From positions 159,358 to 223,357 of the IMG/VR virus record IMGVR_UViG_3300037725_000018: a stretch of DNA of 64,000 nucleotides, one strand, 5' to 3'. Position numbers and translations under genes: made by a program. Positions 1 to 64,000 of the stretch are shown piece after piece. The notes under the pieces were generated by a model. It was not told the DNA's origin, did not search any database, and saw only the letters and a program-made list of their open reading frames with translations. How positions within the stretch are numbered: the first letter of the stretch is position 1; the number at the start of each line of letters is the position of its first letter. The DNA comes from a virus.

Positions 1-1
1 A

Positions 2-172
2 GAGAGGGGAATGATTCCCACGATCCAAGAATCCACGTCTTCGCGGGATCGGCGTTCGAAGATCACGGAAGCCACCAAAGAAATTGAGCCGCTTGTGACT
101 TCGGTTCTTGAAGAGTTTGGCCTTGACGACACGAAGGCAGCAAGCCGCTGGAGCAAGGCAGGGCTTTTCTAA
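2..172 (+). CDS. C-terminal fragment of a gene cut by the left window edge
   Basis: An open frame runs in from the window edge and stops at 170-172. The visible end is hydrophilic and ends in the residues KAASRWSKAGLF. No start lies inside the window and the family is not recognisable. An intrinsic terminator follows 18 bases after the stop, so this is probably the last gene of an upstream + strand operon. Confidence 0.5.
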   Translation, partial: ERGMIPTIQESTSSRDRRSKITEATKEIEPLVTSVLEEFGLDDTKAASRWSKAGLF

Positions 173-190
173 AAGGCGTTCGCTTCAAAC

Positions 191-223
191 AAAGGGAAGG
201 GCAAAGGCCCCTTCCCTTTTTTT
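191..223 (+). terminator. Rho-independent terminator
   Basis: Perfect 11-bp stem (191-201 with 209-219), 7-nt loop, then a run of T. It separates the left-edge gene from the small-gene array. Confidence 0.85.
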
Positions 224-251
224 ATTTGAAAGCGATATAGGTGGTACTGAC

Positions 252-431
252 ATGATTGTGCTTTACGAGTCTAGAAAAGAGTGGGGGGAAATCCGCGAAT
301 TTTCTGTTGGTCCCAACCCCACGATAGAGCTTCGGGGAGAAACGTGCTCGATTGAAAACTTAGGTGATAACATTACAACCGTCAAATTCAAAAAAATTAA
401 AATCAAGCGGGCCTTAAAAGAAATTTCATAA
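252..431 (+). CDS. MVVIFE-family small protein, first of array 1
   Basis: 59 residues beginning MIVLYESRKEW, the hallmark of the family: Met, four hydrophobic residues forming a predicted beta-strand, an acidic residue, then charged residues. A second hydrophobic stretch follows (TIELRGETCSIEN), and the C-terminus is a basic helix (KIKIKRALKEI). No Shine-Dalgarno sequence is visible. I chose the ATG at 252 because longer in-frame starts lack the N-terminal signature and run through the terminator. Function unknown. It stands slightly apart, separated from the main array by an unrelated gene. Confidence 0.7.
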   Translation: MIVLYESRKEWGEIREFSVGPNPTIELRGETCSIENLGDNITTVKFKKIKIKRALKEIS

Positions 432-514
432 AAAAGTAGGAACCGGGCTTTATTCTCCCTGTTAAAGCAAACGGAAAAAGAGGGAACCCTTTTCACCAAC
501 GAACCCTGTTTGCT

Positions 515-796
515 ATGAACGCCACGAAAGAAGAGATCCGCGAAAAGTTTTCTCTTCCGTCTGACAGTCGGGCAAGGAAGCTTCGGGACATGTTTTCGAA
601 GCACGTCACGTATCTGGACAAGAGCCTAAACCGGGCTTGGAAGGGTCCGGTCGAAGCGGTTGTGCCGAAAGAGAAGGCTAAAGACATGCGGGAAGCAATG
701 AGCTTCATCGGTGCTCATGTGGATAAGACCGAAAGCCTTCCGGGTGGCCGCGTTCGGCTTTACAGCCGGGGCTACTACGTTCACGTTGGGGCTTAA
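515..796 (+). CDS. Hypothetical protein, 93 aa
   Basis: Unrelated to the surrounding MVVIFE family. It is a basic, largely helical protein with an N-terminal helix containing ATKEEIREKFSLPS and an aromatic C-terminal strand ending RLYSRGYYVHVGA. A hairpin terminator follows within 35 bases, so it closes its own transcript. No family recognised. Confidence 0.6.
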   Translation: MNATKEEIREKFSLPSDSRARKLRDMFSKHVTYLDKSLNRAWKGPVEAVVPKEKAKDMREAMSFIGAHVDKTESLPGGRVRLYSRGYYVHVGA

Positions 797-830
797 ATGA
801 AGCGACAGCTTCCCATTCAAACCCGCAGGA

Positions 831-863
831 AGGCCCACAGGGGGAAACCTCTTGTGGGCCTTT
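831..863 (+). terminator. Intrinsic terminator
   Basis: 9-bp stem AGGCCCACA/TGTGGGCCT with a 13-nt loop and a short T tract. It ends the transcript of the 93-residue gene. Confidence 0.7.
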
Positions 864-953
864 GCCATACCCTTTTCGGTTCCGAAAACTTCTTAGAAAC
901 AATTGTGTGGACAGGCAATATCTACCAGTAGACAAAGAAAAATAACAAAGAAA

Positions 954-1175
954 ATGATTGCAGTTATAGTCTCGACGCCAAAAGACTACGGAGAAGCTTC
1001 AAAGCTTCGGATCTATCTTTCCGTTAATGACGTTTTTAAAGAAGGAAAAAAAGACTCCAAAGAAATTCAGGTTATTTCAACCCCAAATTTCACCCGAAAG
1101 CAAAACAACCAGATTGAAGAAAAGAGTTGGTTTAAAAATATAAGGTCTAAAAAAGAACAAGTAAAAAACCTTTAA
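954..1175 (+). CDS. MVVIFE-family small protein
   Basis: 73 residues beginning MIAVIVSTPKDYGEASKLRI. A central strand (EIQVISTPNF) is followed by a long basic tail. The ATG at 954 gives the family N-terminus. An earlier ATG at 903 would add an uncharacteristic polar leader and is less likely. It opens the continuous part of array 1, and the next gene starts 4 bases after its stop. Confidence 0.7.
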   Translation: MIAVIVSTPKDYGEASKLRIYLSVNDVFKEGKKDSKEIQVISTPNFTRKQNNQIEEKSWFKNIRSKKEQVKNL

Positions 1176-1179
1176 CGGC

Positions 1180-1332
1180 ATGATCATCATACTTAGCGAA
1201 ACAGAAGAAGAAGATTATAAAGTGGAAGAAGTATTTGAATATGGCCCCGCTTCTATGTCTTGGTATCTTACAGATGATGAAGTTTCGAGAGAAGAGATTA
1301 GACACATAAAAAAAGACCTAAAAACATGGTAG
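1180..1332 (+). CDS. MVVIFE-family small protein, 50 aa
   Basis: Starts MIIILSETEEEDYKVEEVFE, one of the more acidic members. The C-terminal half is a charged helix (EVSREEIRHIKKDLKTW). Its 3' end overlaps the next gene by 7 bases, which suggests translational coupling. Function unknown. Confidence 0.65.
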   Translation: MIIILSETEEEDYKVEEVFEYGPASMSWYLTDDEVSREEIRHIKKDLKTW

Positions 1333-1658
1333 TTTTCTTTGAATCAAAAACGGAATTTTCAAATGCGCTTTCGAACTCTACGTCCAAAAACACACTTCTT
1401 GATCTTTCGGTTCGCGTAAACGGTGTTAAGCTTTCGTACGCGGAACACGAAAAGACATACAAAAAACATGTAAGTCCCAAATCTTTAAAGTTAGCGCAGA
1501 AGCAGGGGACGGTATTTGGGCTTTCCGACGAAAAAAAGCGGCTTACTCTGTCCGGTGGAAAGCTTGTATACAATTCGGGTTCATTTGCACTTTCTTCTGC
1601 TTTGTTTTCAACGTTTAAGTCAATATCCGGCTCGCACAAAACTGGCAATATAATATAA
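1326..1658 (+). CDS. MVVIFE-family protein, long member with VNG motif
   Basis: 110 residues, the longest array member. It begins MVVFFESKTEFSNAL and has the sub-motif VRVNGVKLSY, then KHVSPKSL, matching the arrangement in the genes at 2015 and 11227 (VNG plus a hydrophobic-Pro motif). About 45 extra residues follow with a Ser-rich tail, so this copy may carry a C-terminal extension. The start overlaps the previous gene. Confidence 0.7.
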   Translation: MVVFFESKTEFSNALSNSTSKNTLLDLSVRVNGVKLSYAEHEKTYKKHVSPKSLKLAQKQGTVFGLSDEKKRLTLSGGKLVYNSGSFALSSALFSTFKSISGSHKTGNII

Positions 1659-1674
1659 CACAAGTTGAAAACCC

Positions 1675-1845
1675 ATGATTATCGTTGTGTCTGAAAATGA
1701 AAGAGATCGAAGAAGTCTTGTTGGCTTTCCTCTTCACAACAAGGGAGGATGCAAGCACGTACTAAACACAAAGCAATCTAAAGCCGCAAACTTGAAAAAG
1801 TCTATCGTGGCTAGAATTGAAATTGTGAACTTGCACGGTTGGTAA
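1675..1845 (+). CDS. MVVIFE-family small protein, 56 aa
   Basis: Begins MIIVVSENERDRRSLVGFPL. The centre contains HNKGGCKHVL, and the C-terminus is a basic helix then IEIVNLHGW. The sequence just before the ATG (TTGAAAACCC) recurs before other members, for example at 4101. Confidence 0.65.
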   Translation: MIIVVSENERDRRSLVGFPLHNKGGCKHVLNTKQSKAANLKKSIVARIEIVNLHGW

Positions 1846-1851
1846 AAGAAG

Positions 1852-2031
1852 ATGATTTTCATAATGTACGAAACAAAAAAAGAGCAGAGGCGTTCTTACA
1901 TTAACGCAAATGGAGAAGGTTTTTGTTTTTTTGGTTGGGAGGGAATGAAACTTTTGCCGGAAACAAAACTTAAAAGAATTGTAATCGAAAGGTTCAGAGA
2001 AGCTAGAGTGAAAAATGGTCGTCATTTTTGA
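1852..2031 (+). CDS. MVVIFE-family small protein, 59 aa
   Basis: Begins MIFIMYETKKEQRRSY. It carries the central hydrophobic-Pro motif GMKLLPETKL followed directly by a basic helix (KRIVIERFREARVK). The 3' end overlaps the next member by 17 bases in another frame. Function unknown. Confidence 0.65.
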   Translation: MIFIMYETKKEQRRSYINANGEGFCFFGWEGMKLLPETKLKRIVIERFREARVKNGRHF

Positions 2032-2260
2032 AACAGAAAAAGAAGTCGTTGACGCAATTTCATATAAAAACGTTCCCGCAAAGTGGGAAGTCAACGGAAA
2101 ACCAGTAGAGGCAAAAGAGGTTATCGTAATGCCAAATAACCTAACAAAAAATCACTTTCCCGCCCACAAACAAATTGTGAAACGAAATCTTCACGAAAAG
2201 CAAGAAGACCTCTCGATTCTAAAAAAAGTTTGGTCGTTTGCAGCGTCAATCTTCAACTAA
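2015..2260 (+). CDS. MVVIFE-family protein, VNG subgroup
   Basis: 81 residues beginning MVVIFETEKEVVDAI, close to the family consensus. Contains WEVNGKPVEAKEVIVMPNN, which holds both the VNG turn and the central hydrophobic-Pro motif. The C-terminus is longer than average. Its start lies inside the preceding gene. Confidence 0.7.
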   Translation: MVVIFETEKEVVDAISYKNVPAKWEVNGKPVEAKEVIVMPNNLTKNHFPAHKQIVKRNLHEKQEDLSILKKVWSFAASIFN

Positions 2261-2262
2261 AA

Positions 2263-2442
2263 ATGCCCATGCCCATAATCGTCGGAAAAAGAAAGGAGCT
2301 TAAAGAGGCTTACGTTATCCCAATGACACAAAGACAGTCCCGGACCTACAAATGGTTTAAGCATTCTGAAGTAAGAAATATGGGAACTAAGATGGTCAAG
2401 GAGTTAATCAGAGAAATATCATCTGAACTTAAAAGAAATTGA
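2263..2442 (+). CDS. Divergent MVVIFE-family protein
   Basis: 59 residues from the ATG at 2263, or 57 from the one at 2269, beginning MPMPIIVGKRKELKEAYVIP. The first strand is preceded by extra Met/Pro residues, but the central motif (AYVIPMTQ) and the helical basic end (MVKELIREISSELKRN) fit the family. It follows the previous stop by 2 bases. Confidence 0.6.
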   Translation: MPMPIIVGKRKELKEAYVIPMTQRQSRTYKWFKHSEVRNMGTKMVKELIREISSELKRN

Positions 2443-2452
2443 AACCCAAGTT

Positions 2453-2638
2453 ATGTTCATTGTATTTGAAAGCGAAAAAGAGCGAAAAGAAGCTGTAAAC
2501 ACCGACAAATCATCGGTTCGTTCATTTTGGATTGAGGAAGAAATGATTTCAATTAAAAACGTCATGCGGGTTTACAGTTGGGACAACATGCGGCTCGGAA
2601 AGTCTCAGGCACGCAAAAAAGTAGCACATAGGCTTTAA
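2453..2638 (+). CDS. MVVIFE-family small protein, 61 aa
   Basis: Begins MFIVFESEKERKEAVNTDKS. Central segment FWIEEEMISIKNVMRVYSW, then a basic C-terminal helix (GKSQARKKVAHRL). Sits 10 bases after the previous gene. Function unknown. Confidence 0.7.
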   Translation: MFIVFESEKERKEAVNTDKSSVRSFWIEEEMISIKNVMRVYSWDNMRLGKSQARKKVAHRL

Positions 2639-2645
2639 TAAGGAT

Positions 2646-2831
2646 ATGCAAATTATATTCGAGACGTACCTAAAATTTCAAGCTCACTCCACGCCGGAGC
2701 TTAGTTTTTCCGGCTTCAAGGTCGGGGAAGCAAGAGACGTGCCTTCCCGTTGCATCCATGTTAAAAACACAGACACGATCCGGTCTATAAAAAAGCGGCT
2801 TCGAAAAGGGCTCGCGCAAGGCAAAAATTGA
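2646..2831 (+). CDS. MVVIFE-family small protein, 61 aa
   Basis: Begins MQIIFETYLKFQAHSTPELS. Carries FKVGEARDVPSRCIHVKNTD and a strongly basic C-terminal helix (IKKRLRKGLAQGK). The segment before the helix resembles that of the gene at 4710 (VGEAKVPAFNVHVKR), so the two look like close paralogues. Last gene before a short cytosine-rich gap. Confidence 0.7.
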   Translation: MQIIFETYLKFQAHSTPELSFSGFKVGEARDVPSRCIHVKNTDTIRSIKKRLRKGLAQGKN

Positions 2832-2919
2832 CTTCCATATCGAGACCGGGTAGAGAAACGATTTCAAAAGACCTACCCCCCTTCAAATAACAAGTTCAAT
2901 TGACCCCCCCCCCTTAAGG
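2832..2919 (+). promoter_or_regulatory. Intergenic spacer with C tracts, possible regulatory element
   Basis: Contains a run of 6 C and a run of 10 C. The string ATATCGAGACCGGG recurs with one change at about 5120 (ATATTGAGACCGGG), and both are followed by ATTTCA and a C- or G-rich run. This suggests a shared element, but its role is unknown. Confidence 0.35.
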
Positions 2920-3081
2920 ATGGTTTTGATTGCACATTCGCATAAAGAACTTCAAATTGCAGTTAGAATGTCACACGACCTTCTTCTTGTTCACGATTCG
3001 GTTTTCTTTCCCCGCTCTTCATACTGGATTCGAAACAAAGAAAATATGCATCGGTTCATAAAAAGTGATTTGAAAGTGTAA
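2920..3081 (+). CDS. MVVIFE-family small protein, 53 aa
   Basis: Begins MVLIAHSHKELQIAVRMSHD. Centre LLLVHDSVFFPRSSYW has the hydrophobic-Pro motif, then a helix (KENMHRFIKSDLKV). The ATG lies just after the 10-C tract, so slippage there would affect the leader rather than the reading frame. Confidence 0.65.
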   Translation: MVLIAHSHKELQIAVRMSHDLLLVHDSVFFPRSSYWIRNKENMHRFIKSDLKV

Positions 3082-3098
3082 AGATTAGTAGTAACATC

Positions 3099-3308
3099 AT
3101 GGTTGTTGTATATACAAAGAAAACATTAAGGAAGATAGAATCAAAGGTCGTGGAAAAGTTTTTAGAAGAAGATGAGGACGCTTTTATTATGCCAGTGGAG
3201 CTTCCGGTGTTGAACTACAAGACGCAGCGGAGCATTGTCCAAAACGCGATTCAGTCTACGTCGTGGGAAGAATACACAAACCCTGAAATGCGACCTCAAA
3301 ACATATGA
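3099..3308 (+). CDS. MVVIFE-family small protein, 69 aa
   Basis: Begins MVVVYTKKTLRKIESKVVEK. Here the basic helix follows the first strand directly, then the central motif DAFIMPVELPVLNYKTQ and a second helix. Stop and next start share the bases ATGA (3305-3308), typical of translational coupling. Confidence 0.65.
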   Translation: MVVVYTKKTLRKIESKVVEKFLEEDEDAFIMPVELPVLNYKTQRSIVQNAIQSTSWEEYTNPEMRPQNI

Positions 3309-3487
3309 TCATTATCCTTCCAGAAAACGAAAAAGAACACGGGGCAGCTCTTTGGCGTCGGTGGGACAAAAATCCCAAGATACTTGTCCTTCCATACCGA
3401 ATGTCAAGTTTTCAAGGAGAAGGTGGGGCAGCCGTTTTCGGGAGGGTAAGGTTTCACGTAAAAGACAAACTAAGTAAAAAAGCATGA
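3305..3487 (+). CDS. MVVIFE-family small protein, 60 aa
   Basis: Begins MIIILPENEKEHGAALWRRW, with central motif KILVLPYRMSSFQ and a C-terminal strand/helix rich in Arg and Lys. It overlaps the genes on both sides by 4 bases. A different frame stays open here for 80 codons but lacks the signature and is rejected. Confidence 0.65.
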   Translation: MIIILPENEKEHGAALWRRWDKNPKILVLPYRMSSFQGEGGAAVFGRVRFHVKDKLSKKA

Positions 3488-3678
3488 TGGTTTTGATCTT
3501 TCAAGATGAAGAGTAAAGAAGTAAGGTTCTTGAGCAGCCCGGAGCAACCTTTTTTTCAAAAGTCAAATGCCACGACAAGAACATTAGAATTAAAGAAACG
3601 TGTGAATTTCTTCAAGGCAGGCTAAGAAACTCTAAAAAGCTGTCTAAACTTTTGAGGCTAAAAATTAAAACGGCTTAA
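3484..3678 (+). pseudogene. MVVIFE-family member broken by an in-frame TAA
   Basis: Two ATGs (3484 and 3487) open a family-like start, MMVLIFQDEE, then TAA at 3514-3516. The same frame continues without another stop to 3678 and looks coding (RSKVLEQPGATFFSK ... basic helix ending LRLKIKTA). The whole unit is 65 codons, normal family length. This is most simply a nonsense mutation in a formerly intact copy; readthrough cannot be excluded. Confidence 0.6.
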
Positions 3679-3686
3679 TAGAAGAA

Positions 3687-3881
3687 ATGCAAATCATCTT
3701 CAACGACATAGACGAAATCAAATCGTGCATCGAAGAGTCAATATATGCCAACTCGAAAACGCGCACCCTTAGAGGAACAAATGTTTCCATAAACGTTTGG
3801 GACATGTGGCACACCGATTATGTGCGAGCTAATGGAGCAGAGGTTATAAAAAAAGTTAGATCCAAATTGAAAGAAGAATGA
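3687..3881 (+). CDS. MVVIFE-family small protein, 64 aa
   Basis: Begins MQIIFNDIDEIKSCIEESIY. Contains RTLRGTNVSINVWDM, resembling the RGE turn of the first member at 252, then a basic helix (GAEVIKKVRSKLKEE). ATGA overlap with the next gene. Confidence 0.7.
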   Translation: MQIIFNDIDEIKSCIEESIYANSKTRTLRGTNVSINVWDMWHTDYVRANGAEVIKKVRSKLKEE

Positions 3882-4093
3882 TTATATACTTCGAACGTGG
3901 CGAAAAACAAAAAAGCCACCTGCGCGGCCTTTTTGGAAGGCAAAAGAAAACAGACCTTTCCTTCCACTTCGGAAAGATTGAAGACACAGACTGCTATTGG
4001 TATAACATTTCCGGAAACACAAAACGAAAAAGACCGGGTGAAGGTCTTAGAAGCAGAGAGCACTTAAAATTCATAACCGAAATTGCAATTTGA
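3878..4093 (+). CDS. MVVIFE-family small protein, 71 aa
   Basis: Begins MIIYFERGEKQKSHLRGLFG. An Arg/Lys-rich centre is followed by aromatic strands (DLSFHFGKIEDTDCYWYNI) and a C-terminal helix. It starts inside the stop codon of the previous gene. Function unknown. Confidence 0.65.
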   Translation: MIIYFERGEKQKSHLRGLFGRQKKTDLSFHFGKIEDTDCYWYNISGNTKRKRPGEGLRSREHLKFITEIAI

Positions 4094-4100
4094 AAACCCC

Positions 4101-4286
4101 ATGCATATACTTTTTGAGGACACACGCGAATTTAAAAAATACGACGGGACGTTTTATTACTTCAACGGTGGGCCGGAAATTTACGCGCATGAAGCAAGTG
4201 TTTTGACATACAGACGCAAAAAACTTACATTAGACAAACAAAAAAGAAAGCGCGTAAAAAAGAGGCTCAAAAAAAACATCGCATAA
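4101..4286 (+). CDS. MVVIFE-family small protein, 61 aa
   Basis: Begins MHILFEDTREFKKYDGTFYY and ends with a very basic helix (DKQKRKRVKKRLKKNIA). I prefer the ATG at 4101 to an upstream one at 4083 because only it puts the first strand at the N-terminus. The leader is TTTGAAAACCCC, as before the gene at 1675. Confidence 0.7.
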   Translation: MHILFEDTREFKKYDGTFYYFNGGPEIYAHEASVLTYRRKKLTLDKQKRKRVKKRLKKNIA

Positions 4287-4305
4287 CGGCGGCAGCAGGC
4301 AAAAA

Positions 4306-4491
4306 ATGGTTATTATAGTATCGGAAGAAAACACAAAACAAAAAACGTGGACGTTTTACGATAAAAATTTTTTTTCAGATCACAAGACGTGGTTTATCCC
4401 CACGGAGTCTTATGAAATAGAGCAAGGAGAAAGGTTCCCAAGCGTCCGGAGAAAAGCGAATACATCCCATATCATCAAGTCTCTTTCTTAA
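4306..4491 (+). CDS. MVVIFE-family small protein, 61 aa
   Basis: Begins MVIIVSEENTKQKTWTFYDK, then the central motif KTWFIPTESYEIEQGERFP and a short basic C-terminal helix. Separated by only 4 bases from a GTG-started neighbour. Confidence 0.7.
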   Translation: MVIIVSEENTKQKTWTFYDKNFFSDHKTWFIPTESYEIEQGERFPSVRRKANTSHIIKSLS

Positions 4492-4495
4492 ACCA

Positions 4496-4663
4496 GTGAT
4501 TATAGCAATTCCAGAATCCAAATTTGAGTGGCAAGTTTTCTATCAAGACTTACCTTTTAAAGATTTAAAAGTTGTCCCGGAACCCCGAATTTACGATAAC
4601 TACATAGAAATGTCAAGAAAAAGAACGGTTCTTTCGATAATAAAGGAACAAACAACTTCTTGA
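4496..4663 (+). CDS. MVVIFE-family small protein with GTG start
   Basis: 55 residues. The GTG at 4496 gives (M)IIAIPESKFEWQVFYQDL, then the central motif LKVVPEPRIYDN and a helix rich in Lys/Arg. The GTG is inferred from alignment with neighbours, since no ATG lies in a fitting position. Missed if only ATG starts above 60 codons are considered. Confidence 0.6.
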   Translation: MIIAIPESKFEWQVFYQDLPFKDLKVVPEPRIYDNYIEMSRKRTVLSIIKEQTTS

Positions 4664-4665
4664 AA

Positions 4666-4725
4666 ATGATCATCACGATTCCAGCGGAGAATAATAAAGA
4701 AAGAGAAAAATGGGAATGCTTGTAA
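4666..4725 (+). pseudogene. Truncated MVVIFE-family copy, 19 codons
   Basis: ATG at 4666 encodes MIITIPAENNKEREKWECL then stops. The N-terminus is a normal family start, but the central and C-terminal parts are missing. The next member begins inside it at 4710. It could be a relic left by deletion or recombination between adjacent copies, or a very short functional peptide. Confidence 0.45.
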
Positions 4726-4892
4726 TCTTTGAAAATTTTGAAGAAATGGACAAAGTTTCAAAACCGAAGGGAAAGTACGAGCTTGTCGGGGAAGCAAAAG
4801 TCCCCGCGTTCAACGTCCACGTCAAAAGAAACTTCAAACGCCCAAGCGTGTTTAGAAGAGAAATGAAAATAGCTGTGTTCTCTAAGTTGTAA
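4710..4892 (+). CDS. MVVIFE-family small protein, 60 aa
   Basis: Begins MGMLVIFENFEEMDKVSKPK; the second Met at 4716 may be the true start. Segment YELVGEAKVPAFNVHVKRN parallels the gene at 2646. Basic C-terminus. Last intact member before a decayed copy and a long spacer. Confidence 0.65.
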   Translation: MGMLVIFENFEEMDKVSKPKGKYELVGEAKVPAFNVHVKRNFKRPSVFRREMKIAVFSKL

Positions 4893-4894
4893 GA

Positions 4895-5056
4895 GCAAAA
4901 GCAATAAGACAGCCATCCCGACCACTTTTCCTTGGACATGATACAGACAAAGAGTATTACAACATCCGGTCACACAAACCCGAAAGCGGTTTATTAGTAG
5001 GTGGTTTGCATATAAACGGGGAAAAGCTTTCTAGCCATTGGATATATGTCAGGTGA
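4895..5056 (+). pseudogene. Start-less remnant of a VNG-type MVVIFE gene
   Basis: The frame ending at TGA 5054-5056 reads through HDTDKEYYNIRSHKPESGLL and GGLHINGEKLSSHWIYVR. The ING turn followed by a hydrophobic strand matches the VNG subgroup (genes at 1326, 2015, 11227). No ATG/GTG start or N-terminal strand is present, so the 5' part appears lost. Confidence 0.4.
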
Positions 5057-5431
5057 GTGAATGGAAGAAAGCCCCACACAAGGCAAATAAAACCTCACGT
5101 GAGGTAAAATATGGTTTTTATATTGAGACCGGGGCGAAAACCATTTCATTTTTACCGGGGGTACCGATTATAGCAAGTTATTTTTACCCCCACCCCCCTG
5201 TAGAATGTACACAGCCTTGTAGTAGATGGTAGAATGTACATGTGAATTCAAAAAGCCGTTTCAAAACGAAATGCAAAAGCTTCAATTCAAGACAAAGCAC
5301 ATGTAGTTTTTACCGTTTGCAGTTTTGGCATGGAATTTGCCTTCTGCGTCAAAACAAGACGTGTAGCTTTTACAAGGGAGGTGGGCGTTGGCATACAGTT
5401 TGCTTTAAAAAACCATAAACAGATAATTGGC
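5057..5431 (+). promoter_or_regulatory. 375-bp spacer with repeats and hairpin, likely regulatory
   Basis: No convincing gene. It holds a degenerate copy of the CCCCACACAAGGC hairpin (about 5073-5105, with CCTCACGTGAGG), the GAGACCGGGG element shared with 2832-2919, two 11-bp direct repeats TAGAATGTACA (5201-5211 and 5230-5240), and a duplicated promoter-like block ending just before the gene at 5432. Confidence 0.45.
5326..5403 (+). promoter_or_regulatory. Duplicated sigma-54-like promoter motif
   Basis: TGGCATGGAATTTGC (5326-5340) and TGGCATACAGTTTGC (5389-5403) each have GG-N10-GC spacing, the sigma-54 -24/-12 pattern. Both are preceded by TGTAG(T/C)TTTTAC, so a block of about 60 bp is imperfectly duplicated. 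The second copy lies 29 bases before the ATG at 5432. Sigma-54 use is inferred from spacing only. Confidence 0.4.
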
Positions 5432-5593
5432 ATGATTGTTGTTATCGAAAGAAGAGAAGACATAAACGGCTCCAGCCTTAAATTTTTTGATTCTGAAATA
5501 AGGCTAAAAGTAGGCAGGGCAGTTGTTCGTAGGTGGTGCCCGTCTGGGTGGCCTTTACGATACAAAAGAGAGTACATCCGAAAGCATATTTGA
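5432..5593 (+). CDS. MVVIFE-family small protein, 53 aa
   Basis: Begins MIVVIERREDINGSSLKFFD. The C-terminal half is Arg-rich and aromatic (VVRRWCPSGWPLRYKREYIR). An in-frame upstream ATG at 5330 would extend it through the promoter-like repeats and is rejected. First gene after the regulatory spacer. Confidence 0.65.
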   Translation: MIVVIERREDINGSSLKFFDSEIRLKVGRAVVRRWCPSGWPLRYKREYIRKHI

Positions 5594-5612
5594 AAACCAG
5601 TTGAAAAAAGAT

Positions 5613-5786
5613 ATGATCGTTATCCTTGTTGAAGAGAAGGCCAATTCTTTTAGCGTCGAAGACTTTGAAAAAGAAGTTGCAGTTATCCCAAGTGCAAAGG
5701 CGTACGTCTCTCTTTCGGTTCTTTCAAATGTTCAAGGGCTAAAGATGCGGAGGCGACATGTGGATAATGCCATTCGAAAGCTTTAA
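5613..5786 (+). CDS. MVVIFE-family small protein, last of array 1
   Basis: 57 residues beginning MIVILVEEKANSFSVEDFEK, with central motif EVAVIPSAKAYVSL and a basic helix (GLKMRRRHVDNAIRKL). The leader contains two TTGAAAA boxes. It faces the - strand block, from which it is separated by a terminator. Confidence 0.7.
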   Translation: MIVILVEEKANSFSVEDFEKEVAVIPSAKAYVSLSVLSNVQGLKMRRRHVDNAIRKL

Positions 5787-5852
5787 TAGAAGCCTCTGTC
5801 TTTTCTTCTAAGAAGTTTTTCATGTGTGCCCTTGCGGTGGGATAGGCAAATA

Positions 5853-5893
5853 AAAAAAACCCCACACAAGGCAAATTGGCGCCTCGCGTGGGG
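5853..5893 (-). terminator. Terminator of the - strand block, CCCCACAC-type
   Basis: Stem CCCCACACAAGGC (5860-5872) with GCCTCGCGTGGGG (5881-5893). On the - strand it is followed by a run of 8 T. The same hairpin sequence appears at 11510-11543 and, degenerate, near 5073, always at operon boundaries. Confidence 0.8.
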
Positions 5894-5920
5894 AATTGGG
5901 TGCCCGAATGTGGCCGACGT

Positions 5921-6196
5921 TTACAGATTCATCGCCATAGCCGAAGCCAAGTGCTTCAAGAAGTGATGGATATCTCCGTTTTTGAAATCAATCTTTCGAA
6001 TGATCCTTTCAATCCGTTTCCTCTCTTGTCCCCGCGTCTGTTTGATCTGTTCAATCACATTTGAAGCTTGGATGTAGTTGACGGTTCCGTTTTCAGACTC
6101 GACGGTGTAAGTGCGGGTAGTGTCAACGTCTGCTTCCTTGAAGTACGTCGTGATGAAGTCGTTCATCGGCTTTTTGTTTTGTGAAAGAGTCTCCAT
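5921..6196 (-). CDS. Hypothetical protein, 91 aa
   Basis: Begins METLSQNKKPMNDFITTYFK. Mixed charged protein with a helix QIKQTRGQERKRIERIIRKI that is likely RNA- or DNA-binding by its basic face (inference). Longer in-frame starts would run through the hairpin at 6218 and are rejected. Last gene of the - strand block. Confidence 0.6.
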   Translation of the reverse strand: METLSQNKKPMNDFITTYFKEADVDTTRTYTVESENGTVNYIQASNVIEQIKQTRGQERKRIERIIRKIDFKNGDIHHFLKHLASAMAMNL

Positions 6197-6217
6197 TGTC
6201 ACGTCTAACAACACAAT

Positions 6218-6263
6218 TAAAAAACGAGCGCCCCCCAAGGATGTTCCCAAGGGAGGCGCTCGT
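6218..6263 (-). terminator. Terminator, GAGCGCC-type long hairpin
   Basis: ACGAGCGCC...GGCGCTCGT long imperfect stem with internal CCCAAGG/GGGAGG, followed on the - strand by T-rich sequence. A near-copy is at 6589-6634, so the hairpin itself has been duplicated between genes. Confidence 0.7.
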
Positions 6264-6270
6264 CTTGGTT

Positions 6271-6540
6271 TTACCAATCCCAACTGTCCCAATTGTTTTC
6301 GGTTTCAAAAACCACTTCTCCGTCTTCGACTCGCTGAATAATGTTTTTGTTATACAACGTGTACGTTCTCATTCGCCCGTCAGAATACTTCATGACAAGC
6401 GAGTGGTCGGAAGGAAGAGTCTTCGTCTCCCGGCCTTCATTTTTGGAAAAACGAAAGTAATGCTTTGCTTCTTCTTTCCGGTAAAACACATTCAAGTGTT
6501 CATCGGAGAGAACAAAAAACGGGGCTTCGTAATCAAACAT
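6271..6540 (-). CDS. Hypothetical protein, 89 aa
   Basis: Begins MFDYEAPFFVLSDEHLNVFY. Beta-rich with alternating aromatic and charged residues and an acidic, Trp-rich end (ETENNWDSWDW). The start at 6540 is preferred to one at 6648 because the extension would be encoded by the hairpin. No family recognised. Confidence 0.6.
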   Translation of the reverse strand: MFDYEAPFFVLSDEHLNVFYRKEEAKHYFRFSKNEGRETKTLPSDHSLVMKYSDGRMRTYTLYNKNIIQRVEDGEVVFETENNWDSWDW

Positions 6541-6588
6541 GTTTCTGTTTGCTTTTATGAAGTTTCCTCTCTTTAAGCCAGTGCAATA

Positions 6589-6634
6589 AACAAGCGCCCC
6601 CCAAGGGTGTTCCCAAGGAAGACGCTCGTTTTGG
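6589..6634 (-). terminator. Terminator, second GAGCGCC-type hairpin
   Basis: CAAGCGCCCCCCAAGGG...CCCAAGGAAGACGCTCG. Nearly the same sequence as the hairpin at 6218-6263. It ends the transcript of the gene at 6657-6827. Confidence 0.65.
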
Positions 6635-6656
6635 TTTTTCAATTGCAACTTCCTTT

Positions 6657-6827
6657 TTACGAAGGAAGTGGAACTTCCGTCACGTTGGGTTCGCCATAGT
6701 TTTCTTCTAGCTCTTCAATCGAATCGTACCCGGCGTCGTCTACGTAATACGCCAAAGCATCTTCTTTGCTTTCGGCGGCGTAGAGGCCCAACATGGTTCC
6801 GTTTGCGGAAATCTCAAATGCTTTCAT
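6657..6827 (-). CDS. Hypothetical acidic protein, 56 aa
   Basis: Begins MKAFEISANGTMLGLYAAES. A beta-beta-alpha pattern followed by an acidic tail (DSIEELEENYGEPNVTEV). The layout 'strand, then ES/SKEDALAYYVDDAGYDS helix' resembles small host-modulating phage proteins, but no family is recognised. Confidence 0.6.
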   Translation of the reverse strand: MKAFEISANGTMLGLYAAESKEDALAYYVDDAGYDSIEELEENYGEPNVTEVPLPS

Positions 6828-6880
6828 GAGCTTCGGTGGTTTTTGTTTTCTTTCCCTGTGCAACCTTGTAAACCCACAGC

Positions 6881-7153
6881 CTACGAGTATGTTTCACGAA
6901 CGCACGTGAACGTTTCTTCCGGCCACGGGGGACCGGAGATTTCCCGAAGCTGCCTTCCGTCTTCATCAATCTCAAAGACTTCCACATCTTCGAGCTTCGC
7001 CTCTTCCCACGGGAACAGGTTTAGCTCCATGTGGGCTTGATTTCGAGCGTTGTCTACCGCCTTTTGTGGACTTGCACTTGACCGGGCATAGACAAACCCG
7101 TATCGGCCCGAGTCCTTGCCAGTTGCAACTGCCGATGCTTCGTAGGTAGCCAT
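6881..7153 (-). CDS. Hypothetical acidic protein, 90 aa
   Basis: Begins MATYEASAVATGKDSGRYGF. Strand-helix arrangement with ASPQKAVDNARNQAHMEL and an acidic C-terminal half (EEAKLEDVEVFEIDEDGRQL). The general design (strand, Ser-Pro-x-x-A helix, acidic strand) resembles the genes at 7290 and 44095. Function unknown. Confidence 0.6.
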   Translation of the reverse strand: MATYEASAVATGKDSGRYGFVYARSSASPQKAVDNARNQAHMELNLFPWEEAKLEDVEVFEIDEDGRQLREISGPPWPEETFTCVRETYS

Positions 7154-7179
7154 TTGTTTCTTTTGTCTTTGTGAACAGG

Positions 7180-7202
7180 TTCTCTTTTCTAAGCCACTAC
7201 AA
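7180..7202 (-). promoter_or_regulatory. Putative phage promoter element
   Basis: On the - strand: GTAGTGGCTTAGAAAAGAGA upstream of the gene at 6881-7153. One of about ten similar elements (GTAnTGC..., then AAG and a GGGAA-like run) found before genes in the - strand blocks. Confidence 0.4.
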
Positions 7203-7251
7203 CAACAACAACAACAACAAACAAAAGGGAAGGGGAACTGCTCCCCTTCCC
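7199..7251 (-). terminator. Terminator joined to an AAC microsatellite
   Basis: Stem GGGAAGGGG (7227-7235) with CCCCTTCCC (7243-7251). On the - strand it is followed by CTTTTGTTTG and about seven GTT triplets (the AAC tract at 7199-7222). It ends the transcript of the gene at 7290. The triplet tract may vary in length. Confidence 0.65.
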
Positions 7252-7289
7252 GTGTGAAGATTTGTTTAACTAGTGAAACTTAGCTTCAG

Positions 7290-7484
7290 TTAAGAAGAAG
7301 ACTTAGGGTAGATGATTTCCGAACCAACAGTTCGGGCGTCTTCGTCTTCGTAGCGGTAGAGAACTTCCGCGTCTTCCCCAAGACGCTTTGCGTGGTTTAT
7401 AGCCTCTACCTCCGAAAGATAAAACGCGGTGTCCGGGCCGTAGTTTCCATCGGGGGAAACAAGGTATTCTTCTGAAATCGTCAT
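7290..7484 (-). CDS. Hypothetical acidic protein, 64 aa
   Basis: Begins MTISEEYLVSPDGNYGPDTA. Contains YLSEVEAINHAKRLGEDAEV, a helix typical of small phage proteins that pair one helix with a short sheet, and ends EIIYPKSSS. The ATG at 7484 is chosen over 7553 because the extension overlaps the next gene's 3' end and is basic and unlike it. Confidence 0.6.
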   Translation of the reverse strand: MTISEEYLVSPDGNYGPDTAFYLSEVEAINHAKRLGEDAEVLYRYEDEDARTVGSEIIYPKSSS

Positions 7485-7537
7485 ATCGGTTTTTGTTGTT
7501 AACTGTCTGTCTTGAAGCTTTGAGTTTCCTGTTAACC

Positions 7538-7819
7538 TCACACACTTGCCCAATCGGGATCTTCCCCTTCACGGGTAATGTCTTCGGCAGAAAAGCTTCG
7601 GACCCGGTGAGGAAAGAAATACACCTTCATATTTTCCCCATCGATAGAAGCGACGTATCCACCACTTCCTTCGGTGGCCTTGTCAAGTTGACGCCGCACC
7701 TCGTAGGATTGGGGAGTGTCGTCAAACTCGACGGTAATGGTTCCTTCTTCCTCAAGCTGGTGCCAGAACTCTTCAGTTGCCGGGTGCGGGTCTTCAACGT
7801 GAACGTGAATGTTATCCAT
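7538..7819 (-). CDS. Hypothetical protein, 93 aa
   Basis: Begins MDNIHVHVEDPHPATEEFWH. Acidic, mainly beta, with GTITVEFDDTPQSYEVRRQL and MKVYFFPHRVRSFSAEDI. First gene of the leftward block; its promoter must lie in the non-coding region beginning at 7820. No family recognised. Confidence 0.6.
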   Translation of the reverse strand: MDNIHVHVEDPHPATEEFWHQLEEEGTITVEFDDTPQSYEVRRQLDKATEGSGGYVASIDGENMKVYFFPHRVRSFSAEDITREGEDPDWASV

Positions 7820-8015
7820 AGGGTTAAGTGTTTGGGATGTTGCGGATTGTCTGCCGAAAAATGCGTGTGCTTAAAAAGGTGTTGGAAGATGAAGTTCCGT
7901 GAAGCTTGTGTGAAGTGTGAATACTCTGTGAAGAGGGAACACTTTGTTGGTTTGAAGGTTTAAGTTAGTGCAGGGGGAGGAATATCTTTTTTTGCGTAAG
8001 TAGATTCTGTGAAGT

Positions 8016-8050
8016 GGAATGAATATTGCTTCGGTAGCAAATTCCATTCC
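8016..8050. other. Strong isolated hairpin
   Basis: GGAATGAATATTGCT pairs with AGCAAATTCCATTCC across a small TCGGT-type loop. There is one internal mismatch in about 14 base pairs. No T tract follows on either side, so it is more likely a protein site or RNA element than a terminator. Confidence 0.5.
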
Positions 8051-8166
8051 AACCCTTCCGGCAGGTGTTCATTCAATATTGATTTATGTTTCCTGTAGAG
8101 ACTCAAGTAAACTTATTTTAGCCCCCAACCCTCTTAGACGCCGTTGAACGGGCTTTGGGCTTTTAT

Positions 8167-8192
8167 TTGAATATTGAATATTGAATATTGAA
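8167..8192. repeat. 7-bp tandem repeat, TTGAATA x3
   Basis: Three exact TTGAATA units plus TTGAA. Related AATATTGA strings occur at 8021-8028 and 8073-8082. They could act as protein-binding iterons, or be a simple AT-rich repeat. Confidence 0.6.
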
Positions 8193-8467
8193 CGCCAAGT
8201 GCCAACCAACCTGCCTTCAGCGGCTACAGACGTAGATTCTATGTTTCTCGCTCGGGGTTTGGTAAACTTATTTATTGTTGGAACGGGTTTTGCTACCGTA
8301 GACATACAATAACACATCAAATACTATGCCACACCCCAAGGCACATAGATCGCCTCTAAGCGGTTTAAGTGTTTGTAGGTATGTGGGGCAAGGCCATGTG
8401 GCGAAATCCACGCACACACGCGCACGTGCGCCCGTGAGGCTTGTCTTGATGTTAGCGGTGCAACGCT

Positions 8468-8537
8468 GTCCCCGCGTCTTTTGACACACGCTCCCTTGTG
8501 AGCTTAGGGACCTAAGTATGAGAAAAGATGCGGGGAC
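8468..8537 (+). ncRNA. Structured RNA candidate
   Basis: GTCCCCGCGTCTTTT (8468-8482) pairs with AAAAGATGCGGGGAC (8523-8537), a 15-bp stem with one G-U pair in RNA. The 40-nt apical part contains the palindrome CTTAGGGACCTAAG (8504-8517). GCTTTT follows. A third TGTCCCCG copy lies just downstream (8549-8556). GC content is much higher than the surroundings. No known RNA family recognised. Confidence 0.45.
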
Positions 8538-8638
8538 GCTTTTCACGTGTCCCCGTTGACAGACGCCGAAGTTTTTTGATACACATTTGCCGGGTGGGAA
8601 CAAACTTATAGTTTCCCCCGTTTTAGCGCCAAAAAAAG

Positions 8639-8812
8639 ATGATCGTCGTTATAGACAAAAAAGAAAGAGAAGACTTCGCTGCAACCAAGTTTCACAAGTT
8701 CGTAAACGTCCCTCCGGGTATGAGAAAAGACGTGGGGTGTCTTCATAACTTAGAAGACGGGTCCGGGCACCTTCTTCGGTTTGCAAAAGTTTTAGTCAAG
8801 TCTTACTTGTGA
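8639..8812 (+). CDS. MVVIFE-family small protein, first of array 2
   Basis: 57 residues beginning MIVVIDKKEREDFAATKFHK. Carries VNVPPGMRKDVGC and ends HLLRFAKVLVKSYL. The LRFAK helix links it to the subgroup at 8887, 9105, 9559 and 10001. Its ATG follows an A7 run; no Shine-Dalgarno sequence. Confidence 0.65.
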   Translation: MIVVIDKKEREDFAATKFHKFVNVPPGMRKDVGCLHNLEDGSGHLLRFAKVLVKSYL

Positions 8813-8886
8813 AAGAAAAAGCTGACGTGCGTGGTCCCCGTATACAATTTTTATTAGCCAATGCCAATGTCAATTTTTATCCGTTT

Positions 8887-9099
8887 ATGGTTGTTCTTAT
8901 TGAAACAAAAACAGAAGACGAAGAGTTTTACAATTACGTGTCCGGGATGCGGGTTTTGGTTTTGGGGACTTTTGAAACGGTCCCTTTATATCGAATACCG
9001 GATTTTGAAATTTTTAAGGTAGCCAAAACTGAAGGCTTCTGTGTAAAGGAGAATGGTCGGCTCACAATTCTTCATCACGGAATAGCAAAAGTGAGGTAA
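8887..9099 (+). CDS. MVVIFE-family protein, LRFAK subgroup
   Basis: 70 residues beginning MVVLIETKTEDEEFYNYVSG. The segment from LGTFETVPLYRIPDFEIFKV to ENGRLTILHHG matches the next gene almost position by position, showing a tandem duplication. The ATG at 8887 is preferred to 8809, which would add an unrelated 26-residue leader overlapping the previous gene. Confidence 0.7.
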   Translation: MVVLIETKTEDEEFYNYVSGMRVLVLGTFETVPLYRIPDFEIFKVAKTEGFCVKENGRLTILHHGIAKVR

Positions 9100-9104
9100 A
9101 AAAG

Positions 9105-9308
9105 ATGGTTCTTGTTTTCGAAGACGAAACAGAAAAAGAAAGGTTTGACAAACAGGTGTCCGAAACGGGCGTGGGAGTGTTTGGCCTTTTTGAAACCCTT
9201 TCTTTGTATAAAGAAAAAGCATTTAAGGTTCTTCGGTTTGCCAAAAGAGAAGGGCTAATTACAAGAGAAGACGGGCGTCTCATTTTAGTTTACTATGGAG
9301 TAGAGTAA
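9105..9308 (+). CDS. MVVIFE-family protein, LRFAK subgroup
   Basis: 67 residues beginning MVLVFEDETEKERFDKQVSE. Contains FGLFETLSLYKEKAFKVLRF and AKREGLITREDGRLILVYYG. Closest paralogue is the gene immediately upstream. The ending 'K-x-G-L/F, five residues, GRL plus strand' is the best-conserved C-terminal module in array 2. Confidence 0.7.
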   Translation: MVLVFEDETEKERFDKQVSETGVGVFGLFETLSLYKEKAFKVLRFAKREGLITREDGRLILVYYGVE

Positions 9309-9324
9309 AACGTAGGGAAAAAAG

Positions 9325-9549
9325 ATGGTTATTCTTGTTGAAAACAAAAGAGAAAAAACCCCTTTGAAAAAAGCGTGTGGGGGAAGAGTTGAAGACGAAT
9401 TTGAACTTTTAAAAGAGCGGATTCTGTTGCACGCGGGGCACTCGTCTCCGATGGATTTTCTAGTGTACATCAAAAAAAGGCTCCACTCTTGCCCAAGCAC
9501 CGGAAGACTTACCTGCGACATAACGCCAATACGTAACAACAAAAAATAA
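9325..9549 (+). CDS. MVVIFE-family small protein, 74 aa
   Basis: Begins MVILVENKREKTPLKKACGG. It has a central helix (VEDEFELLKERILLHAG) and a basic, Thr-containing tail. Less like its neighbours at the C-terminus. 16 bases downstream of the previous stop. Confidence 0.65.
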   Translation: MVILVENKREKTPLKKACGGRVEDEFELLKERILLHAGHSSPMDFLVYIKKRLHSCPSTGRLTCDITPIRNNKK

Positions 9550-9558
9550 CAGACAGTT

Positions 9559-9756
9559 GTGGTTGTTATCATTGAAGACTCGAAACTTGTTTCAGAAATT
9601 CAAGACTACTTCTCCGTCTGTTTAGAGGAAAATCTTGATGTGTATGAGCAGGTTTGGCTTTGCCGTGTGGATAGCAGCAAGCCGGAATATTTGCGTTTTA
9701 TGAAAAAACGCGGATTTGACAGGATAGAAGAGAACAAAAGAATGATTTTTAAGTAA
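9559..9756 (+). CDS. MVVIFE-family protein, LRFAK subgroup, GTG start
   Basis: 65 residues: (M)VVIIEDSKLVSEIQDYFSV, then DVYEQVWLCRVDSSKPEYLR and FMKKRGFDRIEENKRMIFK. The end fits the LRFAK/K-x-x-G-F pattern of the gene at 9105. GTG inferred from the family alignment. Confidence 0.65.
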   Translation: MVVIIEDSKLVSEIQDYFSVCLEENLDVYEQVWLCRVDSSKPEYLRFMKKRGFDRIEENKRMIFK

Positions 9757-9808
9757 GCATACGCAAGGGAAAAATTAGCTCCTTCATCAAAACTGCGTAA
9801 AGTGTGCA

Positions 9809-9994
9809 ATGATTGTTTTCGTTGTTGAAAGCACAGAAGGCAAGTCCGCGTTTTTTGATTTGACAAACAAAAACCGGAAAAACTTTGGAAGCGGCGTAAG
9901 CGTGGTTTTCTCTCATAAGTACGTCGGCTCCGGAACGGCCCGAGAATGCGCTTTGAAAGTCAAACAAAAGATCAAAAAATCCAAGCAAAAGTAA
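9809..9994 (+). CDS. MVVIFE-family small protein, 61 aa
   Basis: Begins MIVFVVESTEGKSAFFDLTN, with central GVSVVFSHKYVGSGTARECA and a basic helix (KVKQKIKKSKQK). Preceded by a 52-base gap, longer than usual for the array. Confidence 0.65.
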   Translation: MIVFVVESTEGKSAFFDLTNKNRKNFGSGVSVVFSHKYVGSGTARECALKVKQKIKKSKQK

Positions 9995-10000
9995 TGAGCC

Positions 10001-10186
10001 GTGGTTATCCTAATAGAAAGCAAAAAAGAGGAAAAAGAGCTTAATAACTTAGTGAGGAGTTCTGGTTTTGAACTTGACTTTCTTGAAAGACTTCCTGCCT
10101 TTTGGCACGTGCCGGAACTTTTGCTGCGTGACCTGAAAACGGTAGGTTTTAAAACAGAACAAAGGCGATTAAAATTTAATCGGTAG
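10001..10186 (+). CDS. MVVIFE-family protein, LRFAK subgroup, GTG start
   Basis: 61 residues: (M)VILIESKKEEKELNNLVRSS, then LDFLERLPAFWHVPELLLRD and LKTVGFKTEQRRLKFNR. The LERLPAF...VPE...LR pattern parallels FETVPLYRIPDFE in the gene at 8887. Confidence 0.65.
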   Translation: MVILIESKKEEKELNNLVRSSGFELDFLERLPAFWHVPELLLRDLKTVGFKTEQRRLKFNR

Positions 10187-10201
10187 TAACCGAATCAGCT
10201 A

Positions 10202-10396
10202 ATGATTGTCATTTTGAAAAACATACAGGAGGGCAGGCATTTAGAAAATGTTAAGGGGGTGGGTCCCAAAAGAGAAGAGGTCGTATACGAATATAGATAT
10301 GGGCCACGCCTGCGGGTTCAAATCCTAAGAGATTGCAGAAAAGGGGCAAAAGAAGGTGGGGAGCGGCTGAAAATTCCGGGCCGAATACGTCAGTAA
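10202..10396 (+). CDS. MVVIFE-family protein, paired paralogue 1
   Basis: 64 residues beginning MIVILKNIQEGRHLENVKGV. The central YEYRYGPRLRVQILRDCRKG and end KEGGERLKIPGRIRQ align with the next gene, so the two are recent duplicates. Very basic C-terminus. Confidence 0.7.
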   Translation: MIVILKNIQEGRHLENVKGVGPKREEVVYEYRYGPRLRVQILRDCRKGAKEGGERLKIPGRIRQ

Positions 10397-10412
10397 AAAC
10401 AGATATGTAAAT

Positions 10413-10613
10413 ATGATCGTCATTGCAAATAACTTAAATGAAGACCGTTGGATAGTGGGACACCCGAATATCGAAAGAAAAGAAATTGCCTACGTTTACG
10501 TGTGGACACGGGAAGAGAGGACCCGTCTTTTAAAAGACTTCAGGCGGGGGATAAAAAAGAGTGGCAAAAGGCTAAAAATGCCCGATCACATGGAAACAAG
10601 TAAAAAATGGTAA
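10413..10613 (+). CDS. MVVIFE-family protein, paired paralogue 2
   Basis: 66 residues beginning MIVIANNLNEDRWIVGHPNI. YVYVWTREERTRLLKDFRRG and KKSGKRLKMPDHM match the upstream paralogue. Slight overlap (7 bases) with an in-frame ATG upstream of the next gene, though that gene probably starts later. Confidence 0.7.
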   Translation: MIVIANNLNEDRWIVGHPNIERKEIAYVYVWTREERTRLLKDFRRGIKKSGKRLKMPDHMETSKKW

Positions 10614-10624
10614 AAACGCTTCCC

Positions 10625-10816
10625 ATGATATTCATCTTCAAAGAGTTTGAGTACTCAAACAACATTGACTTCTTTAAAGAGACGATTATTTCAAGCGACG
10701 GGTTGGTAAAGTCCGGTTCTGTCGTTGCCGATTCTCCCGGAACAATCCCTCTAACAAAGAGTTCATACAAAAAAATCAAAGAATACGTCAAAACCCGGTT
10801 GTCAAACAAACAGTGA
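10625..10816 (+). CDS. MVVIFE-family small protein, 63 aa
   Basis: Begins MIFIFKEFEYSNNIDFFKET. Contains SGSVVADSPGTIPLTKSSYK and a basic helix (KKIKEYVKTRLSNKQ). The ATG at 10625 is preferred to 10607 because the signature strand follows it directly. Stop overlaps the next GTG (GTGA). Confidence 0.7.
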   Translation: MIFIFKEFEYSNNIDFFKETIISSDGLVKSGSVVADSPGTIPLTKSSYKKIKEYVKTRLSNKQ

Positions 10817-10998
10817 TCATCATCGAAGAAAACATGTTTGAACAGAAGCTAACGTTTCCCATTCGGCTTGCCCCCGAAGAACGAGTAAGCCGAAAAGACG
10901 CTTTCTTAAACGGGTGTATCTCTGCGCTTACTTTGCATAACCCAAGTGAAGGCTGGACGAAAAGGCGGCTTTGTTTAATCACCGAACGTTACCAATAA
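10813..10998 (+). CDS. MVVIFE-family small protein, GTG start
   Basis: 61 residues: (M)IIIEENMFEQKLTFPIRLAP, then EERVSRKDAFLNGCISALTL and a basic end (GWTKRRLCLITERYQ). Translationally coupled to the preceding gene through the shared GTGA bases. Confidence 0.65.
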   Translation: MIIIEENMFEQKLTFPIRLAPEERVSRKDAFLNGCISALTLHNPSEGWTKRRLCLITERYQ

Positions 10999-11017
10999 CG
11001 AAACCCTTTGAAAAGAT

Positions 11018-11215
11018 ATGGTCGTTTGCTTTGAAAACGAAAATGAACTTGTTTCCAATACAACGATTCTTTTCGGGCGCAAGTCCGTAAACGGAATCAT
11101 TCTTGACCCTGAAGAAATTTGTATAGTCAAAAGACCGGATAATATCCATGCCCAAGTTGAAAAAAGCTTTTCGACCTGTCGCCTCACCTGTTTTGTAAAA
11201 AGTTCACGCACATAA
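11018..11215 (+). CDS. MVVIFE-family protein, VNG subgroup
   Basis: 65 residues beginning MVVCFENENELVSNTTILFG. RKSVNGIILDPEEICIVKRP places it with the genes at 1326, 2015 and 11227. Three Cys residues but no metal-binding spacing. Leader CCCTTTGAAAAGAT. Confidence 0.7.
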   Translation: MVVCFENENELVSNTTILFGRKSVNGIILDPEEICIVKRPDNIHAQVEKSFSTCRLTCFVKSSRT

Positions 11216-11226
11216 AAACCGGACTC

Positions 11227-11427
11227 ATGGTTGTCTATTTTGAAAAAAGAACGGAGTTTCTAAACCATTCACAATTCACAAATCGATTTCGAACAACAAT
11301 AACCGTTAACGGGCAGGTTCTTGTCAATTGCGAATATATCGTCTCGCCCAATAAAAAAGCGCCCCTTCAAATAAAAGAAAAGGACGTTCCTTTGTATCCG
11401 GGAACGCGCCTTGTTTTCGTTTTTTAA
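11227..11427 (+). CDS. MVVIFE-family protein, VNG subgroup, last of array 2
   Basis: 66 residues beginning MVVYFEKRTEFLNHSQFTNR. TTITVNGQVLVNCEYIVSPN aligns with the long member at 1326 (VFFESKTEF...VRVNGVKLSY...VSP), so arrays 1 and 2 share subgroups and probably one ancestry. Ends in a hydrophobic strand, RLVFVF, rather than a basic helix. Confidence 0.7.
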   Translation: MVVYFEKRTEFLNHSQFTNRFRTTITVNGQVLVNCEYIVSPNKKAPLQIKEKDVPLYPGTRLVFVF

Positions 11428-11504
11428 ACGCTTGCCCAAAGCTTTGCAGAAGGCGCAAGACGGGTTTTCGGCTTTCGGTCTTTAAGGTACCCTTTACATA
11501 CAGA

Positions 11505-11550
11505 GAAAACCCCACACAAGGCGTCCATTTGCCTCATGTGGGGCCTCTTT
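11505..11550. terminator. Bidirectional terminator between convergent blocks
   Basis: CCCCACACAAGGC (11510-11522) pairs with GCCTCATGTGGGG (11531-11543). T-rich tracts lie on both sides when read from each strand. It closes array 2 (+) and the - strand block that ends at 11572. Confidence 0.8.
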
Positions 11551-11571
11551 TGTTTATGTGTTGGGGGGGGA

Positions 11572-12051
11572 TTACAAAAGCCTTCTTAGGGCTCGAAGAA
11601 GCGCCCCGCGAAAGTAGTTTCCGCTTTGCCGGGGGTCTCCGTCTCCGTAGGATCGGTACTTAACAAGCCCCCTACGCCGAAGTGCCCTCTTTGTTGCCGT
11701 TGGGTTTGCTGAAGTGACAAGCGGTTTGGTCGGGTCGTCTGCGTGAATGACGGTTGCGCGAATCACCTCCTTCATGGTTTCGGAAAGCTCTTCGGTGGAC
11801 TGAAGGCGTGCAAGCTCGACCATTGACTTGCAATCCTCCGGGTCCCACATCCGATACCAACCGTCCGCTAAGTTGCGTGCAGGGTTAATGTCAAGAAACT
11901 CCGCAAGCCGATCAAGAGCCTCCTTGACCTCCTTTTCGCTTATGTTAACACCATCGGCATTTAAAGCCATGTAAACGTCATGGGCGGTGAAGGCTTGCCC
12001 GTCCTCGTATTCGTTTTTCACCGTACTTGCAGTTTTCAAAATTACGTCCAT
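11572..12051 (-). CDS. Hypothetical protein, possible winged-helix fold
   Basis: 159 residues. The N-terminal part (AFTAHDVYMALNADGVNISE, then EVKEALDRLAEFLD) looks like a DNA-binding winged-helix domain by helix spacing. The C-terminus is basic (ATKRALRRRGLVKYRSYGDG ... ALLRALRRLL). It could be a small transcription regulator; this is inference from secondary-structure pattern only. It is last in its block and has its own upstream element and terminators. Confidence 0.6.
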   Translation of the reverse strand: MDVILKTASTVKNEYEDGQAFTAHDVYMALNADGVNISEKEVKEALDRLAEFLDINPARNLADGWYRMWDPEDCKSMVELARLQSTEELSETMKEVIRATVIHADDPTKPLVTSANPTATKRALRRRGLVKYRSYGDGDPRQSGNYFRGALLRALRRLL

Positions 12052-12074
12052 CGTCTCTTTTGTTTGTTTGTTGG

Positions 12075-12108
12075 AAAGGACTTCCCTCTCTGTTTCGTGT
12101 GCTTAAAA
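12075..12108 (-). promoter_or_regulatory. Putative phage promoter element
   Basis: - strand TTTTAAGCACACGAAACAGA followed by GAGGGAAG, just downstream of a terminator and about 25 bases before the gene at 11572-12051. Confidence 0.4.
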
Positions 12109-12111
12109 TAG

Positions 12112-12137
12112 AAAAGCCCGTGGACAGTTCCACGGGC
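12112..12137 (-). terminator. Intrinsic terminator
   Basis: GCCCGTGGA/TCCACGGGC with a 4-nt loop, followed by CTTTTCTATTTT on the - strand. Ends the gene at 12168-12428. Confidence 0.8.
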
Positions 12138-12167
12138 CGTGTGAAGCGTTTGTTAACAAGTGATTTT

Positions 12168-12428
12168 TTAAGAAAGGTCCCACGTGATCGATTCAACCGC
12201 ATCAGCCTTATTTCGGACACTTTCCAAATCCGAATGCACTTGAATCATCTTTTTGCGCTGGAAGGCAAGACCGGCCTTCCCATCAATTTGAATGTACGCC
12301 ATTGCGACGTTTGCGGTTTTTTCCGGGTCGTAGTATTCGGGGTCCCCGTAAGAGTGTCTTCCTCGCTCTCGAAGCCGGGACTCGATCTCTTCTTGAATTT
12401 TCGAAAGCGCGTCTTCTACGATGCTCAT
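12168..12428 (-). CDS. Hypothetical protein, 86 aa
   Basis: Begins MSIVEDALSKIQEEIESRLR. An acidic coiled helix is followed by YGDPEYYDPEKTANVAMAYI and a C-terminal helix ending VESITWDLS. No recognised family. Flanked on both sides by hairpins, so probably transcribed alone or with the gene at 12462. Confidence 0.6.
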   Translation of the reverse strand: MSIVEDALSKIQEEIESRLRERGRHSYGDPEYYDPEKTANVAMAYIQIDGKAGLAFQRKKMIQVHSDLESVRNKADAVESITWDLS

Positions 12429-12461
12429 GGGCTTTTGGTTTTGGTTTGTGAAAATTCGGCT

Positions 12462-12671
12462 TTAAGAGAAAGGATCTCGAAGATAGTCGTACCGGATATC
12501 GAAGTATGCCATTTTCTTCGTGTCAGTTACCCCGACGATGTTTCCGGTATCTTCGTCCTTTACGTGCCACTCGCTTAGGCTTTTTCGGACTTCAAAAGAC
12601 CGACCGTCTTCTCGTTTTGCGCGGTAGCGGCCCCGCTCGATCTTGCTTGTTTCAATTTCAAACGTGTCCAT
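12462..12671 (-). CDS. Hypothetical protein, 69 aa
   Basis: Begins MDTFEIETSKIERGRYRAKR. A beta-rich, basic small protein (SFEVRKSLSEWHVKDEDTGN, then VGVTDTKKMAYFDIRYDYLR). Its shape suggests an SH3- or KOW-like barrel, which is only a guess. A 34-base gap separates it from the gene at 12168. Confidence 0.6.
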   Translation of the reverse strand: MDTFEIETSKIERGRYRAKREDGRSFEVRKSLSEWHVKDEDTGNIVGVTDTKKMAYFDIRYDYLRDPFS

Positions 12672-12700
12672 TTTTCAAGCCTTGTTTTATCGTTTGAAAA

Positions 12701-12730
12701 CGACCTCCCCTTTCTTGCGTGTATATAAAC
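12701..12730 (-). promoter_or_regulatory. Putative phage promoter element
   Basis: - strand TTTATATACACGCAAGAAAG then GGGAGG, between the terminator at 12733 and the start at 12671. Confidence 0.4.
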
Positions 12731-12732
12731 TG

Positions 12733-12762
12733 GTGGCCCACTGGACGGTTCCAGTGGGCCAC
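12733..12762 (-). terminator. Intrinsic terminator or hairpin
   Basis: Perfect 13-bp stem GTGGCCCACTGGA/TCCAGTGGGCCAC with a 4-nt loop. The T tract on the - strand is weak (AGTTTATATA). Confidence 0.7.
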
Positions 12763-12795
12763 ATGAAGATTCGGTAAAATAAAGCCCGTAGCCTG

Positions 12796-13002
12796 TCACA
12801 TCTTTCGGGAAGGGTTTCGGCTCTTTTCAAGGGTGTGCCGGGTAAACCCGTTTAGCCACCACTTTCGAAACGTTGAGCCTATCGCATACGGGCAATCGCT
12901 TACCCACCCGCCTTCCTTTTTCGCAGCATATCCTTCCTTGCGAATTTCTTCTTTTAGGTCCGAATGAGGGAGAGGCTCCATGTTTCCAACAAGGTCTTTC
13001 AT
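12796..13002 (-). CDS. Ribosome-modulation-factor-like small protein
   Basis: 68 residues. The segment EGYAAKKEGGWVSDCPYAIG followed by STFRKWWLNGFTRHTLE fits the RMF/CrpP pattern: GY-x-A, a Gly turn, CPY, then R-x-W-x-x-GF. RMF causes 70S ribosome dimerisation in bacteria. A phage copy could alter host ribosomes, though many phage RMF-like proteins are uncharacterised. Assignment rests on motif recognition alone. Confidence 0.55.
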   Translation of the reverse strand: MKDLVGNMEPLPHSDLKEEIRKEGYAAKKEGGWVSDCPYAIGSTFRKWWLNGFTRHTLEKSRNPSRKM

Positions 13003-13043
13003 CGTCTTTTTGGGTTGGTTGGTAAAGGTCTTGTGGATTTGAT

Positions 13044-13277
13044 TTAGCTGAAGTTTCGGGCAAGAACCATCATGGCAGCTTTCATAAGCTGCTTTTCGGT
13101 CACGTCCGCTTTAGTATGCACAGACAGGTACTTGTACGACGAGCCGGGGCGAACCCCAAGGGTCACGTCAAAATCCATGTAGTGACCGGAGGACTCCAAG
13201 AGGTCTTTAACTTTTTCCCCCTGACCCGGAAGAATGTACCCAAGGTTTGCAGTCGTGCGGCTACCAGAAGTTTCCAT
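13044..13277 (-). CDS. Hypothetical protein, 77 aa
   Basis: Begins METSGSRTTANLGYILPGQG. Strands around HYMDFDVTLGVRPGSSYKYL, then a helix (TEKQLMKAAMMVLARNF). Compact alpha/beta layout. No family recognised. Confidence 0.6.
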   Translation of the reverse strand: METSGSRTTANLGYILPGQGEKVKDLLESSGHYMDFDVTLGVRPGSSYKYLSVHTKADVTEKQLMKAAMMVLARNFS

Positions 13278-13314
13278 TGCGTTGGGAAGCTTTTAAGTTC
13301 AACAGGCGGCTTTG

Positions 13315-13350
13315 AAAAAAACGCCGGAAGGCGGGTTTCACCCCCCGGCG
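13315..13350 (-). terminator. Intrinsic terminator
   Basis: CGCCGG (13322-13327) pairs with CCGGCG (13345-13350) around GCGGGTTTCACCCCC. The - strand continues with a T7 run. Confidence 0.7.
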
Positions 13351-13377
13351 CGTTTGGCTACTTTTGATTTTGGATTA

Positions 13378-13602
13378 TTAGAAGAACTGTTCGTCAAGCC
13401 ACTCCTCAACGATGTGGAATTCTTCGTCGGTGATCTTCTCACCGTCCTTTTCCCCATCGGAGGGGTAGTGCTCGATCCAAACGGCCCGTTCGACCTCGAC
13501 GGACGTTTCCGCAGGGGAACGCCGCGTTGCCTTCATGTGGCTAACGCTCATGTCAACTTCGATCACGCCGTCTTCGTGATGAACCGATTCGGTAACTGTC
13601 AT
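13378..13602 (-). CDS. Hypothetical acidic protein, 74 aa
   Basis: Begins MTVTESVHHEDGVIEVDMSV. An acidic beta-rich domain, with VERAVWIEHYPSDGEKDGEK and a Glu-rich C-terminal helix (EEFHIVEEWLDEQFF). Its charge suggests a binding protein for a basic partner, which is inference only. Confidence 0.6.
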   Translation of the reverse strand: MTVTESVHHEDGVIEVDMSVSHMKATRRSPAETSVEVERAVWIEHYPSDGEKDGEKITDEEFHIVEEWLDEQFF

Positions 13603-13640
13603 GGCTGTAAGCTGCTTTTGTTTGAAAGATCAAACCCGAA

Positions 13641-13675
13641 GGGGCTTTCCCCCTTCTTGCGCTACTTTACACACG
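13641..13675 (-). promoter_or_regulatory. Putative phage promoter element
   Basis: - strand GTGTAAAGTAGCGCAAGAAG then GGGGAAAG, one of the clearest copies of the shared upstream element. Confidence 0.45.
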
Positions 13676-13736
13676 CGAAAAACGGATTGGTTCCCGGCCA
13701 AAGTGTGAAGCCTTTGTGAAGCCAAGCCCCGGCCCG

Positions 13737-14018
13737 TTAAAGAAGCTCACCGAGCCGGATCGGTTCCGGGGAAGAGCGGAGGGCTTCCCGCTCGCGCTTG
13801 CGGGACCGAAGCGCGGACATGCGCTTTTTGATGTTGCGCCTCTGCTCTTTGGCTTGCCGCTCTTTTTCGCGGCGAATGGCTTCTTTATACTCCGCTTTGG
13901 AGTCGTAAGAAGTCCAGTAGCGGCCCAAAGGCCCGTCCCACTCGATCCGCAGGCCATCAAAGTCGCTAAAGCGGGTGGAAGCGCGAACGGCTTTTTGGGT
14001 AGGCTCGCAAATATTCAT
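13737..14018 (-). CDS. Hypothetical basic helical protein, 93 aa
   Basis: Begins MNICEPTQKAVRASTRFSDF. A short N-terminal sheet (LRIEWDGPLGRYWTSYDSKA) precedes a long Arg/Lys/Glu helix (EAIRREKERQAKEQRRNIKK). The highly charged helix may bind nucleic acid. A competing open frame over the same bases is rejected because it lacks an upstream element and is Ser/Gly/Pro-rich. Confidence 0.6.
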   Translation of the reverse strand: MNICEPTQKAVRASTRFSDFDGLRIEWDGPLGRYWTSYDSKAEYKEAIRREKERQAKEQRRNIKKRMSALRSRKREREALRSSPEPIRLGELL

Positions 14019-14032
14019 TGTCTTTGGGGGAT

Positions 14033-14066
14033 TGGTTCCCTCTCTTTCGCAATACCTTACACGCGG
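14033..14066 (-). promoter_or_regulatory. Putative phage promoter element
   Basis: - strand GTGTAAGGTATTGCGAAAGA then GAGGGAACC, upstream of the gene at 13737-14018. Confidence 0.4.
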
Positions 14067-14228
14067 GGAAAGCGGGTCTGTTCCGGTTTAGGATGTGAAG
14101 AAGCTGTAAGCTCCTTCGGGCCTTTTGTTTTGCTTTTAAGCGTGTTTTGAACCTGCCTTTCCCCTACCCATTTCCACGGAGAGAAAAGTCCTTGTGGGCT
14201 TTCACAAAAACCTCAAAAGCCGCTGCGT

Positions 14229-14262
14229 AAAGGCGTGCCCCGCCGAAAATGGGCAGGGCACG
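14229..14262 (-). terminator. GC-rich hairpin, probable terminator
   Basis: GCGTGCCC pairs with GGGCACGC, with an inner CGCC/GGGC stem. Located after the gene at 14291. The T tract is poor, so it may only stabilise RNA ends. Confidence 0.5.
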
Positions 14263-14290
14263 CAGGCGCTACTTGCTTTTTTGGTTTCTT

Positions 14291-14503
14291 TTAAGCTTCC
14301 GGCGTGTAGGAAACAAACGCCGGGTCGCTTTCGCTTTCGAGCTTTTCGTCAATCCCGGAAAGCTCTTCCCGTTCGATCTTGTTGCGAACGTCGTAGTGAA
14401 CCACGTCCCAACCACCACGGGCGTCAAGAAAGTAAATCACCTTCTCCCCCGGCTCGATGTGGTTTTCGGCGTAGTCACGCGCTTGGGCAAGAGTCATAAC
14501 CAT
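14291..14503 (-). CDS. Hypothetical protein, 70 aa
   Basis: Begins MVMTLAQARDYAENHIEPGE; the second Met is also possible. KVIYFLDARGGWDVVHYDVR is a two-strand segment followed by an acidic end. The initial 'strand-poor helix then YFLDA strand' is unlike the MVVIFE family despite the MV start. Confidence 0.6.
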   Translation of the reverse strand: MVMTLAQARDYAENHIEPGEKVIYFLDARGGWDVVHYDVRNKIEREELSGIDEKLESESDPAFVSYTPEA

Positions 14504-14532
14504 AGCAGCTTTAACTTTTTTGTTTGCTTGAA

Positions 14533-14564
14533 GGGGCCTTTCCCCGTCTTGCGTGTGTGTAAAC
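14533..14564 (-). promoter_or_regulatory. Putative phage promoter element
   Basis: - strand TTTACACACACGCAAGACGG then GGAAAGG, upstream of the gene at 14291-14503. Confidence 0.4.
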
Positions 14565-14634
14565 CCACCGAAACCGGGGTTGTTTCGGTTTTGAATGTGA
14601 AGCGTCTGTGAAGGAAGGTTTCTTGGCAGACATA

Positions 14635-14671
14635 AAAAAGCGGGTCACGGAAAGCCCGTGACCCGCTTTTT
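14635..14671. terminator. Bidirectional terminator
   Basis: AAAAAGCGGGTCACGG/CCGTGACCCGCTTTTT, a 16-bp perfect stem with a 5-nt loop; T5 on both strands. Confidence 0.85.
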
Positions 14672-14690
14672 GGTTCTGTGTGGCTGACTT

Positions 14691-14993
14691 TTAGCTAAGA
14701 GAATCAAGGTAGCCGGAAAGAGCGCCAACCGAAAGCCGCTTGGACTCTCCGGTTTTCATGTCGCTAACCTTCACGCGACCGTCTTCTTTAACGGAAAGCA
14801 CGTAGCGGTCAAACTCTGCAATCGACCACCCGTGACGCTCTTCCCGAACGGTCGGGCCGAAAGAGATTCCCGTGACTTTAAGCTCGTCACGGCCAATCTT
14901 CTCCCCGGTGCTAATGTCCGGGTTGGTGTATCCGGCGCTGAAAAGCTTCTGGTTGGCTTTCCGGTAGATTTCGTTTTTGGCCTTGTCAGTCAT
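14691..14993 (-). CDS. Hypothetical protein, 100 aa
   Basis: Begins MTDKAKNEIYRKANQKLFSA. Contains KIGRDELKVTGISFGPTVRE, a beta meander FDRYVLSVKEDGRVKVSDMK, and ends LSGYLDSLS. The 'signal-like YRVSVKxDGRV' strand pair suggests a small beta domain. Function unknown. Confidence 0.6.
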   Translation of the reverse strand: MTDKAKNEIYRKANQKLFSAGYTNPDISTGEKIGRDELKVTGISFGPTVREERHGWSIAEFDRYVLSVKEDGRVKVSDMKTGESKRLSVGALSGYLDSLS

Positions 14994-15011
14994 GGGCTTT
15001 CTCTTTTGATG

Positions 15012-15044
15012 AGGGGTTTCCCTTCCTAAGTGCAATATGTAAAT
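15012..15044 (-). promoter_or_regulatory. Putative phage promoter element
   Basis: - strand TTTACATATTGCACTTAGGA then AGGGAAACC, upstream of the gene at 14691-14993. Confidence 0.4.
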
Positions 15045-15085
15045 GCGCTTTTATAGGAGCAGTTCCAAGCTCTCTTGTGAAGACT

Positions 15086-15397
15086 TTATGAAGACAGAGA
15101 GCTTTCAAGGTCTTCAATCACCATTTCAACGCGGCTTAAAACCGGGCTTTCCTTCTCTTCGGATACAGACGTTCGGTACATTTGTCCGGTCATTTCCATA
15201 AGCCTCTCGTACGCAAATCTAGACGGGCTTCCGTATGGAAACGTTTCCACGTCTTTCATGTCTTCTGCGTGAGCCGCCAAAACCTTGTACGTGGCCTTTA
15301 AGTCCGAATAGGTGCCACGGGTTATGATCGCCTCTTTTATCTTTCGAAAATGGCTTAGAAGGCGTTGTGCAACCTCTCGCTTGCGTTTGTCTTTCAT
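15086..15397 (-). CDS. Hypothetical helical protein, 103 aa
   Basis: Begins MKDKRKREVAQRLLSHFRKI. Mostly helical (YSDLKATYKVLAAHAEDMKD; RFAYERLMEMTGQMYRTSVS). I start it at 15397 because the longer frame to 15556 would read through the divergent promoter region. It is transcribed away from array 3. Confidence 0.6.
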   Translation of the reverse strand: MKDKRKREVAQRLLSHFRKIKEAIITRGTYSDLKATYKVLAAHAEDMKDVETFPYGSPSRFAYERLMEMTGQMYRTSVSEEKESPVLSRVEMVIEDLESSLSS

Positions 15398-15547
15398 GTC
15401 GGCTTGGTTTTGTTTTTCTAAAAGTAGAGTGAATGCGCGTACGTATACAAAAAGAAAAGGTCGGTGTTCCCGCCTTTTTTGGAACACACAAGGCCACCTG
15501 TTAGTTTGGGCCTCTTGTAGAAAGCCAACAAACAAAAAGCGAAACCG

Positions 15548-15748
15548 ATGATACAAGTTGTTGTGGATACAAGTGAAGAATCCGCTTGGATGCAGACGTT
15601 TTCAAAAGAGTTTCCAACTGAAGAAGTGGACTATTTTCATTCTGGTAAGGCAATGGAAGAGCTTGGGCTAGCCCCAATAGAAACCGGATATCGAATCTAC
15701 ATTTCAAATAAGCTTGAACACAGGTTTAAAGCGACAAAAAAGACATGA
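15548..15748 (+). CDS. MVVIFE-family small protein, first of array 3
   Basis: 66 residues beginning MIQVVVDTSEESAWMQTFSK. Acidic centre, then YRIYISNKLEHRFKATKKT as a strand plus basic tail. Stop and next start share ATGA. It sits downstream of a 150-bp divergent spacer. Confidence 0.65.
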   Translation: MIQVVVDTSEESAWMQTFSKEFPTEEVDYFHSGKAMEELGLAPIETGYRIYISNKLEHRFKATKKT

Positions 15749-15900
15749 CGATATTGATTGAAAAACCCAATGAGGCAAACCGTTTTTTAAACTTTAAGAT
15801 ACGGTCGGGTGAACGCATGATTGCAAAACCTAGTTCCCTCAAAAACAAAATTATTGCATTGCGCCAAATCAAAGAATCTGTAAGGGCCGAAAAGAAATGA
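15745..15900 (+). CDS. MVVIFE-family small protein, 51 aa
   Basis: Begins MTILIEKPNEANRFLNFKIR. Contains GERMIAKPSSLKNKIIALRQ, which has the central hydrophobic-x-Pro motif followed directly by the basic helix. Shares ATGA bases with both neighbours, forming a coupled trio. Confidence 0.65.
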   Translation: MTILIEKPNEANRFLNFKIRSGERMIAKPSSLKNKIIALRQIKESVRAEKK

Positions 15901-16121
15901 TCATCATTGAAAGACAAAGTCAAAAACGGTGGGAAGTTACGGTTCGCTCTGCAAAAAGGGAAGTTTTTACCAAAGAAACACATTCGGAAATGGGGGGTAG
16001 AATCGAAAAAAAGTATTCCGTCAAACATCAAGACTCCAATGTAAAAAGAGTCTTGCGCCACATGCTAAATAATTACGACCACGAATACTCTTTAGTTACC
16101 GCTAGCAGCTTCTTGAATTAG
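15897..16121 (+). CDS. MVVIFE-family protein, 74 aa
   Basis: Begins MIIIERQSQKRWEVTVRSAK. More basic than average, ending VKRVLRHMLNNYDHEYSLVT. The last 30 bases overlap, tail to tail, the metalloprotease gene on the other strand. Confidence 0.65.
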   Translation: MIIIERQSQKRWEVTVRSAKREVFTKETHSEMGGRIEKKYSVKHQDSNVKRVLRHMLNNYDHEYSLVTASSFLN

Positions 16122-16679
16122 TTCCTTGACAAATTCAACCCGAACGCTGTCAACGCCTGTTGGAACGCCAGCTTGAGACTTGTCAACTGCAGGAACCTCT
16201 TCGGTTCCCAAAGCTGCCGGGACGTAAGCTTGAAGAATAAAGGCGATTTGCTCGTGTGGACGCCTCATGTACCGGGAATTAAAATTAATATTGTCAACGG
16301 GAACGCCAAACATCTTGAACATAATCGGGGTTCTGTTTGCGATTTCAACAGAATCGGCTAAAAGTTTTGTGTCCATTTCCCCCGTGTTGTGGTGAAGAAG
16401 GTGAATGATCTCGTGGTTTAAAGTTTGGCTGTCCCGCCACTTTGCAAGAACGATTTCCCCCTCTTTGCGATACATACCCGCAATTGTGTTCTTTTCGTTG
16501 ATTTTGTCCAAAACTTCAACGGGAATGTCTTGCCCGATTTGGTTTTCCAAGGCCGAAAGAACCTCTTTTTCACCACGAGTGAGCCCGTGCCCGTTTTTTT
16601 TCTTATCTACGAACGTGAAGAGAAAGAAAAGGGTCAAAAACGAAATCAAAAAAGTGCGTGAAATTTTCATTGGCTTCAT
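16092..16679 (-). CDS. Membrane-anchored zinc metalloprotease (HEIIH)
   Basis: 195 residues. An N-terminal hydrophobic segment (about residues 6-24, TFLISFLTLFFLFTF) is a signal anchor, so the domain should face the periplasm or outside. HEIIH at 89-93 is the HExxH zinc motif, within LNHEIIHLLHH. Glu143 in RRPHEQIAF is a plausible third ligand, which would give a gluzincin-like site. No close family recognised. It could process an envelope or virion protein, or release a surface factor. Met at 16679 chosen; 16670 is also possible. It interrupts array 3 on the opposite strand. Confidence 0.65.
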   Translation of the reverse strand: MKPMKISRTFLISFLTLFFLFTFVDKKKNGHGLTRGEKEVLSALENQIGQDIPVEVLDKINEKNTIAGMYRKEGEIVLAKWRDSQTLNHEIIHLLHHNTGEMDTKLLADSVEIANRTPIMFKMFGVPVDNINFNSRYMRRPHEQIAFILQAYVPAALGTEEVPAVDKSQAGVPTGVDSVRVEFVKELIQEAASGN

Positions 16680-16764
16680 TTTTGCTGTTTGTGGAAAGAA
16701 ACTTTCTTTTGTCGTCTTTGTTACGTGAATAGACAAACGACGAAAAGGTTTCTTTTTTGCTTAT

Positions 16765-16941
16765 ATGATTTTTATTATCACCGAAGACCGAAACGAGTTT
16801 TTCGAAGCTTGTGGCATGTACCAACACAGGCACGCGCCAAGTGCTCTTGCCCAAGTGCTTCCGGACCACGTTGAAATCGCTTCCCTGCCATACAGAAACA
16901 AGTTTGCAATCAAAAAACACCTTTCAAAAACCCCAAAGTAA
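16765..16941 (+). CDS. MVVIFE-family small protein, 58 aa
   Basis: Begins MIFIITEDRNEFFEACGMYQ. Centre LAQVLPDHVEIASLPYRNKF has a hydrophobic-Pro motif twice, then a Lys-rich helix. Its start lies in the divergent spacer beside the metalloprotease. Confidence 0.65.
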   Translation: MIFIITEDRNEFFEACGMYQHRHAPSALAQVLPDHVEIASLPYRNKFAIKKHLSKTPK

Positions 16942-16943
16942 AC

Positions 16944-17228
16944 ATGTACGTAATAATTAGCGCCGAAGAAAAACGTAAGCTTTCAAAACAAAACTTCCTA
17001 TCCGGCCTAGAGTGGAGGCTGGACGTGCCTTCCTCAATTCGCGTAGTAAGAAATTTAAAGATAAACAGACAAAGAATCAAAGAAACCAAATCTGACATAG
17101 CAAGGCATTACCTCCGAAAAATGAAAACAGATAGAACTTGGATCACCGGAAGTTTAAAGGACAAAGAGGCGCTAGAGATCATTCAAGGCAAAAAGTTAAA
17201 AGACTGTCATGATCATTATTTTGTATAG
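16944..17228 (+). CDS. MVVIFE-family protein, 94 aa
   Basis: Begins MYVIISAEEKRKLSKQNFLS. RLDVPSSIRVVRNLKINRQR carries the Pro motif and the basic helix. About 35 residues of extra helix follow (LRKMKTDRTWITGSLKDKEA ...). Overlaps the next gene by 20 bases. Confidence 0.65.
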   Translation: MYVIISAEEKRKLSKQNFLSGLEWRLDVPSSIRVVRNLKINRQRIKETKSDIARHYLRKMKTDRTWITGSLKDKEALEIIQGKKLKDCHDHYFV

Positions 17229-17367
17229 AACAAATAAAGAGTGGGACGGAGTTCACGACGCTTTTAACACAGAAGCCTCTGACCCTTCCGAAGACTTGTT
17301 TATCATTCCGGATGAAAAAAGCCACTACTTTACCGCGAAACTAATTTTTGGCACAAAAAACGCTTGA
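17209..17367 (+). CDS. MVVIFE-family small protein, last of array 3
   Basis: 52 residues beginning MIIILYRTNKEWDGVHDAFN, with central DLFIIPDEKSHYFTAKLIFG. Short C-terminus. The ATG lies within the previous gene. It converges on the HNH gene. Confidence 0.65.
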   Translation: MIIILYRTNKEWDGVHDAFNTEASDPSEDLFIIPDEKSHYFTAKLIFGTKNA

Positions 17368-17386
17368 AGACAGCTTTGGCCGTTAG

Positions 17387-17869
17387 TTAATAGTCGTACA
17401 TCCCCTTTCGAAGCGGAACTTCTCCGAAGTGAAGAAACGCGCAATTTGGGCACACGATTTTTAAGTTTTCCCAACGGTGGTCTCTTTTGTCCCCGTTTTC
17501 GTGCATCAAAACAAGCGGGACTTTCTTATCTGTTACTCTCCGCTCGTCAAATCCACAGATTTCACATTCTTCTTTTTTATACCCGGAGCGAAGAAGCCTC
17601 TTTTTTAGTTTTACAGAATCGTATCCGGGCTTTTTCCCGTCAATAATGTCGTCAAGCGCGTCTTTTCCTTCATGAAGATTATGTGGGTTTGGAATCCCTT
17701 TCCCCGCTTGGTTTTTCTGCTCCTCGAAAAGCCCGTACATCTTGGCGTACTTTTTGTAGGTGTTATACGAACAGCCTAAGTATTCAGCCGCCTGCCTGCA
17801 AGACTTTGTTAGGTCATTTGCATTTTCAATCTCCGCTTTCGAGAAGTTGTATGAACTTGTATCGGGCAT
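17387..17869 (-). CDS. HNH endonuclease with N-terminal helix-turn-helix
   Basis: 160 residues. Residues 20-46 (LTKSCRQAAEYLGCSYNTYK) form a helix-turn-helix like those of phage DNA-recognition modules. The C-terminal half has C102-x2-C105, His123 (LMHENGD), Asn135 (WENLKIVCPNC) and C140-x2-C143, the arrangement of a zinc-supported HNH nuclease. Probably a free-standing homing endonuclease, given its position at the junction between array 3 and the fibre region. It could instead act in packaging or recombination. Confidence 0.8.
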   Translation of the reverse strand: MPDTSSYNFSKAEIENANDLTKSCRQAAEYLGCSYNTYKKYAKMYGLFEEQKNQAGKGIPNPHNLHEGKDALDDIIDGKKPGYDSVKLKKRLLRSGYKKEECEICGFDERRVTDKKVPLVLMHENGDKRDHRWENLKIVCPNCAFLHFGEVPLRKGMYDY

Positions 17870-17909
17870 AACAGTTTAAAAAAGGATTACTACTGTTAAT
17901 TGATAATGA

Positions 17910-18200
17910 TTAATAAAAAGCGTCTAAGCCGCCTAGAACGTTTAGGTCAACAACGTTTTCGATTGCCCCTGTAATGTTGTCCCAATTGAGCATAGCACCC
18001 GGATACGCCAAAATATAGACGTTTTCAGGCACTCGAATCGATTGGTTTGTGTAGTCTTCGGGGCGAATTTTAATCAAAACCCGCTCGTCTGCCGTGGAGT
18101 TTTGGGCCGCGTCAAATACTGCTTTTGAAAGCTCTGATGGGCTGTAATATTCGCGGTGCGCGTCGTTGTTTTTTGAAACTGTAATTAAACTTGTGTTCAT
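17910..18200 (-). CDS. Small virion/fibre-associated protein, 96 aa
   Basis: Begins MNTSLITVSKNNDAHREYYS. The segment VPENVYILAYPGAMLNWDNI, then GAIENVVDLNVLGGLDAF, parallels the 236-residue S74 protein at 38333 (VPSYVNVVVLPGAEFDDGAF, then ENVVDLNKLAG). In that protein the shared module lies N-terminal to the fibre part, so it may be a trimerisation or attachment element. Last gene of the fibre operon. Confidence 0.65.
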   Translation of the reverse strand: MNTSLITVSKNNDAHREYYSPSELSKAVFDAAQNSTADERVLIKIRPEDYTNQSIRVPENVYILAYPGAMLNWDNITGAIENVVDLNVLGGLDAFY

Positions 18201-18223
18201 TTTCTTGTAAGGCGTTTTCTTCG

Positions 18224-18604
18224 TTACAAGTCTTCAAATTGATTTTCTGCGTCTGCGAAGAACGAAAGGTTGCCTCGGGCGTCTGTCCACCACACCGGGT
18301 TGGGCTCCACGCTGTCCGGAGCGCCTTTCTCCGTGCCTTTTACGTAATTGTATGCGACCACGTAAATGTTTTCGCCACCTACAATAGCACGCTGATAAAT
18401 GATTTCGAGATCGGGCTCGGAAACCGTGTAGCTTTTGCGAGCAGCGATTCCTCGCCTTGGGTATTGAAGCCTTCGTGCTTGGTTTTCGTACCCGGCGAGT
18501 TGGATTTGCCCGGTCTTGTTGATCTTGTCAATGGTTACTGAACTGATAATCCAATATGATGCCGTGACGCCTCTCGGCGTTTCCATGTCTTTAATTAGTG
18601 CCAT
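18224..18604 (-). CDS. Conserved phage structural protein, 126 aa
   Basis: Begins MALIKDMETPRGVTASYWII, a start resembling small phage proteins usually encoded beside tail-fibre genes. The middle is a beta-rich domain (YTVSEPDLEIIYQRAIVGGE), the end acidic. Probably a baseplate- or fibre-associated accessory protein; exact role unknown. Confidence 0.6.
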   Translation of the reverse strand: MALIKDMETPRGVTASYWIISSVTIDKINKTGQIQLAGYENQARRLQYPRRGIAARKSYTVSEPDLEIIYQRAIVGGENIYVVAYNYVKGTEKGAPDSVEPNPVWWTDARGNLSFFADAENQFEDL

Positions 18605-18625
18605 AAGAATGTTGAGTGGTTTAGG

Positions 18626-21600
18626 TTAATAGATTTCCCAATCGTCGTTCGTTGAGTTGTAAACAAGCGTAACGGAGTTGTTGTCTGTCGGAATAGTTGC
18701 GTTTGTGGAATCGTCAATGGTCGAAGATCCGGCAGTTTCAATCGTTACTGTTCCAGAGCCGTTGTTTTTAACGTTGATTTCTTTTCCGTCAATGTTTTCA
18801 GAAGATTGAATTGTTAAGGTAACGTTCCCGCTGGACGTGTCCACAGAGTAGTATCCGCTTCCGTCTGTGTTTTGTGTTGAAGAAACGTCTAAGCGGTCGT
18901 TGATGAGCGTTCCACCTATAAATTGAAGGTCGGTGTTTGTTACGACCCGATCTCCACCAAGACCAACGTAGTTTGAAGTTGAAATGGTGATGTTTCCGAT
19001 TGCAACTGCATTGTCTGCGCCAACTGTGGACCCGGAACCGACCGCAAAACTACCATTTACAGTAATAGCGCCGTTATCTAAACTTCCATTAGCTAAAAGA
19101 ACGGTATTTTCAACATCTTGTGAAAGACCGTTTCCTGACCAATAAGCTGTGATTGCGCCCTGCCCAACTCTAAATATGTTTCCCGGAAGAATAGGACCGG
19201 AAAAGTCAAAATCACTTAAATCAGAAACCCCAAGAAGGAATAGATTTTGAAGAATATTTCCGGAAGGAAATGCGTTTGTGTTGTTTCCGGATTTCCAAAG
19301 AAAGAGATCATTTGCGCTATCGGTGTTTAAGTTAAGATCGCTTCCTAAAAGAACTGACGTTGTGAGAATTTGATCTCCGGAAAATACGCTGTCTCCAATC
19401 AAAATTCCGTTTGCGTTTGAACTGGACGTTCTTCCAGATACGTCGTTTGTAGTTCCGAAGAATATCGATCCGGCTGGAGAAAATGAAAGCGCGTCTTGTG
19501 AAGCGGAAGGATTAACAGTTGCCACATAATTGGAGGTATAAACTGTAGCTTCGGTTTCGTCACTTCCACGCCGAACTACAAATGAATCTCTGCGGGAGAA
19601 TGATGTGCCCGATCCCACAACAAAGTCTTCTTCTTGATTATTCCATTCACCAACAGCCACTCCAGCTTCTTCAGTCATTTGAAGACCACGTCCAATTGTA
19701 ATTGCTGAATTATTTTCTGCGGTATTTGCTGCATTTTCTTCACCACCAAGAACAATAGAAGAAGGAAACTTTGAAGAACCTACTTCTCTAAATCCAATTG
19801 TAAATGCAAAGTTTTCATCATATGATGCTCCAAATCCCTCCGCACCAAAGTCTGTGGATTCAAGGGTTCGAAGTTCTCCCGTGGAAGTGTCTCGTATGAC
19901 AAACTCACCACCAACATCTTCAGCATTTCTAACATGATGGGTAACTACCCCGGTATCGGAAACGCTAAACGCTTTGTCAATTGAGTCTCCAACAGAAGTG
20001 TTGTATAGGTTAATGCTAAACACGTCAGATATGCTTCCACTCGACTGTTTAACAACAACACCCTCTGTATCTCCAAGAACAACACGGTTCTCGGTATCCG
20101 CAACTGCGGTTCCACCAATTGCAATAGAGTTGGTTCGGGCTTCACCTTTAATGGCAATAGCGTCAGAACCGCGAACATCACCTTTAATCGAAACGGAACG
20201 CCGCGCTTCATTCAAGTATGTCCCTGTGTCCGGATCTCTTTCGATACTTCCGTCTGCAAAAACTGCCGAATTTTCTGCCAAGTTGTCAAAATCCGATGAA
20301 GAAAAGAACGCTCTAAACGCTCCACCAACTTTGAAAAGGTTTTCAATTGAAGATGAATAAAGAGAGGTTTCTCCAACCACCGATAAGTCGTCAACTCCAA
20401 ATAAGATTGCTGACTCGATTCTTGTAGAAGGTGTAGATGAATTTCCGTTGCCACTTTCCCAAAGAAGCGATTGCACTATGTTGTCATTCGGTACAATATC
20501 GCTAGAAACAAGAATTGAGTCAAGTATATCAGACCCACTACCTATTGTAGTTTTTAGGATAATGGAATCACCTACCGAATTCGTACCCATTCCGGTAAAG
20601 TCGGAAAAATCTCCTACAACAACAGACCCTTGAACATCTACGTCTTGTTCAACGGGGTCGGAGGCAGAACTTGGAGAAAATCCTGAACTCAAAAAGGCAT
20701 TTGCATAAACTACGCTTCCATCCGAACCTTCTCGCACGTAAAAAAGATCGGATCTGTCACCATCCGATACCCCATTACCTACAGTAAATTCATAATCATT
20801 TGCGTTGTACTGCCCAAGAACAACTCTATTTGCATTTGATATATCAATTCCTCTACCAATTGCATATGAAGAACCAGTAAATGCAGGTGGATTTACGTTA
20901 ATATCTGCGCCAATTCCTATACTTAATGCCTCCGATACGCTAACTCCAAAATTATTTGAAGAATCCCCACCACCTATGGCTATTGTGCTTTGGTCATTTG
21001 CGGACACGTTCCTACCGATTGCAATGCTATCTTGTCCGCTAGCCCCTGTTTTATCTGTAGAAGTTCCACCAAAAACAATGGAATTATTACCCGTTGTTCC
21101 GGTTCTATAGCCAAATGTGAATGAATTATTGTTTCCACCGTACTTTGCTTCAAGATTATCCGAATCAGAAAGTGTAATCAACTCTCCGGTGGAAGAGTCT
21201 TGAAGGATGAAATTTGACTCAGTATCGGCTTCGGTGATACCAAGTCCAACGGAACCACCAACATCACCTTGAACGATTGTTCCGGTTTCATCTATCTCGA
21301 AAACTGTCTCGTACTGGCCCAAGCTGGCGTTATAAGCGTCAACAGAAAGGCCGTGACGAACATGGGTTCCATCCCGATACGTTACGTACAGCCCATCCAC
21401 TTCCCCGCGACCATCATAATATATGTTATCTCCGGGGCTTGCGGCAGGCGCTCCGTCCCCAACCCCAACTGCAAATATCCGGCTAGAATCTGTTAGGTTG
21501 GCGATTTGATTAATTTTGCTTGCCAGATAGTCTTCGTTGTATGTCCCCACCGTAAAGTTTGCCACGTTTTTGGAAACGGTGGCTCGCCCAATTGCCGCTG

Positions 21601-24496
21601 AATCGTTTGCGGTTGCCGTGGCGTTTCGCCCCACGGTAACAGAGAAGTTTCCGGAAGACTCTAGCCCCCGGCCAATGGCAATCGCGGCAAAGCCGCTTGC
21701 CTCCGAATCCCCAATCACGATGCTGTCGGAGCTTTCGTTTCCAGACCTTTTTCCGAACGTGAACGCCCCGTTCCCACCGTACCTAGCCGATAGGTTCGAG
21801 CCGGATAGGGTAATGAGTTCTCCGGTGGAAGCATCTTGAAGGACAAATTCGCTTGCGGCGTTTTGCCCGGTAACGTCAACGCTAACCGTAGTGGCTCCTG
21901 TGGACGGATTGAACGCGGAGGTAAGACCAATTCCAGTTTGAATGTTTGACGTGCCGCCACCGCCTCCAAGCAACGAACCGTCTACGTACTCAAGCTCTTT
22001 TGTGCTTGGGTTTCGAACAAGAACCTGTGAAGTGTTCGACCCGGAAGTGATCTCCCTTCCGATAGACAGAACGGACTCATACGTTCCGAGACTTTCGTTA
22101 TAAGCGTCAACAGAAAGGCCGTGGCGAACATGTGTCCCGTCACGATATGTGACATACAGCGAATCCACGCGGCCTCGACCGTCGAAGTAATCGTTGGCAC
22201 CAGAATTTGCTGAAGGGTTGTCTCCAGCACCAACTTGAAGCACGCGGTCGGAGGCGGCGATTCCTGAAATAGATCCGGGCTCCGTTCCCACGTCCTCGTT
22301 GTAGTTACCTATAGCTGCGCCTCCGTGGAATCCGGCTCGCGTGAACGATCCCGTGGCCAGAGCGCCAAGTCCGCTAGCCACGGTTTCGGAACCTGCGGCT
22401 AGGCTGGCGAATCCAGAGGCAACGGTGAATCCACCGAATGCGGCTGCGACGTTGTTGGTGGCTTCGGTGAACCGACCGAAAGCAACGGCATTGGGCGCTG
22501 TAGCTTTCACATTAGTTCCTTGCGTGAACGCGGACTCGCCCGTGCTGTCGTTGAATATGCCGAAGGCAACCGAACCGACGCCACTGGCCTCGTTGAAACT
22601 GCCCACCGTGAAACTGTTGCTTCCAACACTGCCCGAGCGCCCACCGAACGTGACTGCGCCGTTGCCTTCATACGTTATTTCGGAGTTTTCGACAAGCTCG
22701 CCTGAAGACTTGATGAACCCAAAGCCTGCAGCCACGTCTTCGCTACCGGGGTTCAGGTTCACCGTAAACTCGTCCGTGCTGGCGTTATAAAACGTGCTGA
22801 TGCTTGTGCCACCTGTAACGTTCACAGCTCCCGACATCAAACTGCTCCCGGCAACGTATTCAAGCTCGTTGGTGGAGGGATTGCGAACAAGAACCTGTGA
22901 AGTGTTCGTTCCAACAGAAAGGTCATTGAGCTTTAGAGTGGTTAAGATGTTCACGGAACCCCCCGATATTACTTCTAAGGCGTTCGAACGGTCAGAGTCT
23001 CCGGTTCCGTTTCCGATTATGAAAAGACGATCTTCATCGCTTGAAGTATCGCTTGGAATAGTATTGTACTCTCCAATTACAGTTGTGTGTATTTCATCTT
23101 TATAATTTAAAGAAAGTCCACGACCACTTCCAAATGTCAAGCCAAAATTATTGTTTGTATATCCACTGGTATTAAGTTCATTTTCTTTCCCAAATACAGT
23201 CAAGTTTGAAACAACTGGTCCATCATAAGTTGTAATTTCATTTAGTGATCCTGAGACAAAACCTCTCGTTAATTGTTTTGTGGAAAAACTAAAAGAAGGA
23301 ACAAATTGGAGGTCTTTTCTATCAAAAGAAGAAATATCGGTATCATTTAAAGGATTCGATGATGGAAAGGTGAGAACGTATTCGTCTGTACTCGAATTAT
23401 ACTCAACGGTGTCAGGTGTAGTCCAGTTTCCGGAACCCAACTTTCCAATTGAGTTATACTTCCATCGACCATCCAAAATGGGATTGTTTTCTAGGTTCGC
23501 ACCTATAAGACGAAGTTCATTTGTTGTAGAATTATATGAAAATCCAGCGTCTCCTCGAAATACTATGTTTATCGAATTTTCAGCTCCCTGAACAAAAACC
23601 GTATTAGCAAACGCTATAGAACTTTCTCTACTAAAATTAGCTAAATTAATAACTTCTTCTGCAGAAACGCTGTCTCCCGCAGCAAAAAAACTTTGGATAT
23701 TATTCCAATGCTGACTTTCGACACCGATTGAAGCTGATTGTACAAATTCATTTAGAACACCGGGCATTTCGCCAATGATTAAAGAACCTTCCACCGAAAA
23801 AGATTCTACCTCTTCATCTACCCTGTCAGACACAATAACAGAGTGGTTCGCCCCGTCAAATGATCCGTTCTCTTCGCTATCCCCCTGCAAAAGTATAACA
23901 GAATTGCGACTTTGTGAATTTAGCTTGGTATTATTTAATGAAATAAAAGATCGTTCTAAGTTACCATCAACTTCTCCGGAATTAGACGTAAAGAAACTTC
24001 CTTCTATATTACCACCCGAGCTTGGAATAGTGCCTGTTGCTGATACGAAACTAGTTGTTGTGCCAAGATTACCAAATGAAGCAGTGTCTCCGGACAAATA
24101 TGATGCTTGATGTCCTCCGCTACCAACGTCAAAAGCAAATCCTATAAATGAAGAGTATAAAGACACAAACGTTTGTGAGGAGAAGTCTACATCACTCCCC
24201 ACAACTAAATTTTGTATTCCCGATTCAACATTAGTTATCGTATCTCCAAGGGCTAACCCGGAACCGGAACCTTCAATTTTTAACAGGTCGTTACTTTTAT
24301 CATAAACAAAGGTAGAGTCAGATCCAAAACTTCCAGCGTCATTGAAGATGATCTCCCCGTCAGAGCCGGGTGCGATAACGTCGCTGCTATCTACACCAAC
24401 ACTAATATCCGGAAGTCCTGTGGATTGGTTGATAAAAGCGGTAATATTGGAAGATCGGTCCAAGTCTTCGACCGTTACGTGCGTCTTTTTTGCCAT
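18626..24496 (-). CDS. Giant tail fibre/adhesin, 1956 aa, YadA-head-like repeats
   Basis: Begins MAKKTHVTVEDLDRSSNITA. Repeated cassettes are visible: QVLVRNPSTNELEYV, STGELITLSGSNL, ARYGGNGAFTFGKRSG, and YadA-head-like runs such as AVAFGRFTEATNNVAAAFGG, IAIGRGLESSGNFSV. Two copies of DSLYVTYRDGTHVRHGLSVD lie near residues 770-795 and 1020-1055. The last ~100 residues form a different C-terminal beta domain (GKEINVKNNGSGTVTIETAG ... LVYNSTNDDWEIY) common at phage fibre ends. No S74 or peptidase motif seen. Such collagen-free, left-handed beta-roll repeats build long trimeric shafts. Base composition changes along the gene (GC-rich near 22.3-22.7 kb, AT-rich at 23.1-24.3 kb), suggesting mosaic assembly. 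Confidence 0.85.
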   Translation of the reverse strand: MAKKTHVTVEDLDRSSNITAFINQSTGLPDISVGVDSSDVIAPGSDGEIIFNDAGSFGSDSTFVYDKSNDLLKIEGSGSGLALGDTITNVESGIQNLVVGSDVDFSSQTFVSLYSSFIGFAFDVGSGGHQASYLSGDTASFGNLGTTTSFVSATGTIPSSGGNIEGSFFTSNSGEVDGNLERSFISLNNTKLNSQSRNSVILLQGDSEENGSFDGANHSVIVSDRVDEEVESFSVEGSLIIGEMPGVLNEFVQSASIGVESQHWNNIQSFFAAGDSVSAEEVINLANFSRESSIAFANTVFVQGAENSINIVFRGDAGFSYNSTTNELRLIGANLENNPILDGRWKYNSIGKLGSGNWTTPDTVEYNSSTDEYVLTFPSSNPLNDTDISSFDRKDLQFVPSFSFSTKQLTRGFVSGSLNEITTYDGPVVSNLTVFGKENELNTSGYTNNNFGLTFGSGRGLSLNYKDEIHTTVIGEYNTIPSDTSSDEDRLFIIGNGTGDSDRSNALEVISGGSVNILTTLKLNDLSVGTNTSQVLVRNPSTNELEYVAGSSLMSGAVNVTGGTSISTFYNASTDEFTVNLNPGSEDVAAGFGFIKSSGELVENSEITYEGNGAVTFGGRSGSVGSNSFTVGSFNEASGVGSVAFGIFNDSTGESAFTQGTNVKATAPNAVAFGRFTEATNNVAAAFGGFTVASGFASLAAGSETVASGLGALATGSFTRAGFHGGAAIGNYNEDVGTEPGSISGIAASDRVLQVGAGDNPSANSGANDYFDGRGRVDSLYVTYRDGTHVRHGLSVDAYNESLGTYESVLSIGREITSGSNTSQVLVRNPSTKELEYVDGSLLGGGGGTSNIQTGIGLTSAFNPSTGATTVSVDVTGQNAASEFVLQDASTGELITLSGSNLSARYGGNGAFTFGKRSGNESSDSIVIGDSEASGFAAIAIGRGLESSGNFSVTVGRNATATANDSAAIGRATVSKNVANFTVGTYNEDYLASKINQIANLTDSSRIFAVGVGDGAPAASPGDNIYYDGRGEVDGLYVTYRDGTHVRHGLSVDAYNASLGQYETVFEIDETGTIVQGDVGGSVGLGITEADTESNFILQDSSTGELITLSDSDNLEAKYGGNNNSFTFGYRTGTTGNNSIVFGGTSTDKTGASGQDSIAIGRNVSANDQSTIAIGGGDSSNNFGVSVSEALSIGIGADINVNPPAFTGSSYAIGRGIDISNANRVVLGQYNANDYEFTVGNGVSDGDRSDLFYVREGSDGSVVYANAFLSSGFSPSSASDPVEQDVDVQGSVVVGDFSDFTGMGTNSVGDSIILKTTIGSGSDILDSILVSSDIVPNDNIVQSLLWESGNGNSSTPSTRIESAILFGVDDLSVVGETSLYSSSIENLFKVGGAFRAFFSSSDFDNLAENSAVFADGSIERDPDTGTYLNEARRSVSIKGDVRGSDAIAIKGEARTNSIAIGGTAVADTENRVVLGDTEGVVVKQSSGSISDVFSINLYNTSVGDSIDKAFSVSDTGVVTHHVRNAEDVGGEFVIRDTSTGELRTLESTDFGAEGFGASYDENFAFTIGFREVGSSKFPSSIVLGGEENAANTAENNSAITIGRGLQMTEEAGVAVGEWNNQEEDFVVGSGTSFSRRDSFVVRRGSDETEATVYTSNYVATVNPSASQDALSFSPAGSIFFGTTNDVSGRTSSSNANGILIGDSVFSGDQILTTSVLLGSDLNLNTDSANDLFLWKSGNNTNAFPSGNILQNLFLLGVSDLSDFDFSGPILPGNIFRVGQGAITAYWSGNGLSQDVENTVLLANGSLDNGAITVNGSFAVGSGSTVGADNAVAIGNITISTSNYVGLGGDRVVTNTDLQFIGGTLINDRLDVSSTQNTDGSGYYSVDTSSGNVTLTIQSSENIDGKEINVKNNGSGTVTIETAGSSTIDDSTNATIPTDNNSVTLVYNSTNDDWEIY

Positions 24497-24566
24497 TTAA
24501 CTATTTAGCTAGTTTAAAATTCGCCTGTGTTTCAAAAAGATGTGAAAACCTTTTAAAGTCTTTGTT

Positions 24567-24575
24567 AATATATAG
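24567..24575 (-). promoter_or_regulatory. CTATATAT late-promoter-like motif
   Basis: - strand CTATATATT, 71 bases before the start of the 1956-residue fibre gene; compare the T4 late promoter TATAAATA. Confidence 0.35.
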
Positions 24576-24580
24576 GTAGT

Positions 24581-27500
24581 TTAAATCTCTTCAGATGTTA
24601 CGTTTCCGTTGTTGTCTACTGCAATTCGGTATTGGGTAGTTCCATCCGGTGTCGTGACAACCACTCCGTTTCCGGGGGTTTGAATGTCGATTTCATCATC
24701 AACAATGGTTACGTTTCCACCATAAAAGTCTGTGCCTCCTGTGTCCCCGATTGCAACTGTGTTTGACGTGGAAACTGACGCAATTCCACCGATTGCTACA
24801 GAGTTGTTTGCACCATCTGAAACATTTCCACCGGAAATGGAAGTTGCATTTGAAGCATTGCCGATGAATCCACCATTTTTCCCGGCTATGATAACAGACC
24901 CATCCCGTTGAAGACCACCCGCATAGGCTAAAATTTGCTTTTCGTTATATGCAAAAACCGTTACATTTGAAGTTGAATTGTTTTGTTGTCTAAACTCATC
25001 TATATTTGAAGAATCTATATCTGTTTTTATAAGGAACGTACCAAAGTCTATAGTAGCGTCAACTCCGTCAACGCTACTTGTAAACATGGCATTATCGAAG
25101 AAAGTAAGATTACTAACGTTAGTTAAAGAACTATTATAAAAGAAACTGTCGGCAACTCCCGCATCCCCCACGTCAGAATTTAGCAAAAAACTTTGACTTG
25201 GAGACCCATCTCCAGTAGAGTTAATTATTATAGAATTTGTAGGTGAACCGAATCCCGTATCGTTTAGGGTTGAATCTGTAGATGAAGGGAGATGAACAGA
25301 TGTTGTAGTAAAAATGGGAGTACCAGTTTTTACCTCTATAAACGCTCCAGTAATTCGTGTGCTGTCATTTTCACCCACCCCGACTTCAAATGAAGCATCT
25401 GACACGCCTTCATTATATGTTCCTATCAAAGTTTTACCGCTGCCAAATCCCCCCGAATTTAAGTTTAAGTTATTCCCTAAAACAACCGTTTCAGTTGGAG
25501 AATTTGTAACATTGTTTTGAAAACCAATGATTAAAGTTTCATCTGAAGAGTTTGTGTTTCCTATTCCAAAGGCAAAAGAGTTGTTTGCTTCAATGTTTTG
25601 CCGGGTTCCAGAAAAAGAACCTGCACCTCCTATGGCAACGGATCTTTCACCTCTAATATAATTTCCATAGCCCAAAGCCGCAGAAAAACGTGCTTGGTCG
25701 AAGCTACCGCTATTAATCTCGTTATAATGACCCACTATAACATTTCCTTCACCATTAGCAAAGTTTTCGGTATCTGAAGCAAGGCTTGGGTCTGCACCAC
25801 CAAAAACGGAACTATACTGTCCTGTATCGGTGCCTCTTCTATATCCTACCGTAAATGATCCGTTTCCTTCATGTTTTGCCGTGAGATCCGCACCACTAGA
25901 AAGAGAAATCAACTCTCCGGTGGAAGAATCTTGAAGAATCATATCCGATTCTGTATCGGCTTCAACCGGGTCAACATCAAGCGTTGTATTTCCTGTAGAG
26001 GCGTTGAATGTAGATGTAAGCCCAAGTCCTGCAAGAATTGCTCCACCGTTTCCACCACCACCGTTAAGTGCATTTAAGTCAAACGTCTCAATCTCTCCGG
26101 TGTTTGGGTTTCGAACAAGGGCTTCAGATATGTTAGAGCCAGAATCCGGCTTTCCGATTTTGATTGTTCCATCATCTTCAACTGTGAAAACTTGATTTAC
26201 AGCGTCTCCAACAGAAGTGTTGTATAGATTCACAGAGAAAAGGTCTGCTGTAGAACCTTGAACCTGCTTGACAACAGTTCCGTTGTCGTTTCCAAGAACA
26301 ATTCTATCCGAAGTGTTCACTTCAACATTTGGCCCGATACCCACAGAACGTGGAGCCCTCATTGTTGCCCCGCGAATGGAAAGAGAGTTTTGAACGTCTT
26401 TGATCGGGCTATCAACAGATCCGGTTCCAACCAAAACAAGCGATCCTTCTCTTTCGTTGTTTGGACCAACGGCTTGATAAGCCAAAATGGTATCGTCGTT
26501 GAACGCAAATACACTAATCGGTCCTGCTCCAGTTTCCGTTACGGCAAACTTTCTGCTGTTATCGTTATTCCCCTGACCGTCTTGACCAATTCTAGTTGAG
26601 TGAATAAAGGCATTTTCGTAAATTTCCGAAACACTATTTTGTGGAGTTAATTCGGCATTGATAAACATAGAGCCATCTCCACCTTGAGTTACGCCTTCGG
26701 ATACAATACTGCTGTTTAAAACGAAAGAACCACCTAGTTCACCCTCTCCAATTATAGAGTCAACAATAATGCTGTTAGATACGAAAGCACTACCTTCATT
26801 TACTCCGGATTCTACAGAGCTGGAAATAACGATATTTCTCCCACCGCGAAGCCCCCTCCAAGATGCTGTCGGGTCAATGTTGAGATATAGGTTATCTAGG
26901 TGAGTAACAGTTTCCTCATCTGCATTTCCTAAACGTTTAACAGCCAGTGCATTTCTTCGGGCCGAATCAGTTCCGCTTCCAACAAGAAAAGCCAAGTCCG
27001 TGCTTGAAGCAATGTCTAAGTTTCCAGACCCAATAATTACAGTTGGAAGAAAGGACGTATCTCCACTTCCCCAAGAAATATCATTACCGATAGCAAAGGT
27101 ATTATCTGATGCATCTTGAAAAATCGTGTTATTTTCACCTATTGCATAAAACGATTCAGAACCAAATGAGCTTTCAAGAGTATTATTACGCCCAAAAGCG
27201 TATCCATTTTCTGGATAAATTGTATTTCCTATTCCTATTCCAACGGTTCCGGTATTTTCTAACGTGTTGTTCGAGCCAAAGGCAAAAGACAGGTTAGTTT
27301 CGGTATTGAACGTAGAGTTAAATCCTACTGAATTTCCCGGCCCAATTGCAACGTTGTTTGTTCCGGGAGCCGAAGACGGATTGGATTCGGTAGCGCCGAT
27401 AACAACGCTGCTTTCGCCAATTCCATTTGAAACGCTTCTGTATCCAAGTGTAAGCGCCCCATTCCCTTCGTATCGTGCCCCAAGTGCAGGTGAACCACCA

Positions 27501-27781
27501 TCATCGAGCGTGATCAACTCCCCTGTTAGAGAGTCTCGAACAAGCAAATCGCCAGCCGAATCCCCGCCGTTAGGGTTGGCAAGCGTGACTTCGCCAAACT
27601 CGTTGACTTCAAACACAGATTCTTCTGTTCCCGTGCTTGGGTTAAACGATTTCACGGAAAGGGAAGACTGTTCGGTTCGAGTCAAAATTTCATCTTCTTC
27701 AAACCGAATCGCAGCGCCGGAATAATCGTAGTCTACAGAAACCGTAGGTTGATTTTTAAGTTGTGTTTCTATAAGTGCCAT
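24581..27781 (-). CDS. Tail fibre/adhesin, 1066 aa
   Basis: Begins MALIETQLKNQPTVSVDYDY. Shares modules with the flanking giants: LLVRDSLTGELITLDDGG, ALVRNPNTGEIETFDLNA, GNGSFTVGYRRG and IAIGG-like head repeats. C-terminus QTPGNGVVVTTPDGTTQYRI, then AVDNNGNVTSEEI, is the same end module as in the proteins at 27797 and 34087. Likely a trimeric shaft protein on the same tail. Separated from the next fibre gene by 15 bases. Confidence 0.85.
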   Translation of the reverse strand: MALIETQLKNQPTVSVDYDYSGAAIRFEEDEILTRTEQSSLSVKSFNPSTGTEESVFEVNEFGEVTLANPNGGDSAGDLLVRDSLTGELITLDDGGSPALGARYEGNGALTLGYRSVSNGIGESSVVIGATESNPSSAPGTNNVAIGPGNSVGFNSTFNTETNLSFAFGSNNTLENTGTVGIGIGNTIYPENGYAFGRNNTLESSFGSESFYAIGENNTIFQDASDNTFAIGNDISWGSGDTSFLPTVIIGSGNLDIASSTDLAFLVGSGTDSARRNALAVKRLGNADEETVTHLDNLYLNIDPTASWRGLRGGRNIVISSSVESGVNEGSAFVSNSIIVDSIIGEGELGGSFVLNSSIVSEGVTQGGDGSMFINAELTPQNSVSEIYENAFIHSTRIGQDGQGNNDNSRKFAVTETGAGPISVFAFNDDTILAYQAVGPNNEREGSLVLVGTGSVDSPIKDVQNSLSIRGATMRAPRSVGIGPNVEVNTSDRIVLGNDNGTVVKQVQGSTADLFSVNLYNTSVGDAVNQVFTVEDDGTIKIGKPDSGSNISEALVRNPNTGEIETFDLNALNGGGGNGGAILAGLGLTSTFNASTGNTTLDVDPVEADTESDMILQDSSTGELISLSSGADLTAKHEGNGSFTVGYRRGTDTGQYSSVFGGADPSLASDTENFANGEGNVIVGHYNEINSGSFDQARFSAALGYGNYIRGERSVAIGGAGSFSGTRQNIEANNSFAFGIGNTNSSDETLIIGFQNNVTNSPTETVVLGNNLNLNSGGFGSGKTLIGTYNEGVSDASFEVGVGENDSTRITGAFIEVKTGTPIFTTTSVHLPSSTDSTLNDTGFGSPTNSIIINSTGDGSPSQSFLLNSDVGDAGVADSFFYNSSLTNVSNLTFFDNAMFTSSVDGVDATIDFGTFLIKTDIDSSNIDEFRQQNNSTSNVTVFAYNEKQILAYAGGLQRDGSVIIAGKNGGFIGNASNATSISGGNVSDGANNSVAIGGIASVSTSNTVAIGDTGGTDFYGGNVTIVDDEIDIQTPGNGVVVTTPDGTTQYRIAVDNNGNVTSEEI

Positions 27782-27796
27782 AAAATTTTTATGAAT

Positions 27797-30700
27797 TTAA
27801 AGTTCTTCTGATACAATCGTACCGTCGTTCTTGACTTTCACGCGAAATCTAGTTCCATCGGGGCTTTTCAAAATTTGCCCAAGCCCCGGCGTCGTAACCT
27901 CCATTTCTCCAGACGTGACCCGAACAGAACCGCCGAAGTCAACTGCTTTCGCCACAACGTCCGAAAGCTCTACGGTGAAAGCGTCCGTGCTAGCGTTGTA
28001 GCTGGAGTCAATTCCTATGCCGCCAACAACGTTTGTCGAGCCGCCACCACCGGAAAAGTTGCTTGCATCTATGTATTCTAGCTCTTTCGTACTTGGGTTT
28101 CGAACAAGCACTTGTGAGGCGTTGGTGCCCTCTGCGATTTCACGTCCAATTGACAGAACGGTTTCAACTTGTGTTACGCCATCTACGTTCTTAATGTATT
28201 CGCCTGTGGAGTCGTTTACCTGAAATCGTTCAACCGTTAAGCCTTCACGAACATATGTTCCGTCCCTGTAGGTGACGTACAATCCGTCTGCTCTTCCAAG
28301 TCCGTCATTAAATTCACTACCAAATCCTTGTTGACTTGGATTATCACCAACTCCAACAGCAAGTAAGCGGTCCTGCGGCGTGATATCTTCAATACCGTCG
28401 GGCTCGTTGCCTGTGCCAAGGTAATCTTCATTATAAACACCTTGAGCGATTCCAGCATACGTGCGAGAGATTGTATAGTTTCCCATTGCTGTGGAACTAT
28501 AGCCTTTTGCTTCTGTGTAAATTCCCATCGCGGTAGATCCAATGCCGCTTGTTTCTGTGTTGGACCCCATTGCAACGGATTGGTTGGCGTTTGCTATTGT
28601 GCTAATTCCCATTGCAATGGAGTAAAAACCGTTTGCTTCTGTGCCAGCCCCTATTGCCGTGGAAAAACCACCGCTTGCTTCTGTGTTCTCTCCCATCGCA
28701 ACAGAATTAGCACCAACCGCACCCGCACGTGAACCCAACGTGAACGCCCCATTTCCTTCGTATTTTGCGAAAGCACTTGACCCGTCAAGCGTAATCAACT
28801 CTCCGGTGGACGAGTCCCGAAGAATCATATCCGATTCCGTATCTGAAATAATTGGATCAACGTTGAACGTCGTATCGCCTGTTGACGGGTTGAACACGGA
28901 TTCAAGCCCAGTTCCTGCAACAATGGTTTCGCCTCCACTACCCAACGTGGACCCATCTACGTATTCAAGCTCGTTTGTGTTGGGGTTTCTGACGAGAACT
29001 TGGCTTGCGTCTGTGCCCTCAGAAATCTCCGGGCCAATTCGAAGCTCGGTTTCATAGTCCCCCAAACTAGCGTTGTAACTGTCCAGAGAAAGCCCGTGCC
29101 GGATGTGCGTGCCTTCACGAACTGTAACGTACAGCCCGTCCACTCTTCCGCGACCGTCAATGTAATTCCCGTCGCCGGGGCTTGTGCTTGGGTTTTCACC
29201 CACGCCCACCGCGAATATGCGCTCAGAAAGGGATTGGAAGTCCTCGATCCCCTGCTGTGCGGGTGGTGGATTCTGGGTGAGACCGCCAAGATAGTCTTCG
29301 TTGAAGAACCCAACAACCCGGCTTGCATACGGCCACGCCACGGTGTTGTCTCCCCCGGCGTGAGAAGATCGCCCTCTAGCAAGCGTGTCGGAACCTTCGC
29401 TGTGAGAACTTGTTCCAAGAGCTTCAGTCCGAAACCCCTCGGCGTGAGCAGCCGCGCCCCCCCCGGCGACGGTCGAGTTACCTTCAGCAACGCAGTTTGT
29501 CCCCACCGCTTGGGTTCCAAGGCCCAGAGCGACGGCACCAGAATCAGTCGCCTGCGCTCCCTGTCCAGCGGCGAACGCGCCTATGTCCGTGGCCCTAGAA
29601 CCGCTTCCTAAAGCAACTGCGGCTGTGGAAGTGGCCTCTGTGTTCTCGCCAAGGGCGATAGATGCTTCTCCGGTCGCAATAAGCCCGGTGCCTCCTGCGG
29701 CGAACGAGCCGTTTCCTATCGATTGGGCTGAATCTCTCTGCCCGAAGGTGAACGCTCCACTGCCTTCGTAACGCGCCCGGTCGCCCGGAGTACGCGCAAC
29801 TTCCCCGGAAACGTCTGCGTTCATCAAAAGCCCGCCCGTTTCGGCGCTTGATGAAATTTGTCGAGTCGTAAAAAATATTTTCCCGAACGTTTCATTTTGC
29901 TGCGGGATATCCGACTGGTCCAATCCGGGAAAGTTGCTAAGAAGCGTTCCCTGCCCGGTATCCACAACGCTTGTTGTTGTGGTGTCGGTGATCTCCGCAA
30001 TAAGCCTGTAATCAAGGCTAAAGGTGCCACTGTCGAACTGCTCGACAATAACGTAATACTTCTCTGCCGACGAATTTTCTTGCCAATTCACTTCAACGGG
30101 GTTGCTGGAGTCAGGCGTTGGAAGGCTTTGGCGAAAGTCACCGTCCCTTGCGGTGAGAAGCCCACCCGGCGTCTCAGCTAAGACGAACCACGTCAGAAAA
30201 AAGTTTCCCGAATTAGAGTGCTGGACGTTCACAGTTGTCGGGATATCGGGAACAAAACCCATGTCAAACGTGCCACCCGGTTGGACGGTGAAGCCTGAAG
30301 AAATAAGTGAAGACCCGTTGAACGCAAGGTCTGGGCTTGCCCCTAGACTTCCGTTATCGTTAAATTGAACTTCATTATCATTTCCAGAAGCAACAACGTC
30401 GAAGATGGTTTCGCCCGTTGAAGCGTTAAATGTGGAGGAAAGCCCAAGTCCCGCCTGTATGGTTGAACTCCCATTCCCGCCACCGGAAAATTGACTACCG
30501 GAAACTTTTTCTATTTTTCCGGTCGTTGGGTTGCGAACAAGAACTTGATCTGTATTAGAAGCATTTGAAGGTTCTGTTATTTCGATATCACCATTTTTTC
30601 GAAAAACAAACCCGTCACTTCTGTTCCCATCATTGTTTCCATTTCCAATGACAAATAGTTTGTCATTGTCTGTAGCTGTGTCGGTTCCGGCTTCATTAAA

Positions 30701-32179
30701 TTCGCCAAATATAGCCATTGGAACTTCGTTTGAATAATCAAGATTGAGACCATTACCGAACGCAAACTTTGAACCGTATGCGTCAGATTCTGTAAACGTT
30801 TCGGTATTCATCTCATTTCCGGTACCGAACACATAAATATCGCTAGTGGAACCAGCTTGATTTTCCCCTATAGCGTTTATTTCATTAAATCTACCAAAAA
30901 CGAAAACTCGGTCATTGCCCGTACGGAACCCGCCCGGTCGATAACGAAGAACGCCTTGATTAAAATCAAATTGACTAAGATCAGAGTTGCTTAATGGCTC
31001 ACTATTAAAACTTACAGTCCAAACATTTGTTGATGAATTGAAACTAGAATTTCCAGCTTCAACATAAGAAGACCCATTTACGCTTTGGTTATCAAACTCA
31101 AAAAGACTAAAACTTGGGTTTCCAAAAAGTTCGGGACCGTCTTCTATTTTTAATTCATTTGTGGTGCTGTTGTATTCAATTGCAAGGTCTGAAACATCTC
31201 TGTAATTGACGAAATTATCAATTCCAAAGTTTCCGGAATAATCGGAATCTACAAGTGATCCGGAACTACTAAACATCAAAGAGGTTAAAGTAGAATCAAT
31301 CAAGCCTTGTTGCCCAGCCTTAATTGAATTTCTAATCCCCCTAGCCGCCGCAGATTGGGCACCTATAAAGAGATTTGATGATGAATCATTCAAATTTCCA
31401 AACTCTACCTTGTCCGGGAGAAGTCCAAGATATGCATTATACTTTCCCCCATTAGCGTTAAAGTTTCCGCTTGCTAATCCTACTATTAAACTTTTGTCAA
31501 TGTTTTCTATTGTATTTGAGCTTGTAGAGGCAACATTGACAAAAGAGTCAGTTATGTTATTTAAGGACACGCCACCGTCTGCGGCATTAACAAAACTTCT
31601 TTCTGTATTACTTATTGAACCACTACGAACATTTGCAAAAGTATATTCTACGTCTTCACCAAATGTACCACCATCCCCTGTAAGAAAGGAAGCAATTTTA
31701 TCTGTGCCAAATCCAGCCCCGGAATACGTCATATCGTTTCCGGTTGCAAAAGTAAAACCAATGTTGGAAACTTCGGAACCTTGACCCGTGACAATCGAGT
31801 TTTCTACAACGCCGGGAATTGTAATGTTAACCCCGGTAATAAAACTTTCTTTTGCGGGAATTGCAAAATCAGCAATATCTACCCCAAATCCAGTAACAAA
31901 GTTAGATTCTCCAAATTCTGTTGACGTTGGGTTTCCAAGAACAACTTGTCCGGGTTCTCCAACCGAAAGGTCCCCAATGTTAGCGTCAAACGTTAGGTCC
32001 GGGCTTGAACCAAACGTACCTTGATCGTTGAATTGAATTTCGGTGTCGTTTCCTGCTACGCTAGCAAGGATATCGGCGTCAACGTCGAAAACGTAGTTTC
32101 CCGTTGAACTGTTGAAGGTAACGGAAACGTCACCGTCAGCAAAAAGTAGATCGTCTTCTGTTATGTGAAGTCCTGCCAT
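27797..32179 (-). CDS. Giant tail fibre/adhesin, 1460 aa
   Basis: Begins MAGLHITEDDLLFADGDVSV. Two large YadA-head-like blocks (AVALGSGSRATDIGAFAAGQ; AMGSNTETSGIGSTAMGIYT) alternate with QVLVRNP and DGLYVTYRDGTYVREGLTVE cassettes. A middle segment with WFVLAETPGGLLTARDGDFR and NSSAEKYYVIVEQFDSGTFS resembles a fibronectin- or Ig-like insertion. End module TPGLGQILKSPDGTRFRVKV, NDGTIVSEEL. Base composition shifts from AT-rich (30.6-31.9 kb) to GC-rich (29.0-30.3 kb) inside the gene. Probable receptor-contacting fibre. Confidence 0.85.
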   Translation of the reverse strand: MAGLHITEDDLLFADGDVSVTFNSSTGNYVFDVDADILASVAGNDTEIQFNDQGTFGSSPDLTFDANIGDLSVGEPGQVVLGNPTSTEFGESNFVTGFGVDIADFAIPAKESFITGVNITIPGVVENSIVTGQGSEVSNIGFTFATGNDMTYSGAGFGTDKIASFLTGDGGTFGEDVEYTFANVRSGSISNTERSFVNAADGGVSLNNITDSFVNVASTSSNTIENIDKSLIVGLASGNFNANGGKYNAYLGLLPDKVEFGNLNDSSSNLFIGAQSAAARGIRNSIKAGQQGLIDSTLTSLMFSSSGSLVDSDYSGNFGIDNFVNYRDVSDLAIEYNSTTNELKIEDGPELFGNPSFSLFEFDNQSVNGSSYVEAGNSSFNSSTNVWTVSFNSEPLSNSDLSQFDFNQGVLRYRPGGFRTGNDRVFVFGRFNEINAIGENQAGSTSDIYVFGTGNEMNTETFTESDAYGSKFAFGNGLNLDYSNEVPMAIFGEFNEAGTDTATDNDKLFVIGNGNNDGNRSDGFVFRKNGDIEITEPSNASNTDQVLVRNPTTGKIEKVSGSQFSGGGNGSSTIQAGLGLSSTFNASTGETIFDVVASGNDNEVQFNDNGSLGASPDLAFNGSSLISSGFTVQPGGTFDMGFVPDIPTTVNVQHSNSGNFFLTWFVLAETPGGLLTARDGDFRQSLPTPDSSNPVEVNWQENSSAEKYYVIVEQFDSGTFSLDYRLIAEITDTTTTSVVDTGQGTLLSNFPGLDQSDIPQQNETFGKIFFTTRQISSSAETGGLLMNADVSGEVARTPGDRARYEGSGAFTFGQRDSAQSIGNGSFAAGGTGLIATGEASIALGENTEATSTAAVALGSGSRATDIGAFAAGQGAQATDSGAVALGLGTQAVGTNCVAEGNSTVAGGGAAAHAEGFRTEALGTSSHSEGSDTLARGRSSHAGGDNTVAWPYASRVVGFFNEDYLGGLTQNPPPAQQGIEDFQSLSERIFAVGVGENPSTSPGDGNYIDGRGRVDGLYVTVREGTHIRHGLSLDSYNASLGDYETELRIGPEISEGTDASQVLVRNPNTNELEYVDGSTLGSGGETIVAGTGLESVFNPSTGDTTFNVDPIISDTESDMILRDSSTGELITLDGSSAFAKYEGNGAFTLGSRAGAVGANSVAMGENTEASGGFSTAIGAGTEANGFYSIAMGISTIANANQSVAMGSNTETSGIGSTAMGIYTEAKGYSSTAMGNYTISRTYAGIAQGVYNEDYLGTGNEPDGIEDITPQDRLLAVGVGDNPSQQGFGSEFNDGLGRADGLYVTYRDGTYVREGLTVERFQVNDSTGEYIKNVDGVTQVETVLSIGREIAEGTNASQVLVRNPSTKELEYIDASNFSGGGGSTNVVGGIGIDSSYNASTDAFTVELSDVVAKAVDFGGSVRVTSGEMEVTTPGLGQILKSPDGTRFRVKVKNDGTIVSEEL

Positions 32180-32193
32180 AAAAATACTTTAGT

Positions 32194-34050
32194 TTAGTAT
32201 GTTAAAGGTTTTTTACTAATTTTGTAGATTGCCTCTTCATCTTCGGTACTCGTTTCATCCGTGAAATAGATATTTCCTTTATACTCTCCAATAAAAGAGC
32301 CGAACCGTCCCGTAGGACGTTCACCACGATTTCTAGGTGCCCACCAAAACGAGCGTTGCCTGTCAAGATCGTAAACGTATCTCCCCGGATCTCCAGAAAA
32401 CGTGTTGAAGTGAATTTGATTGTTAGCCACTCCTTCTCGTGCTACCGTAACGTCTTCGGGATTTTCATCTGCGTCTCCTACAACGGATGGATCAATAGGA
32501 ACTGGCGTTATTTCTAAAGTTTGAAGATTTAGTTTCCTATACCCCTCCAGTATAATATTACTTCCATTTATCGAAGTAATACCGCCGATATAAGAGTGGT
32601 TATTATCGTCTGGAACTTCCCATTTCCGGTAGTAGTCTATGCTTTCGGTAACGATATCGATAACCACAATCTGTTTATAATACTTGTTATTAGCTGTGTC
32701 CAAACTAGCTGGAACATCCACATAAAGTTTACGGTTTTCCGAAGATATAAAAATGCTGTGGTCCGAAGTGGGAGTTATGTATTTTTGATCAATGTTTGAA
32801 GACCCTATTTGTATTTCACTATCAATTTCAAGAACACTAGATACCGTTTGATTCTCAATGTCGAAACGAAGAATTTCGGTATCCGCTCTAATGAAATACA
32901 AATACTCATTTCCCTGTATGTCCACATAGTAGCTTAACCCCTGAATACTGTCCGGTATGCCGGGATCGAAAATTTTTGTAACATAAGGTTCTCCGGTGCT
33001 AGGATTTATATCATTCAAGTCAATTTTCCATATGTTTCCACCACCCGGTTCATCGGCAAAGTAAAATGTGTCCCTTACAAGATTTAAGTCTGTTGGAAAG
33101 TCAACTTCTGTGGGCTGGTCAACCAAAACAAATTCTTCGGTGTCTAAGTCCAGAATGGAAATTGCATCTATGCCATCAAACCCACCGTTATTGAATTTAA
33201 ACACATACTTTCCTATTACTTGGTTTCTTGTGCCTTGAGACAAAGCTGTTGTTCCGTCGTCTATGATTTCATAAGACGTATCATATACATCGCCTTGAAC
33301 AAACTCTATACTATCATTGTTTACTTTGAATTCAGCGGTTTTGTTTGGCTTCACAACTTCTGTGGGGGACTTCCCTTCCGATTCTGGAAACCGAACCGGA
33401 TAATCTGTGCGGTTTTCTATGGTGAACTTTTGTCCATCTCCAAGATCGTCAAATTCGCTAGGCTTAAATTCATTGTAACCACGATTAAATGGGTCTTGAA
33501 CGTCTCCGGTGTCCCAAGGCGTTTCAGCGGTAAACACAAACGTATCACCATCAGAAATTTCTTCAACTTCATAAAATCCTGAGTCAATGGTCGTAGTCTC
33601 TGGTTCCACCGGAAATGAGGTTTTACCGAAGACTAATTCTCCCCCGGAATTATAGTTTGATAAAGACTCTCCCGGTGGAACAGATACAAAGTCTTTTCCT
33701 TCTACTCCACCTGTAAAGCCAAAAGAAGACGAGTCAGGTGCAACTAAAACCTTAACAGAAGCGCGGTTTTTAATTGTCACTTCTCTGTTTTCAGAAAAAG
33801 AAGAAGGTGGAAGAACTACATTTATTTGTATCAGTTCAGATCCTGTGTTCTTTATCACGTATACATCACTTTCTACGTTATCCTCCCCAACTAGATTTAT
33901 TCCGGCTGTACCATCTACATCTATAATGCGAGATTTTAGTTTTCTTTCATCTGTTACTTCAAATTCTCCTGTGGAGGCGTTAAAAGAAAAGTCAACGTCC
34001 CCGGATGAATTTTCAAATGAATCTTTCGTTGAGTAGCTATCTACTGCCAT
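32194..34050 (-). CDS. Fibre protein with beta-propeller-like domain, 618 aa
   Basis: Residues 1-110 begin MAVDSYSTKDSFENSSGDVD and carry the SFNASTGEFEV phrase found in the other fibres. The C-terminal ~330 residues contain repeats such as TFYFADEPGGGNIWKIDLND, YLYFIRADTEILRFDIENQT and KLYVDVPASLDTANNKYYKQ, the pattern of a YncE/NHL-type beta-propeller. Propellers on tail tips commonly bind ligands, so this may be a receptor-binding tip; that is inference. Confidence 0.7.
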   Translation of the reverse strand: MAVDSYSTKDSFENSSGDVDFSFNASTGEFEVTDERKLKSRIIDVDGTAGINLVGEDNVESDVYVIKNTGSELIQINVVLPPSSFSENREVTIKNRASVKVLVAPDSSSFGFTGGVEGKDFVSVPPGESLSNYNSGGELVFGKTSFPVEPETTTIDSGFYEVEEISDGDTFVFTAETPWDTGDVQDPFNRGYNEFKPSEFDDLGDGQKFTIENRTDYPVRFPESEGKSPTEVVKPNKTAEFKVNNDSIEFVQGDVYDTSYEIIDDGTTALSQGTRNQVIGKYVFKFNNGGFDGIDAISILDLDTEEFVLVDQPTEVDFPTDLNLVRDTFYFADEPGGGNIWKIDLNDINPSTGEPYVTKIFDPGIPDSIQGLSYYVDIQGNEYLYFIRADTEILRFDIENQTVSSVLEIDSEIQIGSSNIDQKYITPTSDHSIFISSENRKLYVDVPASLDTANNKYYKQIVVIDIVTESIDYYRKWEVPDDNNHSYIGGITSINGSNIILEGYRKLNLQTLEITPVPIDPSVVGDADENPEDVTVAREGVANNQIHFNTFSGDPGRYVYDLDRQRSFWWAPRNRGERPTGRFGSFIGEYKGNIYFTDETSTEDEEAIYKISKKPLTY

Positions 34051-34086
34051 TTTGCTGTTTTTTACTTGGTTTTTGTTTGAAAATCG

Positions 34087-34758
34087 TTAAACTGTTTCTG
34101 TTTTCAAAAGCCCGTCGTTTCCAAGCCGAACACGTTTTCTTTCGTTTCCGTCCGGACTTACAAGAATAATCCCTTTTCCCGGCTCATAAAACTCTGCATC
34201 CCCACCAACGTTTAAAGTGAATATTTCGCTAAGGCTTGAGTCTTCTGCCAAAATAAGCGGGTCCGTTTGCCCGGAGTTGGCCGTAATTGTGATTTGGTTG
34301 AGTCTTGTGTCGTCTGTTTGCCCGGAACCTACAAGACTTGTTCTCAAGTTTCCGGAATTTGTAACGTCAACAAGCCACTCGTTTCCGTTATCGGATTGAA
34401 GAACAATTCCGTCCGGGTCAATTGAAACTTCTGTTGCTCCGGTGGATGCATTAAAAGAAGTGACAATTCCGTTCTTACCGTCTAAATTCGCAGTAACGGC
34501 TTGGCTAAGTTCATCTTCTGTAACAACGCTTTGGACTGCCCCACCATCGTCGGGGTCGGTTCCGATTTTCCACTCCTCGCTTATGTTGTCATAATAAAGA
34601 ACCGCAGAAGGTTTGTTTCCGCGCCCAATCCGAAGACCTCCAAACTCCGGAAGAGCCGTTAACGTAGGGTCGGGCGTATTGACAAAATCGCTATTAAAAT
34701 CAACGATCTTGTCTTTTGCCTTAAAGTCTTCTACAAGTGTATCTACTAGTGTTGCCAT
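34087..34758 (-). CDS. Short fibre paralogue, 223 aa
   Basis: Begins MATLVDTLVEDFKAKDKIVD. It has GLRIGRGNKPSAVLYYDNIS, TSFNASTGATEVSIDPDG and the C-terminal module EPGKGIILVSPDGNERKRVR, NDGLLKTETV shared with the 1066- and 1460-residue proteins. It looks like a minimal fibre: N-terminal attachment part plus end module, without the long head repeats. Confidence 0.75.
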   Translation of the reverse strand: MATLVDTLVEDFKAKDKIVDFNSDFVNTPDPTLTALPEFGGLRIGRGNKPSAVLYYDNISEEWKIGTDPDDGGAVQSVVTEDELSQAVTANLDGKNGIVTSFNASTGATEVSIDPDGIVLQSDNGNEWLVDVTNSGNLRTSLVGSGQTDDTRLNQITITANSGQTDPLILAEDSSLSEIFTLNVGGDAEFYEPGKGIILVSPDGNERKRVRLGNDGLLKTETV

Positions 34759-34817
34759 TCAGTTGCCGGGATTTCAAACGTGCATAGAAATTGTAAACCA
34801 TACTTTAAAAAAGATTT

Positions 34818-36149
34818 TTATGAAAGGCGATCAACTTCCTCTTTCAAGTCTTTCACGCTTTGAATCAAAACGCTAACCATCCGGGAGTAATTTACAGATT
34901 TTGGACCATCTTCATCAAAGCTTACAAATTCCGGGTAGACCTCGGCAACCTCCTCGGCAACAAGCCCGTACTGCTCTTCCCCGTGTTCGGTTTCATATGT
35001 GACCGGGCGAAGGCTTGAAATCTTCTCAATTTGGCTTTCTGTGCCGACAATATTGTTCTTAAACCGCTCGCTAGAAAGTTCTGTAAGTTGGTTGCATGTG
35101 ATTTCTCCAAGCCCTGAACTTCTCGTTGCCGTTGCGTCTAAGTTTCCTTGCAACGTAAGCGTTCCGGCGTTGTTGAGACTAACGTTTTCGGCGTTCATTG
35201 TCAAAACCCCGTTTCCAGTTGCAGAGCCACCGTCAAGCCCGGTAGAGTTATCCACGATAAGGGAACCGGAGTTGAAGTTGTATGTCCCCGATCCGGTGTT
35301 TGAACCTGTCGTCTTGATATAATTGTTGTCAAGGTAAGTTGTGTCAACGGAAACCTCATAATCATTTGTTCCCGTTGGGCCAGAGAGATTGATTCCGGTT
35401 CCCGCCGTTAATACTGTTCCAAGGTCAACTCTTAGCTCTAAAGTTCCCGCCGATTCATTGGTAATAGATTGAAGTCCATATGTGGAATCTACAATAATGT
35501 CAAGCCCACCAGAAGTTGCTCCACTTGGAAGATTTTGAAGGACGCCATCTAGAAATCTTCCCGTGTACACGTAGCAAGAAAGAAATGCCGAACCAACTCC
35601 AGACGTTAAAAGCTGTTCAAGTTCTTGACTTGCAACGATGATTGAGGCAACCGGGTCAACTTGCCACTCAACCGGATCTCCACCAACGGTAGCAACCGGA
35701 CTTACGCGATTGGAAGCGTTGGCAGGCGTGTTTTTGAAAAGGTCAAACCCATATCCACCTCCCGTTTCACTTGAAGACGTGTCAAGTTTTTGGGGAATGA
35801 TCTGTGTCCAGTTTCGGACTCGGCGTTGGTTCGGAGTTTTCCCGCTCATGTCCACGGAGCCAGATTTAAGTTGAAGCGTCACGCTTTCCGGAAACAGAAG
35901 TTCATATGAAAATCCCGGCTGTCCTCCACTTGGAGTTGCGCCAAGTTCAAGTTGAACTTTTTGAGCAACTCCATTGGAAACAGCCGAAGCCGGATTTTCC
36001 GATATTTCTTCTCCAAAAACCTCCGTGGCCCCAATTGAAATCTGGCTTGGGATAGACTCGTTATAAAAGGCGTTTTGGTCCTGTGTATTTGCAAATCCGA
36101 TAAGTTTCTTAAAGGATATCGCAGACCGTGTTGCGTCAGATAGTGCCAT
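34818..36149 (-). CDS. Tail fibre with S74 intramolecular chaperone, 443 aa
   Basis: Residues 359-443 (SSERFKNNIVGTESQIEKIS ... EEQYGLVAEEVAEVYPEFVS) match the S74/endosialidase chaperone domain. This domain folds and trimerises the fibre, then cleaves itself off using a Ser-Lys pair. The region before it (YIKTTGSNTGSGTYNFNSGS, LTMNAENVSLNNAGTLTLQG) is a beta-helical stalk. The phrase ITCNQLTELSSERFKNN is nearly repeated in the 236-residue protein at 38333, so the two S74 ends are paralogous. Confidence 0.85.
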   Translation of the reverse strand: MALSDATRSAISFKKLIGFANTQDQNAFYNESIPSQISIGATEVFGEEISENPASAVSNGVAQKVQLELGATPSGGQPGFSYELLFPESVTLQLKSGSVDMSGKTPNQRRVRNWTQIIPQKLDTSSSETGGGYGFDLFKNTPANASNRVSPVATVGGDPVEWQVDPVASIIVASQELEQLLTSGVGSAFLSCYVYTGRFLDGVLQNLPSGATSGGLDIIVDSTYGLQSITNESAGTLELRVDLGTVLTAGTGINLSGPTGTNDYEVSVDTTYLDNNYIKTTGSNTGSGTYNFNSGSLIVDNSTGLDGGSATGNGVLTMNAENVSLNNAGTLTLQGNLDATATRSSGLGEITCNQLTELSSERFKNNIVGTESQIEKISSLRPVTYETEHGEEQYGLVAEEVAEVYPEFVSFDEDGPKSVNYSRMVSVLIQSVKDLKEEVDRLS

Positions 36150-36229
36150 TTTTTATTTTAAAGTTTCATTAATATTTGATACAAAGTTGTGTAACAGGTT
36201 TGAATTTGAAATTAAATGAACTTATGTTA

Positions 36230-38266
36230 CTACACTCCACCCCAAACAACTTCGATGCTTTCAATTTCTACGTTTGAAGCGTTGCCCATTGTAATGCGGT
36301 AAAACATCCGGTCTTGGTGGTTGGCCGTAAACTTCGTTTGCGTAGTGACCCCAATCGGAGTTCCGTCAAGCGTTTGGTTATCGTTCACCCCGGCGTCAGG
36401 GTTATATGCACCGTCTTCATCGGAAATGTTTCCCGTTACAAACTGTTCGGAAACGTCAAGCCAACCCGTTCCCGTTTCTCCGGAATTAGGGTCAGCTATT
36501 GACTCGTCTCCAACACGAATTTCCATGATAAACTGGTTCGTTCCAAGAGAAGACGTTCCGGCGTCAACCATCGAACCGGAGCCTTGAATTTTCAATGCAA
36601 AGTTAGCAACAGATTGAGTATCTGTAAAGTACCCAATATACCTACGAGTTCCGGTGAGCGTGTCGTACTCAATTCCGGAATTTCCCGGCCCGTAGTCGAT
36701 ATCTCCACCATTTGAAGTGTTTCGAAAATCTCCCTTCGGGTAAACAAGTTTTCCACCAAACACTTGAAGCTCATTAGTTCCAGAAAGACTTGCGGTGTTG
36801 TCATAATTTGGACTTACGTTTGCGAAGTCTCCGGTTGTTTCTTCAACCCTTCTGTTTTCGTTGATAAAGTCGTTTTGAAGGTCTGGATTTGTTTGGGAAG
36901 TCACGCTATCCACCAAGAACTTTCTATTTGCTTGAATAGTAAGTGGCGTTGGGTTGTCTTGCGTTTCATCGTTTACGCTAATTTGGAATGAAGGTTGTCC
37001 TCCCGGTGTGGAAGAGGTTCCAACAACAACCGGGGAACTTGTTCCGTTTCCAAGTTCACCTGTTTCCGTCACGTTCAAGACTTCAGCGTATGAAGACGGT
37101 GAAGGAACTGTTGGAGCGGAAATGTCAAAATCTGAAAGCTGGTCAAATGTAAGGCCGTTTTCGTCGTATGTGTAATAATACAAGTTTGCAACGTCAATGT
37201 CAGTTTCTACAGAAGCAAGCGTAAAGTAGTCAACACCACTTACAGTTTTTGAACCTGACGTTACGACAGTTCCATAGTTATAACCGTCTCCGACCGTTCC
37301 TTGTCGGGTAATTGAAATATTTTGACTACCGTTTTGAACGCTTGGGTCGTAATAGAAAACGGCTGTGTTTGTGTCCCCAATCTCGCTAGACGTGGACGGG
37401 TCAAAATGAACAACCTCAATTGTGTGAAGTCCAAACGAACCAAAGCCGCTTTCAACAACTTGAAATTGTGCGGTTCTATACCTGTTTCCAGTTGGAGAAC
37501 CATCGACAAATGTCACGTCGTCGCTTGCGTCAACAACAAACCCTGTTCCTGTTCCGAAGTTTGTTCCGCTTCCTCCGGTTGTGTTGATTGAACTTTGCGT
37601 GCTTGTAAGGTCTACAGAATCAACTTGGGTCCCATCAACGTAAAGGCGAAGTTCTCCGGTGTCTCCTTGCGTAAATGCATCGTCTGGATATTGCCCGGTT
37701 GCACCTGCCTTATCGAAATTTAAAGTTCCACGGATTCTTCCCTGCGCTCCTTGACCATCAAAAATTCCCGTTTCATACGGGTCGTTTGTCTGGTTTTCAG
37801 AGTTTGAAAAACTGTAGCCGGAAGAACGGTTGATTGTTCCAGAGCGGGTATTTGCGGATTCATTCAAACTTAGATTTTGGCTTGCTCCTTGGTCGGAGCT
37901 TGTCGTTGAAAGTACCTCCGCGTTTGGAAGAAGCTGTTCTAAAACTTCACCAACTCTTCGCCCATTGTCGTCTAAAACGAAGTCAAACGCTCGAACCGCG
38001 CCTTCAACGTCAACTTTTTCTCTTGGGGTTCCGGGCGTACCTGAAGGGAAGTTTGATCCATTTCCAATAAGAACAGAACCATCACTTGATCCCGGAAAAG
38101 CTCCGGAGTCAGACGTTGTTCTCATAACTTCAATTTGACCCGAAGAAATGTCTTGTTTTAAAAGAAGAGCAATATTTTCGTTGTTTTCATCCACGCGACC
38201 GGGTTGACCAACTTCTGGTTCGTTATCCGGATCGTTGGAAATTACACTTGAATTAAGTCTTGCCAT
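36230..38266 (-). CDS. Putative tail fibre or baseplate protein, 678 aa
   Basis: Begins MARLNSSVISNDPDNEPEVG. Beta-rich throughout. KVDVEGAVRAFDFVLDDNGR near residue 90 is typical of fibre N-terminal segments that precede a shaft. The C-terminal domain (GYFTDTQSVANFALKIQGSG ... RMFYRITMGNASNVEIESIE) looks like a jelly-roll carbohydrate-binding fold. No catalytic motif. Role as adhesin or fibre connector is inferred from position. Confidence 0.65.
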   Translation of the reverse strand: MARLNSSVISNDPDNEPEVGQPGRVDENNENIALLLKQDISSGQIEVMRTTSDSGAFPGSSDGSVLIGNGSNFPSGTPGTPREKVDVEGAVRAFDFVLDDNGRRVGEVLEQLLPNAEVLSTTSSDQGASQNLSLNESANTRSGTINRSSGYSFSNSENQTNDPYETGIFDGQGAQGRIRGTLNFDKAGATGQYPDDAFTQGDTGELRLYVDGTQVDSVDLTSTQSSINTTGGSGTNFGTGTGFVVDASDDVTFVDGSPTGNRYRTAQFQVVESGFGSFGLHTIEVVHFDPSTSSEIGDTNTAVFYYDPSVQNGSQNISITRQGTVGDGYNYGTVVTSGSKTVSGVDYFTLASVETDIDVANLYYYTYDENGLTFDQLSDFDISAPTVPSPSSYAEVLNVTETGELGNGTSSPVVVGTSSTPGGQPSFQISVNDETQDNPTPLTIQANRKFLVDSVTSQTNPDLQNDFINENRRVEETTGDFANVSPNYDNTASLSGTNELQVFGGKLVYPKGDFRNTSNGGDIDYGPGNSGIEYDTLTGTRRYIGYFTDTQSVANFALKIQGSGSMVDAGTSSLGTNQFIMEIRVGDESIADPNSGETGTGWLDVSEQFVTGNISDEDGAYNPDAGVNDNQTLDGTPIGVTTQTKFTANHQDRMFYRITMGNASNVEIESIEVVWGGV

Positions 38267-38320
38267 TTATCTTTTCTTTATGTGTGGTATTCTTAGTGTA
38301 GACTTTGCTTGACTTCTGAT

Positions 38321-38329
38321 TATATATAG
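38321..38329 (-). promoter_or_regulatory. CTATATATA late-promoter-like motif
   Basis: - strand CTATATATA about 55 bases before the start of the 678-residue gene. Confidence 0.4.
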
Positions 38330-38332
38330 AAA

Positions 38333-39043
38333 CTATGAAGTAACCTGTTGCAACTTTTTATCTAGCTCTTGAACCGCCTCTATAAGAACGGATGTAAGTT
38401 TTGAGTACTGGACGCCTAGGGGGTTTCCATCTTCATCTTTGGTCACAAATTCCGGGTACACGTCGTTGACTTCTTCGGCAATAAGACCTTTACTTTTCTC
38501 CCCATTTTCTTTCCATGTAAAATTTACCGGGTTTAAATTTCGAATCTTTTTAAGTTCTCCGTTAAGCGGACTTATATCTTTCTTTAAGTCTCTTCTTGAA
38601 AGTTCGGTAAGAGAATTACATGTGATGTTGTCGTCAACAGTTAACGTCTCTTTTACCCGAAGATTTTTTTCAAAAGTGGATTCGTTACTCGATGTGTTGT
38701 TTTGAACGGTTAAATTTCCGTTAACTGTTAGATCGTCTGGAAGAGAGAAGTTCGAGCCTGCAAGTTTGTTTAGATCCACCACGTTTTCGGTAGATCCGGT
38801 AAACGCTCCGTCGTCAAACTCTGCTCCCGGAAGAACAACAACGTTAACATAACTTGGGACGTTGATTCCGGTAATACCGCTATAATTTCCGGGCTGAACA
38901 GTTACTTGGTATTCGTTGTTGTTTCCCGGATCGGTGTCAACGTCAATAATATCTTTGATCTGCCCAAAATCAGACGGAAGAAGTTCAAACCCTTCCAAGT
39001 CTTCATTTGGTTGTGACCGCGATACTCTAGATACAATTGCCAT
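38333..39043 (-). CDS. Short tail fibre with S74 chaperone, 236 aa
   Basis: Residues 149-236 (SRRDLKKDISPLNGELKKIR ... KSKGLIAEEVNDVYPEFVTK) form an S74 domain. The N-terminal part has NEYQVTVQPGNYSGITGINV and ENVVDLNKLAG, shared with the small protein at 17910. First gene of the fibre operon; its ATG overlaps the DHFR stop by one base. Confidence 0.85.
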   Translation of the reverse strand: MAIVSRVSRSQPNEDLEGFELLPSDFGQIKDIIDVDTDPGNNNEYQVTVQPGNYSGITGINVPSYVNVVVLPGAEFDDGAFTGSTENVVDLNKLAGSNFSLPDDLTVNGNLTVQNNTSSNESTFEKNLRVKETLTVDDNITCNSLTELSRRDLKKDISPLNGELKKIRNLNPVNFTWKENGEKSKGLIAEEVNDVYPEFVTKDEDGNPLGVQYSKLTSVLIEAVQELDKKLQQVTS

Positions 39044-39531
39044 TACGTTTTGTCAATCCACTTTTCAAAGGTTAATGTTCCGGTTCCGTCTTGCGCTTGC
39101 GTTTCAAACGTCGCCTGCTTTTGAAATCTACCGGGGATCTCCGGGTAGAAAACGTCGCAGCCGTGCGTTCCGGGAATTCGTGTAACGATGATTTGATCCG
39201 TGAGACGGTCTACCGTCTGTCTATAAATAGATGATCCACCGCAGATGTAAAGATTGTGATATCGGTCGGAGAGAGACCTTAGCTGCTCTAAAGTGAGGTA
39301 ACGAACGTTTTCGTTTTTATTGGACTTTGACCTTGGATTTCGAGTTAAAACGAAAAACGAGCGATTCGGAAGAGCACCCATGTTTTCAAATGTTTTTCTG
39401 CCAACAGCGCACCTGCCCCCAGTCGTGTGAAACCGAAACCAAGATAGGTCTTTCGGGTAGCTCCACGGAATCCCGTGTCCGGTTTTTCCAATGCCCCGGT
39501 CTTCGTCAAATGCAACAATTTGTGTAACCAT
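39043..39531 (-). CDS. folA: Dihydrofolate reductase
   Basis: 162 residues. N-terminal QIVAFDEDRGIGKTGHGIPW, catalytic Asp28 in the PKDLSWFR helix, NADPH loop GRKTFENMG (44-52) and CGGSSIY (97-103) are all present and in order. It reduces dihydrofolate to tetrahydrofolate in the cytoplasm and so supports dTMP synthesis with the ThyA encoded at 45.5 kb. Length is normal for bacterial and phage DHFR. Located directly upstream of the fibre genes, separated from ThyA. Confidence 0.95.
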   Translation of the reverse strand: MVTQIVAFDEDRGIGKTGHGIPWSYPKDLSWFRFHTTGGRCAVGRKTFENMGALPNRSFFVLTRNPRSKSNKNENVRYLTLEQLRSLSDRYHNLYICGGSSIYRQTVDRLTDQIIVTRIPGTHGCDVFYPEIPGRFQKQATFETQAQDGTGTLTFEKWIDKT

Positions 39532-39533
39532 AG

Positions 39534-39543
39534 TTTATATAGG
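39534..39543 (-). promoter_or_regulatory. CCTATATAAA late-promoter-like motif
   Basis: - strand CCTATATAAA only a few bases before the DHFR start, so it may instead drive a leaderless transcript or be chance. Confidence 0.25.
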
Positions 39544-39552
39544 ATTTAGTGT

Positions 39553-39993
39553 TTATTTAAATTCAACAGTAACAAATCCCGCATCGTCTTTTCCAAAACT
39601 CACGTTTTGAAACTTTGAACGAATAGCTTTTCTGTATATTCTTTCTCTTTTTGCTGTAGACCCATCGTAGGCGTATCCTTTAAGATACGGATAATCTGAA
39701 AGCTCGGTCTTCCAAAGGTCCTGCGCTATATCAAAAACAGTTGAAACCACCTTTGTTGCTTTATCTTCACCTGTAAGTTCAAGCCAGCTTCCACCACGAA
39801 CTGCAAAGTTTATGTCAACATACTCTCTTCCATTGTTATCAAATACAACGAAATAATTGTTTTCATTTGTTTCGAAGCTAGCCTTTACGTCTACCTGTAC
39901 AGTATCTCCACGTCTGTTTATATTCTTAGTGTTATATTTCCATTCATATTGTTCATCAAAAATTTCCGTAAGTAAGTCGTTCAGCTTTATCAC
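39553..39993 (-). CDS. Hypothetical phage protein, 146 aa
   Basis: Begins MIKLNDLLTEIFDEQYEWKY, an N-terminus like those of small proteins in T4-like marine phages. It has a beta domain (YFVVFDNNGREYVDINFAVR), a helix (TKVVSTVFDIAQDLWK) and a C-terminal strand ending FVTVEFK. Function unknown. Sits between the M15 peptidase and DHFR. Confidence 0.65.
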   Translation of the reverse strand: MIKLNDLLTEIFDEQYEWKYNTKNINRRGDTVQVDVKASFETNENNYFVVFDNNGREYVDINFAVRGGSWLELTGEDKATKVVSTVFDIAQDLWKTELSDYPYLKGYAYDGSTAKRERIYRKAIRSKFQNVSFGKDDAGFVTVEFK

Positions 39994-40000
39994 TTGGCCG

Positions 40001-40678
40001 CTAGTAATGTTTTAAGTATTCTTGATTTTGGACTTGGGTTTTGCTCCAAGCCGCGTATTCGGTTTGTCCGTTTCGGTTTTTGTATGCAGACAAGTTTTCG
40101 TTTCGGTTCTGCCTGTCTTGAACGTGAGACACGTGAATCCACCCGGACTCCCCAAACTCGTAAATGATTTGGTCATACGGAAGACCACTCTCTACAACAA
40201 TCCATTCGTAAACGGTAGACAAACTTTCATTTGAAACTTGAAAGTCGATTGCTTGGCCTGTGGTGTGTTGTGAATTGTCATGGGAACCAATAGCCCGGTT
40301 AAGTTTCAATGAGCGATACCCGCTTGTCACGATAACGGGTTTACCGAAGTGAGTTCGAACAGGCTCCATAACGTTTTGAAGAAGCTTTCGAAAGTTGTCC
40401 ACGTGCTTCTTTGGTGGGGTATTGTCAATCCCAAGACGCTTTGCGGTATTGGAGTGAATCATTTCTCGATACCGAAAGTGCCTTGTAAGATGGTCTTGGG
40501 GCTTTGGACGGACCCAACGCTTTTCTTGAGGCTCATATTCTACGTCTGTCGGGTCTTCTTCTTTTACGCCTACCTTAACCTCTGGAGGCTCCACAACGGA
40601 AGGCTCAAAGGAAGGTGACGGTTTATCTTGATTTTCAGATTTGAAAAACGAAGCTGCCTTTTTAAAAATGTTCTTCAT
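40001..40678 (-). CDS. Peptidase M15 (D-Ala-D-Ala carboxypeptidase/endolysin type)
   Basis: About 225 residues from the Met at 40678. The C-terminal domain (from about residue 90) contains VTSGYRSLKLNRAIGSHDNS, then QHTTGQAIDF with His138 and Asp145, and WIHVSH with His182: the zinc ligands of the M15A family. These enzymes cleave peptidoglycan cross-links. An N-terminal charged, Pro-rich linker (residues 15-60) has no signal peptide. In a phage this is either an endolysin or a virion-associated lysin. A CTATATATA motif lies 19-27 bases upstream. Confidence 0.8.
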   Translation of the reverse strand: MKNIFKKAASFFKSENQDKPSPSFEPSVVEPPEVKVGVKEEDPTDVEYEPQEKRWVRPKPQDHLTRHFRYREMIHSNTAKRLGIDNTPPKKHVDNFRKLLQNVMEPVRTHFGKPVIVTSGYRSLKLNRAIGSHDNSQHTTGQAIDFQVSNESLSTVYEWIVVESGLPYDQIIYEFGESGWIHVSHVQDRQNRNENLSAYKNRNGQTEYAAWSKTQVQNQEYLKHY

Positions 40679-40696
40679 ATTACACATCTTTTTGTG

Positions 40697-40705
40697 TATA
40701 TATAG
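40697..40705 (-). promoter_or_regulatory. CTATATATA late-promoter-like motif
   Basis: - strand CTATATATA between the tRNA terminator and the M15 peptidase gene. Confidence 0.4.
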
Positions 40706-40712
40706 GGCAAAA

Positions 40713-40748
40713 ATAAAAAAGGGAAGACCTGTTTTCAAGTCTTCCCTT
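40713..40748 (-). terminator. Terminator after tRNA-Arg
   Basis: AAGGGAAGAC (40719-40728) with GTCTTCCCTT (40739-40748), a 10-bp stem and 10-nt loop, followed by T6 on the - strand. Confidence 0.85.
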
Positions 40749-40770
40749 CGTTCTTAAAAAAGTAAGTGAG

Positions 40771-40843
40771 TACCCAAGGCAGGACTCGAACCTGCAACCT
40801 TCGGATTAGGAATCCGACGCTCTTCCGGTTGAGCTACATGGGT
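40771..40843 (-). tRNA. tRNA-Arg (anticodon CCU)
   Basis: Reading the - strand: acceptor ACCCATG with CTTGGGT, D arm GCTC...GAGC, anticodon stem TCGGA/TCCGA with loop TTCCTAA, and T arm GCAGG-TTCGAGT-CCTGC. Length 73; the 3' CCA is not encoded. It reads AGG. One mismatch in the acceptor stem. A terminator follows directly. Confidence 0.92.
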
Positions 40844-40863
40844 AGCCAATCTGTTTTGACTAA

Positions 40864-41178
40864 TTAGAAGCTCACGCCAACAAAAGCTCCAACGTCAACA
40901 ACGTCAAACGGCCCGACGCTATCGTTGGTTACAGAAAACGGTGTGCGTACCATAATAGAAGCGTAAATCGGATCGTTGAGGTTATCTTCGGTTAGGCGAA
41001 AGCCCACTTGGGAAAGAAGTCGGTCTTCTCCTTCAAAATCCATGTCCTTTTTCCGAAAATCCCCAACAGACACGATATCTTTTTCCGACATGACTTGATT
41101 TCCAAGCCGATCACACGTGCCATGTGTGATTAACGTATCTGTTGGGTTCCAATGCTTACAAGATTGGCAGTATTTCAT
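40864..41178 (-). CDS. Small zinc-ribbon protein, 104 aa
   Basis: Begins MKYCQSCKHWNPTDTLITHG with C4-x2-C7 and another Cys in GTCDRLG, a pattern of short phage zinc-ribbon proteins. The rest is beta-rich (IVSVGDFRKKDMDFEGEDRL). Zinc binding is inferred. Function unknown. Confidence 0.6.
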   Translation of the reverse strand: MKYCQSCKHWNPTDTLITHGTCDRLGNQVMSEKDIVSVGDFRKKDMDFEGEDRLLSQVGFRLTEDNLNDPIYASIMVRTPFSVTNDSVGPFDVVDVGAFVGVSF

Positions 41179-41200
41179 GATTTCTTCTTAATTTGATTTT

Positions 41201-41443
41201 TTACCACCGGACTTCCCGGTACACTTCTTCTCCATTCACTTCAAACCGGGTAAAAGGCAAAGACTGAACCGTTTCTTCGGCGTTAAACTCTTGCCTGTAG
41301 ATGGAATTTTTATTTCCACCTGCAACGGCCTTTACCTTTTCACCTTCTTCGGTTTCCCCAACGTAGGTGAACGAATACTTGTAGTAAGATGAAAATTCAA
41401 GTTCAACTTCGCCGTACTTTTCTACTACTTGGGAGTATTCCAT
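41201..41443 (-). CDS. Hypothetical acidic protein, 80 aa
   Basis: Begins MEYSQVVEKYGEVELEFSSY. Beta-rich with YKYSFTYVGETEEGEKVKAV and a strand FTRFEVNGEEVYREVRW. No family recognised. Confidence 0.6.
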   Translation of the reverse strand: MEYSQVVEKYGEVELEFSSYYKYSFTYVGETEEGEKVKAVAGGNKNSIYRQEFNAEETVQSLPFTRFEVNGEEVYREVRW

Positions 41444-41454
41444 TGGTTTGCCTC

Positions 41455-41613
41455 TTAGTAGTAGTTTGCAAGAAAGGATTTGTGCTTGCGGTTTTCCGCT
41501 TCGTCCTCTTCCGGGAACGATTCTTCTTCGATCTCTTCTTCAAGGTCTTCGAAGAATCCGTAACGGAAGCGGTCAGCGGCTTCAAGGCTTTCGGTAGACA
41601 GAAAATCATCCAT
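41455..41613 (-). CDS. Hypothetical acidic protein, 52 aa
   Basis: Begins MDDFLSTESLEAADRFRYGF and continues with a Glu/Asp-rich stretch (EDLEEEIEEESFPEEDEAEN), then a basic tail (RKHKSFLANYY). Strong charge asymmetry. The start at 41613 is preferred; 41637 would add eight residues. Confidence 0.55.
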   Translation of the reverse strand: MDDFLSTESLEAADRFRYGFFEDLEEEIEEESFPEEDEAENRKHKSFLANYY

Positions 41614-41640
41614 CGGTCTTTGGCGTTTTTTGTTCAAGGA

Positions 41641-41669
41641 ACTTCCCTTCTTAATCCACTACGTTAAAT
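41641..41669 (-). promoter_or_regulatory. Putative phage promoter element
   Basis: - strand TTTAACGTAGTGGATTAAGA then AGGGAAG, immediately after a terminator and before the gene at 41455-41613. Confidence 0.45.
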
Positions 41670-41672
41670 GAC

Positions 41673-41699
41673 AAAGGGCCGGGTTGGTTCCGGCCCTTT
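41673..41699. terminator. Bidirectional terminator
   Basis: AAAGGGCCGG/CCGGCCCTTT with loop GTTGGTT; the same loop appears in the hairpin at 43855-43877. Confidence 0.75.
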
Positions 41700-41725
41700 G
41701 TTTGAAGCGTTTGTTAAGAAGCTAG

Positions 41726-41968
41726 TTACTCTTCTTCACGTTCCCATTCGTCCATTTCGTGATAGACGGGAAGAACGGTAAACCGCGAATACCCGTACTT
41801 TTCGGCACCGAACTTTACCGCTTCTTCTTCGGTGTCGAAATCATCGTACGTTTGCCTCTTTCGCCCGTACGTACCGATTTGGCGAACGTTAAGTACCGAA
41901 TGGCATTCCCCGTCCACGCGCCGTTCCCGAAGCTTGTAAACGCGGTACTGCTTTTTGACGTTATCCAT
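41726..41968 (-). CDS. Hypothetical protein, 80 aa
   Basis: Begins MDNVKKQYRVYKLRERRVDG. A beta-beta-alpha pattern (QTYDDFDTEEEAVKFGAEKY, then YSRFTVLPVYHEMDEWEREE). The DFDTEEEAVKFG phrase, a strand followed by an A-rich helix, resembles the small acidic proteins at 7290 and 6657. Function unknown. Confidence 0.6.
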   Translation of the reverse strand: MDNVKKQYRVYKLRERRVDGECHSVLNVRQIGTYGRKRQTYDDFDTEEEAVKFGAEKYGYSRFTVLPVYHEMDEWEREEE

Positions 41969-42007
41969 AGCGGTTTTAAGCGGTTTTGATTAGAAAGAAA
42001 GGTGATG

Positions 42008-42481
42008 CTACTTAGAAGTGAAAACGCCTTCTTCAAGCCCTTCCTTCGGGCTTAGAGCGCCCATCTGGAGCCGGGTAAACACCATACCTACAATCTCGTC
42101 GGCAATTTTCACCAAGGCTCGTTCAAACCGCGCCTGTTGCTTCGAGTTGTGTTCATCTTCGAAGTAGGAAACATAATCCTTTCGCTCGACCGCCCGGAGA
42201 TTGTAGTACATCATTTCCGCAAGGTCAGTGGCCTTTTCGGAAAGATGATCTTCGCTAAGGCGAACAAGCTCACTTGCCATGTCCGTCCGGGCGTTGCACG
42301 AACCGTTGTTGTAGTGGTCGTATGTAAGATTCGAAATCGACCGAAGAAGCTCGCCTTCCTCTGTGCTTGCAGGTCCGGTAGACGGAACCAAGGCGTCGTA
42401 ATACTTCGAGTAAAGGTCGAACAGATCCGCTTCCCGGTTCCAATAGGTCTTTTCCGGGGAAGTGTCGGCAGTAGCAGGCAT
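42008..42481 (-). CDS. Hypothetical helical protein, 157 aa
   Basis: Begins MPATADTSPEKTYWNREADL. Almost entirely helical (MASELVRLSEDHLSEKATDL; RFERALVKIADEIVGMVFTR). No transmembrane segment. No family recognised. An upstream element lies at 42501-42533. Confidence 0.6.
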   Translation of the reverse strand: MPATADTSPEKTYWNREADLFDLYSKYYDALVPSTGPASTEEGELLRSISNLTYDHYNNGSCNARTDMASELVRLSEDHLSEKATDLAEMMYYNLRAVERKDYVSYFEDEHNSKQQARFERALVKIADEIVGMVFTRLQMGALSPKEGLEEGVFTSK

Positions 42482-42500
42482 GACGCTTTCTTTGTTGGTA

Positions 42501-42533
42501 AAAGGTCTCTTTCCTTAATGCAGTAGCTTTAAT
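42501..42533 (-). promoter_or_regulatory. Putative phage promoter element
   Basis: - strand AAAGCTACTGCATTAAGGAA then AGAGACC before the gene at 42008-42481. Confidence 0.4.
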
Positions 42534-42553
42534 GTCCGTTAGGCACGTTTGTT

Positions 42554-42859
42554 TCAACGATCCGTTTGAAGATTTTTTGAAACTGCTGAAATGACTTCTT
42601 CACTTTCAATTTGAGACAGAATCTCACGTCCGGTGTGGGGAATGAGGTTAAAACTCCACCCCCTATCGTATCGCATAACAATCCTTTCTTCTCGCTCGTT
42701 GGTCACGTCAAGTTTGCTAACGTGGCCTTCTGCGCCAAGATCGGTGATTGCAAAGTCTTCACTTGGCTCCGGGTACACCTTCGCAGAAAAGGCAAACGGT
42801 ACACTATCGATTGTCACGGTGCCTCGTACCCAATTTCCTTTAACGCTTGTGATGTTCAT
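42554..42859 (-). CDS. Hypothetical protein, 101 aa
   Basis: Begins MNITSVKGNWVRGTVTIDSV. A beta-barrel-like N-terminal half (PFAFSAKVYPEPSEDFAITD) and a helical C-terminus (EILSQIESEEVISAVSKNLQ). No family recognised. Confidence 0.6.
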   Translation of the reverse strand: MNITSVKGNWVRGTVTIDSVPFAFSAKVYPEPSEDFAITDLGAEGHVSKLDVTNEREERIVMRYDRGWSFNLIPHTGREILSQIESEEVISAVSKNLQTDR

Positions 42860-42904
42860 AGTAGATTTTTTGTTTTGGTTTCGTTGGTTTAGAGAGTTAT
42901 TAGA

Positions 42905-43147
42905 TTAGAAGTTTTGTGGAGTCAAGACCTTCTTTTCTTCAACGCCAAACTCGTTTGCAAATTCCGTTTCAAGATTTTCCGCAAAACTAAGGTCCGAAAC
43001 GCGGTCAAGCTCGGAGTTTTCAAACGGGGGGCTAAAAAACCAAACAACGCCGTGATCAAATTCCCGACGCACAAACGATCTTGGCTCTCCGCTTTTTTGT
43101 GGGGTTAAGTGGTGACTAACGTGGTGGTCGATAAACTTGCTTTTCAT
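42905..43147 (-). CDS. Hypothetical protein, 80 aa
   Basis: Begins MKSKFIDHHVSHHLTPQKSG, unusually His-rich, then FVRREFDHGVVWFFSPPFEN and an acidic helix (FAENLETEFANEFGVEEKKV). The start at 43147 is chosen because the longer version to 43216 extends into the leader. Function unknown. Confidence 0.55.
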   Translation of the reverse strand: MKSKFIDHHVSHHLTPQKSGEPRSFVRREFDHGVVWFFSPPFENSELDRVSDLSFAENLETEFANEFGVEEKKVLTPQNF

Positions 43148-43234
43148 TTTCTCTGTTGGGTCAGTTCCTTTGATAACGCAACAAGTTAAATGGAAAACAG
43201 CCAAGCTAGTTTCCAACCGGACGTGAAGCGTTTG

Positions 43235-43435
43235 TTAAGAGACGAAGTGTTCAAGAGGGAACGGAAAATTTTCAAAACGGTGAAATGGGGGGCTTATCTT
43301 TGTGACGTGTGTTCTGTCTTTTTCGCCAATTCCCCGCTCCCAAACCAAAAATGTAGTGCCTTCAACGTTCCTATACAAATCTTCAAGCTCTTTTTCGTGA
43401 TCGGAAAGTTCTTCGTAGGTTAAAAGAACGTGCAT
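43235..43435 (-). CDS. MVVIFE-family-like protein on - strand
   Basis: 66 residues beginning MHVLLTYEELSDHEKELEDL. The first strand plus acidic/charged residues fits the family, but the C-terminus (ENFPFPLEHFVS) is neither basic nor helical. Weak member. Confidence 0.5.
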   Translation of the reverse strand: MHVLLTYEELSDHEKELEDLYRNVEGTTFLVWERGIGEKDRTHVTKISPPFHRFENFPFPLEHFVS

Positions 43436-43448
43436 GACTTGGAAATAT

Positions 43449-43793
43449 TTAGCTAAGAAGATTGTGCGGATACATCCATCCCCGAACGGACGTGTTTTCC
43501 TTTCCGTCCCGAACGAAGGTGACTTTCACTCGGCAATAGCCATACTCAGAGCCTTTACGACGCCACGTGCGACCCGTAACTTCGACGTTCACGGCCACTT
43601 TAAGGTTTCGCCCGTCATTGTACTGCGGGTGTTTCCTTCCGGTGTCGAGCCGAAACTCAGCTTCTTTCCAATTGGTGCAATCGGAAATCAAGCCGCCTGC
43701 ACCCGGCCCGTGCTGCTCTTCCCACGAATCGGGAAGAATGTAATCTCCTTCTTGCGGGAGGTAGTCTTTCGGGGAAGAAGTCAAGCCTTTCAT
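43449..43793 (-). CDS. Hypothetical protein, 114 aa
   Basis: Begins MKGLTSSPKDYLPQEGDYIL. Beta-rich with KVAVNVEVTGRTWRRKGSEY and YCRVKVTFVRDGKENTSVRG, like an OB-fold or similar barrel. A 244-codon open frame on the other strand over this region is a shadow. No family recognised. Confidence 0.6.
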   Translation of the reverse strand: MKGLTSSPKDYLPQEGDYILPDSWEEQHGPGAGGLISDCTNWKEAEFRLDTGRKHPQYNDGRNLKVAVNVEVTGRTWRRKGSEYGYCRVKVTFVRDGKENTSVRGWMYPHNLLS

Positions 43794-43820
43794 ATCGGCC
43801 TCAAAGTGTTTGGTGAAAAA

Positions 43821-43850
43821 GTCTTCCTTGCCAAAGCACTACATCAAATA
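43821..43850 (-). promoter_or_regulatory. Putative phage promoter element
   Basis: - strand TTTGATGTAGTGCTTTGGCA then AGGAAG before the gene at 43449-43793. Confidence 0.4.
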
Positions 43851-43854
43851 AGAA

Positions 43855-43877
43855 AAGCCGGGGTTGGTTCCCGGCCT
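43855..43877 (-). terminator. Terminator of the small membrane-protein gene
   Basis: AAGCCGGG/CCCGGCCTT type stem with loop GTTGGTT, followed on the - strand by TTTTCTTATTT. Confidence 0.7.
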
Positions 43878-43901
43878 TTCTGTGAAGGTTGTGTGAACAG
43901 A

Positions 43902-44060
43902 TTAGAAAAGAAACATAAGCAAAATCCCAAGCGTGATAAGAACCGCAAACGATTCAAGTGGGTTAACGGTAAACTCAAGTTCCCTCAAGTTTCCGCGTTC
44001 ATCTTCCCACGGGTAAAGAGTAACGACAAAAAGGTATGTGGTTCCACGTGGATAAAGCAT
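43902..44060 (-). CDS. Small membrane protein, 52 aa
   Basis: Begins MLYPRGTTYLFVVTLYPWED. The C-terminus is one transmembrane helix (SFAVLITLGILLMFLF) with almost no tail, so the soluble part precedes a C-terminal anchor. Could be an inner-membrane effector. It stands between a terminator and the next gene's stop. Confidence 0.6.
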   Translation of the reverse strand: MLYPRGTTYLFVVTLYPWEDERGNLRELEFTVNPLESFAVLITLGILLMFLF

Positions 44061-44094
44061 TTCTTTGTTTTTGTTTTATTTGAAGGTTGTTTGG

Positions 44095-44340
44095 CTAGCA
44101 GCGCGGATCATCGATGCAATCGATCCACTCGTAGTTTCCAAACTCGTCAATTTCGTAAACGTCAATAAACGCCCCGTGTTCCGGGTCCTCGTTAAGAATA
44201 TCCTGTTTGGACTCTTTAAAGCTACTGCGCTCTTTAGCACACGTCTTTTTAGCTGACGCAAGATCATCGTCTCTGTCTTGAGGTGGGTTTGTCCACCACC
44301 ACGCTTCGTAAACTTTCGTTCCCGGCTTTTTACTATTCAT
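44095..44340 (-). CDS. Hypothetical protein, 81 aa
   Basis: Begins MNSKKPGTKVYEAWWWTNPP. A Trp-rich strand, a helix SAKKTCAKERSSFKESKQDI, and an acidic end with FIDVYEIDEFGNYEWIDCID. The EIDEFG phrase resembles EIDEDG in the protein at 6881, suggesting a distant common fold. Confidence 0.6.
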   Translation of the reverse strand: MNSKKPGTKVYEAWWWTNPPQDRDDDLASAKKTCAKERSSFKESKQDILNEDPEHGAFIDVYEIDEFGNYEWIDCIDDPRC

Positions 44341-44385
44341 AGCTACTGCCTGTTTTTATGGAATTTAGCTTTAACGTCGCACATC

Positions 44386-44430
44386 TTAAAAAAAGCGGTG
44401 GGGGACTTCAATCTCGCTTTCAATAACCAT
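44386..44430 (-). CDS. Possible 14-codon mini-gene
   Basis: MVIESEIEVPHRFF starts 25 bases downstream of a good copy of the upstream element at 44455-44490 and fills an otherwise empty gap. It may be a truncated MVVIFE-like relic or a leader peptide. Very uncertain. Confidence 0.25.
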   Translation of the reverse strand: MVIESEIEVPHRFF

Positions 44431-44454
44431 AGCAGGCTTTTTGCCTTTGGTGAA

Positions 44455-44490
44455 GGGTTTCCTGTCTTAACTTCACTACATTACACGCCG
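44455..44490 (-). promoter_or_regulatory. Putative phage promoter element
   Basis: - strand GTGTAATGTAGTGAAGTTAA then GACAGGAAACC. Matches the shared element but no normal-sized gene follows. Confidence 0.35.
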
Positions 44491-44862
44491 TATCCACCGG
44501 ACAGGTTTCAAAAGATTGTGTGAAACGCGGTTCCATCCGGTAAAGTGCTCTTCTTTAACGTCAACAGTCTTTTCCTTCCACTTCACGTCTCCACGTACAG
44601 AACAGATCCCGTCGTAAAGGTCTTTTGCTTCTTTTCTTCCAGACACGTTGTACTTCTTTTTGGCGTACCAGAAGTATTTTGGCGACGTAGACTGGAAAAC
44701 ATACTTTCTTTTTTGGTGAAGAAAAAGGGAGTGATATTCATAAGTGTCTGTTTCGTAAACCGCTAAGAAGTCTCCGGTTTCGCTAACGTAAAGAAAATCT
44801 TTTCTGGACCGAAGTTTCTGATCAAGCTGATTTCTTTTTCTTTTCACCACGTCTCTTTTCAT
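44476..44862 (-). CDS. Hypothetical basic protein, 128 aa
   Basis: Begins MKRDVVKRKRNQLDQKLRSR, then a beta domain (FLAVYETDTYEYHSLFLHQK; KYVFQSTSPKYFWYAKKKYN). The strongly basic N-terminus overlaps the 3' end of the next upstream gene by 41 bases. Function unknown. Confidence 0.55.
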   Translation of the reverse strand: MKRDVVKRKRNQLDQKLRSRKDFLYVSETGDFLAVYETDTYEYHSLFLHQKRKYVFQSTSPKYFWYAKKKYNVSGRKEAKDLYDGICSVRGDVKWKEKTVDVKEEHFTGWNRVSHNLLKPVRWIRRVM

Positions 44863-45064
44863 TTTGTAACAATTTCTTCAAATACAATATAAGTTCGATA
44901 TCGTTTTGAAAATTTTCCGTCCATTTTCCTTCTTCTGACCCCTCTTTTGTATAATATTTAAATCTAAAAGAAGGAAACGCTTGGGTATCAAATATAATAA
45001 GGTCTTTCTTCACGACCGAAACAGAATATGGGTTTCGGAAAGCTTCTTTCGTTATAACGATCAT
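44822..45064 (-). CDS. MVVIFE-family protein on - strand
   Basis: 80 residues beginning MIVITKEAFRNPYSVSVVKK. Centre LIIFDTQAFPSFRFKYYTKE has a hydrophobic-x-Pro motif, and the C-terminus is a basic helix (LYLKKLLQNEKRRGEKKKKS). Shows the family also lives outside the three + strand arrays. Confidence 0.6.
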   Translation of the reverse strand: MIVITKEAFRNPYSVSVVKKDLIIFDTQAFPSFRFKYYTKEGSEEGKWTENFQNDIELILYLKKLLQNEKRRGEKKKKSA

Positions 45065-45077
45065 GATACTTGCCCGT

Positions 45078-45326
45078 TCAAATGTGGTCTTTTATTTCCT
45101 TCCGGGTTCTTCGTCTTGCTCTGCTCCCCGAAGTAGAATCTTGAGTTAGCCAGTTATATATCACTAAAGATACAAAAGACGCAACGTTTTGTTCCCACTT
45201 ATATAACGTGAAAAACTTCTCTTTTTTGGTTTCTCGAAAGAGCAGGTCTTTTTCTTTGAACTCGGGGTTGTCTTCGGCATCCGGCATATATGCCGGGGGG
45301 TCTTGTCTGTTAAGAATAATCAGCAT
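45078..45326 (-). CDS. MVVIFE-family protein on - strand
   Basis: 82 residues beginning MLIILNRQDPPAYMPDAEDN. Contains DLLFRETKKEKFFTLYKWEQ and a basic end (SGSRARRRTRKEIKDHI). Overlaps the next gene by 7 bases. Confidence 0.6.
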   Translation of the reverse strand: MLIILNRQDPPAYMPDAEDNPEFKEKDLLFRETKKEKFFTLYKWEQNVASFVSLVIYNWLTQDSTSGSRARRRTRKEIKDHI

Positions 45327-45499
45327 AGCCTGCGTGTTGAAATTTGAAATTCAATAATCATTCTAGTTTTTCCGAAAATTGCGTGTTCTTTTAAACAGAA
45401 GATGTTTGCTTTTGTTCCTTTTAGAATATAAATCTTGTCTCCGTCTCTCAAAAAGTCGTCTTCAATCAATCTTTGATCTGTTCTCTTTACAACAGTCAT
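45320..45499 (-). CDS. Small protein, weak MVVIFE-family member
   Basis: 59 residues from the ATG at 45499, beginning MTVVKRTDQRLIEDDFLRDG. DKIYILKGTKANIFCLKEHA is a beta pair, and the end is IIEFQISTRRLC. Its start shares ATGA with the ThyA stop, suggesting coupled translation. Confidence 0.55.
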   Translation of the reverse strand: MTVVKRTDQRLIEDDFLRDGDKIYILKGTKANIFCLKEHAIFGKTRMIIEFQISTRRLC

Positions 45500-46410
45500 A
45501 CCGCAATCGGGGCCTTGATCCAACTTCCGCTTTCGTACCCTTTTAGATTAAAATCTTCAAACTCAAAGTCGTCAATCGACGTTTGACCTTCGGAAACTTC
45601 AAGAGAGGGGAGGGAATAGCTTTTTCGGTTCATCATTTCAACGGCAGGCTCGAAGTGATTTTTATACAAATGCGCGTCCCCAATTGTATAGACAAGTTCG
45701 CCGGGAACGTGTCCGGTAAGCCGCGAAACCATGATTGTAAGAAGAGAATAGGAGGAAATGTTAAATGGAAGGCCCAAAAACGTGTCGTTGGACCGAATGT
45801 AAATCTGGCAGTCCAGCGCCCTTTTTGGAACGTCGTATGTTTGAAGAACAGACTCGTTAACGGGTTTGCTGCACGGGCCACCTAAAACCTCTTCTTCAAG
45901 TGCCGTTACCCGCTCTTGAAAAGAAAGCGTTCGGCTGTAGAATTGAAACATGATGTGGCAAGGAAATAGGTTCATGTCTTCGAGCTTCCCTGCGTTCCAA
46001 GCGGAAACGACGTGTCTTCTACTGTCCGGGTTGGAGTTGATATTGTCAATAACGTTTTGAAGCTGGTCAATGCGGTTTCCGTCCTTGTCTTCCCACTTTC
46101 TCCATTGAACGCCGTACAACGGGCCAACATTTCCATCTTCGTCTGCCCACTCGTCCCAAATTCCAACTTCGTTTTCAACAAGGTACTTGATGGATTCTTC
46201 CCCCCGAAGAAACCATATAAGCTCGTGAACTAAGCTTCGAAACTTTGTTTCTTTAACTGTAACAATTGGAAAGTTGTCTGTTGAAACCGGGAACCTCATT
46301 TGGTGGCCGAAAACCGAACGGGTTCCTGTTCCTGTTCGGTCTTCTTTGTCTGTTCCCGTTTGGATAATTTTTTGAATTAGGTCTGTATACTGCTTATCAA
46401 CAATGTTCAT
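45496..46410 (-). CDS. thyA: Thymidylate synthase, ThyA type
   Basis: 304 residues. RTGTGTRSVFGHQMRFPV, the helix FRSLVHELIWFLRGEESIKY, catalytic Cys151 in NLFPCHIMFQFYSR, and the dUMP-binding region QIYIRSNDTFLGLPFNISSY followed by GDAHLYKNH are all present. It methylates dUMP to dTMP using methylene-THF; the DHFR at 39 kb recycles the product. It is about 40 residues longer than E. coli ThyA, mainly from an insertion of about 35 residues (161-198) directly after the catalytic strand. Confidence 0.95.
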   Translation of the reverse strand: MNIVDKQYTDLIQKIIQTGTDKEDRTGTGTRSVFGHQMRFPVSTDNFPIVTVKETKFRSLVHELIWFLRGEESIKYLVENEVGIWDEWADEDGNVGPLYGVQWRKWEDKDGNRIDQLQNVIDNINSNPDSRRHVVSAWNAGKLEDMNLFPCHIMFQFYSRTLSFQERVTALEEEVLGGPCSKPVNESVLQTYDVPKRALDCQIYIRSNDTFLGLPFNISSYSLLTIMVSRLTGHVPGELVYTIGDAHLYKNHFEPAVEMMNRKSYSLPSLEVSEGQTSIDDFEFEDFNLKGYESGSWIKAPIAV

Positions 46411-46597
46411 GTTTTGATATGTGTTTGATAACTTTGTTTCTTATGTTTAACTTATCTTCGATTTTTGTTTTTCCGTATTTAAACTCCGGAAATGAACGGT
46501 ATTTGTTCTTGTAGTTTACCGGGTATACCTTATCTGAAGTAGAAGCTGGCTCTTTGAAAAGCTCAAATGTAAGCGCACGTTCAAACAAAATAATCAC
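46397..46597 (-). CDS. MVVIFE-family protein, GTG start
   Basis: 66 residues: (M)IILFERALTFELFKEPASTS, then NKYRSFPEFKYGKTKIEDKL and a basic helix (NIRNKVIKHISKHEHC). The GTG at 46595-46597 gives the family N-terminus. An ATG at 46702 would add a Ser/Arg-rich 35-residue leader and cannot be excluded. Overlaps the ThyA start by 14 bases. Confidence 0.55.
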   Translation of the reverse strand: MIILFERALTFELFKEPASTSDKVYPVNYKNKYRSFPEFKYGKTKIEDKLNIRNKVIKHISKHEHC

Positions 46598-46768
46598 GTC
46601 ACATCTTTTCCTTAACGAATGACTTGATTCTTCGCCTTTTCTTTTCGCTTCGGAAATAGTCAACGGAGTGGATGCAATCGATGGAGAAGCTATTCTTCTC
46701 AATGACGCTCCATATTCGAAGGTTTTCTGAATTTCGAGTTAAAATCACCAACGTCTAACGCTTGTTTG

Positions 46769-47350
46769 CTAGAGCCTTTGAATATCAATATCTACCTTAC
46801 CGCTTAGAGTTCTCCCGTGTGCCCCGGCAGAGTGTGGCATGGTCCACCAACGGGCAAGGCTTTTGCTTTGTCTTGGAAAAGAGACGTACCTATTTTCTTT
46901 CATGTACTCGAAGATCGTTTTGTCTTCGGTCACGTCAATTTCAACAAAGAACGGCTCCCCGTTTTCTACAGTCCCAAGCTTCTTCATAAAATCTCTGTTT
47001 TGAAGCTCTTGTCGGCTTGCGGTGGAAGGGCCAAGTCCGTTTCTGTAAACATAAGCATGAACAGAGATTTTGTCTCCGTTTTTAACCGCAACAATCCGGT
47101 CGCTGTCTTCGTGGGTTGGGCTAAAAAGCTGTCCCCAACCACCGTTTTTGACTCTTTGGTAGCTAAACGGCCTCACTTCGCTAAAACCAACGAGTTTGAT
47201 GGATTCCCCGTCTTTTACGTTTTCGCCAAAGTCAACTCGAAGCTTCCAAACTTCCCGGCTTTGGAAGGTAAAGCCCACAAAGCAGTTGTAAACCGCTCGT
47301 TTCCAAAACGGGCGAACCCACGTCTTGTCTTTTGGAATATGAAATTTCAT
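46769..47350 (-). CDS. Hypothetical protein, 193 aa
   Basis: Begins MKFHIPKDKTWVRPFWKRAV. A beta-sandwich-like domain (YNCFVGFTFQSREVWKLRVD; KISVHAYVYRNGLGPSTASR) and an end with RYVSFPRQSKSLARWWTMPH. Similar proteins in large phages lack a known function, and none is assigned here. The ATG overlaps the next gene's stop. Confidence 0.6.
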   Translation of the reverse strand: MKFHIPKDKTWVRPFWKRAVYNCFVGFTFQSREVWKLRVDFGENVKDGESIKLVGFSEVRPFSYQRVKNGGWGQLFSPTHEDSDRIVAVKNGDKISVHAYVYRNGLGPSTASRQELQNRDFMKKLGTVENGEPFFVEIDVTEDKTIFEYMKENRYVSFPRQSKSLARWWTMPHSAGAHGRTLSGKVDIDIQRL

Positions 47351-47667
47351 GTCAATTCTGCAAAAATTTTGAATGTGTCTGAATCTAACCTTTTGAGTCG
47401 GATTCCACACAGAACAAGCGTGGAACCTGACTGCTCGGCAAACGAATTGATCTGTTTATAAATGCAAAGAGAAATGGACTCCATAACCTTTTGGATACGC
47501 TTCTTGTCCCTTTTATACTTGTACAAAGGGATTGCGTTCCGGTCAACCTCGATTTCAAGGTCTATAAGGTCCCCGGACTTTGAATAGTCAATTGTAAAGG
47601 AAATGTCAAACTGGTCGTAGACCTCTTGCAAATGTTTTTCGATAACTTTCTCTTTTGAAGAGTTCAT
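47347..47667 (-). CDS. Hypothetical protein, 106 aa
   Basis: Begins MNSSKEKVIEKHLQEVYDQF. Amphipathic helix followed by ISFTIDYSKSGDLIDLEIEV and a second alpha/beta unit ending FKIFAELT. No family recognised. Coupled to the downstream gene by a 4-base overlap. Confidence 0.6.
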   Translation of the reverse strand: MNSSKEKVIEKHLQEVYDQFDISFTIDYSKSGDLIDLEIEVDRNAIPLYKYKRDKKRIQKVMESISLCIYKQINSFAEQSGSTLVLCGIRLKRLDSDTFKIFAELT

Positions 47668-47676
47668 CGTTTTTTG

Positions 47677-48093
47677 TTAATTCACAAGTGCGGATTTGAT
47701 TTCTTCTCTACGGTCTTCTAAGATTTCAAACCACTCTTCCTTTCGAATTTCGTTAGTTCCAAGGTAATACTCCCAATCTTCTTCATCTACCTGTTGAATA
47801 TACGCCTCGTCTGGAACAACCGTCTTTCTTCGAAGGGCCGGGACCATATCGATTTGGTGGACAAAAGAAATTTCAACGTCTCCGTCTTTTTCCTTCCGGC
47901 TTGTCCAGTTGTCCCCACAAACGATGCACGTAAAAAACGCATTTTCCTCGCTTGTGTCATATACATCTTGATCTCGAATATCCATAAACTCCCCGTTTGC
48001 TGGCCCCTCTTGGATTTGCGGAACTACGGACTTGCAGCCGCAGCATTTGCACTCGATAAACGGGGAATCGTCGGTTTCGTGTGGTTCAAACAT
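47677..48093 (-). CDS. Zinc-binding protein, 138 aa
   Basis: Residues 15-20 give ECKCCGCKS and a second pair FTCIVCGDNW about 35 residues later, making a probable CxxC...CxxC zinc ribbon split by an insertion. C-terminal half is acidic and helical (EDWEYYLGTNEIRKEEWFEI). Zinc ribbons in phages commonly bind nucleic acids or partner proteins; no specific family. Confidence 0.6.
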   Translation of the reverse strand: MFEPHETDDSPFIECKCCGCKSVVPQIQEGPANGEFMDIRDQDVYDTSEENAFFTCIVCGDNWTSRKEKDGDVEISFVHQIDMVPALRRKTVVPDEAYIQQVDEEDWEYYLGTNEIRKEEWFEILEDRREEIKSALVN

Positions 48094-48104
48094 ATAAGTT
48101 TTTA

Positions 48105-48830
48105 TTAGTTTAAGGCTTTATGAATTTCTTTACGAATGAATGTTCGAAGCGATTCGTTTTTTTCGTCTTCGTCCGGGTCACTTGACGTGTATGTTGGTTC
48201 GTCGGAATCCCCGTCTTCGGAGCTTTGATCCGCGTCGTCGGATTTTACAGATTGACGTTTCTTTCTAACAAGCTCTTCTTTTTCTTCGTCAGAAAGTTTT
48301 TCTGCCTTTGATTTTGGAACGCATTTTGGGTACTCGTGTTCCGGATTGTCTTCTCTATCTTCGTCGTCGCTTGACGCTCCACACGGCGGGTGCTCTCCGT
48401 CAACGGTTCTTGAAATATCTACCCAATTTTCCTCATCGAACCAGTTATCCAAATCTTCATCTTCGTTTAACATTCGAGAAACAGACTTGAACGTGTCAAC
48501 GTCTTCTCGAATTTGATTTCGAATGAAAGTGCGAATAACGGACTCGGATTTTCTTTGGTCGCTTGGATCTGAACTTACCATGTCTGGATCTTGCTTGTTG
48601 TCGTTGTTTTTACGTCTTTTCCGGCGAACCAAACGCTCTTTTTCTTTTTTTGTCATTTGATCCGCTTTCTTTTTCGGAACGCATTTTGGATAACCTTTCT
48701 TTTCTGTGTTCTCTCCACATTCAGGGTGAGAACCGTCGTCGTTTGTCCGGGATATATCAACCCACGTTCCACCCCCTTTGCTAGAGTCAAACCACGTGTC
48801 AAGACCGTCTTTTTCGCCTAAGATTCCCAT
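48105..48830 (-). CDS. Duplicated DUF5872-like protein, 241 aa
   Basis: Two tandem copies of one unit: (D-x-WF...WVDISRT...PECG...YPKCVPKKKADQMTKKEKER...RR-rich...IRTFIRNQI) at about residues 1-110 and 125-241 (DNWFDEENWVDISRTVDGEH, YPKCVPKSKAEKLSDEEKEE, LRTFIRKEIHK). The WVDISRT-CG-YPKCVP pattern resembles the phage domain of unknown function DUF5872. Four Cys per pair of copies could bind metal. The neighbour at 48836 shares the SRTVDGE phrase, so the two genes are functionally linked. Confidence 0.65.
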   Translation of the reverse strand: MGILGEKDGLDTWFDSSKGGGTWVDISRTNDDGSHPECGENTEKKGYPKCVPKKKADQMTKKEKERLVRRKRRKNNDNKQDPDMVSSDPSDQRKSESVIRTFIRNQIREDVDTFKSVSRMLNEDEDLDNWFDEENWVDISRTVDGEHPPCGASSDDEDREDNPEHEYPKCVPKSKAEKLSDEEKEELVRKKRQSVKSDDADQSSEDGDSDEPTYTSSDPDEDEKNESLRTFIRKEIHKALN

Positions 48831-48835
48831 AACTG

Positions 48836-49624
48836 CTACTTGCCGATTTGCCTTTTGATTTCTTCACGGACCACCTTCCGAAGCATTTGTTCTTCAACGG
48901 TTTCCCACTCGCCCCCAAGTTCTTCGTACCTTTGAACAGCCCAACCATTAGCGTAAGCGGAATTTCCGGTAATTGTTACTGTTGACCCTTGACGCATAAC
49001 CCACGTTCCGTGTTCAGTCTGTGGGCACCAAACATCTTCTCTTCCGTCGTCTTCAATGTGCATGTTTTGTAAACCTCGGTGGCGGCGCTCTACGTCAAAA
49101 CTTGATAATTCTTCAAGGGCTTCTCCTTCAACACTTTCCGAAAGCTTCGCAGATGTTAAAAGGTTGTAGCTCGTTGGAAGCTCAGACGTTTCAATGAGCC
49201 TTCGGTCTTCAAACTTGTTTTTTCGAAAGGCAACCCACTTGTGCCCCGGAGTGCAGCGAACATCAAAACTTACCCTGTCTTTTGACATGCGCTTTATCGG
49301 AGCATCTTCGAATCTATGTTTATCTTCAACTTTGCTCCATGAAAGCACATTTTCATCTATATCATAAGCCAAAATTTCATCGCCAATTTCAATTCGGTCA
49401 TGGGCTTTCCAACCTTCGCGAGTCAAGGCTTGACTGTCAAGGGGGACGCAAGGGTAAACGTCAAATCCATCCCCGTCGTTTGGGGCCTCGACGGTTACTT
49501 CCTCCCCGTCCACAGTTCGGGACACGGAGTTTTTTTCGCCCTTGGTTACGGCAAGCACGTCTTGCCAGAGGTCTTCATCTTTTGGCCTGTTATCTGTATC
49601 TTCTGTTAAACGTCTTCTTTTCAT
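48836..49624 (-). CDS. DUF5872-like protein interrupted by a mini-intein, 262 aa
   Basis: The N-extein is residues 1-58 (with VSRTVDGEEVTVEAPND and GFDVYP), and the C-extein 222-262 begins SAYANGWAVQRYEELGG and ends MLRKVVREEIKRQIGK. Splicing joins them as VYP-SAYANGW, the intact form of a motif known from phage proteins (YPSAYANG). The host protein is then only about 99 residues, with the same C-terminal basic helix as the neighbour at 48105. The intein is described separately. Confidence 0.75.
   Translation of the reverse strand: MKRRRLTEDTDNRPKDEDLWQDVLAVTKGEKNSVSRTVDGEEVTVEAPNDGDGFDVYPCVPLDSQALTREGWKAHDRIEIGDEILAYDIDENVLSWSKVEDKHRFEDAPIKRMSKDRVSFDVRCTPGHKWVAFRKNKFEDRRLIETSELPTSYNLLTSAKLSESVEGEALEELSSFDVERRHRGLQNMHIEDDGREDVWCPQTEHGTWVMRQGSTVTITGNSAYANGWAVQRYEELGGEWETVEEQMLRKVVREEIKRQIGK
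48962..49450 (-). mobile_element. Mini-intein (no homing endonuclease)
   Basis: 163 residues, C59 to N221. It starts with Cys in CVPLDSQALTREGWKAHDRI, then GDEILAYDIDENVLSW, block B TPGHKW with Thr125 and His128, and block F/G VWCPQTEHGTWVMRQG, ending TVTITGN before Ser222. The nucleophile Cys, block-B Thr-x-x-His, terminal Asn and +1 Ser are all present. The residue before Asn is Gly rather than the usual His. Length and lack of LAGLIDADG or HNH motifs show that the endonuclease domain is absent. Confidence 0.8.
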
Positions 49625-49672
49625 CTGTTTTTGTTACTAATTTATACGACATTCATGCATAACATATATATC

Positions 49673-50266
49673 TTAGTTTTGCCTGACATTCGAGTTTTCA
49701 AGCATTTTTGAAAAGTCGTCAAAACTTACCCGCTCTGCTTGGTCGTTCATGATTTTAACCTTGTCTTTGTACTCTTCTTCATGCTTTTCGATAATCGTGT
49801 GAAGGATCTGCATCCCCTGTTTCATGTACACCGTTCCGAACGCTTCCTCGCAAAGCTCGTATCGGTTTTGAAACAGGTCTTGACTTTCTTCAACAATTTC
49901 ACCCTCAAGTTCGATGTAATACGTCATTTTGTTTGATTTGGCTTTGTTTTGATAAAAGTCTCTATTTGGGTTTTTTGTTTTCATACTGTCGTATTCTTCC
50001 ATGATCCGGTCCCCCTCTTTCGGTTCAAGCATAACAATCATCTGCCCGTCCTCTTCCGGAGAAGGCCGGACTTCAACGTTGTATTTGTCTTTTACTCGTT
50101 TGATTGGTTTTCTTCGCTCTGAGTTCACAAACCGCTCGCTAGAGAACAGAGTTTTAAACACAGAAGAGGTCTTGACATTTTCATACAAATGAGCGATTTT
50201 ATCTTTCGCCCAAAAAAGGAAAGAGAAAGGAAACGCTTCTTTAAGCTTTTGTTTCGGGGTTTTCAT
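49673..50266 (-). CDS. Hypothetical protein, 197 aa
   Basis: Begins MKTPKQKLKEAFPFSFLFWA. Basic N-terminus, a beta unit NVEVRPSPEEDGQMIVMLEP, then a long helical C-terminal half (QGMQILHTIIEKHEEEYKDK). No transmembrane segment despite a hydrophobic start. Unknown; it may be a membrane-proximal structural or regulatory protein. Confidence 0.55.
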   Translation of the reverse strand: MKTPKQKLKEAFPFSFLFWAKDKIAHLYENVKTSSVFKTLFSSERFVNSERRKPIKRVKDKYNVEVRPSPEEDGQMIVMLEPKEGDRIMEEYDSMKTKNPNRDFYQNKAKSNKMTYYIELEGEIVEESQDLFQNRYELCEEAFGTVYMKQGMQILHTIIEKHEEEYKDKVKIMNDQAERVSFDDFSKMLENSNVRQN

Positions 50267-50267
50267 G

Positions 50268-50603
50268 CTACTGCCGTGTGTAGTTTATAAATTCATCAAA
50301 TCTTTCGGCGTTAAACGCCTTGTCGTCAACAAATACGTCAAAAGCGGGTTTGCCCATTTTTAACTCGTCGTATTTACACCCCCACCTTTGAAGTTGGCGT
50401 TCTGTAAGGGGCCTCCAGTTTTTCCCGGTCTTTGTTCCTCTTGCGGTCCAATAAACAACGGTATGACCGTCTTCGTAGATTTGGTTGATCTTTTTGATGT
50501 TTTCCTCGATTGGAACCGCGCTTTCGTATGAATAGTCTTCAGGGCCTTCTGTTTGGCCTCTACCTTCACAAATTACGTTATCAATGTCTACATATACGTC
50601 CAT
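50268..50603 (-). CDS. HAD-superfamily phosphatase
   Basis: 111 residues. Asp6 and Asp8 in VDIDNVICEGRGQTEG, T53 in the YWTARG motif, Lys85 in MGKPAFD, and Asp93-Asp94 in VDDKAF give all four HAD motifs in a very short form without a cap. Similar small HAD proteins accompany capsule and sialic-acid genes. Its place at the 3' end of the glycan operon suggests it removes a phosphate from a sugar precursor (for instance a nonulosonate 9-phosphate); this is inference from context. Confidence 0.75.
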   Translation of the reverse strand: MDVYVDIDNVICEGRGQTEGPEDYSYESAVPIEENIKKINQIYEDGHTVVYWTARGTKTGKNWRPLTERQLQRWGCKYDELKMGKPAFDVFVDDKAFNAERFDEFINYTRQ

Positions 50604-50605
50604 AT

Positions 50606-51256
50606 CTAAAATCCGTTTAAACGCTTTCTCATGCTTTCTACAGAACCATCATGTCCGAACATCGTTTTTAGCTTCTGCACATACATACGAATATGTTCGT
50701 CCGTTTGTTCCGAGCACCACCAATCGATGTGCTGGTTTAAATCCAGTGTACGCAACCTTTCGATAAGCTTTTTTGCCCCGGACGGGCGAATCACGTAAGC
50801 CACGAAACCTACGTTTGGCTTCTTTGAATAACTTGATGGACTAGAGTACGCAGGCTTTATTTTCTTAGGGTCGTCTTCAAGCAAATCGTGGTTTGGATTC
50901 GGTCTTCGGGCAAACAGGTTGTAAAAATCCCCGTCTGGAAGCCGGGTTAAAATGCTTTCAATCTTGTCTTCAAGCCCTTTAACAAGCGGAACCGCATCGT
51001 CTTCTAAGACCAAAACTGGTACTTCCATACTTTGAACATGCATCCAAAGAGAAAGGTGGGCAATCGCCGCCCCTGCTCTACCTTTCTTTGAATCTTCATA
51101 ATTGGGATTTTTGACTTTCGACAGCGCCGTTTGCACCCGAACGTCTTCGGGGTTTTCAACCACGTCTACGGGTTCCCACTGCAAAAGATCAAACGGAAAC
51201 TTTTTTTGTTGAAGCCTGAAATCTTTATCACTCGCAATACAAAATGTTTTGAACAT
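50606..51256 (-). CDS. Glycosyltransferase, family 25-like
   Basis: 216 residues. N-terminal MFKTFCIASDKDFRLQQKKF, then GRAGAAIAHLSLWMHVQSME, and the acidic VLVLEDDAVPLVKG, which fits the LPS-type GT25 fold (EDD as the metal site). The C-terminal half GFVAYVIRPSGAKKLIERLR follows the family's usual order. No membrane segment. Probably transfers a sugar to a cell-surface or virion glycan; substrate unknown. Confidence 0.75.
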   Translation of the reverse strand: MFKTFCIASDKDFRLQQKKFPFDLLQWEPVDVVENPEDVRVQTALSKVKNPNYEDSKKGRAGAAIAHLSLWMHVQSMEVPVLVLEDDAVPLVKGLEDKIESILTRLPDGDFYNLFARRPNPNHDLLEDDPKKIKPAYSSPSSYSKKPNVGFVAYVIRPSGAKKLIERLRTLDLNQHIDWWCSEQTDEHIRMYVQKLKTMFGHDGSVESMRKRLNGF

Positions 51257-51259
51257 TCT

Positions 51260-51496
51260 TTAATACTGGTTTTTATGATGCTCGTTGACGGTGGGGTCTT
51301 CAAAACCAAGAGATTTCAAAGCTTTCTTCATTCGATCCGGGTCATTCAAGTCTTCGGTTCGAATCTAATCGGCATAGCCGAGCTTTTCAACACGCTCGTA
51401 ATACATGTCCCAATACCTACTAATCGCTTCAAGTTTTGAAAGATCCGTTGAAAAGTTCGGAAAGCATCGGGTGTGAAGTGATAACCGATTAGTCAT
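51260..51496 (-). pseudogene. Small gene with an in-frame TAG
   Basis: ATG at 51494-51496 begins MTNRLSLHTRCFPNFSTDLS and runs to LEAISRYWDMYYERVEKLGY, then AD and TAG at 51365-51367. The same frame continues IRTEDLNDPDRMKKALKSLG to TAA at 51260. Both parts read like protein of similar composition, so this is probably one gene of about 78 codons broken by a nonsense change. The 43-codon first part might still be made. Confidence 0.5.
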
Positions 51497-52276
51497 TTAT
51501 TGAAACATGTCCAATGGAATATTAAAGTAGTTGTCCACAACTTGACCGTCTCCGGGAGAGGGCTTCCAATTTTTGATGTTTCGGACCTTTCCAACAAGAT
51601 TCGAGCGGTCTAGTCTTCTTCTTGACGTGTTTTTATACTTCCAGAGAAGGTTTTCTCGAACGTTCTTCATGTGATGCATATGAACATCTTCAGGATGAAA
51701 AAGATGTCCTACGTTGTCTTCGGTATTTTTAATTTTTCTAGTAGGGTCCACCTTACAAAAGAAATCGTTTGCTATTTTGGTATTTTGATTAATTTCGCAA
51801 ATGAATGGAACATGAAAACGCCCACCTTCAGAGTACCCTTCCTTTTGATAAATGGGAAGATTCCAGTAGTTTTTGATTTTACAGGCGGTAAGAGGCAGCG
51901 TCCGGTTTTTTACTTGCCTCTTTGCCCATTCAAACTCGCGGGTCCTGTAAAATTCGTCTACATCCATAGACACAAAATGCGTACAGCCGTTTTCTAGGCA
52001 GTCTTCAATTCCGGCCATTCGTTTCTTTTTTTCATGACCCTTGGCTATGTCCACAGTTCCGGTGTCTTTTGGGTTCATCTTAATCAACTTATCAACAAAC
52101 CCCTCTTTTCTTAGAGTTTTCAACCGTTTTTTATCTACTTCTCGGATGCCTTGCCCATAGTAAGATTCGGTTTGATATACAACGTTAATATAATCTACGT
52201 GGTTTTGGACAGAAAGAATCGAATACTTTAAAAGCTCAATTCCATCAAATGCAGAATAAGAAAGTGCAAGTTTCAT
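51497..52276 (-). CDS. Glycosyltransferase with DxD motif (GT2/GT92-like)
   Basis: 259 residues. Begins MKLALSYSAFDGIELLKYSI. The middle has THFVSMDVDEFYRTREFEWA, where DVDEF is a DxD metal/nucleotide-sugar site. The C-terminal segment around HLFHPEDVHMHHMKNVRENL contains conserved His and basic residues. The outline matches GT-A fold enzymes of the GT92 type (DUF707/23-related). Substrate unknown, but it lies in the sialyltransferase operon. Confidence 0.7.
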   Translation of the reverse strand: MKLALSYSAFDGIELLKYSILSVQNHVDYINVVYQTESYYGQGIREVDKKRLKTLRKEGFVDKLIKMNPKDTGTVDIAKGHEKKKRMAGIEDCLENGCTHFVSMDVDEFYRTREFEWAKRQVKNRTLPLTACKIKNYWNLPIYQKEGYSEGGRFHVPFICEINQNTKIANDFFCKVDPTRKIKNTEDNVGHLFHPEDVHMHHMKNVRENLLWKYKNTSRRRLDRSNLVGKVRNIKNWKPSPGDGQVVDNYFNIPLDMFQ

Positions 52277-52277
52277 G

Positions 52278-52901
52278 TCACAAGTGGTTTATCGTTCCTT
52301 CATCAATCCAATGCTGAATAACTTTTGCTTCGTTTTCTAGGTCATGAATCCGGTCCAATGTATTTTCGGAGGCGCTATCGTCGTAGTAGTGAACACCCGT
52401 GTCTCCAGTTTCGGTCAAGCTATCAAATCCGGTGACGTACACGTTTTGATATCTGTCGTCCATTATGCAGTGAGACACAATGATAAGACCAGATGAAAAA
52501 TCTTTTCGTTTATGCATCCCCAGATTGTTTTTTCGGTTGCACCGATAAACGTGTTTTTTTACTCTATTGTAATTGATCGTTTCAAACTGATCTCCCATTT
52601 TTCTTTTAAGCATGTGAAGACCCCTACGAAGACTGGATTTGTGAGTCCACGTCATTAAAAAGTAAACACTTCCAAACTTCTCTTTAAAGTAGTTTTGGTC
52701 GAACTTCTTTTTCATGTCTCGAAGGGTATATATATTCGTGTTAAAAGATATCGAATCTACCTTCGAGCCAACACGGTCTTCATTTTCAAAAATTCCTTTT
52801 TCAAACCCCTTAAATCGAATGACGTGATTGAAGCTGTCAATCACGTCTCCATTTTTATCATCTAATAAGGTGTCTCCGGATGCGGCAATCAAAGTCTTCA
52901 T
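52278..52901 (-). CDS. GT29-like sialyltransferase homologue 3
   Basis: 207 residues. A degenerate sialylmotif L: GDVIDSFNHVIRFKGF then VGSKVDSISFN (residues 18-54). Motif S region DFSSGLIIVSHCIMDDRYQN (134-153) followed by VYVTGFDSL. His186-x4-Glu191 in RIHDLENEAK fits motif VS. More divergent than the two homologues upstream, so its acceptor or donor may differ. It belongs to the same operon. Confidence 0.7.
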   Translation of the reverse strand: MKTLIAASGDTLLDDKNGDVIDSFNHVIRFKGFEKGIFENEDRVGSKVDSISFNTNIYTLRDMKKKFDQNYFKEKFGSVYFLMTWTHKSSLRRGLHMLKRKMGDQFETINYNRVKKHVYRCNRKNNLGMHKRKDFSSGLIIVSHCIMDDRYQNVYVTGFDSLTETGDTGVHYYDDSASENTLDRIHDLENEAKVIQHWIDEGTINHL

Positions 52902-52929
52902 AATCGTTTCGTCTTTGGTTTGTGCTTAA

Positions 52930-53433
52930 TCAAACCTCCTCAATTATATCTTTCCAAGCAACCTTTCCAAAAACTCTAGCAAGCCTGTACGCGGTCCACC
53001 GAAGATATTCTGAATCTTTCGGGTCTGAAACCAATACAAGGTCTGCCTGTTTTTGAGTCAAACGCCCACCCTTAATTTGCTTCCAGCTAGTTGTTTCTGC
53101 AAATCCAACAGACGGGTTCACAGAGGGTTCTTTAACTTGATAGGTAACTTCCCCTTTGTTTTTATAAATCCAGTCGTGAGCCACCACAGAACCTTCTAAA
53201 GCGTAATAGTCAAAAAGAAGTACCTTCAAAGGTTGAACGGGCCTTGGGATGCTCATTTCATATTCATAACCTTCCGGAACCGTAAGTTTTGCCTTCTGCC
53301 CATTTAAGAGGGGAAAAACGTGTGTATAGTCTTCACATAAGGTTCGTTTTTTCTTTCCGTTTGACGGGTGGCTTTTCGGGCTGTCAACTTGCCCACATTC
53401 CCAATCTGAAATCAATCTTTCTTCGATTCTCAT
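52930..53433 (-). CDS. DUF1353-family protein, 167 aa
   Basis: The region VPEGYEYEMSIPRPVQPLKV, then YYALEGSVVAHDWIYKNKGE and the C-terminal RWTAYRLARVFGKVAWKDII matches DUF1353, a phage family often near tail genes. The His-Asp pair in AHDWIY is family-typical, and its function is unknown. Its presence inside the glycan operon is unusual. Confidence 0.6.
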   Translation of the reverse strand: MRIEERLISDWECGQVDSPKSHPSNGKKKRTLCEDYTHVFPLLNGQKAKLTVPEGYEYEMSIPRPVQPLKVLLFDYYALEGSVVAHDWIYKNKGEVTYQVKEPSVNPSVGFAETTSWKQIKGGRLTQKQADLVLVSDPKDSEYLRWTAYRLARVFGKVAWKDIIEEV

Positions 53434-53801
53434 ACTTCTTTTTTGCTAATTCGATCTTGTATAATGATTTCTCCTTCAACCGGAAAACGAGAGTTTTCTT
53501 CGGAAGGAACGTCTACTCTAAGGTCGTAAACCGATTTTCCCGGTGATATAACTTGTACGTCTTCCGGAGCAAGGTTGAACTTGACTTCTGAAGAATCTTC
53601 ATCTAAAGAAAGTCTGCCGTTTTCTATGCTACATTCAAGGAGGCTAGTTTCATCGGATCTTCTTCTTTTTATCCGGACAAAAAAGTTCCACTCGGACACG
53701 TCTTTTGGGGTTCCGTCGCTTTTAAGAAAACGGTCAATTTCTAAGTAAAGACCGTTTCCTTCGCTTACGTGATAGTTTTTCTCTTTAGGCTGTGAGTTCA
53801 T
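53430..53801 (-). CDS. Beta-sandwich virion-type protein, 123 aa
   Basis: Begins MNSQPKEKNYHVSEGNGLYL. The pattern EWNFFVRIKRRRSDETSLLE, VKFNLAPEDVQVISPGKSVY and DLRVDVPSEENSRFPVEGEI resembles the Ig-like N-terminal domains of baseplate upper proteins (BppU-like). It may be a virion component. The ATG overlaps the NeuB stop by 4 bases. Confidence 0.55.
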   Translation of the reverse strand: MNSQPKEKNYHVSEGNGLYLEIDRFLKSDGTPKDVSEWNFFVRIKRRRSDETSLLECSIENGRLSLDEDSSEVKFNLAPEDVQVISPGKSVYDLRVDVPSEENSRFPVEGEIIIQDRISKKEV

Positions 53802-54727
53802 TTTCTAAGATCCTTTCTCTTTTCTTTTTCTTCATCTAGGAGCGTTCTTGGCGAGTTCCCGGACAGACTTTTTTCTGTATTCACAAGAATTTCAATAAGC
53901 CGATACATTTCATCCGGCTCCAAAGAAGCAAACTGGTCGCTCCCCCACATATCTCTGTCTAAGGTCACGTGGCGTTCCATCCACTTCGATCCCAAGGCAA
54001 CGGCTACTGCTGCGGTTTCAAGTTCGGTTTCATGCCCGGAGTACCCAAGCTCTTTACCGTGACCCGTTCCGTACATCTGTTGAAGTGTTCTCTTTAGGTG
54101 TCGGATGTATTGAAGTTGAAGATTTTCTGCTTTTGTCGGGTAGCTTGAAACCGAATGCATAACAACGTCCGGGTCGCAGTTCCAGATGCTTTCTTGAATT
54201 TCCCGCTCAGTTGACATTCCCGTTGAGACAATGAGAAAGTCAAACTTTTCTCTTGCGTATTCGGTAAGCTTTTTGTTTGTAAGATGTGCAGATGGAATTT
54301 TGCCTATGTCCGTGTATTGGGCCATAAAGTCAACACTTTCGGTGTCCCATACGCTAGAGAAAATGGAAACATCCAAGTCCCGGACATACCGAAAAAGTTC
54401 TTCAAACTCTTCCTTGCCAAACTCGATATACTCTTTGTACTTAATGTACGGGATAGGGTCCTCTTCAAATGGGGTTTGGCGAAGCTGGCTTTTTTTCCAT
54501 TCGGGGACGCAAACTTCCGGTGTTCTTTTTTGAAACTTCACAAAATCAAACCCACACGTTTCAGACACATCAATTAACTTTTTCGCGGTGTCTACGTCTC
54601 CGTTGTGGTTGATTCCGATTTCGCCAACCGAAGTTACGTTTTTCGGCGTAACTTGACGTTTATCTGTTGATTTTAAAAAAGAGTCGGTTTGGTTTTTTAC
54701 GTCGTCATATGTGTAAAGTGTGTTCAC
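53798..54727 (-). CDS. neuB: Nonulosonate (sialic acid) synthase, NeuB-like
   Basis: 309 residues, GTG start. SVGEIGINHNGDVDTAKKLI with E36-D44 is the NeuB signature. The Mn ligands His191 (HSVSSYP) and His232 (LGYSGHE), TGMSTEREI, and ERHVTLDRDMWGSDQFASLE near residue 251 are all conserved. It condenses PEP with ManNAc or a related sugar. The usual C-terminal SAF domain (about 60 residues) is missing; the protein ends in charged KEKRKDLRK. Lack of SAF, which helps bind ManNAc in characterised enzymes, suggests a different substrate or a partner protein. Confidence 0.85.
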   Translation of the reverse strand: MNTLYTYDDVKNQTDSFLKSTDKRQVTPKNVTSVGEIGINHNGDVDTAKKLIDVSETCGFDFVKFQKRTPEVCVPEWKKSQLRQTPFEEDPIPYIKYKEYIEFGKEEFEELFRYVRDLDVSIFSSVWDTESVDFMAQYTDIGKIPSAHLTNKKLTEYAREKFDFLIVSTGMSTEREIQESIWNCDPDVVMHSVSSYPTKAENLQLQYIRHLKRTLQQMYGTGHGKELGYSGHETELETAAVAVALGSKWMERHVTLDRDMWGSDQFASLEPDEMYRLIEILVNTEKSLSGNSPRTLLDEEKEKRKDLRK

Positions 54728-54777
54728 GTTACTTTTAATAATATCTTGGTAGTTTGTTCTTCAAAACCTGTGTAACA

Positions 54778-55434
54778 CTAGTATTTGATTTGAATTTTAT
54801 CTTGTTGTTGCATTCGTTTCATAAGTTTCTTCTCTGCGCTGTAGTCGTGTGGCCCGGAAATGTCTTGATCCAACTCTTCAAAATAATGTCTTTTTTCCAC
54901 GTCTGACTTCATGTGAAAACCAAAACCATAAAGATCAATCTCTACGTCACTTCCAGAACACTCGCTTAACAGAATCGTCATTAAAAGTCCAAGACTCGCT
55001 TGCCCGTGAGTGTTATACTTTCGAAGCTTACGTTTTGACAGAGAATAAATTCTATTGTTTAAAAACAAAAGCTCGTTTGCCACATCTTCATAAAATTCAA
55101 CTGCCCGTTTTCTGCGTTTTGATCCAGAGGGTTTGAATATAAGACGTTCTCCGTCCGTGATTCGGGCCATATCCTCTTTAGTTGTTTCAGAGGCGTTAAT
55201 TCCGTGTCCTAAATGCATTACGGAGTTTAAACACCGAAACGTCGTCTTCGACCCAACGTGCTTTTCGTACCCCTCTACCTCTGCACCGTTGAACCTTAAA
55301 ACCCAATCATGGTCGTCAATTTCGCTTCCAAGTGTGTTTTCTAACACAACGCCGGAGTTCCCAACAATCGCCACAGATGAAGGGATCGTGTAGTTGAACT
55401 TAGATTGAAAATACGTTGAAATTCCTTTTGGCAT
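54778..55434 (-). CDS. GT29 sialyltransferase homologue 1
   Basis: 218 residues. Residues 21-70 match sialylmotif L closely: VAIVGNSGVVLENTLGSEID, then DHDWVLRFNGAEVEGYEKHV and GSKTTFRCLNS. Motif S is THGQASLGLLMTILLSEC (142-159), then IDLYGFGFHM. Motif VS is His196-x4-Glu201 (GPHDYSAEKK). These motifs bind CMP-sialic acid in animal enzymes. No signal peptide or membrane anchor, so it would act in the cytoplasm. GT29 enzymes are largely eukaryotic, with few bacterial or viral cases. Confidence 0.85.
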   Translation of the reverse strand: MPKGISTYFQSKFNYTIPSSVAIVGNSGVVLENTLGSEIDDHDWVLRFNGAEVEGYEKHVGSKTTFRCLNSVMHLGHGINASETTKEDMARITDGERLIFKPSGSKRRKRAVEFYEDVANELLFLNNRIYSLSKRKLRKYNTHGQASLGLLMTILLSECSGSDVEIDLYGFGFHMKSDVEKRHYFEELDQDISGPHDYSAEKKLMKRMQQQDKIQIKY

Positions 55435-55440
55435 TTTGAT

Positions 55441-56082
55441 TTATTTCACAATATCAAATTGATTAGACTCGCAAAACCTGTTCACAACTTCTTCTTCTTT
55501 ATCCCACGTATGAGAACCGTCGTGGTGGTCGCTCCATTGTTCCCAATAATGGCGGTTTTCAACTTTTTCTTGGTGAAACCCAAATCCGTAAAGCGTAACA
55601 TGCTCGCAAAGGCAAGAAAACGTAAGACAAGCAAACATTCCGGTTGAAGGGTGTCTATTTAACTTGTGTTTTACATCTTTTGAAATATATTCTTTAAATT
55701 CTTCAGTAAGCTCGTAAATCGTATTTGAACTATGCGTTAAATTTCGAGCAACGTTTAAAGACCTTTCGTTAACGGGGACGAATATCAAATTTTGATTTCT
55801 AAGCGTTTTAAGCCAGTTTGAAGGCGTAGACGTGTAGTTAAGCGTTTTTCCCTGCTGAAGAAGCCCGTTGACAAGCCGAAACGTCGTTTTTGATCCAACG
55901 TCTTCTTTATGTCCTTTCACTTCTGCGGCGTTCATCCGAACAACACATTCATGGCTGTCAATTTCTTCTCCATTTCCAGAACCGGAAAGGATTCCGCTAT
56001 TTCCCACCACCGCACAATCAGTGAAGCTAACTGTTTTATCTTTGAATATGCGTTGGTGGGGTTTGGGTTGCCGCTTAATCAT
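55441..56082 (-). CDS. GT29 sialyltransferase homologue 2
   Basis: 213 residues. Motif L: CAVVGNSGILSGSGNGEEID, then VVRMNAAEVKGHKEDVGSKT (23-67). Motif S: NRHPSTGMFACLTFSCLCEH (142-161), then VTLYGFGFH, almost the canonical form. Motif VS: His191-x4-Glu196 in SHTWDKEEEV. Paralogous to the gene just downstream (54778) but clearly diverged, so it may use a different acceptor or linkage. Its start overlaps the NeuA stop by 8 bases. Confidence 0.85.
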   Translation of the reverse strand: MIKRQPKPHQRIFKDKTVSFTDCAVVGNSGILSGSGNGEEIDSHECVVRMNAAEVKGHKEDVGSKTTFRLVNGLLQQGKTLNYTSTPSNWLKTLRNQNLIFVPVNERSLNVARNLTHSSNTIYELTEEFKEYISKDVKHKLNRHPSTGMFACLTFSCLCEHVTLYGFGFHQEKVENRHYWEQWSDHHDGSHTWDKEEEVVNRFCESNQFDIVK

Positions 56083-56779
56083 TCACTTTTTCTTGATATT
56101 GCCTCCAATCTTCTTTTGTGTCTACGTCAATAACTCTGTTGTTTAGTCGGTAATATATAGTATCTTTGTTATAGAGGTTTTTATTTAGAGAATCAAGTTC
56201 GTCCACCCGAAATACAGATACAAAATGGCTGTACTCGTAGACGTTTTCTCCGGAATGGATTTCAAAGTCAAGGTCTTTGAGCTTCCCCTTTGCCTCTTGC
56301 CTACGAAACTTCCCCCTTTCAGATGGAAAAACGTGACGCGCCTTCATCGTATCTGAATCAAGACGCATCATAAGATGTGAATACGTGTCTTCGGTCGGGG
56401 GCTGCAGGCAAAGAAGGGAAGAAGCTTGGTTCTTTTTGTAAAAGCCAAGGATACTTCGAACGTCTCGCTTGTATTCACGCTCCGGGTAGGTAGGGTACAA
56501 AAGAACAATGTCGTCGTTGTCGTAGAAATCAAACTTTGAAAAGACGTGTTCGATTACAGGCTTTATACTTGTTTCATCCTGTGCAAGTTCTTTGGGGCGT
56601 TCGACAAGCTTCATCCGGCTTTCACGAACGAACTCTTGAATTTTCGGGTCGTCTGTTGTCACAATGATTCGGCTTAAAACTCTACGTGGAAATTTTTCTT
56701 TGATGATCGGGACAAGCTTCCGATTTTTATTCGGAAAACCTTTTGATCCCTCTCTTGCAGGTACAATATAGTGGAACAT
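56075..56779 (-). CDS. neuA: CMP-nonulosonate (acylneuraminate) cytidylyltransferase, NeuA-like
   Basis: 234 residues. Residues 6-20 VPAREGSKGFPNKNR form the CTP-binding signature, followed by RIIVTTDDPKIQEF. AQDETSIKPVIEHVF and the late VIDVDTKEDW (metal-binding Asp pair) also fit the family. It activates the NeuB product to the CMP form used by GT29 enzymes. Length is that of a single-domain CMP-sialate synthetase, with no extra acetylesterase domain. First gene of the cassette, so transcription runs NeuA, GT29, GT29, NeuB. Confidence 0.85.
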   Translation of the reverse strand: MFHYIVPAREGSKGFPNKNRKLVPIIKEKFPRRVLSRIIVTTDDPKIQEFVRESRMKLVERPKELAQDETSIKPVIEHVFSKFDFYDNDDIVLLYPTYPEREYKRDVRSILGFYKKNQASSLLCLQPPTEDTYSHLMMRLDSDTMKARHVFPSERGKFRRQEAKGKLKDLDFEIHSGENVYEYSHFVSVFRVDELDSLNKNLYNKDTIYYRLNNRVIDVDTKEDWRQYQEKVND

Positions 56780-56825
56780 ACGTGTGTAACATTAAATTTT
56801 AGTAAGTGAATAAAGACTGGCGTTG

Positions 56826-57269
56826 CTACTCTACAACGCGGTCAATTTGATCTGTAAGACTTGTTGTGTACACAAACGATTGAATACCGGACATGTTTCG
56901 AAGATCAAATGTCCGGTACGGATTTTGCTCGAACCCAAAACTTACAATCACGCTATCGTAAAAAGACCTTGGGTTTGGAATAAAGAGGTCCAAAACCGGA
57001 AGAAAACCTTCAAGCGTGTCTGAAACGTTGTCCGGTAAAAACCCAAACGCGGTCAAGACCAAATCTAAAATCTCTTGCTCTGAAATATACTTTATATCAA
57101 TTCCGTGAAGTTTAGAATCGACGTTTTTTTCAAGCACAATCACCTTTCTAGTCTCGGTTTTTCCAGAGGATTTCAAATACTTAAACTCAATAAAGTCCCC
57201 GGACTCCACGTCTTGAAGAACCGTTGGTGATTTATCTGATATTTGATCTTCGTGGTCAAATTCTCTCAT
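56826..57269 (-). CDS. Hypothetical phage protein, 147 aa
   Basis: Begins MREFDHEDQISDKSPTVLQD. The phrase GDFIEFKYLKSSGKTETRKV then IVLEKNVDSKLHGIDIKYIS is a beta barrel of a kind that recurs in T4-like phage proteins. C-terminal half with FIPNPRSFYDSVIVSFGFEQ. Function unknown. Its ATG overlaps the MVVIFE gene stop by 4 bases. Confidence 0.6.
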   Translation of the reverse strand: MREFDHEDQISDKSPTVLQDVESGDFIEFKYLKSSGKTETRKVIVLEKNVDSKLHGIDIKYISEQEILDLVLTAFGFLPDNVSDTLEGFLPVLDLFIPNPRSFYDSVIVSFGFEQNPYRTFDLRNMSGIQSFVYTTSLTDQIDRVVE

Positions 57270-57460
57270 AGCTCTTTAACACGCCTTTCAAGTTTTTTTT
57301 CAAAGCATCCCGGATATGAAAAAACAGAGTCTTGACTAGTTATTTCACAAGACTTCACGTTAAGAAGAGCCGCTCGAACCGAATCGGTTACTAAATCGGA
57401 CGCATACTTGTCATACTTTTCATTGGACTCTCTGTTGCGGTCAAAAAATATGATAACCAT
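57266..57460 (-). CDS. MVVIFE-family protein on - strand
   Basis: 64 residues beginning MVIIFFDRNRESNEKYDKYA. SCEITSQDSVFSYPGCFEKK carries the hydrophobic-Pro motif, then a basic helix (KKLERRVKEL). Three bases separate it from the next member upstream, so the family is duplicated on this strand too. Confidence 0.65.
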   Translation of the reverse strand: MVIIFFDRNRESNEKYDKYASDLVTDSVRAALLNVKSCEITSQDSVFSYPGCFEKKLERRVKEL

Positions 57461-57463
57461 TTT

Positions 57464-57637
57464 TTAAAAACTGTTTGTGATTATACCCTTCACTTTTTTA
57501 GCGCCCCATGAAGGAAGGATAACCTCGTCTTCTACGGAGTCTAACAGATGATCTTCGCTATATACAAATTCAGAAGAGTAAAAGTTAACCAATCCTTCAT
57601 GGAGCTTTTCATCTTTTCTTGAAAATATGATTACCAT
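57464..57637 (-). CDS. MVVIFE-family protein on - strand, 57 aa
   Basis: Begins MVIIFSRKDEKLHEGLVNFY, the same start as its neighbour. EDEVILPSWGAKKVKGIITN gives the central motif with a short basic end. It is below the usual length cut-off for gene calling. Confidence 0.6.
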   Translation of the reverse strand: MVIIFSRKDEKLHEGLVNFYSSEFVYSEDHLLDSVEDEVILPSWGAKKVKGIITNSF

Positions 57638-57640
57638 GTC

Positions 57641-58093
57641 CTAGCCATAAATCACTTTGCTTTTGGTTCCGTGAGTTTCGCAATGCTTTAGGGTGTTCTT
57701 GGTTCCACGGGACTTTTCATCGTCTCCACGCGCCTCTTCTGGCATAAGGGCAATAACAATTCCTCCAGCTTCGGAAACCACCTTTGCGATTTCTTCGTTT
57801 CGCTCGAAGTAATTTGTGGCCTTGTACTCCTGCCCGTAGTATTCCGGGTCATGTGCAAAGTATTCTTCATATTCGTAATGGGCCGGGGCATACTCTGTGT
57901 AGGTTACGTCTTCGAACTTCTCTTCATTTTGAAGAAGCCACTTCACCATACGGTCTACGCCTTTTGGATTCCCACCGGAAACAATTTCTAGATTTTCAGC
58001 ACCGAACTTGCTAACGGCTTTTTCAATGACTGTCCGGATCTTGTCCCATCCGTGGTCCCAACTTCTACTTCCAACAATTCCAATCTTTTTCAT
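57641..58093 (-). CDS. SLOG-domain protein, DUF2493-like
   Basis: 150 residues from the Met at 58093. N-terminal KKIGIVGSRSWDHGWDKIRT (glycine-rich nucleotide-binding loop), VSGGNPKGVDRMVKWLLQN and a late IVIALMPEEARGDDEKSRGT match the SLOG/DUF2493 pattern of a Rossmann-like fold. Such proteins bind nucleotides or their derivatives. A link to nucleotide signalling or defence evasion is possible but not shown. Confidence 0.75.
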   Translation of the reverse strand: MKKIGIVGSRSWDHGWDKIRTVIEKAVSKFGAENLEIVSGGNPKGVDRMVKWLLQNEEKFEDVTYTEYAPAHYEYEEYFAHDPEYYGQEYKATNYFERNEEIAKVVSEAGGIVIALMPEEARGDDEKSRGTKNTLKHCETHGTKSKVIYG

Positions 58094-58136
58094 AATAGTA
58101 GTAATTGTAAACTGTTTTTTGATTCGTTTAATTCTT

Positions 58137-58577
58137 TCAAACTCCAAGGAAACCGTCCTCAGAGCTATTGTTTTCGCTGTTTAGTATAAACTCGTCCAAT
58201 TCAACGCCCGAAAGAACGTCTTGTTCCGAAAGAGAGATAATGCACTCGTAAGCCCCAACGCATTCTCCAACCGGGCTTTCAACGTCTTCGTCCCAAACCA
58301 TATTTTGAATTTCTTTACGGCTTGGGAGAGAAAGCCGATATCCTCCCACATCGATAGAGCTTAATCCGTCTTCTTTCTCTTTGAATTTGAAATCTCTGTC
58401 AGGGTACCGTTTTGTCAATACCCACATAATCGCATAGTCCGGGTTATGGATAAAGTCTATGTTGTTTGCGGCTCTACTTTCCGAATCTGTAAGTTCAAAG
58501 TTCCCCCGCTCAACTAAGTTTTGAAACGAAAGAGTGCTTTGATCTAGTACCGCTTGTATAAGTTCATTTGGGGTCAT
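58137..58577 (-). CDS. Hypothetical protein, 146 aa
   Basis: Begins MTPNELIQAVLDQSTLSFQN. Helix-rich N-terminus, then WVLTKRYPDRDFKFKEKEDG and an acidic C-terminus (ELDEFILNSENNSSEDGFLG). No family recognised. Confidence 0.55.
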   Translation of the reverse strand: MTPNELIQAVLDQSTLSFQNLVERGNFELTDSESRAANNIDFIHNPDYAIMWVLTKRYPDRDFKFKEKEDGLSSIDVGGYRLSLPSRKEIQNMVWDEDVESPVGECVGAYECIISLSEQDVLSGVELDEFILNSENNSSEDGFLGV

Positions 58578-58640
58578 TGATATATTTGCTACGTTAGTTT
58601 GTGGTTCATCTACTCATAGATATTAAAAACGTAGCCCTCT

Positions 58641-59120
58641 TTACTGTTCCAACTTGCCCCCAACCATTCTCTTTTTTACCTCTCTGTGCAAATCTTTGAA
58701 AGTGTGCCCTCTCTTTTCATACACCTTTTCTCTTTCAAATATCTTGTCTATTTTCTTGCTCAGATCACAACTTCTTTTCAACCGCACAACACTTCCATCT
58801 TTAAGTTTAACATAATACGTATCGCTAATAAAGAGTGGAAAAATGTCAAAAGACTCCGGATAAGCTACCCTTGCCACATACTTTACATTGTCGGTGCGAT
58901 AAAAATGGATCATTTTTTCCTCGGCACATACAGCGTAGTAACCATCTAAAGAAACGTAACCCGGATCTCTTGACAGCCCATAATTTTTTAGGTCTCTTTC
59001 AAGAGAATCGCATTTAGAATATGCCTTACCGTAAACTTGTAAGACAGAAACTTTTTCAAAAACGGGAATAAGAATTGCCAACAACAAAAAGTTGCCAACG
59101 AAAATTAAAAGCAGATCCAT
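58641..59120 (-). CDS. Membrane protein, 159 aa, twin 1
   Basis: One N-terminal transmembrane helix (LLLIFVGNFLLLAILIPVF, residues 3-21), then a soluble domain with YYAVCAEEKMIHFYRTDNVK and YYVKLKDGSVVRLKRSC, a PH-like beta pattern, and a basic C-terminal helix. Same architecture as the next upstream gene. Confidence 0.65.
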   Translation of the reverse strand: MDLLLIFVGNFLLLAILIPVFEKVSVLQVYGKAYSKCDSLERDLKNYGLSRDPGYVSLDGYYAVCAEEKMIHFYRTDNVKYVARVAYPESFDIFPLFISDTYYVKLKDGSVVRLKRSCDLSKKIDKIFEREKVYEKRGHTFKDLHREVKKRMVGGKLEQ

Positions 59121-59130
59121 TGAAATTTAC

Positions 59131-59613
59131 TTAAACGTTATCTTTTTTCCTTCGCTCGATTTCCCGCACGATTTCTGAAAACGAGAGTTCCGTATCAAGT
59201 TCACCATTTTTCGGCCTATGTGTTCCGTTAATAACCGATGAAAAATACCTGTGTAGTTCGCTAAACGGAAAAACAACTGCGCTTTTTTTGCCAAAGTCTT
59301 TTGTTAAGATCACGTAAGAGTGTGGAAAAAACATAAGTGGTGGAAAAAAGCCCCGGCGCATAGCTACACAAAGAGCCTCTTTATCCTCCCCGTAGAAGTA
59401 TATTGCATCTTCTGCAACAATATAGTCCGGGACTCCCTTTTTGCCAGATACCTCTAAGGGGCCTTTGCCATTCTCAATGTATCCCACGACCTCCGGGCGC
59501 TCATCCTTACTAAAAACAAGTCCCCCAAGAATTTGTGCCTGCAAAACCAACTCTATGAAATACAAGGCAACCACGCCTCCAACGGCAATTGAAAAAAGAA
59601 AAATCCAAATCAT
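59131..59613 (-). CDS. Membrane protein, 160 aa, twin 2
   Basis: An N-terminal transmembrane helix (IFLFSIAVGGVVALYFIELV), then PDYIVAEDAIYFYGEDKEAL and SYVILTKDFGKKSAVVFPFS, with a helical end (FSEIVREIERRKK). Mirrors the gene at 58641 in layout and length, so they are likely old duplicates. Domain side depends on topology, which the sequence does not settle. Confidence 0.65.
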   Translation of the reverse strand: MIWIFLFSIAVGGVVALYFIELVLQAQILGGLVFSKDERPEVVGYIENGKGPLEVSGKKGVPDYIVAEDAIYFYGEDKEALCVAMRRGFFPPLMFFPHSYVILTKDFGKKSAVVFPFSELHRYFSSVINGTHRPKNGELDTELSFSEIVREIERRKKDNV

Positions 59614-59628
59614 TATTTTAATTTGAAA

Positions 59629-60141
59629 TTAAAGGGCCTGTTCTACAATTTCGTCGTGTTTCATTTCGTCGATTTTGCTTTTCTCCCCGAAAACATCCCC
59701 ACTTAGTTCTCCAGCATAGTCAAACGCACAAATTCTTCCGTCTACAACACTTTTCCCGACCTGCCTGCAATCGATGTTTTCAGCCCAAGCCGGGACCATT
59801 GATTCAAATCCTGTTTCTTTGTCCGGTTCAGAAAACGGGATCACCCGCTCCATCATAAGAACGTCAATTCCGTTCATCGAAAGCGTTCTACAGGCGGCAA
59901 GCCTATCCCGGTTCTCTGTTTGGTTTTCGTAGTTTTCTCTTTCGTCAGAGTTTTGGTGCCTTGCGGGGTAATCAATGGGAAGCTTCAAAACATAGTCAGT
60001 TCCTTCTTTAGCCCAAACTATTCTCCCCATTCCGGAGCCAATCCGAACAAACCCAAGCTCTTTAAGTCGCTTTTTACACTCCGAAACTTTTCTGTTGTAC
60101 AACTCCGCTTCGTCGCTAAATACCTCTGACACGTCGTTCAT
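59629..60141 (-). CDS. Minimal protein-kinase-fold protein, 170 aa
   Basis: Glycine-rich loop RIGSGMGRIVWAKEGTDYVL (33-52), Lys53 in YVLKLP, Glu67 or Glu69 nearby, hinge VLMMERVIPFSE (94-105), then IDCRQVGKSVVDGRICAFDY with Asp141 at the DFG position. The catalytic HRD-like segment is replaced by ENIDCRQVG (Asp124). About 100 residues shorter than a normal kinase, mainly in the C-lobe. Kinase-like proteins of this size occur in large phages. Could phosphorylate a host protein or a small molecule, or be a pseudokinase. Confidence 0.6.
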   Translation of the reverse strand: MNDVSEVFSDEAELYNRKVSECKKRLKELGFVRIGSGMGRIVWAKEGTDYVLKLPIDYPARHQNSDERENYENQTENRDRLAACRTLSMNGIDVLMMERVIPFSEPDKETGFESMVPAWAENIDCRQVGKSVVDGRICAFDYAGELSGDVFGEKSKIDEMKHDEIVEQAL

Positions 60142-60198
60142 AACAGGCTTTGGGGGTTTGACTTCAAAACTCGATATTTACACGCAAAAAAGACAAAG

Positions 60199-60243
60199 CT
60201 TGTTCCCGGTTCACACACGCTTAATTTTTAAAACCGGGAACAC
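60199..60243. terminator. Hairpin with long loop
   Basis: TGTTCCCGGTT pairs with AACCGGGAACA (11 bp) across a 20-nt loop, between oppositely oriented genes. Confidence 0.55.
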
Positions 60244-60307
60244 ACTTTTAAAAAGCCTGTTCAAAGAGTAGAAATAAATAAGGCCCCAATGACAAAGCTT
60301 ATTAGAT

Positions 60308-60613
60308 ATGAAGCTTCTTTTTTGCCCCCATTGCGACGACATGTTCAAACTTGACAGAACTGAAACCCGCTCTTGCAAGTGCGGAAGAGTCCGGGGAAAG
60401 AAGTCTGACGGTAGCCACGCAGTTACAAACGGCTGTGGAATCCCTGTTGCTATTGACAACCGGGACTTGTTTATGGCGGCTATGAATCTTAATGAAGAAG
60501 ACTCCGGTGATATGCAATATGAAGAATTCCAGAAGAAGTATAAAATTAAAGCTTGGCTTCGGCCCCACGAAGGAAAAGGAAACCCTCGGTCTGTCGTTGA
60601 CGAAGACCTGTAG
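60308..60613 (+). CDS. Zinc-ribbon protein, 101 aa, on the opposite strand
   Basis: Begins MKLLFCPHCDDMFKLDRTET. C6-x2-C9 pairs with C23-x-C25 (RSCKCGRVRG), then SDGSHAVTNGCGIPVAIDNR, a pattern seen in small DNA-metabolism or transcription zinc-ribbon proteins of phages. The only + strand gene in the right third of the window. Confidence 0.65.
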   Translation: MKLLFCPHCDDMFKLDRTETRSCKCGRVRGKKSDGSHAVTNGCGIPVAIDNRDLFMAAMNLNEEDSGDMQYEEFQKKYKIKAWLRPHEGKGNPRSVVDEDL

Positions 60614-60901
60614 TTAGTTGAGGGGAATCTCTTCGACCGCATTTGTTTTCTCGTTAAACCGAAGATAATACTTTCCAGCTTCCGCACCTGACTCGTAAGA
60701 CATGCAGACGTGTTTGGATATGTAAAGCTGGTGGATACTAGGATCAAAAGGGACCCAAAATATCTTTCGTTTATAGTCGCAAATCGGTGATCGATCTGAG
60801 TACGTAACAGACCAATCGTGTACGTTTCGAAAAAGGTTATACGTGCTTTTGATTCGTCGGTTTATATCAAGAGGTTCCATCATTTTCTTACTAGTCTTCA
60901 T
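60614..60901 (-). CDS. Hypothetical protein, about 95 aa
   Basis: Begins MKTSKKMMEPLDINRRIKST (Met at 60901) or, less likely, at 60880. A Tyr/Trp-rich middle (HDWSVTYSDRSPICDYKRKI) and an end with YYLRFNEKTNAVEEIPL. Overlaps the nuclease stop slightly if the longer start is used. No family recognised. Confidence 0.55.
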   Translation of the reverse strand: MKTSKKMMEPLDINRRIKSTYNLFRNVHDWSVTYSDRSPICDYKRKIFWVPFDPSIHQLYISKHVCMSYESGAEAGKYYLRFNEKTNAVEEIPLN

Positions 60902-61865
60902 CGATCCATTTATCATCAATATATCCTTTCATTCCAGAGGGATACGAGTCGAAACGTTCTCCATCTTGATCACAAATTCCGTACTTTGAATCTCCGTTAA
61001 ACTGCTTTGAAAATGGGCAAAAGGCACACTTGAACTTTTCCGGGCGCTTTTCCATTGGCTCGGTCGTCTTTTTTCCACCCGGAAAGCCTGTCCGGAGAAA
61101 CTCGTTGAGCCAGTTGTCTACTTGTTCATGGGCCTCACTTGACGTTGGTGGAGTCCATTCGTTGATTCGGCCCGAATCCCAACGCGGGTCAACTTCTCTT
61201 TGGGCAATCCAATACGAAACGTCAACTTGCTCTTTTTTTACTCCAAGCTTGTTTGCGTAAAAGTCTCTGTATGCCAAAAGCTGGTTGACGCGCTCTGGCT
61301 CTTGTTTGTCCCACTTGTTCCAACCGCTTGTTGACGTTTTAATGTCAATGATCTTGTAAGACTCGCGGTGCTTTTCTTTTAAGATCACGTCAAGATAGCC
61401 CACAAACACAACTCCGTCTTTTACCTCTTCTTCAATGGGAACCTCAATACCAACAAGTTCAGTAAAGCTCGGATCAAAGTAATAGTCCCGGTACTTTTTG
61501 AACTCGTCAAGTATCTTTTCGGTCTTCTTGAAGTATTCAGCAAGCTCTCTAGGCGTTGTTGGGGTATCTTCGATACTTGCCCAAGGCTCATTTTCGTTCG
61601 TCTGTTTAAACGCCTCTTGAAGCTTCTCTTTAAACATTTGCTTCAAGTCAATGGCCTTAGCCTTTTCTTTTCCCTCCTCGTACAGAACTTTTAGGTAATG
61701 CTGGATTGTTTCGTGAAAAGCCGTTCCCCCGATTGTGTGAATGCTATCTGTCGGAGGTTTATGGCCTTGCACGTACCTGTACTCCCAAGACTTCGGGCAA
61801 CTCACAAACTTTTTCATTTGCGAGTAACTAATTGTGTGACTATCTGACTTTTTTGAGTTTTGCAT
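60891..61865 (-). CDS. PD-(D/E)XK nuclease, Cas4/RecB-like with four Cys
   Basis: 324 residues. His51 (GTAFHETIQHY), Glu141 (GIEVPIE), Asp159 (VGYLDVIL), Asp174-x-Lys176 (KIIDIKTS) and Gln195/Tyr199 (QLLAY) form a full RecB-type PD-(D/E)XK site. Cys23 plus Cys280-x2-Cys283 and Cys298 could hold an iron-sulfur cluster as in Cas4/AddB. Probably a 5'-3' exonuclease or nuclease in replication or recombination. Neighbouring genes (MazG, gp62-like) support a DNA-metabolism role. Confidence 0.8.
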   Translation of the reverse strand: MQNSKKSDSHTISYSQMKKFVSCPKSWEYRYVQGHKPPTDSIHTIGGTAFHETIQHYLKVLYEEGKEKAKAIDLKQMFKEKLQEAFKQTNENEPWASIEDTPTTPRELAEYFKKTEKILDEFKKYRDYYFDPSFTELVGIEVPIEEEVKDGVVFVGYLDVILKEKHRESYKIIDIKTSTSGWNKWDKQEPERVNQLLAYRDFYANKLGVKKEQVDVSYWIAQREVDPRWDSGRINEWTPPTSSEAHEQVDNWLNEFLRTGFPGGKKTTEPMEKRPEKFKCAFCPFSKQFNGDSKYGICDQDGERFDSYPSGMKGYIDDKWIDED

Positions 61866-61892
61866 GAAGAAAGACCTTGTTTGGTTCTTTCT

Positions 61893-62111
61893 TCATATAT
61901 AGTCAGACTGTATTTTATTATGAAGTTCTTGTTTAGATTCTACTCTTAGACTAGAAGAAAATTTTTGGTAGTCGTATGCCCGAATGCCTAGCTTGCTTTT
62001 TTCTCTCCGGATGAAAAGGAGTGAAAAATTTTCATCCTTGATTAAAGAAAGAAACGGATTATCAAAGTTTGGAATACTTTGGTAATATGTGCGATCAAGA
62101 AAGATAACCAT
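61893..62111 (-). CDS. MVVIFE-family protein on - strand
   Basis: 72 residues beginning MVIFLDRTYYQSIPNFDNPF. ENFSLLFIRREKSKLGIRAY is a strand-basic segment; the tail is helical and charged. It lies between the nuclease and MazG genes, 6 bases after the MazG stop. Confidence 0.6.
   Translation of the reverse strand: MVIFLDRTYYQSIPNFDNPFLSLIKDENFSLLFIRREKSKLGIRAYDYQKFSSSLRVESKQELHNKIQSDYI
61894..61902 (-). promoter_or_regulatory. CTATATATG late-promoter-like motif
   Basis: - strand CTATATATG about 29 bases before the start of the PD-(D/E)XK gene. Confidence 0.35.
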
Positions 62112-62117
62112 CGATCT

Positions 62118-62687
62118 TTATCGGTTATCTCCGTCTCCACGAAGAACGTTTCTTTCGCTTCTGTCAAGTAGCTTGTTTACATTTAAGCTCATAACCGTTT
62201 CTAAACTAAAGAATCCGGCATGATGAGATATATGTTTCATGGTGCTAAATATAGTCTTCAAATTTTGAGCAATGTCTTCAATCTTTTCTTCTTTTCCATC
62301 GTCACCGCGAATAATCTTTTTGATTCTTCCATTCACGCGAACAGAACTTAAAAGAAGTTGTTCGGAGTATTCTCCGATTTGTTTAATCTGCGGTCCAAGT
62401 GGGCTTCCGGAAATATCTTGATCTAACTCTTCTTGAAACTGTTCTGTGTCTATATCAAGCTCATCAATAATACGAGCAGTGTACCACATAACGTCTCCAA
62501 GCTCACCCGCAAGACTTTTCCGTTCTTTTTGGCCGTACCTTTTGTTTCTGGCTCCGGCGTATTTAGAAGCCTTTTCATGAAACTCTCCAGCTTCATCGGA
62601 AAGCCCAAGTGCAACATAAGAAATTGCTTTTTCAGATGGATAAACTGCCGTTTCTTTTGTTTTTTCGATGTACTGTTGAATATTCAT
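62118..62687 (-). CDS. mazG: MazG-like NTP pyrophosphohydrolase
   Basis: 189 residues. Glu32 and Glu35 in DEAGEFHEKASKY and Glu62/Asp65 in AGELGDVMWYTARI form the metal-binding ExxE...ExxD motif of all-alpha NTP pyrophosphatases. The C-terminal ~100 residues are an extra helical region (QNLKTIFSTMKHISHHAGFF). MazG-type enzymes hydrolyse NTPs or reduce ppGpp and are common in phages. Confidence 0.85.
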   Translation of the reverse strand: MNIQQYIEKTKETAVYPSEKAISYVALGLSDEAGEFHEKASKYAGARNKRYGQKERKSLAGELGDVMWYTARIIDELDIDTEQFQEELDQDISGSPLGPQIKQIGEYSEQLLLSSVRVNGRIKKIIRGDDGKEEKIEDIAQNLKTIFSTMKHISHHAGFFSLETVMSLNVNKLLDRSERNVLRGDGDNR

Positions 62688-62719
62688 AACTGTATTTGTC
62701 TTATGGCTTTTGTTTGTTC

Positions 62720-63049
62720 TTAAAGGTTATCTCCGTTTTCAAACCAATGGTCATACCGAAAATCGTATCGGGTACGCTCTCTTTTTGTGGCAAATTTCGG
62801 AGGGTGTGTTTCAACCAAGTTCGGCTCCATCCACTCGATTTCAATCTCGTTGACGTTCTTTTTTAGCTTTTCAAACGCCTCTTGAAGAAGCCGATTGTTT
62901 TGCTCGATCTCCCGTCGCATAGACCCAAGACGATCCTCTCCGGTCATTTGCTTGTACTTCTTATATGCCTCTTTTAACTCTTGGTTCTTTTTGGCGTAAA
63001 ACTTACGAATTTCAGAAGGAAATTGAGAGTTTTTGATTCGCTGTTTCAT
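62720..63049 (-). CDS. Coiled-coil protein, 109 aa
   Basis: Residues 1-75 are a continuous charged helix (SEIRKFYAKKNQELKEAYKK; REIEQNNRLLQEAFEKLKKN), then a C-terminal Arg/Asp-rich end (RTRYDFRYDHWFENGDNL). Probably a dimeric adaptor. No family recognised. Confidence 0.6.
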   Translation of the reverse strand: MKQRIKNSQFPSEIRKFYAKKNQELKEAYKKYKQMTGEDRLGSMRREIEQNNRLLQEAFEKLKKNVNEIEIEWMEPNLVETHPPKFATKRERTRYDFRYDHWFENGDNL

Positions 63050-63055
63050 AGTCTG

Positions 63056-63424
63056 TTAATATCTTGTGTTGTTTTGTGGTTCGTTTTCTTCGGAAGAAGA
63101 AGGCGTTTGACCTTCTGTTCGTTCTTTATGTAGACTGTACATGATCTTTAGGTAGTTCAAAGCGTCTTCGAACCGCCCGTCAATCTTTTCTTCTTGATGT
63201 ATGTTGTCGCTCTTTGCATATGACATAAGGCTCGTCACATGCTTCATAAAGTAGACTGTAGCAACTAAGATCGGGTCTACGTCAAGAAAGTCCGCAATGA
63301 CCCGGAAGTTTTTATGTACGTCTTTTGCGTCCCCACTATACGCGGGGTTCTTCCTCTCTTCAGTTCTTCTTGCGTTCTTTAAAAGCTTGTTTTTTCTCTT
63401 CTGGTACTTTTTCTTTGTTGTCAT
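63056..63424 (-). CDS. Helical protein, nucleotide-metabolism-domain-like
   Basis: 122 residues. DVHKNFRVIADFLDVDPILV and a later RFEDALNYLKIMYSLH give the pattern of a phage helical domain (K-x-x-x-R...D-x-x-NYL) related to DUF6378-type proteins, seen next to nucleotide-modification genes. Basic N-terminus, polar tail. Tentative. Confidence 0.5.
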   Translation of the reverse strand: MTTKKKYQKRKNKLLKNARRTEERKNPAYSGDAKDVHKNFRVIADFLDVDPILVATVYFMKHVTSLMSYAKSDNIHQEEKIDGRFEDALNYLKIMYSLHKERTEGQTPSSSEENEPQNNTRY

Positions 63425-63624
63425 GTCTCTTTTTCTTTCCTTAGAAATGTCTTCACAAGATGCTCTTCATCGTCGGTGGTGTAAATGGATTGCCATTTTA
63501 AGGAAACGTAAGACCCGGATCTGTTGTACCGGGTTTTCATTTCATCCCCTTCTTGGCACACAGATTTGAAAAATTCTCTATCTGGTTTATTTTCTCCCCT
63601 AGAAATGTCAAATACGAATGTCAT
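63421..63624 (-). CDS. MVVIFE-family protein on - strand
   Basis: 67 residues beginning MTFVFDISRGENKPDREFFK. A central aromatic strand (GSYVSLKWQSIYTTDDEEHL) and basic end (KTFLRKEKET). Overlaps both neighbours by 4 bases, so it is coupled into the gp62 operon. Confidence 0.55.
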   Translation of the reverse strand: MTFVFDISRGENKPDREFFKSVCQEGDEMKTRYNRSGSYVSLKWQSIYTTDDEEHLVKTFLRKEKET

Positions 63625-64000
63625 ATCTGTTTGAGGTCTTTAACTTCATCTTCTTCAAGTGGGTAATTTTTCATTACCTCTTTGAACCGGGACTTATGTT
63701 TTTCGTCTTTCATGAAGATTTCAAAATACTCTTTCGCCTCCGAAACAGAGCAGTCGTAAAAGTCAACCAAATACTCGATCATCCAGTCTTTTGGAAAATC
63801 GCTTCCCTCTTCTTCCTTCTTCACATATTTGTAATACGTGTCGTCAGGAGGAAGAAGATGTTTGTACATTTTGTATGCCGCCTCGTCTGGCATTTCCATT
63901 GTAAGGTGTTGTACTTCGTTCACAACCGGACAGAGATCCGGGTTCATGGAAACGCCCCGGTTGACCATGTACGTGTTCCACTGCTTTCTCTCGGACTCAG
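63621..64000 (-). CDS. 62: Clamp-loader small subunit, gp62-like, cut by the window edge
   Basis: The open frame runs out of the right edge and no internal Met is needed. Visible residues include QWNTYMVNRGVSMNPDLCPV, VNEVQHLTMEMPDEAAYKMY, then LLPPDDTYYKYVKK and DWMIEYLVDFYDCSVSEAKE. This matches the order in T4 gp62 ([37 protein letters not shown], then a C-terminal helical unit). Gp62 works with gp44 to load the sliding clamp in phage replication. The gp44 gene is probably just beyond the window. Confidence 0.75.
   Translation of the reverse strand, partial: ESERKQWNTYMVNRGVSMNPDLCPVVNEVQHLTMEMPDEAAYKMYKHLLPPDDTYYKYVKKEEEGSDFPKDWMIEYLVDFYDCSVSEAKEYFEIFMKDEKHKSRFKEVMKNYPLEEDEVKDLKQI

Follow-up and report, generated by a model that had tools for sequence, protein, structure and literature searches.

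Runs of tiny, non-conserved genes that are thought to take over the host are found in the early accessory regions of large virulent phages such as T4 or SPO1, and these small early genes are mostly unrelated to one another. The phage considered here is unlike T4 and SPO1 in that about 40 of its small genes have one N-terminal signature.

Another point of comparison is the anti-CRISPR protein AcrID1, small paralogues of which lie side by side within one virus in the rudiviruses SIRV1-3, an expansion that its authors (PMC11065993) read as duplication with possible functional diversification. Most of the anti-defence proteins predicted there have no database homologue. As with AcrID1, several small paralogues are adjacent in one virus. 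The differences are that AcrID1 belongs to archaeal viruses and is encoded there by single genes that share an early promoter sequence, whereas the genes here form operon-like runs and have no more than A-rich leaders in common; that the copies of AcrID1 are recognisable homologues, whereas the members of the array are recognisable in their first 20 residues only; and that AcrID1 is an anti-CRISPR protein, whereas the array members are at most candidate inhibitors.

I examined a stretch of 64,000 nucleotides (the window) from the IMG/VR record IMGVR_UViG_3300037725_000018, positions 159,358 to 223,357. The reading I prefer, at a little short of an even chance (about 0.45), is that its array is a set of small proteins that has expanded in tandem and diverges fast, and that may serve host takeover or counter-defence.

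Layout of the small genes

The plus strand contains 40 small ORFs in three runs of 21, 13, and 6 (Table 1), close to the 42 or so that the initial annotation had counted. Their size is also much as it had been described (mostly 50 to 75 codons), since 43 of the 48 aligned ORFs (40 from the plus strand and 8 from the minus strand) encode 50–74 aa. The annotated frame is the best of the six in 38 of the 40 members when scored by the codon usage of long phage genes. The array is real, and its members are coding sequences with phage-like codon usage.

The genes are closely packed, with less than 20 nt of spacing at 29 of 37 within-cluster junctions and an overlap of any kind at 8 of them. Four-base overlaps (ATGA or GTGA), previously thought frequent, occur at just five. 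Cluster 1 has three gaps longer than 100 nt (432-953, 3488-3686, and 4893-5431), and an ORF without the signature lies within the first, at 515-796. The intergenic spacing in cluster 2 ranges from -4 to 74 nt. Cluster 3 has two overlaps of 4 nt and one of 20 nt, and is interrupted by a 643-nt gap that contains a minus-strand ORF (16092-16736).

About nine additional members had been proposed on the minus strand. This holds for two of eight candidates, which the held-out profile described below placed in the top 1% of background, and is unsupported for the other six (Table 1). Eight more lookalikes, picked by eye elsewhere in the genome, gave no match in a profile search of the whole record.

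Table 1. Small-gene clusters, duplicate pairs, direct repeat, and minus-strand candidates in the window.
Feature	Positions	Strand	Starts, values, and basis
Cluster 1, first half	252..5786	+	ORF starts 252, 954, 1180, 1326, 1675, 1852, 2015, 2263, 2453, 2646, 2920; basis for the cluster: N-terminal signature in 21 ORFs, ORF lists, alignment, coding potential, motif control
Cluster 1, second half	252..5786	+	ORF starts 3099, 3305, 3687, 3878, 4101, 4306, 4496, 4716, 5432, 5613
Cluster 2	8639..11427	+	13 starts: 8639, 8887, 9105, 9325, 9559, 9809, 10001, 10202, 10413, 10625, 10813, 11018, 11227; basis: ORF lists, alignment, coding potential
Cluster 3	15548..17367	+	starts 15548, 15745, 15897, 16765, 16944, 17209; basis: ORF lists, alignment, coding potential
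Tandem duplicate pair 8887-9099 / 9105-9308	8887..9308	+	40% identity; E = 5.9e-12 from residue 10; z = 14.9
Tandem duplicate pair 10202-10396 / 10413-10613	10202..10613	+	35% identity; E = 1.1e-8 from residue 10; z = 11.1
54-nt direct repeat	9084-9137, 9304-9357	+	78% identity; repeat-search family D4
Two adjacent minus-strand members	57464-57637, 57266-57460	-	background fractions, jointly for the two, 0.000 and 0.001 (held-out profile); sole minus-strand candidates in top 1%
Minus-strand lookalikes	43235-43435, 44822-45064, 45078-45326, 46397-46597	-	background fractions 0.32, 0.34, 0.086, 0.084; membership unsupported
Minus-strand lookalikes	61893-62111, 63421-63624	-	background fractions 0.036, 0.40; membership unsupported

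The N-terminal signature and the reach of similarity

The proteins begin with Met and four to five mostly hydrophobic residues, often followed by an acidic residue, a common start that the initial annotation had recognised. A strict form of this motif, M[VI]hhh(x)[ED], scored in ORFs of 45-120 aa, occurs 22 times on both strands of positions 1-17400, as against a mean of 0.075 and a maximum of 1 in 40 dinucleotide shuffles. It is found in 22 of the 40 members and in none of 57 other genes of the window (each taken as its longest ORF, six of them starting with TTG), nor does it appear in those 57 at any in-frame ATG, GTG, or TTG. A looser motif is found in 38 of 40 members and 5 of 57 other genes, a count that is partly circular because the members were picked by a similar loose pattern; the shuffle test is not circular. 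Position 10 is acidic in 22 of 40 members, yet in 18 of the 57 controls as well. Ile codons are used alike in the N-terminal residues and in the rest of the genes (p = 0.55), and Val shows a mild bias to GTT (p = 0.02). The codons of the N-terminal residues being mixed, selection acts mainly at the level of protein.

Beyond the start, similarity is quickly lost. An all-against-all comparison after residue 9 gave 2 of 1540 pairs with E<0.01, and ten shuffled sets gave 0 to 2. With a held-out profile anchored at the N-terminus, true bodies had a lead of about 2.5 bits over shuffled ones (p = 1.4e-6, n=56), and they also outscored stretches taken from other phage proteins (p = 1.7e-7, n=48). A second run located this body signal in residues 10-20; beyond residue 20 the mean gain was 0.3 bits (p = 0.81), and body-only profiles did not discriminate (p = 0.47). 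By the held-out profile, 13 of the 40 plus-strand members lie above all 753 background ORF starts and 17 lie within the top 1% of background. A 27-row profile, searched against the whole record, recovered 24 of its 27 training rows and matched none of the 21 other listed ORFs of the window. Detectable homology is, as judged by these comparisons, confined to residues 1-20, two duplicate pairs aside. What remains of the proposal of one paralogous family is an N-terminal signature common to the small genes; full-length kinship is not borne out by any profile signal past residue 20.

The two tandem pairs are alike over their whole length, and it is largely because of them that the similarity after residue 9 is greater between neighbours (mean z 1.40, 39 pairs) than between genes six or more apart (0.38, 595 pairs). 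The differences at codon positions 1, 2, and 3 number 31, 17, and 32 in the pair 8887/9105 and 30, 26, and 39 in the pair 10202/10413, so that position 2 has the fewest changes in both, clearly only in the former. Each copy of the 54-nt direct repeat takes in the initial 11 codons of a gene (that at 9105 or that at 9325) together with the 21 nt in front of it.

That repeat, spanning only an upstream region and the beginning of two genes, is the sort of evidence that would favor a different account, in which the 20-residue module is a portable tag (for docking to a single partner common to all, for localisation, or for stability) recombined onto unrelated small effectors. The restriction of the signal to residues 1-20, the chance-level similarity of the bodies save for the two pairs, and the lack of a strand in the first seven residues of both weak monomer models (below) speak for it as well. 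I nonetheless consider it unlikely: the diversity of codons at the first five positions argues against a recent spread of a single DNA cassette, basic C-termini in 36 of 40 proteins are not required of unrelated bodies, and the two clear pairs are alike beyond the module.

The basic C-termini, noted from the outset as Lys/Arg-rich ends, stood up well. The net charge of the last 25 residues averages +3.7 in members and -1.2 in controls (p = 1.3e-10) and is positive in 36 of 40 as against 17 of 57. Such ends would suit a single fold of small proteins that bind nucleic acids or ribosomes and work on the DNA or RNA of the phage or the host, not on defence. A helix-like pattern, [IV][KR][KRDES]x[LIF][KRHS], found in 13 of 40 members (1.1 in shuffles, 2 of 57 controls), would suit them too, except that it was picked post hoc, after viewing the alignment. 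I dropped it as evidence, since an unbiased cross-cluster test failed in one direction: a motif trained by EM on the sequence past residue 20 failed to carry over from cluster 1 to clusters 2 and 3 (p = 0.49) and carried over weakly from clusters 2 and 3 to cluster 1 (p = 0.03). Ten of the 40 members have a pI <7, fold and family searches gave no convincing match, and one housekeeping role hardly explains forty different copies. This account is likewise an unlikely one.

A central hydrophobic-x-Pro motif had been ascribed to many members, which is too strong. The form hydrophobic-x-hydrophobic-Pro occurs in 8 of 40 (3.9 in shuffles, with 34 of 1000 shuffles reaching 8) and a narrower form of it in 4 of 40 (0.4 in shuffles).

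Relatives and predicted folds

The claim of a family without known relatives held throughout the libraries, the 18 other viral records, and the fold searches covered. No relative was confirmed in INPHARED by DNA, nor by tblastn with two members (one with no match at E<=10, the other with a best E of 4), nor in IMG/VR scanned with a four-member alignment and two single members, nor in GTDB contigs scanned with one member. One of the IMG/VR scans returned 17 stretches that fit the N-terminal peptide pattern, of which none was confirmed. A scan with a protein of the phage from outside the family found no relative either. The family profile matched none of 18 records: LR756508.1, PP395634.1, and 16 of a set of 22 IMG/VR loci, several of which look near-identical to one another. 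Four proteins compared with those of LR756508.1, a 484-kb uncultured phage, are 33% to 72% identical, which makes that phage a distant relative; it resembles the present phage in these homologous proteins and differs from it in the small-protein array, there being no match to the profile in all 484 kb. Among 24 loci (L004-L027), the strict motif has one match each in five (L011; L013 and L014, which are alike; and L015 and L023, also alike) and none in 19.

Pfam, PHROGs, and PADLOC, scanned with 31 of 48 window ORFs, gave no convincing match shared by members; the best E-values (0.016, 0.0055, and 0.0046, respectively) each come from a single member. Two members were modelled with AlphaFold. 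Both models are weak (pLDDT 75 and 66, pTM 0.33 and 0.38) and lack a strand at residues 1-7 within the monomer, and they differ in the order of their C-terminal elements. The comparison by HMM and fold recommended by the initial annotation is therefore divided, the profile linking some members and the two weak models differing in their C-terminal halves. Foldseek found nothing at E<=0.001 in BFVD (first model only) or in the PDB (both models). The thioredoxin-like Foldseek rows for the 9105 model were weak (best E 0.95, probability 0.13). By sequence profile against the PDB, one alignment had a single hit, at E 0.93, and another had no match. Among the literature matches listed, judged by title and the opening of the abstract, none describes such an array, which is not proof of its absence from print.

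Possible roles of the array

The preferred reading, that of a tandemly expanded and fast-diverging set, may be put as follows. A large tailed phage encodes some 40 small proteins, 50-110 aa long and for the most part basic, in three closely packed, operon-like runs that may have arisen by tandem duplication followed by very fast divergence. Each protein would have kept about 20 residues at its N-terminus as a unit (a hydrophobic strand, short and in most cases with an acidic or polar end, and then the start of a helix), while the remainder would have drifted past recognition, mostly still basic toward the C-terminus. In the likeliest mechanism the conserved strand-helix start would be a structural or docking core, whether the nucleus of a fold, the face of a homodimer, or a site for a common partner, and each protein would use its variable part to engage a different host component, for example a defence protein or a machine that handles nucleic acids. 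Together the proteins would give the phage an arsenal for counter-defence and host takeover, expressed early from operons. I infer common descent over the full length, early expression, host targets, and the N-terminal strand with its docking role; host takeover or defence inhibition is plausible.

Polymorphic toxins and secreted effectors with a common N-terminus suggest another possibility built on the same logic, here within the operons of one phage. The 20-residue strand-helix would dock about 40 proteins with unrelated bodies and different jobs to one hub partner. The hub could be a host or a phage protein. I regard this modular arsenal as quite unlikely.

Upstream of the genes, A-rich words are enriched within 60 bases of the starts, including GTAAAA, AAAAGT, AAAAAT, AAACCC, and TTGAAA. 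Over the whole of positions 1-18000, and counted irrespective of genes, there are 29 sigma-70-like sites (18.9 in shuffles, sd 4.4) and 41 terminator-like sites (24.7 in shuffles, sd 5.2), a mild excess of each. The window has a single Bacteroidota-like two-part pattern, at 8633 on the minus strand, and a known RNA element was set aside, Rfam giving no match at the gathering threshold in 1-18000. A Shine-Dalgarno sequence or common promoter element was also discarded as the cause of the shared start, the phage being mostly without Shine-Dalgarno cores. It is very unlikely that the array is a nursery of near-neutral duplicated ORFs, their N-terminus kept only for expression without Shine-Dalgarno signals: a 4-base core in just 1 of 40 members and the little mutual similarity that most retain would fit, but other genes also mostly lack such cores (3 of 38 have one) and yet the strict motif is in none of 57, reading frame and codon usage are maintained in 38 of 40 members, and codon position 2 is the least changed in the duplicate pairs, if clearly in the first alone.

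Phages hold large stocks of small uncharacterised proteins that disarm bacteria. One genome with about 40 members of one N-terminal signature is a ready-made library, and cloning its members and testing them in parallel would tell if a single scaffold serves against many different host targets, and what purpose the constant start has.

Forty small genes with a common start

The initial annotation described about 50 short paralogues as a new phage gene family. Its core claim, a common N-terminus, was right and statistically very strong, and its other claims came out weaker. I consider here 40 small plus-strand ORFs, the members of an array in three clusters, that share this N-terminal signature. 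ORFs of 45-120 aa carrying its strict form, M[VI]hhh(x)[ED] (where h is hydrophobic), number 22 in window positions 1-17400, whereas 40 dinucleotide shuffles give 0.075 on average and never more than 1; the remaining window has 3, against 0.2 in shuffles. The strict motif is found in 22 of the 40 members and in none of the 57 other genes of the window, nor at any in-frame start within those genes (0/57). Since the V/I/F residues of the aligned N-termini are encoded by mixed codons, and N-terminal Ile codon use is that of the gene bodies (p = 0.55; Val slightly different, p = 0.02), the shared start is mainly a protein feature and not a DNA element.

The 40 ORFs look like real genes: under a codon-usage model trained on long phage genes, 38 have the annotated frame as the best of six, the exceptions being 10202-10396 and 15745-15900. 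The tight packing originally described is evident, with intergenic gaps under 20 nt at 29 of the 37 within-cluster junctions, but the frequent ATGA or GTGA overlaps are not: overlaps occur at 8/37 junctions, and 5 of these are 4 nt.

Features of the window, in window coordinates
Feature	Coordinates	Strand	Basis or remark
Cluster 1	252-5786	+	21 ORFs from ORF lists
Cluster 2	8639-11427	+	13 ORFs from ORF lists
Cluster 3	15548-17367	+	6 ORFs from ORF lists
24-nt stretch (CCCCACACAAGGC core)	5065-5088		within hairpin, minus-strand terminator-like site
24-nt stretch, second copy	5853-5876		within hairpin, minus-strand terminator-like site
24-nt stretch, third copy	11503-11526
54-nt repeat	6219-6272, 6585-6638		89% identity, hairpin-forming
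Very large tail-fibre-like proteins	18626-38266		reading of translations
NeuB	within 53798-56779	-	Pfam E 2.2e-53
Cytidylyltransferase	within 53798-56779	-	Pfam E 1.2e-7
Family-29 sialyltransferase	within 53798-56779	-	Pfam E 4.1e-29

Small genes on the opposite strand, at 5921-7819 and 11572-15035, form a second population of opposite charge (mean net charge -3.1 in the 15 longest ORFs, +3.4 in the plus-strand array), and the tabulated 54-nt repeat lies close to the 5' ends of two ORFs on the minus strand. The roughly 530 bases ahead of cluster 2 (8107-8638) contain only overlapping mechanical ORFs and short repeats, with no Rfam match.

Extent of the resemblance

The aligned set consisted of the 40 members and 8 minus-strand candidates from elsewhere in the window (48 ORFs), to which 8 lookalikes from two other stretches of the record were added for all-against-all comparison (56 sequences). 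After residue 9, only 2 of 1540 pairs reach E<0.01 (0-2 in ten shuffled sets), both of them adjacent genes, named by their starts 8887/9105 and 10202/10413; at E<1 there are 111 pairs, against 68-96 in shuffled sets. Similarity among the 40 is somewhat greater between neighbours (mean z 1.40) than between genes far apart (0.38), largely because of these same two pairs.

In seven-fold cross-validation of the 56, with the first nine residues retained, the true bodies (the remainder of each protein) exceed their own shuffles by a mean of 2.5 bits (p = 1.4e-6), 18/56 falling in the top 5%, and a model of bodies only gives no signal (p = 0.47). In a second run, with the 48 window ORFs, true bodies score above segments of other phage proteins (p = 1.7e-7). 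Shuffling everything after residue 20 costs nothing (0.3 bits, p = 0.81), while shuffling residues 10-20 alone costs 1.6 bits (p = 2.9e-5). The detectable homology among members is therefore the first 20 residues. That an N-terminal module was grafted onto the bodies I consider unlikely.

When members were held out of the profile, 14/48 (13/40 on the plus strand) scored above all 753 background ORF starts and 19/48 reached the top 1%. That top 1% includes 17/40 plus-strand members and 2/8 minus-strand candidates. A whole-record search with a 27-row profile (E<=10) found 24 places, each a training row as matched by coordinates; it picked up none of the remaining 21 ORFs listed for the window and gave no match in record bases 1-159357.

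The last 25 residues carry a mean net charge of +3.7 in members and -1.2 in the 57 controls (p = 1.3e-10), and are net positive in 36/40 and 17/57, respectively. A motif chosen post hoc from inspection of the alignment, [IV][KR][KRDES]x[LIF][KRHS], occurs in 13/40 members, against 1.1 when these are shuffled; among the controls, 2/57 have it within their last 30 residues. A motif trained blind on cluster 1 does not transfer to clusters 2 and 3 relative to shuffles (p = 0.49); the reverse gives p = 0.03. Both score higher in members than in control C-termini (p = 0.004 and 4e-5), an excess for which basic composition alone could be sufficient. A nucleic-acid-binding role for the members seems to me improbable. 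The central hydrophobic-x-Pro motif, said to be in many members, is present in 8/40, above the 3.9 of shuffles (34 of 1000 reach it) but hardly many.

AlphaFold2 models of two members, with paralogue alignments as input, both leave residues 1-7 of the monomer without a strand partner and begin a helix at residue 8. The order of elements thereafter differs, but both models are of a confidence too low for the folds to be judged similar or distinct: 2015 (pLDDT 75.4, pTM 0.33) has helix 8-16, strands 23-26 and 29-32, and helix 48-80, and 9105 (pLDDT 66.3, pTM 0.38) has helices 8-21 and 39-48 and strands 52-55 and 58-61. Neither model has a Foldseek match at E<=0.001 in PDB, nor does that of 2015 have one in BFVD.

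The phage and its relatives

The window is the final 64,000 bases of a virus record 223,357 bases long, and its genes outside the array are those of a tailed phage. They include a thymidylate synthase, which tblastn matches to 3785 phage records (each <60% identity), and an exonuclease (PHROGs, E 3.7e-21). ORFs in the 20 kb upstream resemble, by inspection of sequence and not database search, a Clp-type ATPase, DnaJ, RNA ligase and dCMP deaminase. The 4-base Shine-Dalgarno core precedes 1/40 members and 3/38 other (long) genes, and since it is rare in the latter too, its scarcity is general in this phage. A-rich leaders precede start codons in its place, which may reflect a host using such translation starts.

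The phage also carries a sialic-acid gene set, whose sialyltransferase is of a type best known from animals; ORF 55441-56082 reads alike. The 262-aa ORF at 48836-49624 (minus strand) looks in translation like a protein with an intein inserted in it, with a Hint-like stretch ending VTITGN followed by S; Pfam gives no match at E<=0.01, so this reading comes from the sequence letters alone.

Pfam, PHROGs and PADLOC gave nothing convincing for 31 members (best single matches E 0.016, 0.0055 and 0.0046, respectively). INPHARED, an IMG/VR short-peptide scan and GTDB contigs likewise yielded no convincing match. The phage itself has distant relatives: LR756508.1, a 484-kb uncultured phage with protein identities of 37% and 33% in tblastn and of 72% and 45% in alignments, and with five places similar to the sialyltransferase; Microcystis phage Mel-JY01; one IMG/VR contig; and 21 IMG/VR loci that have an RNA-ligase-like protein in common with the phage (24-34% identity). 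The family profile matched none of 18 of these records (2 in one search and 16 in another), but because its matches in its own genome are training rows only, this empty result speaks only to sequences closely related to the members. No relative having turned up in the libraries or records searched, the gene set looks new.

Origin and possible role

The array probably arose by tandem duplication of small genes, as suggested by the two clear adjacent pairs and by a different 54-nt repeat (9084-9137 and 9304-9357), which joins the starts of two neighbours. Its genes would be expressed as in an operon, and each body would diverge very fast around a constrained start, a pattern that suits proteins aimed at varying host targets. 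I would put the probability that these are takeover or counter-defence proteins at roughly 45%; that they are near-neutral passengers strikes me as quite improbable.

The array may be likened, in how it works and with no claim of membership in that or any other family, to the expansion of AcrID1 in rudiviruses. The account of AcrID1 in PMC11065993 places 26 of 35 homologues close together in four viruses, which its authors read as duplication, with functional diversification possible; most predicted anti-defence proteins in that account lack homologues. That a virus should multiply its small accessory genes is a phenomenon of a known kind. About 40 copies in 17 kb, so divergent around a fixed 20-residue start, are in my judgement unusual.

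Follow-up and report, generated by a model that had tools for sequence, protein, structure and literature searches.

The stretch of viral DNA analysed here (the window; 64,000 nucleotides, positions 159,358 to 223,357 of IMG/VR record IMGVR_UViG_3300037725_000018, and so a single metagenomic record) carries a minus-strand gene, P0001, which very likely encodes a small phage protein interrupted by a HINT-fold mini-intein that removes itself and has lost its endonuclease. The interrupted protein corresponds to one half of DUF5872, and its partner would be the product of the neighbouring gene P0002. Sequence comparison and structure prediction show the intein, its junction, its host family, its lineage and the segment that is missing from it, whereas we infer its splicing activity, its homing history and the role of its host.

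The P0001 precursor and its insert

The minus-strand open reading frame at 48836–49624 is free of stops and encodes 262 residues. Its parts are listed below, with residues numbered in the precursor.

48836–49624, minus strand: P0001 precursor gene, comprising N-extein, mini-intein and C-extein (stop-free ORF; AlphaFold pLDDT 83.7)
49451–49624, minus strand: N-extein, 58 residues, ending in FDVYP (aligned to DUF5872-type exteins and to the intein-free protein L291)
48962–49450, minus strand: predicted mini-intein, 163 residues, Cys59 to Asn221, without an endonuclease domain (matches to phage DNA-polymerase inteins; Foldseek TM 0.83)
49448–49450, minus strand: Cys1, the putative A1 nucleophile (Cys in all complete DUF5872 inteins examined)
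49235–49252, minus strand: block B, T125-P-G-H128-K-W130, with TxxH and the B12 Trp of the W/C/T triplet (alignment)
49085–49141, minus strand: short linker, about residues 162 to 180, at the site of the relatives' segment of about 85 residues (HMM and alignment)
49025–49027, minus strand: block F Cys200 (F4), second residue of the triplet (alignment)
48959–48970, minus strand: block G, with T219 (G5, third residue of the triplet), the penultimate G220 and the terminal N221, then Ser222
48839–48961, minus strand: C-extein, 41 residues from the +1 Ser222, SAYANGWAVQRYEELGGEW... (sequence; motif intact in at least 120 viral contigs)

The first-pass annotation had described a 163-residue mini-intein with Cys1, TxxH, a C-terminal Asn and a +1 Ser, and the translation, the homology of the insert and its predicted HINT fold all bear this out. 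The insert occupies exactly 163 codons (precursor residues 59 to 221) and carries block A (starting CVPLDSQALTREGW), block B (RCTPGHKW), block F (DVWCPQTEHGTWVMRQ) and block G (VTITGN, followed by Ser), with the A1 Cys, B10 His, terminal Asn and +1 Ser all present. In a tblastn search of 50,697 phage records, its residues 1–163 match the DNA-polymerase inteins of phapecoctaviruses and justusliebigviruses with 39–40% identity (E 1e-9), and the matched stretch in Escherichia phage PaulScherrer was annotated as an intein by its depositors; weaker matches in the same records lie in other typical intein hosts, namely tape measure, TerL, portal, RtcB and methylase. The best match to the AlphaFold model among solved structures (Foldseek, PDB) is the class 3 split intein AceL NrdHF, with a target-normalised TM of 0.83, and the predicted HINT fold is assigned from a TM of 0.83 to 6zgq; DnaB mini-inteins, BIL and Hedgehog domains follow. 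On this evidence from homology and from a predicted structure, the insert is confirmed as an intein. Whole-ORF searches of Pfam, NCBIfam and PDB sequences returned nothing significant for an intein, and the Pfam intein models gave no significant match to this divergent insert, so that routine Pfam annotation would overlook it. A related-locus search with P0001 found no close relative. A T4 late-promoter-like match upstream of P0001, TATAAATT, was dropped because its frequency in the window is not above chance.

Other inteins lacking annotation were also seen. A distant relative of the window intein lies in a DNA-methyltransferase-like ORF of a 484-kb uncultured phage (LR756508.1) and ends MFVTGN↓SGFPKSY, the arrow here and below marking the extein junction. 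The DNA polymerase of Vibrio phage vB_CoeS_P1 (PV206818.1) contains an endonuclease-free intein of about 133 aa, and an HNH endonuclease gene lies directly downstream of the polymerase, an arrangement that would fit collaborative homing.

Removal of the window intein would join ...GDGFDVYP to SAYANGWAVQRYEELGGEW..., restoring FDVYP-SAYANGWA in a predicted product of 99 residues with the junction peptide FDVYPSAYANGWAVQR. The extein sequence thus upholds the earlier claims that the host has only 99 residues after splicing and that the insertion falls exactly within the motif, at YP↓SAYANG. An ungapped match to intein-free relatives had been proposed as a check, and it is provided by L291, an intein-free protein that aligns across the junction without a gap (BLASTP, 45% identity over 78 aa, E 1e-20), as expected of an in-frame insertion. 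L291 is exactly the sub-variant to which the N-extein of P0001 belongs, with about 22 additional residues ahead of FDVYP. An intact YPSAYANG is encoded by at least 120 other viral contigs, found by a DNA scan of IMG/VR for YP-x-AYANG, in the pattern (P)TNPxLWxxxKxxAKxKFDVYPSAYANGWAxxxYKxxGGGW or a variant of it, and the motif is invariant in an alignment of 31 diverse members. As judged from these sequences, the junction is real. We found no mention of the motif in the literature searched, which took in few subscription papers.

The host domain and its recurrent inteins

The host of the intein appears, by sequence, to be the N-terminal part of DUF5872, a domain of about 45 residues found in phages and giant viruses; it is known from algal giant viruses (PMC12085832) and occurs among the viral models searched here. 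A standalone relative matches DUF5872 (PF19197) with 40.2 bits, and a longer protein, L015, with 29.1 bits (residues 60–166, E 1.7e-6), against a cut-off of 27.5. The spliced window extein falls below this cut-off, so that it is assigned to the family by its motif and by its alignment to the L291 version. The YPSAYAN domain is modelled as a helix-loop-helix (helix 14–27, loop, helix 34–46; pLDDT 83.6), with the motif at the loop and the start of helix 2. After splicing, P0001 would contain both YPSAYAN and an amphipathic equivalent of helix 1 (RPKDEDLWQDVL, corresponding to PTNPxLWxxxK), with the 22-residue insertion between them, and would end in a helix, LRKVVREEIKRQ, ahead of the stop codon at 48836–48838. 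The fold model found no match in the PDB, and its matches among viral models are to unnamed or DUF proteins only.

The Pfam model itself spans two modules, the YPSAYAN domain and then a WVDISR..CG..YPKCVPKxKA domain, and both are present within the single protein L015. The second module is encoded next to P0001:

48105–48830, minus strand: P0002, 241 aa, carrying the WVDISR..CG..YPKCVPKxKA domain, the remaining half of DUF5872, twice (phrog_23735, E 7.7e-21)

P0002 begins 5 bases downstream of P0001, and the presence of the two modules as adjacent genes in the order of L015 suggests that their products act together. Short standalone copies of the YPSAYAN domain lie beside an SU10-type adaptor gene (L199) and near a terminase-large-subunit-like gene (L054), and a DUF5872-type gene adjoins the terminase small subunit in Synechococcus phage S-BM3; this head-and-packaging context makes a virion-assembly or packaged role plausible. 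The mature host protein probably acts together with P0002, either during virion assembly or as a packaged component, a virion role being suggested indirectly by the context. In the literature naming DUF5872 that could be searched, again with few subscription papers, we found no mention of inteins.

Several further features of these genes and of the phage may be recorded here. P0002 contains two LRxxIRxEI-type motifs and the same motif stands at the end of P0001, while an LRxxIRxEI/L-type motif lies near the N-terminus of three more proteins of the record (G000 4304–5053, 28633–28923 and 39559–39825, minus strand), possibly as a signal shared by several of its proteins. The L015 protein (517 aa, from IMGVR_UViG_3300034064_001519) combines both modules with a region matching phrog_7595, and by eye its C-terminal half resembles a phage capsid-maturation protein. 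The phage is T4-like, with a gp23 match of E 3.7e-67 and a matched terminase. As read from translations, a run of glycosyltransferase-like ORFs at window 50606–56779 (minus strand), with an N-acetylneuraminate-synthase-like gene at 53798–54727 and a CMP-sugar-transferase-like gene at 56075–56779 (minus strand), resembles a nonulosonic-acid or glycan cassette. At 18626–34758 (minus strand) very long repetitive ORFs of 1956, 1066 and 1460 aa contain repeats of a head-domain-like kind (AIGxxxxA, VALGSGSxA), and smaller ORFs nearby end in a chaperone-of-endosialidase-like domain; by eye these are probable tail fibres.

Scanning IMG/VR with DNA patterns for the host motif and for the F-block signature WCPxTExxTW, we find the latter in at least 119 contigs; a YPSAYAN-type C-extein follows in 60/119 among the matches listed, a proportion that describes the hosts of this lineage and not of inteins generally, as the pattern was derived from the lineage of the window intein. 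Both ends could be parsed in 47 contigs, and the inteins lie in three registers: YP↓SAYAN (28 of the 47; 237–260 aa), (W/F)PSAYA↓SGA (17; 278–281 aa) and YPSAY↓SN (two, of 304 and 310 aa). The second register is no parsing error: phrog_727 aligns with a spliced WPSAYASGALVKC-type sequence, in the (W)PSAYASGALVKC form, along 43 contiguous columns (E 1.4e-22). In a complete IMG/VR pattern scan, 18 other contigs have an intein at GN↓SAYANG, all of the same lineage; the same pattern gave 43 matches in 84,980 bacterial and archaeal species genomes, none of them in a DUF5872 intein. Near-duplicates occur among the parsed inteins, which leave 35 distinct DUF5872 inteins.

In a maximum-likelihood tree built from 69 splicing domains and 135 columns, all DUF5872 inteins, including that of the window, form one group (87/79), with all inteins of other hosts outside it. 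Within it the PSAYA↓S inteins are a fully supported group and the YP↓S inteins one group with weak support (54/64). The window intein is placed with the two YPSAY↓SN inteins (96/94), and the AU test marginally rejects its placement in the YP↓S group (p 0.036); most of its top BLAST matches are to YP↓S inteins. That it belongs to the lineage is thus better supported than its exact place there. These data point to the N-terminal domain of DUF5872 as a repeated target of inteins in dozens of uncultured phage contigs.

Known inteins are found chiefly in large enzymes, most of which bind nucleotides, and neighbouring insertion points are normally counted as separate alleles. The first-pass annotation had called the host unusual, which holds for its very small size, but it is not unique: the same lineage occurs in dozens of contigs, and the predicted mature hosts, measured from each ORF's first Met, include proteins of about 44 aa (L137), 55–56 (L198, L199), 62 (L210) and up to 78 (L172). 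Here, then, a single lineage would have repeatedly invaded, at three neighbouring points, a viral domain of about 45 residues, in hosts as small as 44–78 residues. The domain may thus offer a natural setting for asking what an intein requires of its host, which could be conservation and abundance of the DNA target and perhaps not enzyme function. As inteins prefer conserved sites (PMC2814812), it is a reasonable inference that the small host protein is important, as had been suggested earlier, and YPSAYANG would stand out as a motif that phages find hard to do without. Against taking this as settled, an intein at the motif is rare: one sample had it in 0 of 120 and a complete scan in 3 of 42, so that only a few per cent of YPSAYANG motifs carry one.

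The relatives have about 85 residues between the two halves of the intein, REVYLASSIVYDG...FGFxQKNxDHxxAxLLAAYLNGY, which represent a single degenerate LAGLIDADG-like stretch. By alignment and HMM this endonuclease-derived segment is absent from the window intein, which has the short linker instead: an HMM of the relatives aligns to it only at model positions 5–158 and 245–322, and it is the only copy without the segment among the matches listed. There is no LAGLIDADG or other endonuclease domain between its blocks B and F, and we found no homing endonuclease gene adjoining P0001 and, in the 223-kb record as a whole, no second intein of the lineage. With its endonuclease segment lost, the window copy should not home on its own. 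About 31 kb from P0001, at window 17387–17869 (minus strand), lies the closest free-standing HNH-like gene, a weak HNH match, and further HNH matches occur in the record at about 106 kb and 108 kb.

Splicing chemistry and alternative readings

Catalytic positions are all intact in the window intein (C1, T67, H70, W72, C142, T161, N163 and +1 S in intein numbering) and the splicing residues are conserved among its relatives; self-removal of the intein after translation is most likely on this reading of the sequence. In the mechanism that we propose, the HINT-fold mini-intein interrupts the N-terminal DUF5872 half, of about 45 residues, between Pro and Ser of YP↓SAYANG; Cys59 (A1) would attack the preceding bond, the acyl group would be transferred to Ser222, Asn221 would cyclise, and the exteins of 58 and 41 residues would be joined, giving a protein of 99 aa in which the helix-loop-helix YPSAYANG domain is whole. 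F4 Cys200 and G5 Thr219 may help or replace Cys1. The penultimate Gly had been called atypical, a view that we do not share: Gly stands at this position in 66 of 68 related inteins and also in the active mycobacteriophage RDF intein, in which its change to His impairs splicing (PMC5050341). The lineage would have colonised the motif repeatedly in its three neighbouring registers, presumably homing by means of the LAGLIDADG-like segment, and the window copy, now without it, would be kept by vertical inheritance and by the difficulty of precise deletion.

One alternative concerns the chemistry alone. More unusual than the penultimate Gly is the coexistence of Cys1 with the class 3 triplet; the first-pass annotation had mentioned neither this triplet nor the missing endonuclease segment. 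The triplet of class 3 inteins is complete in the window intein (W72, C142, T161), and Cys1 and TxxH, of class 1, occur together with it in 34 of the 35 distinct DUF5872 inteins (the F4 Cys being fixed by the search pattern, B12 and G5 free, and Cys1 demanded by the first parser, although three complete inteins missed by the parser also have it) and in 26 of 33 inteins of other hosts. It could accordingly be asked whether F4 Cys200 attacks first, with Cys1 a bystander in a class 3-like lineage, which is compatible with the rest of our explanation. The AceL NrdHF structure is the top PDB match, and a +1 Ser is common in class 3 inteins. Conservation of the G5 Thr has been described as specific to class 3 (PMC7891396). 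Nevertheless, class 3 is defined by the absence of the A1 nucleophile (PMC3196547), and Cys1 is present here as in all complete DUF5872 inteins; the intein is thus formally of class 1 type with a class 3 triplet. The Thr of TxxH, which is of class 1 type and generally missing from class 3 (PMC6195587), is also retained. Overall we think class 3 splicing rather unlikely. A direct transition from class 1 to class 3 was judged improbable after a failed conversion (PMC7664689), and the coexistence of Cys1 with the triplet offers a natural system for asking whether class 3 arose from class 1. It is possible, and we suggest it tentatively, that the lineage has become a specialist of a single short motif in a viral domain that looks non-enzymatic, moving among three registers that lie within five residues of YPSAYA(S/N)G, that its class 1 Cys1 and TxxH with a complete W/C/T triplet could represent a living intermediate or a dual-mechanism state, with a bearing on the disputed origin of class 3 inteins, and that the window copy is the first of its members without an endonuclease.

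We think it improbable that the insert is a decaying pseudo-intein that no longer splices, the function of the 99-aa host being gone or supplied by another gene or phage. The endonuclease segment is indeed missing, a dead intein in tiny exteins has a precedent (PMC3196547), and a search of the phage record found no second YPSAYANG protein, so that failure to splice would simply lose the function; but the catalytic positions are intact, the frame is open, and the exteins keep the invariant motif and match L291. Autoprocessing of the bacterial intein-like (BIL) or Hedgehog type, by which cleavage without splicing would free two short peptides, is scarcely credible, for despite the common fold and the BIL2 and Hedgehog structures among the Foldseek matches, the C-terminal Asn is followed by a +1 Ser, the joined exteins rebuild an invariant motif that is intact elsewhere, and the insertion site is conserved, whereas BIL domains occur in variable regions (PMC2814812). 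If the window intein splices as we propose, such a small endonuclease-free domain with a +1 Ser and tiny native exteins may also serve protein ligation.

Comparison with known systems

The DNA polymerase intein of phapecoctaviruses and justusliebigviruses (PaulScherrer MZ501100, phi92) has nearly identical blocks A, F and G (VWCPQTExGTWVMRQ...TITGN) and shares Cys1, the W/C/T triplet and the penultimate Gly with the window intein, but it has 245 aa with an endonuclease-derived segment, a +1 Cys and DNA polymerase I as its host. The YP↓SAYAN inteins of IMG/VR (L191, L170, L188 and others) agree with the window intein in host motif, register and lineage; they differ in their size of 237–263 aa and in having the segment of about 85 residues and an N-extein without the 22-residue insertion. 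The mycobacteriophage RDF intein is likewise a phage intein with a penultimate Gly, and it splices natively (PMC5050341), although its host differs and its endonuclease domain is present.

A host comparable in its small size to that of the window intein is known from one earlier case that we found, the Arth_1007 intein of Arthrobacter FB24, which is phage-derived and has only 66 extein residues; that intein, however, is an inactive pseudogene without the B10 His and F4 Cys (PMC3196547), both of which the window intein has. The class 3 inteins AceL NrdHF, Mch DnaB1 and Msm DnaBi1 resemble it in the W/C/T triplet (with Met in place of Trp in AceL) and the HINT fold, but lack the Cys1 nucleophile that it possesses. 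Finally, the mycobacteriophage inteins TerL1-a and TerL1-b are inserted into a single conserved motif at two points just one residue apart (PMC5050341); their host is a P-loop ATPase, whereas the DUF5872 host is a tiny domain that looks non-enzymatic and has three registers, each apparently used by the same lineage.
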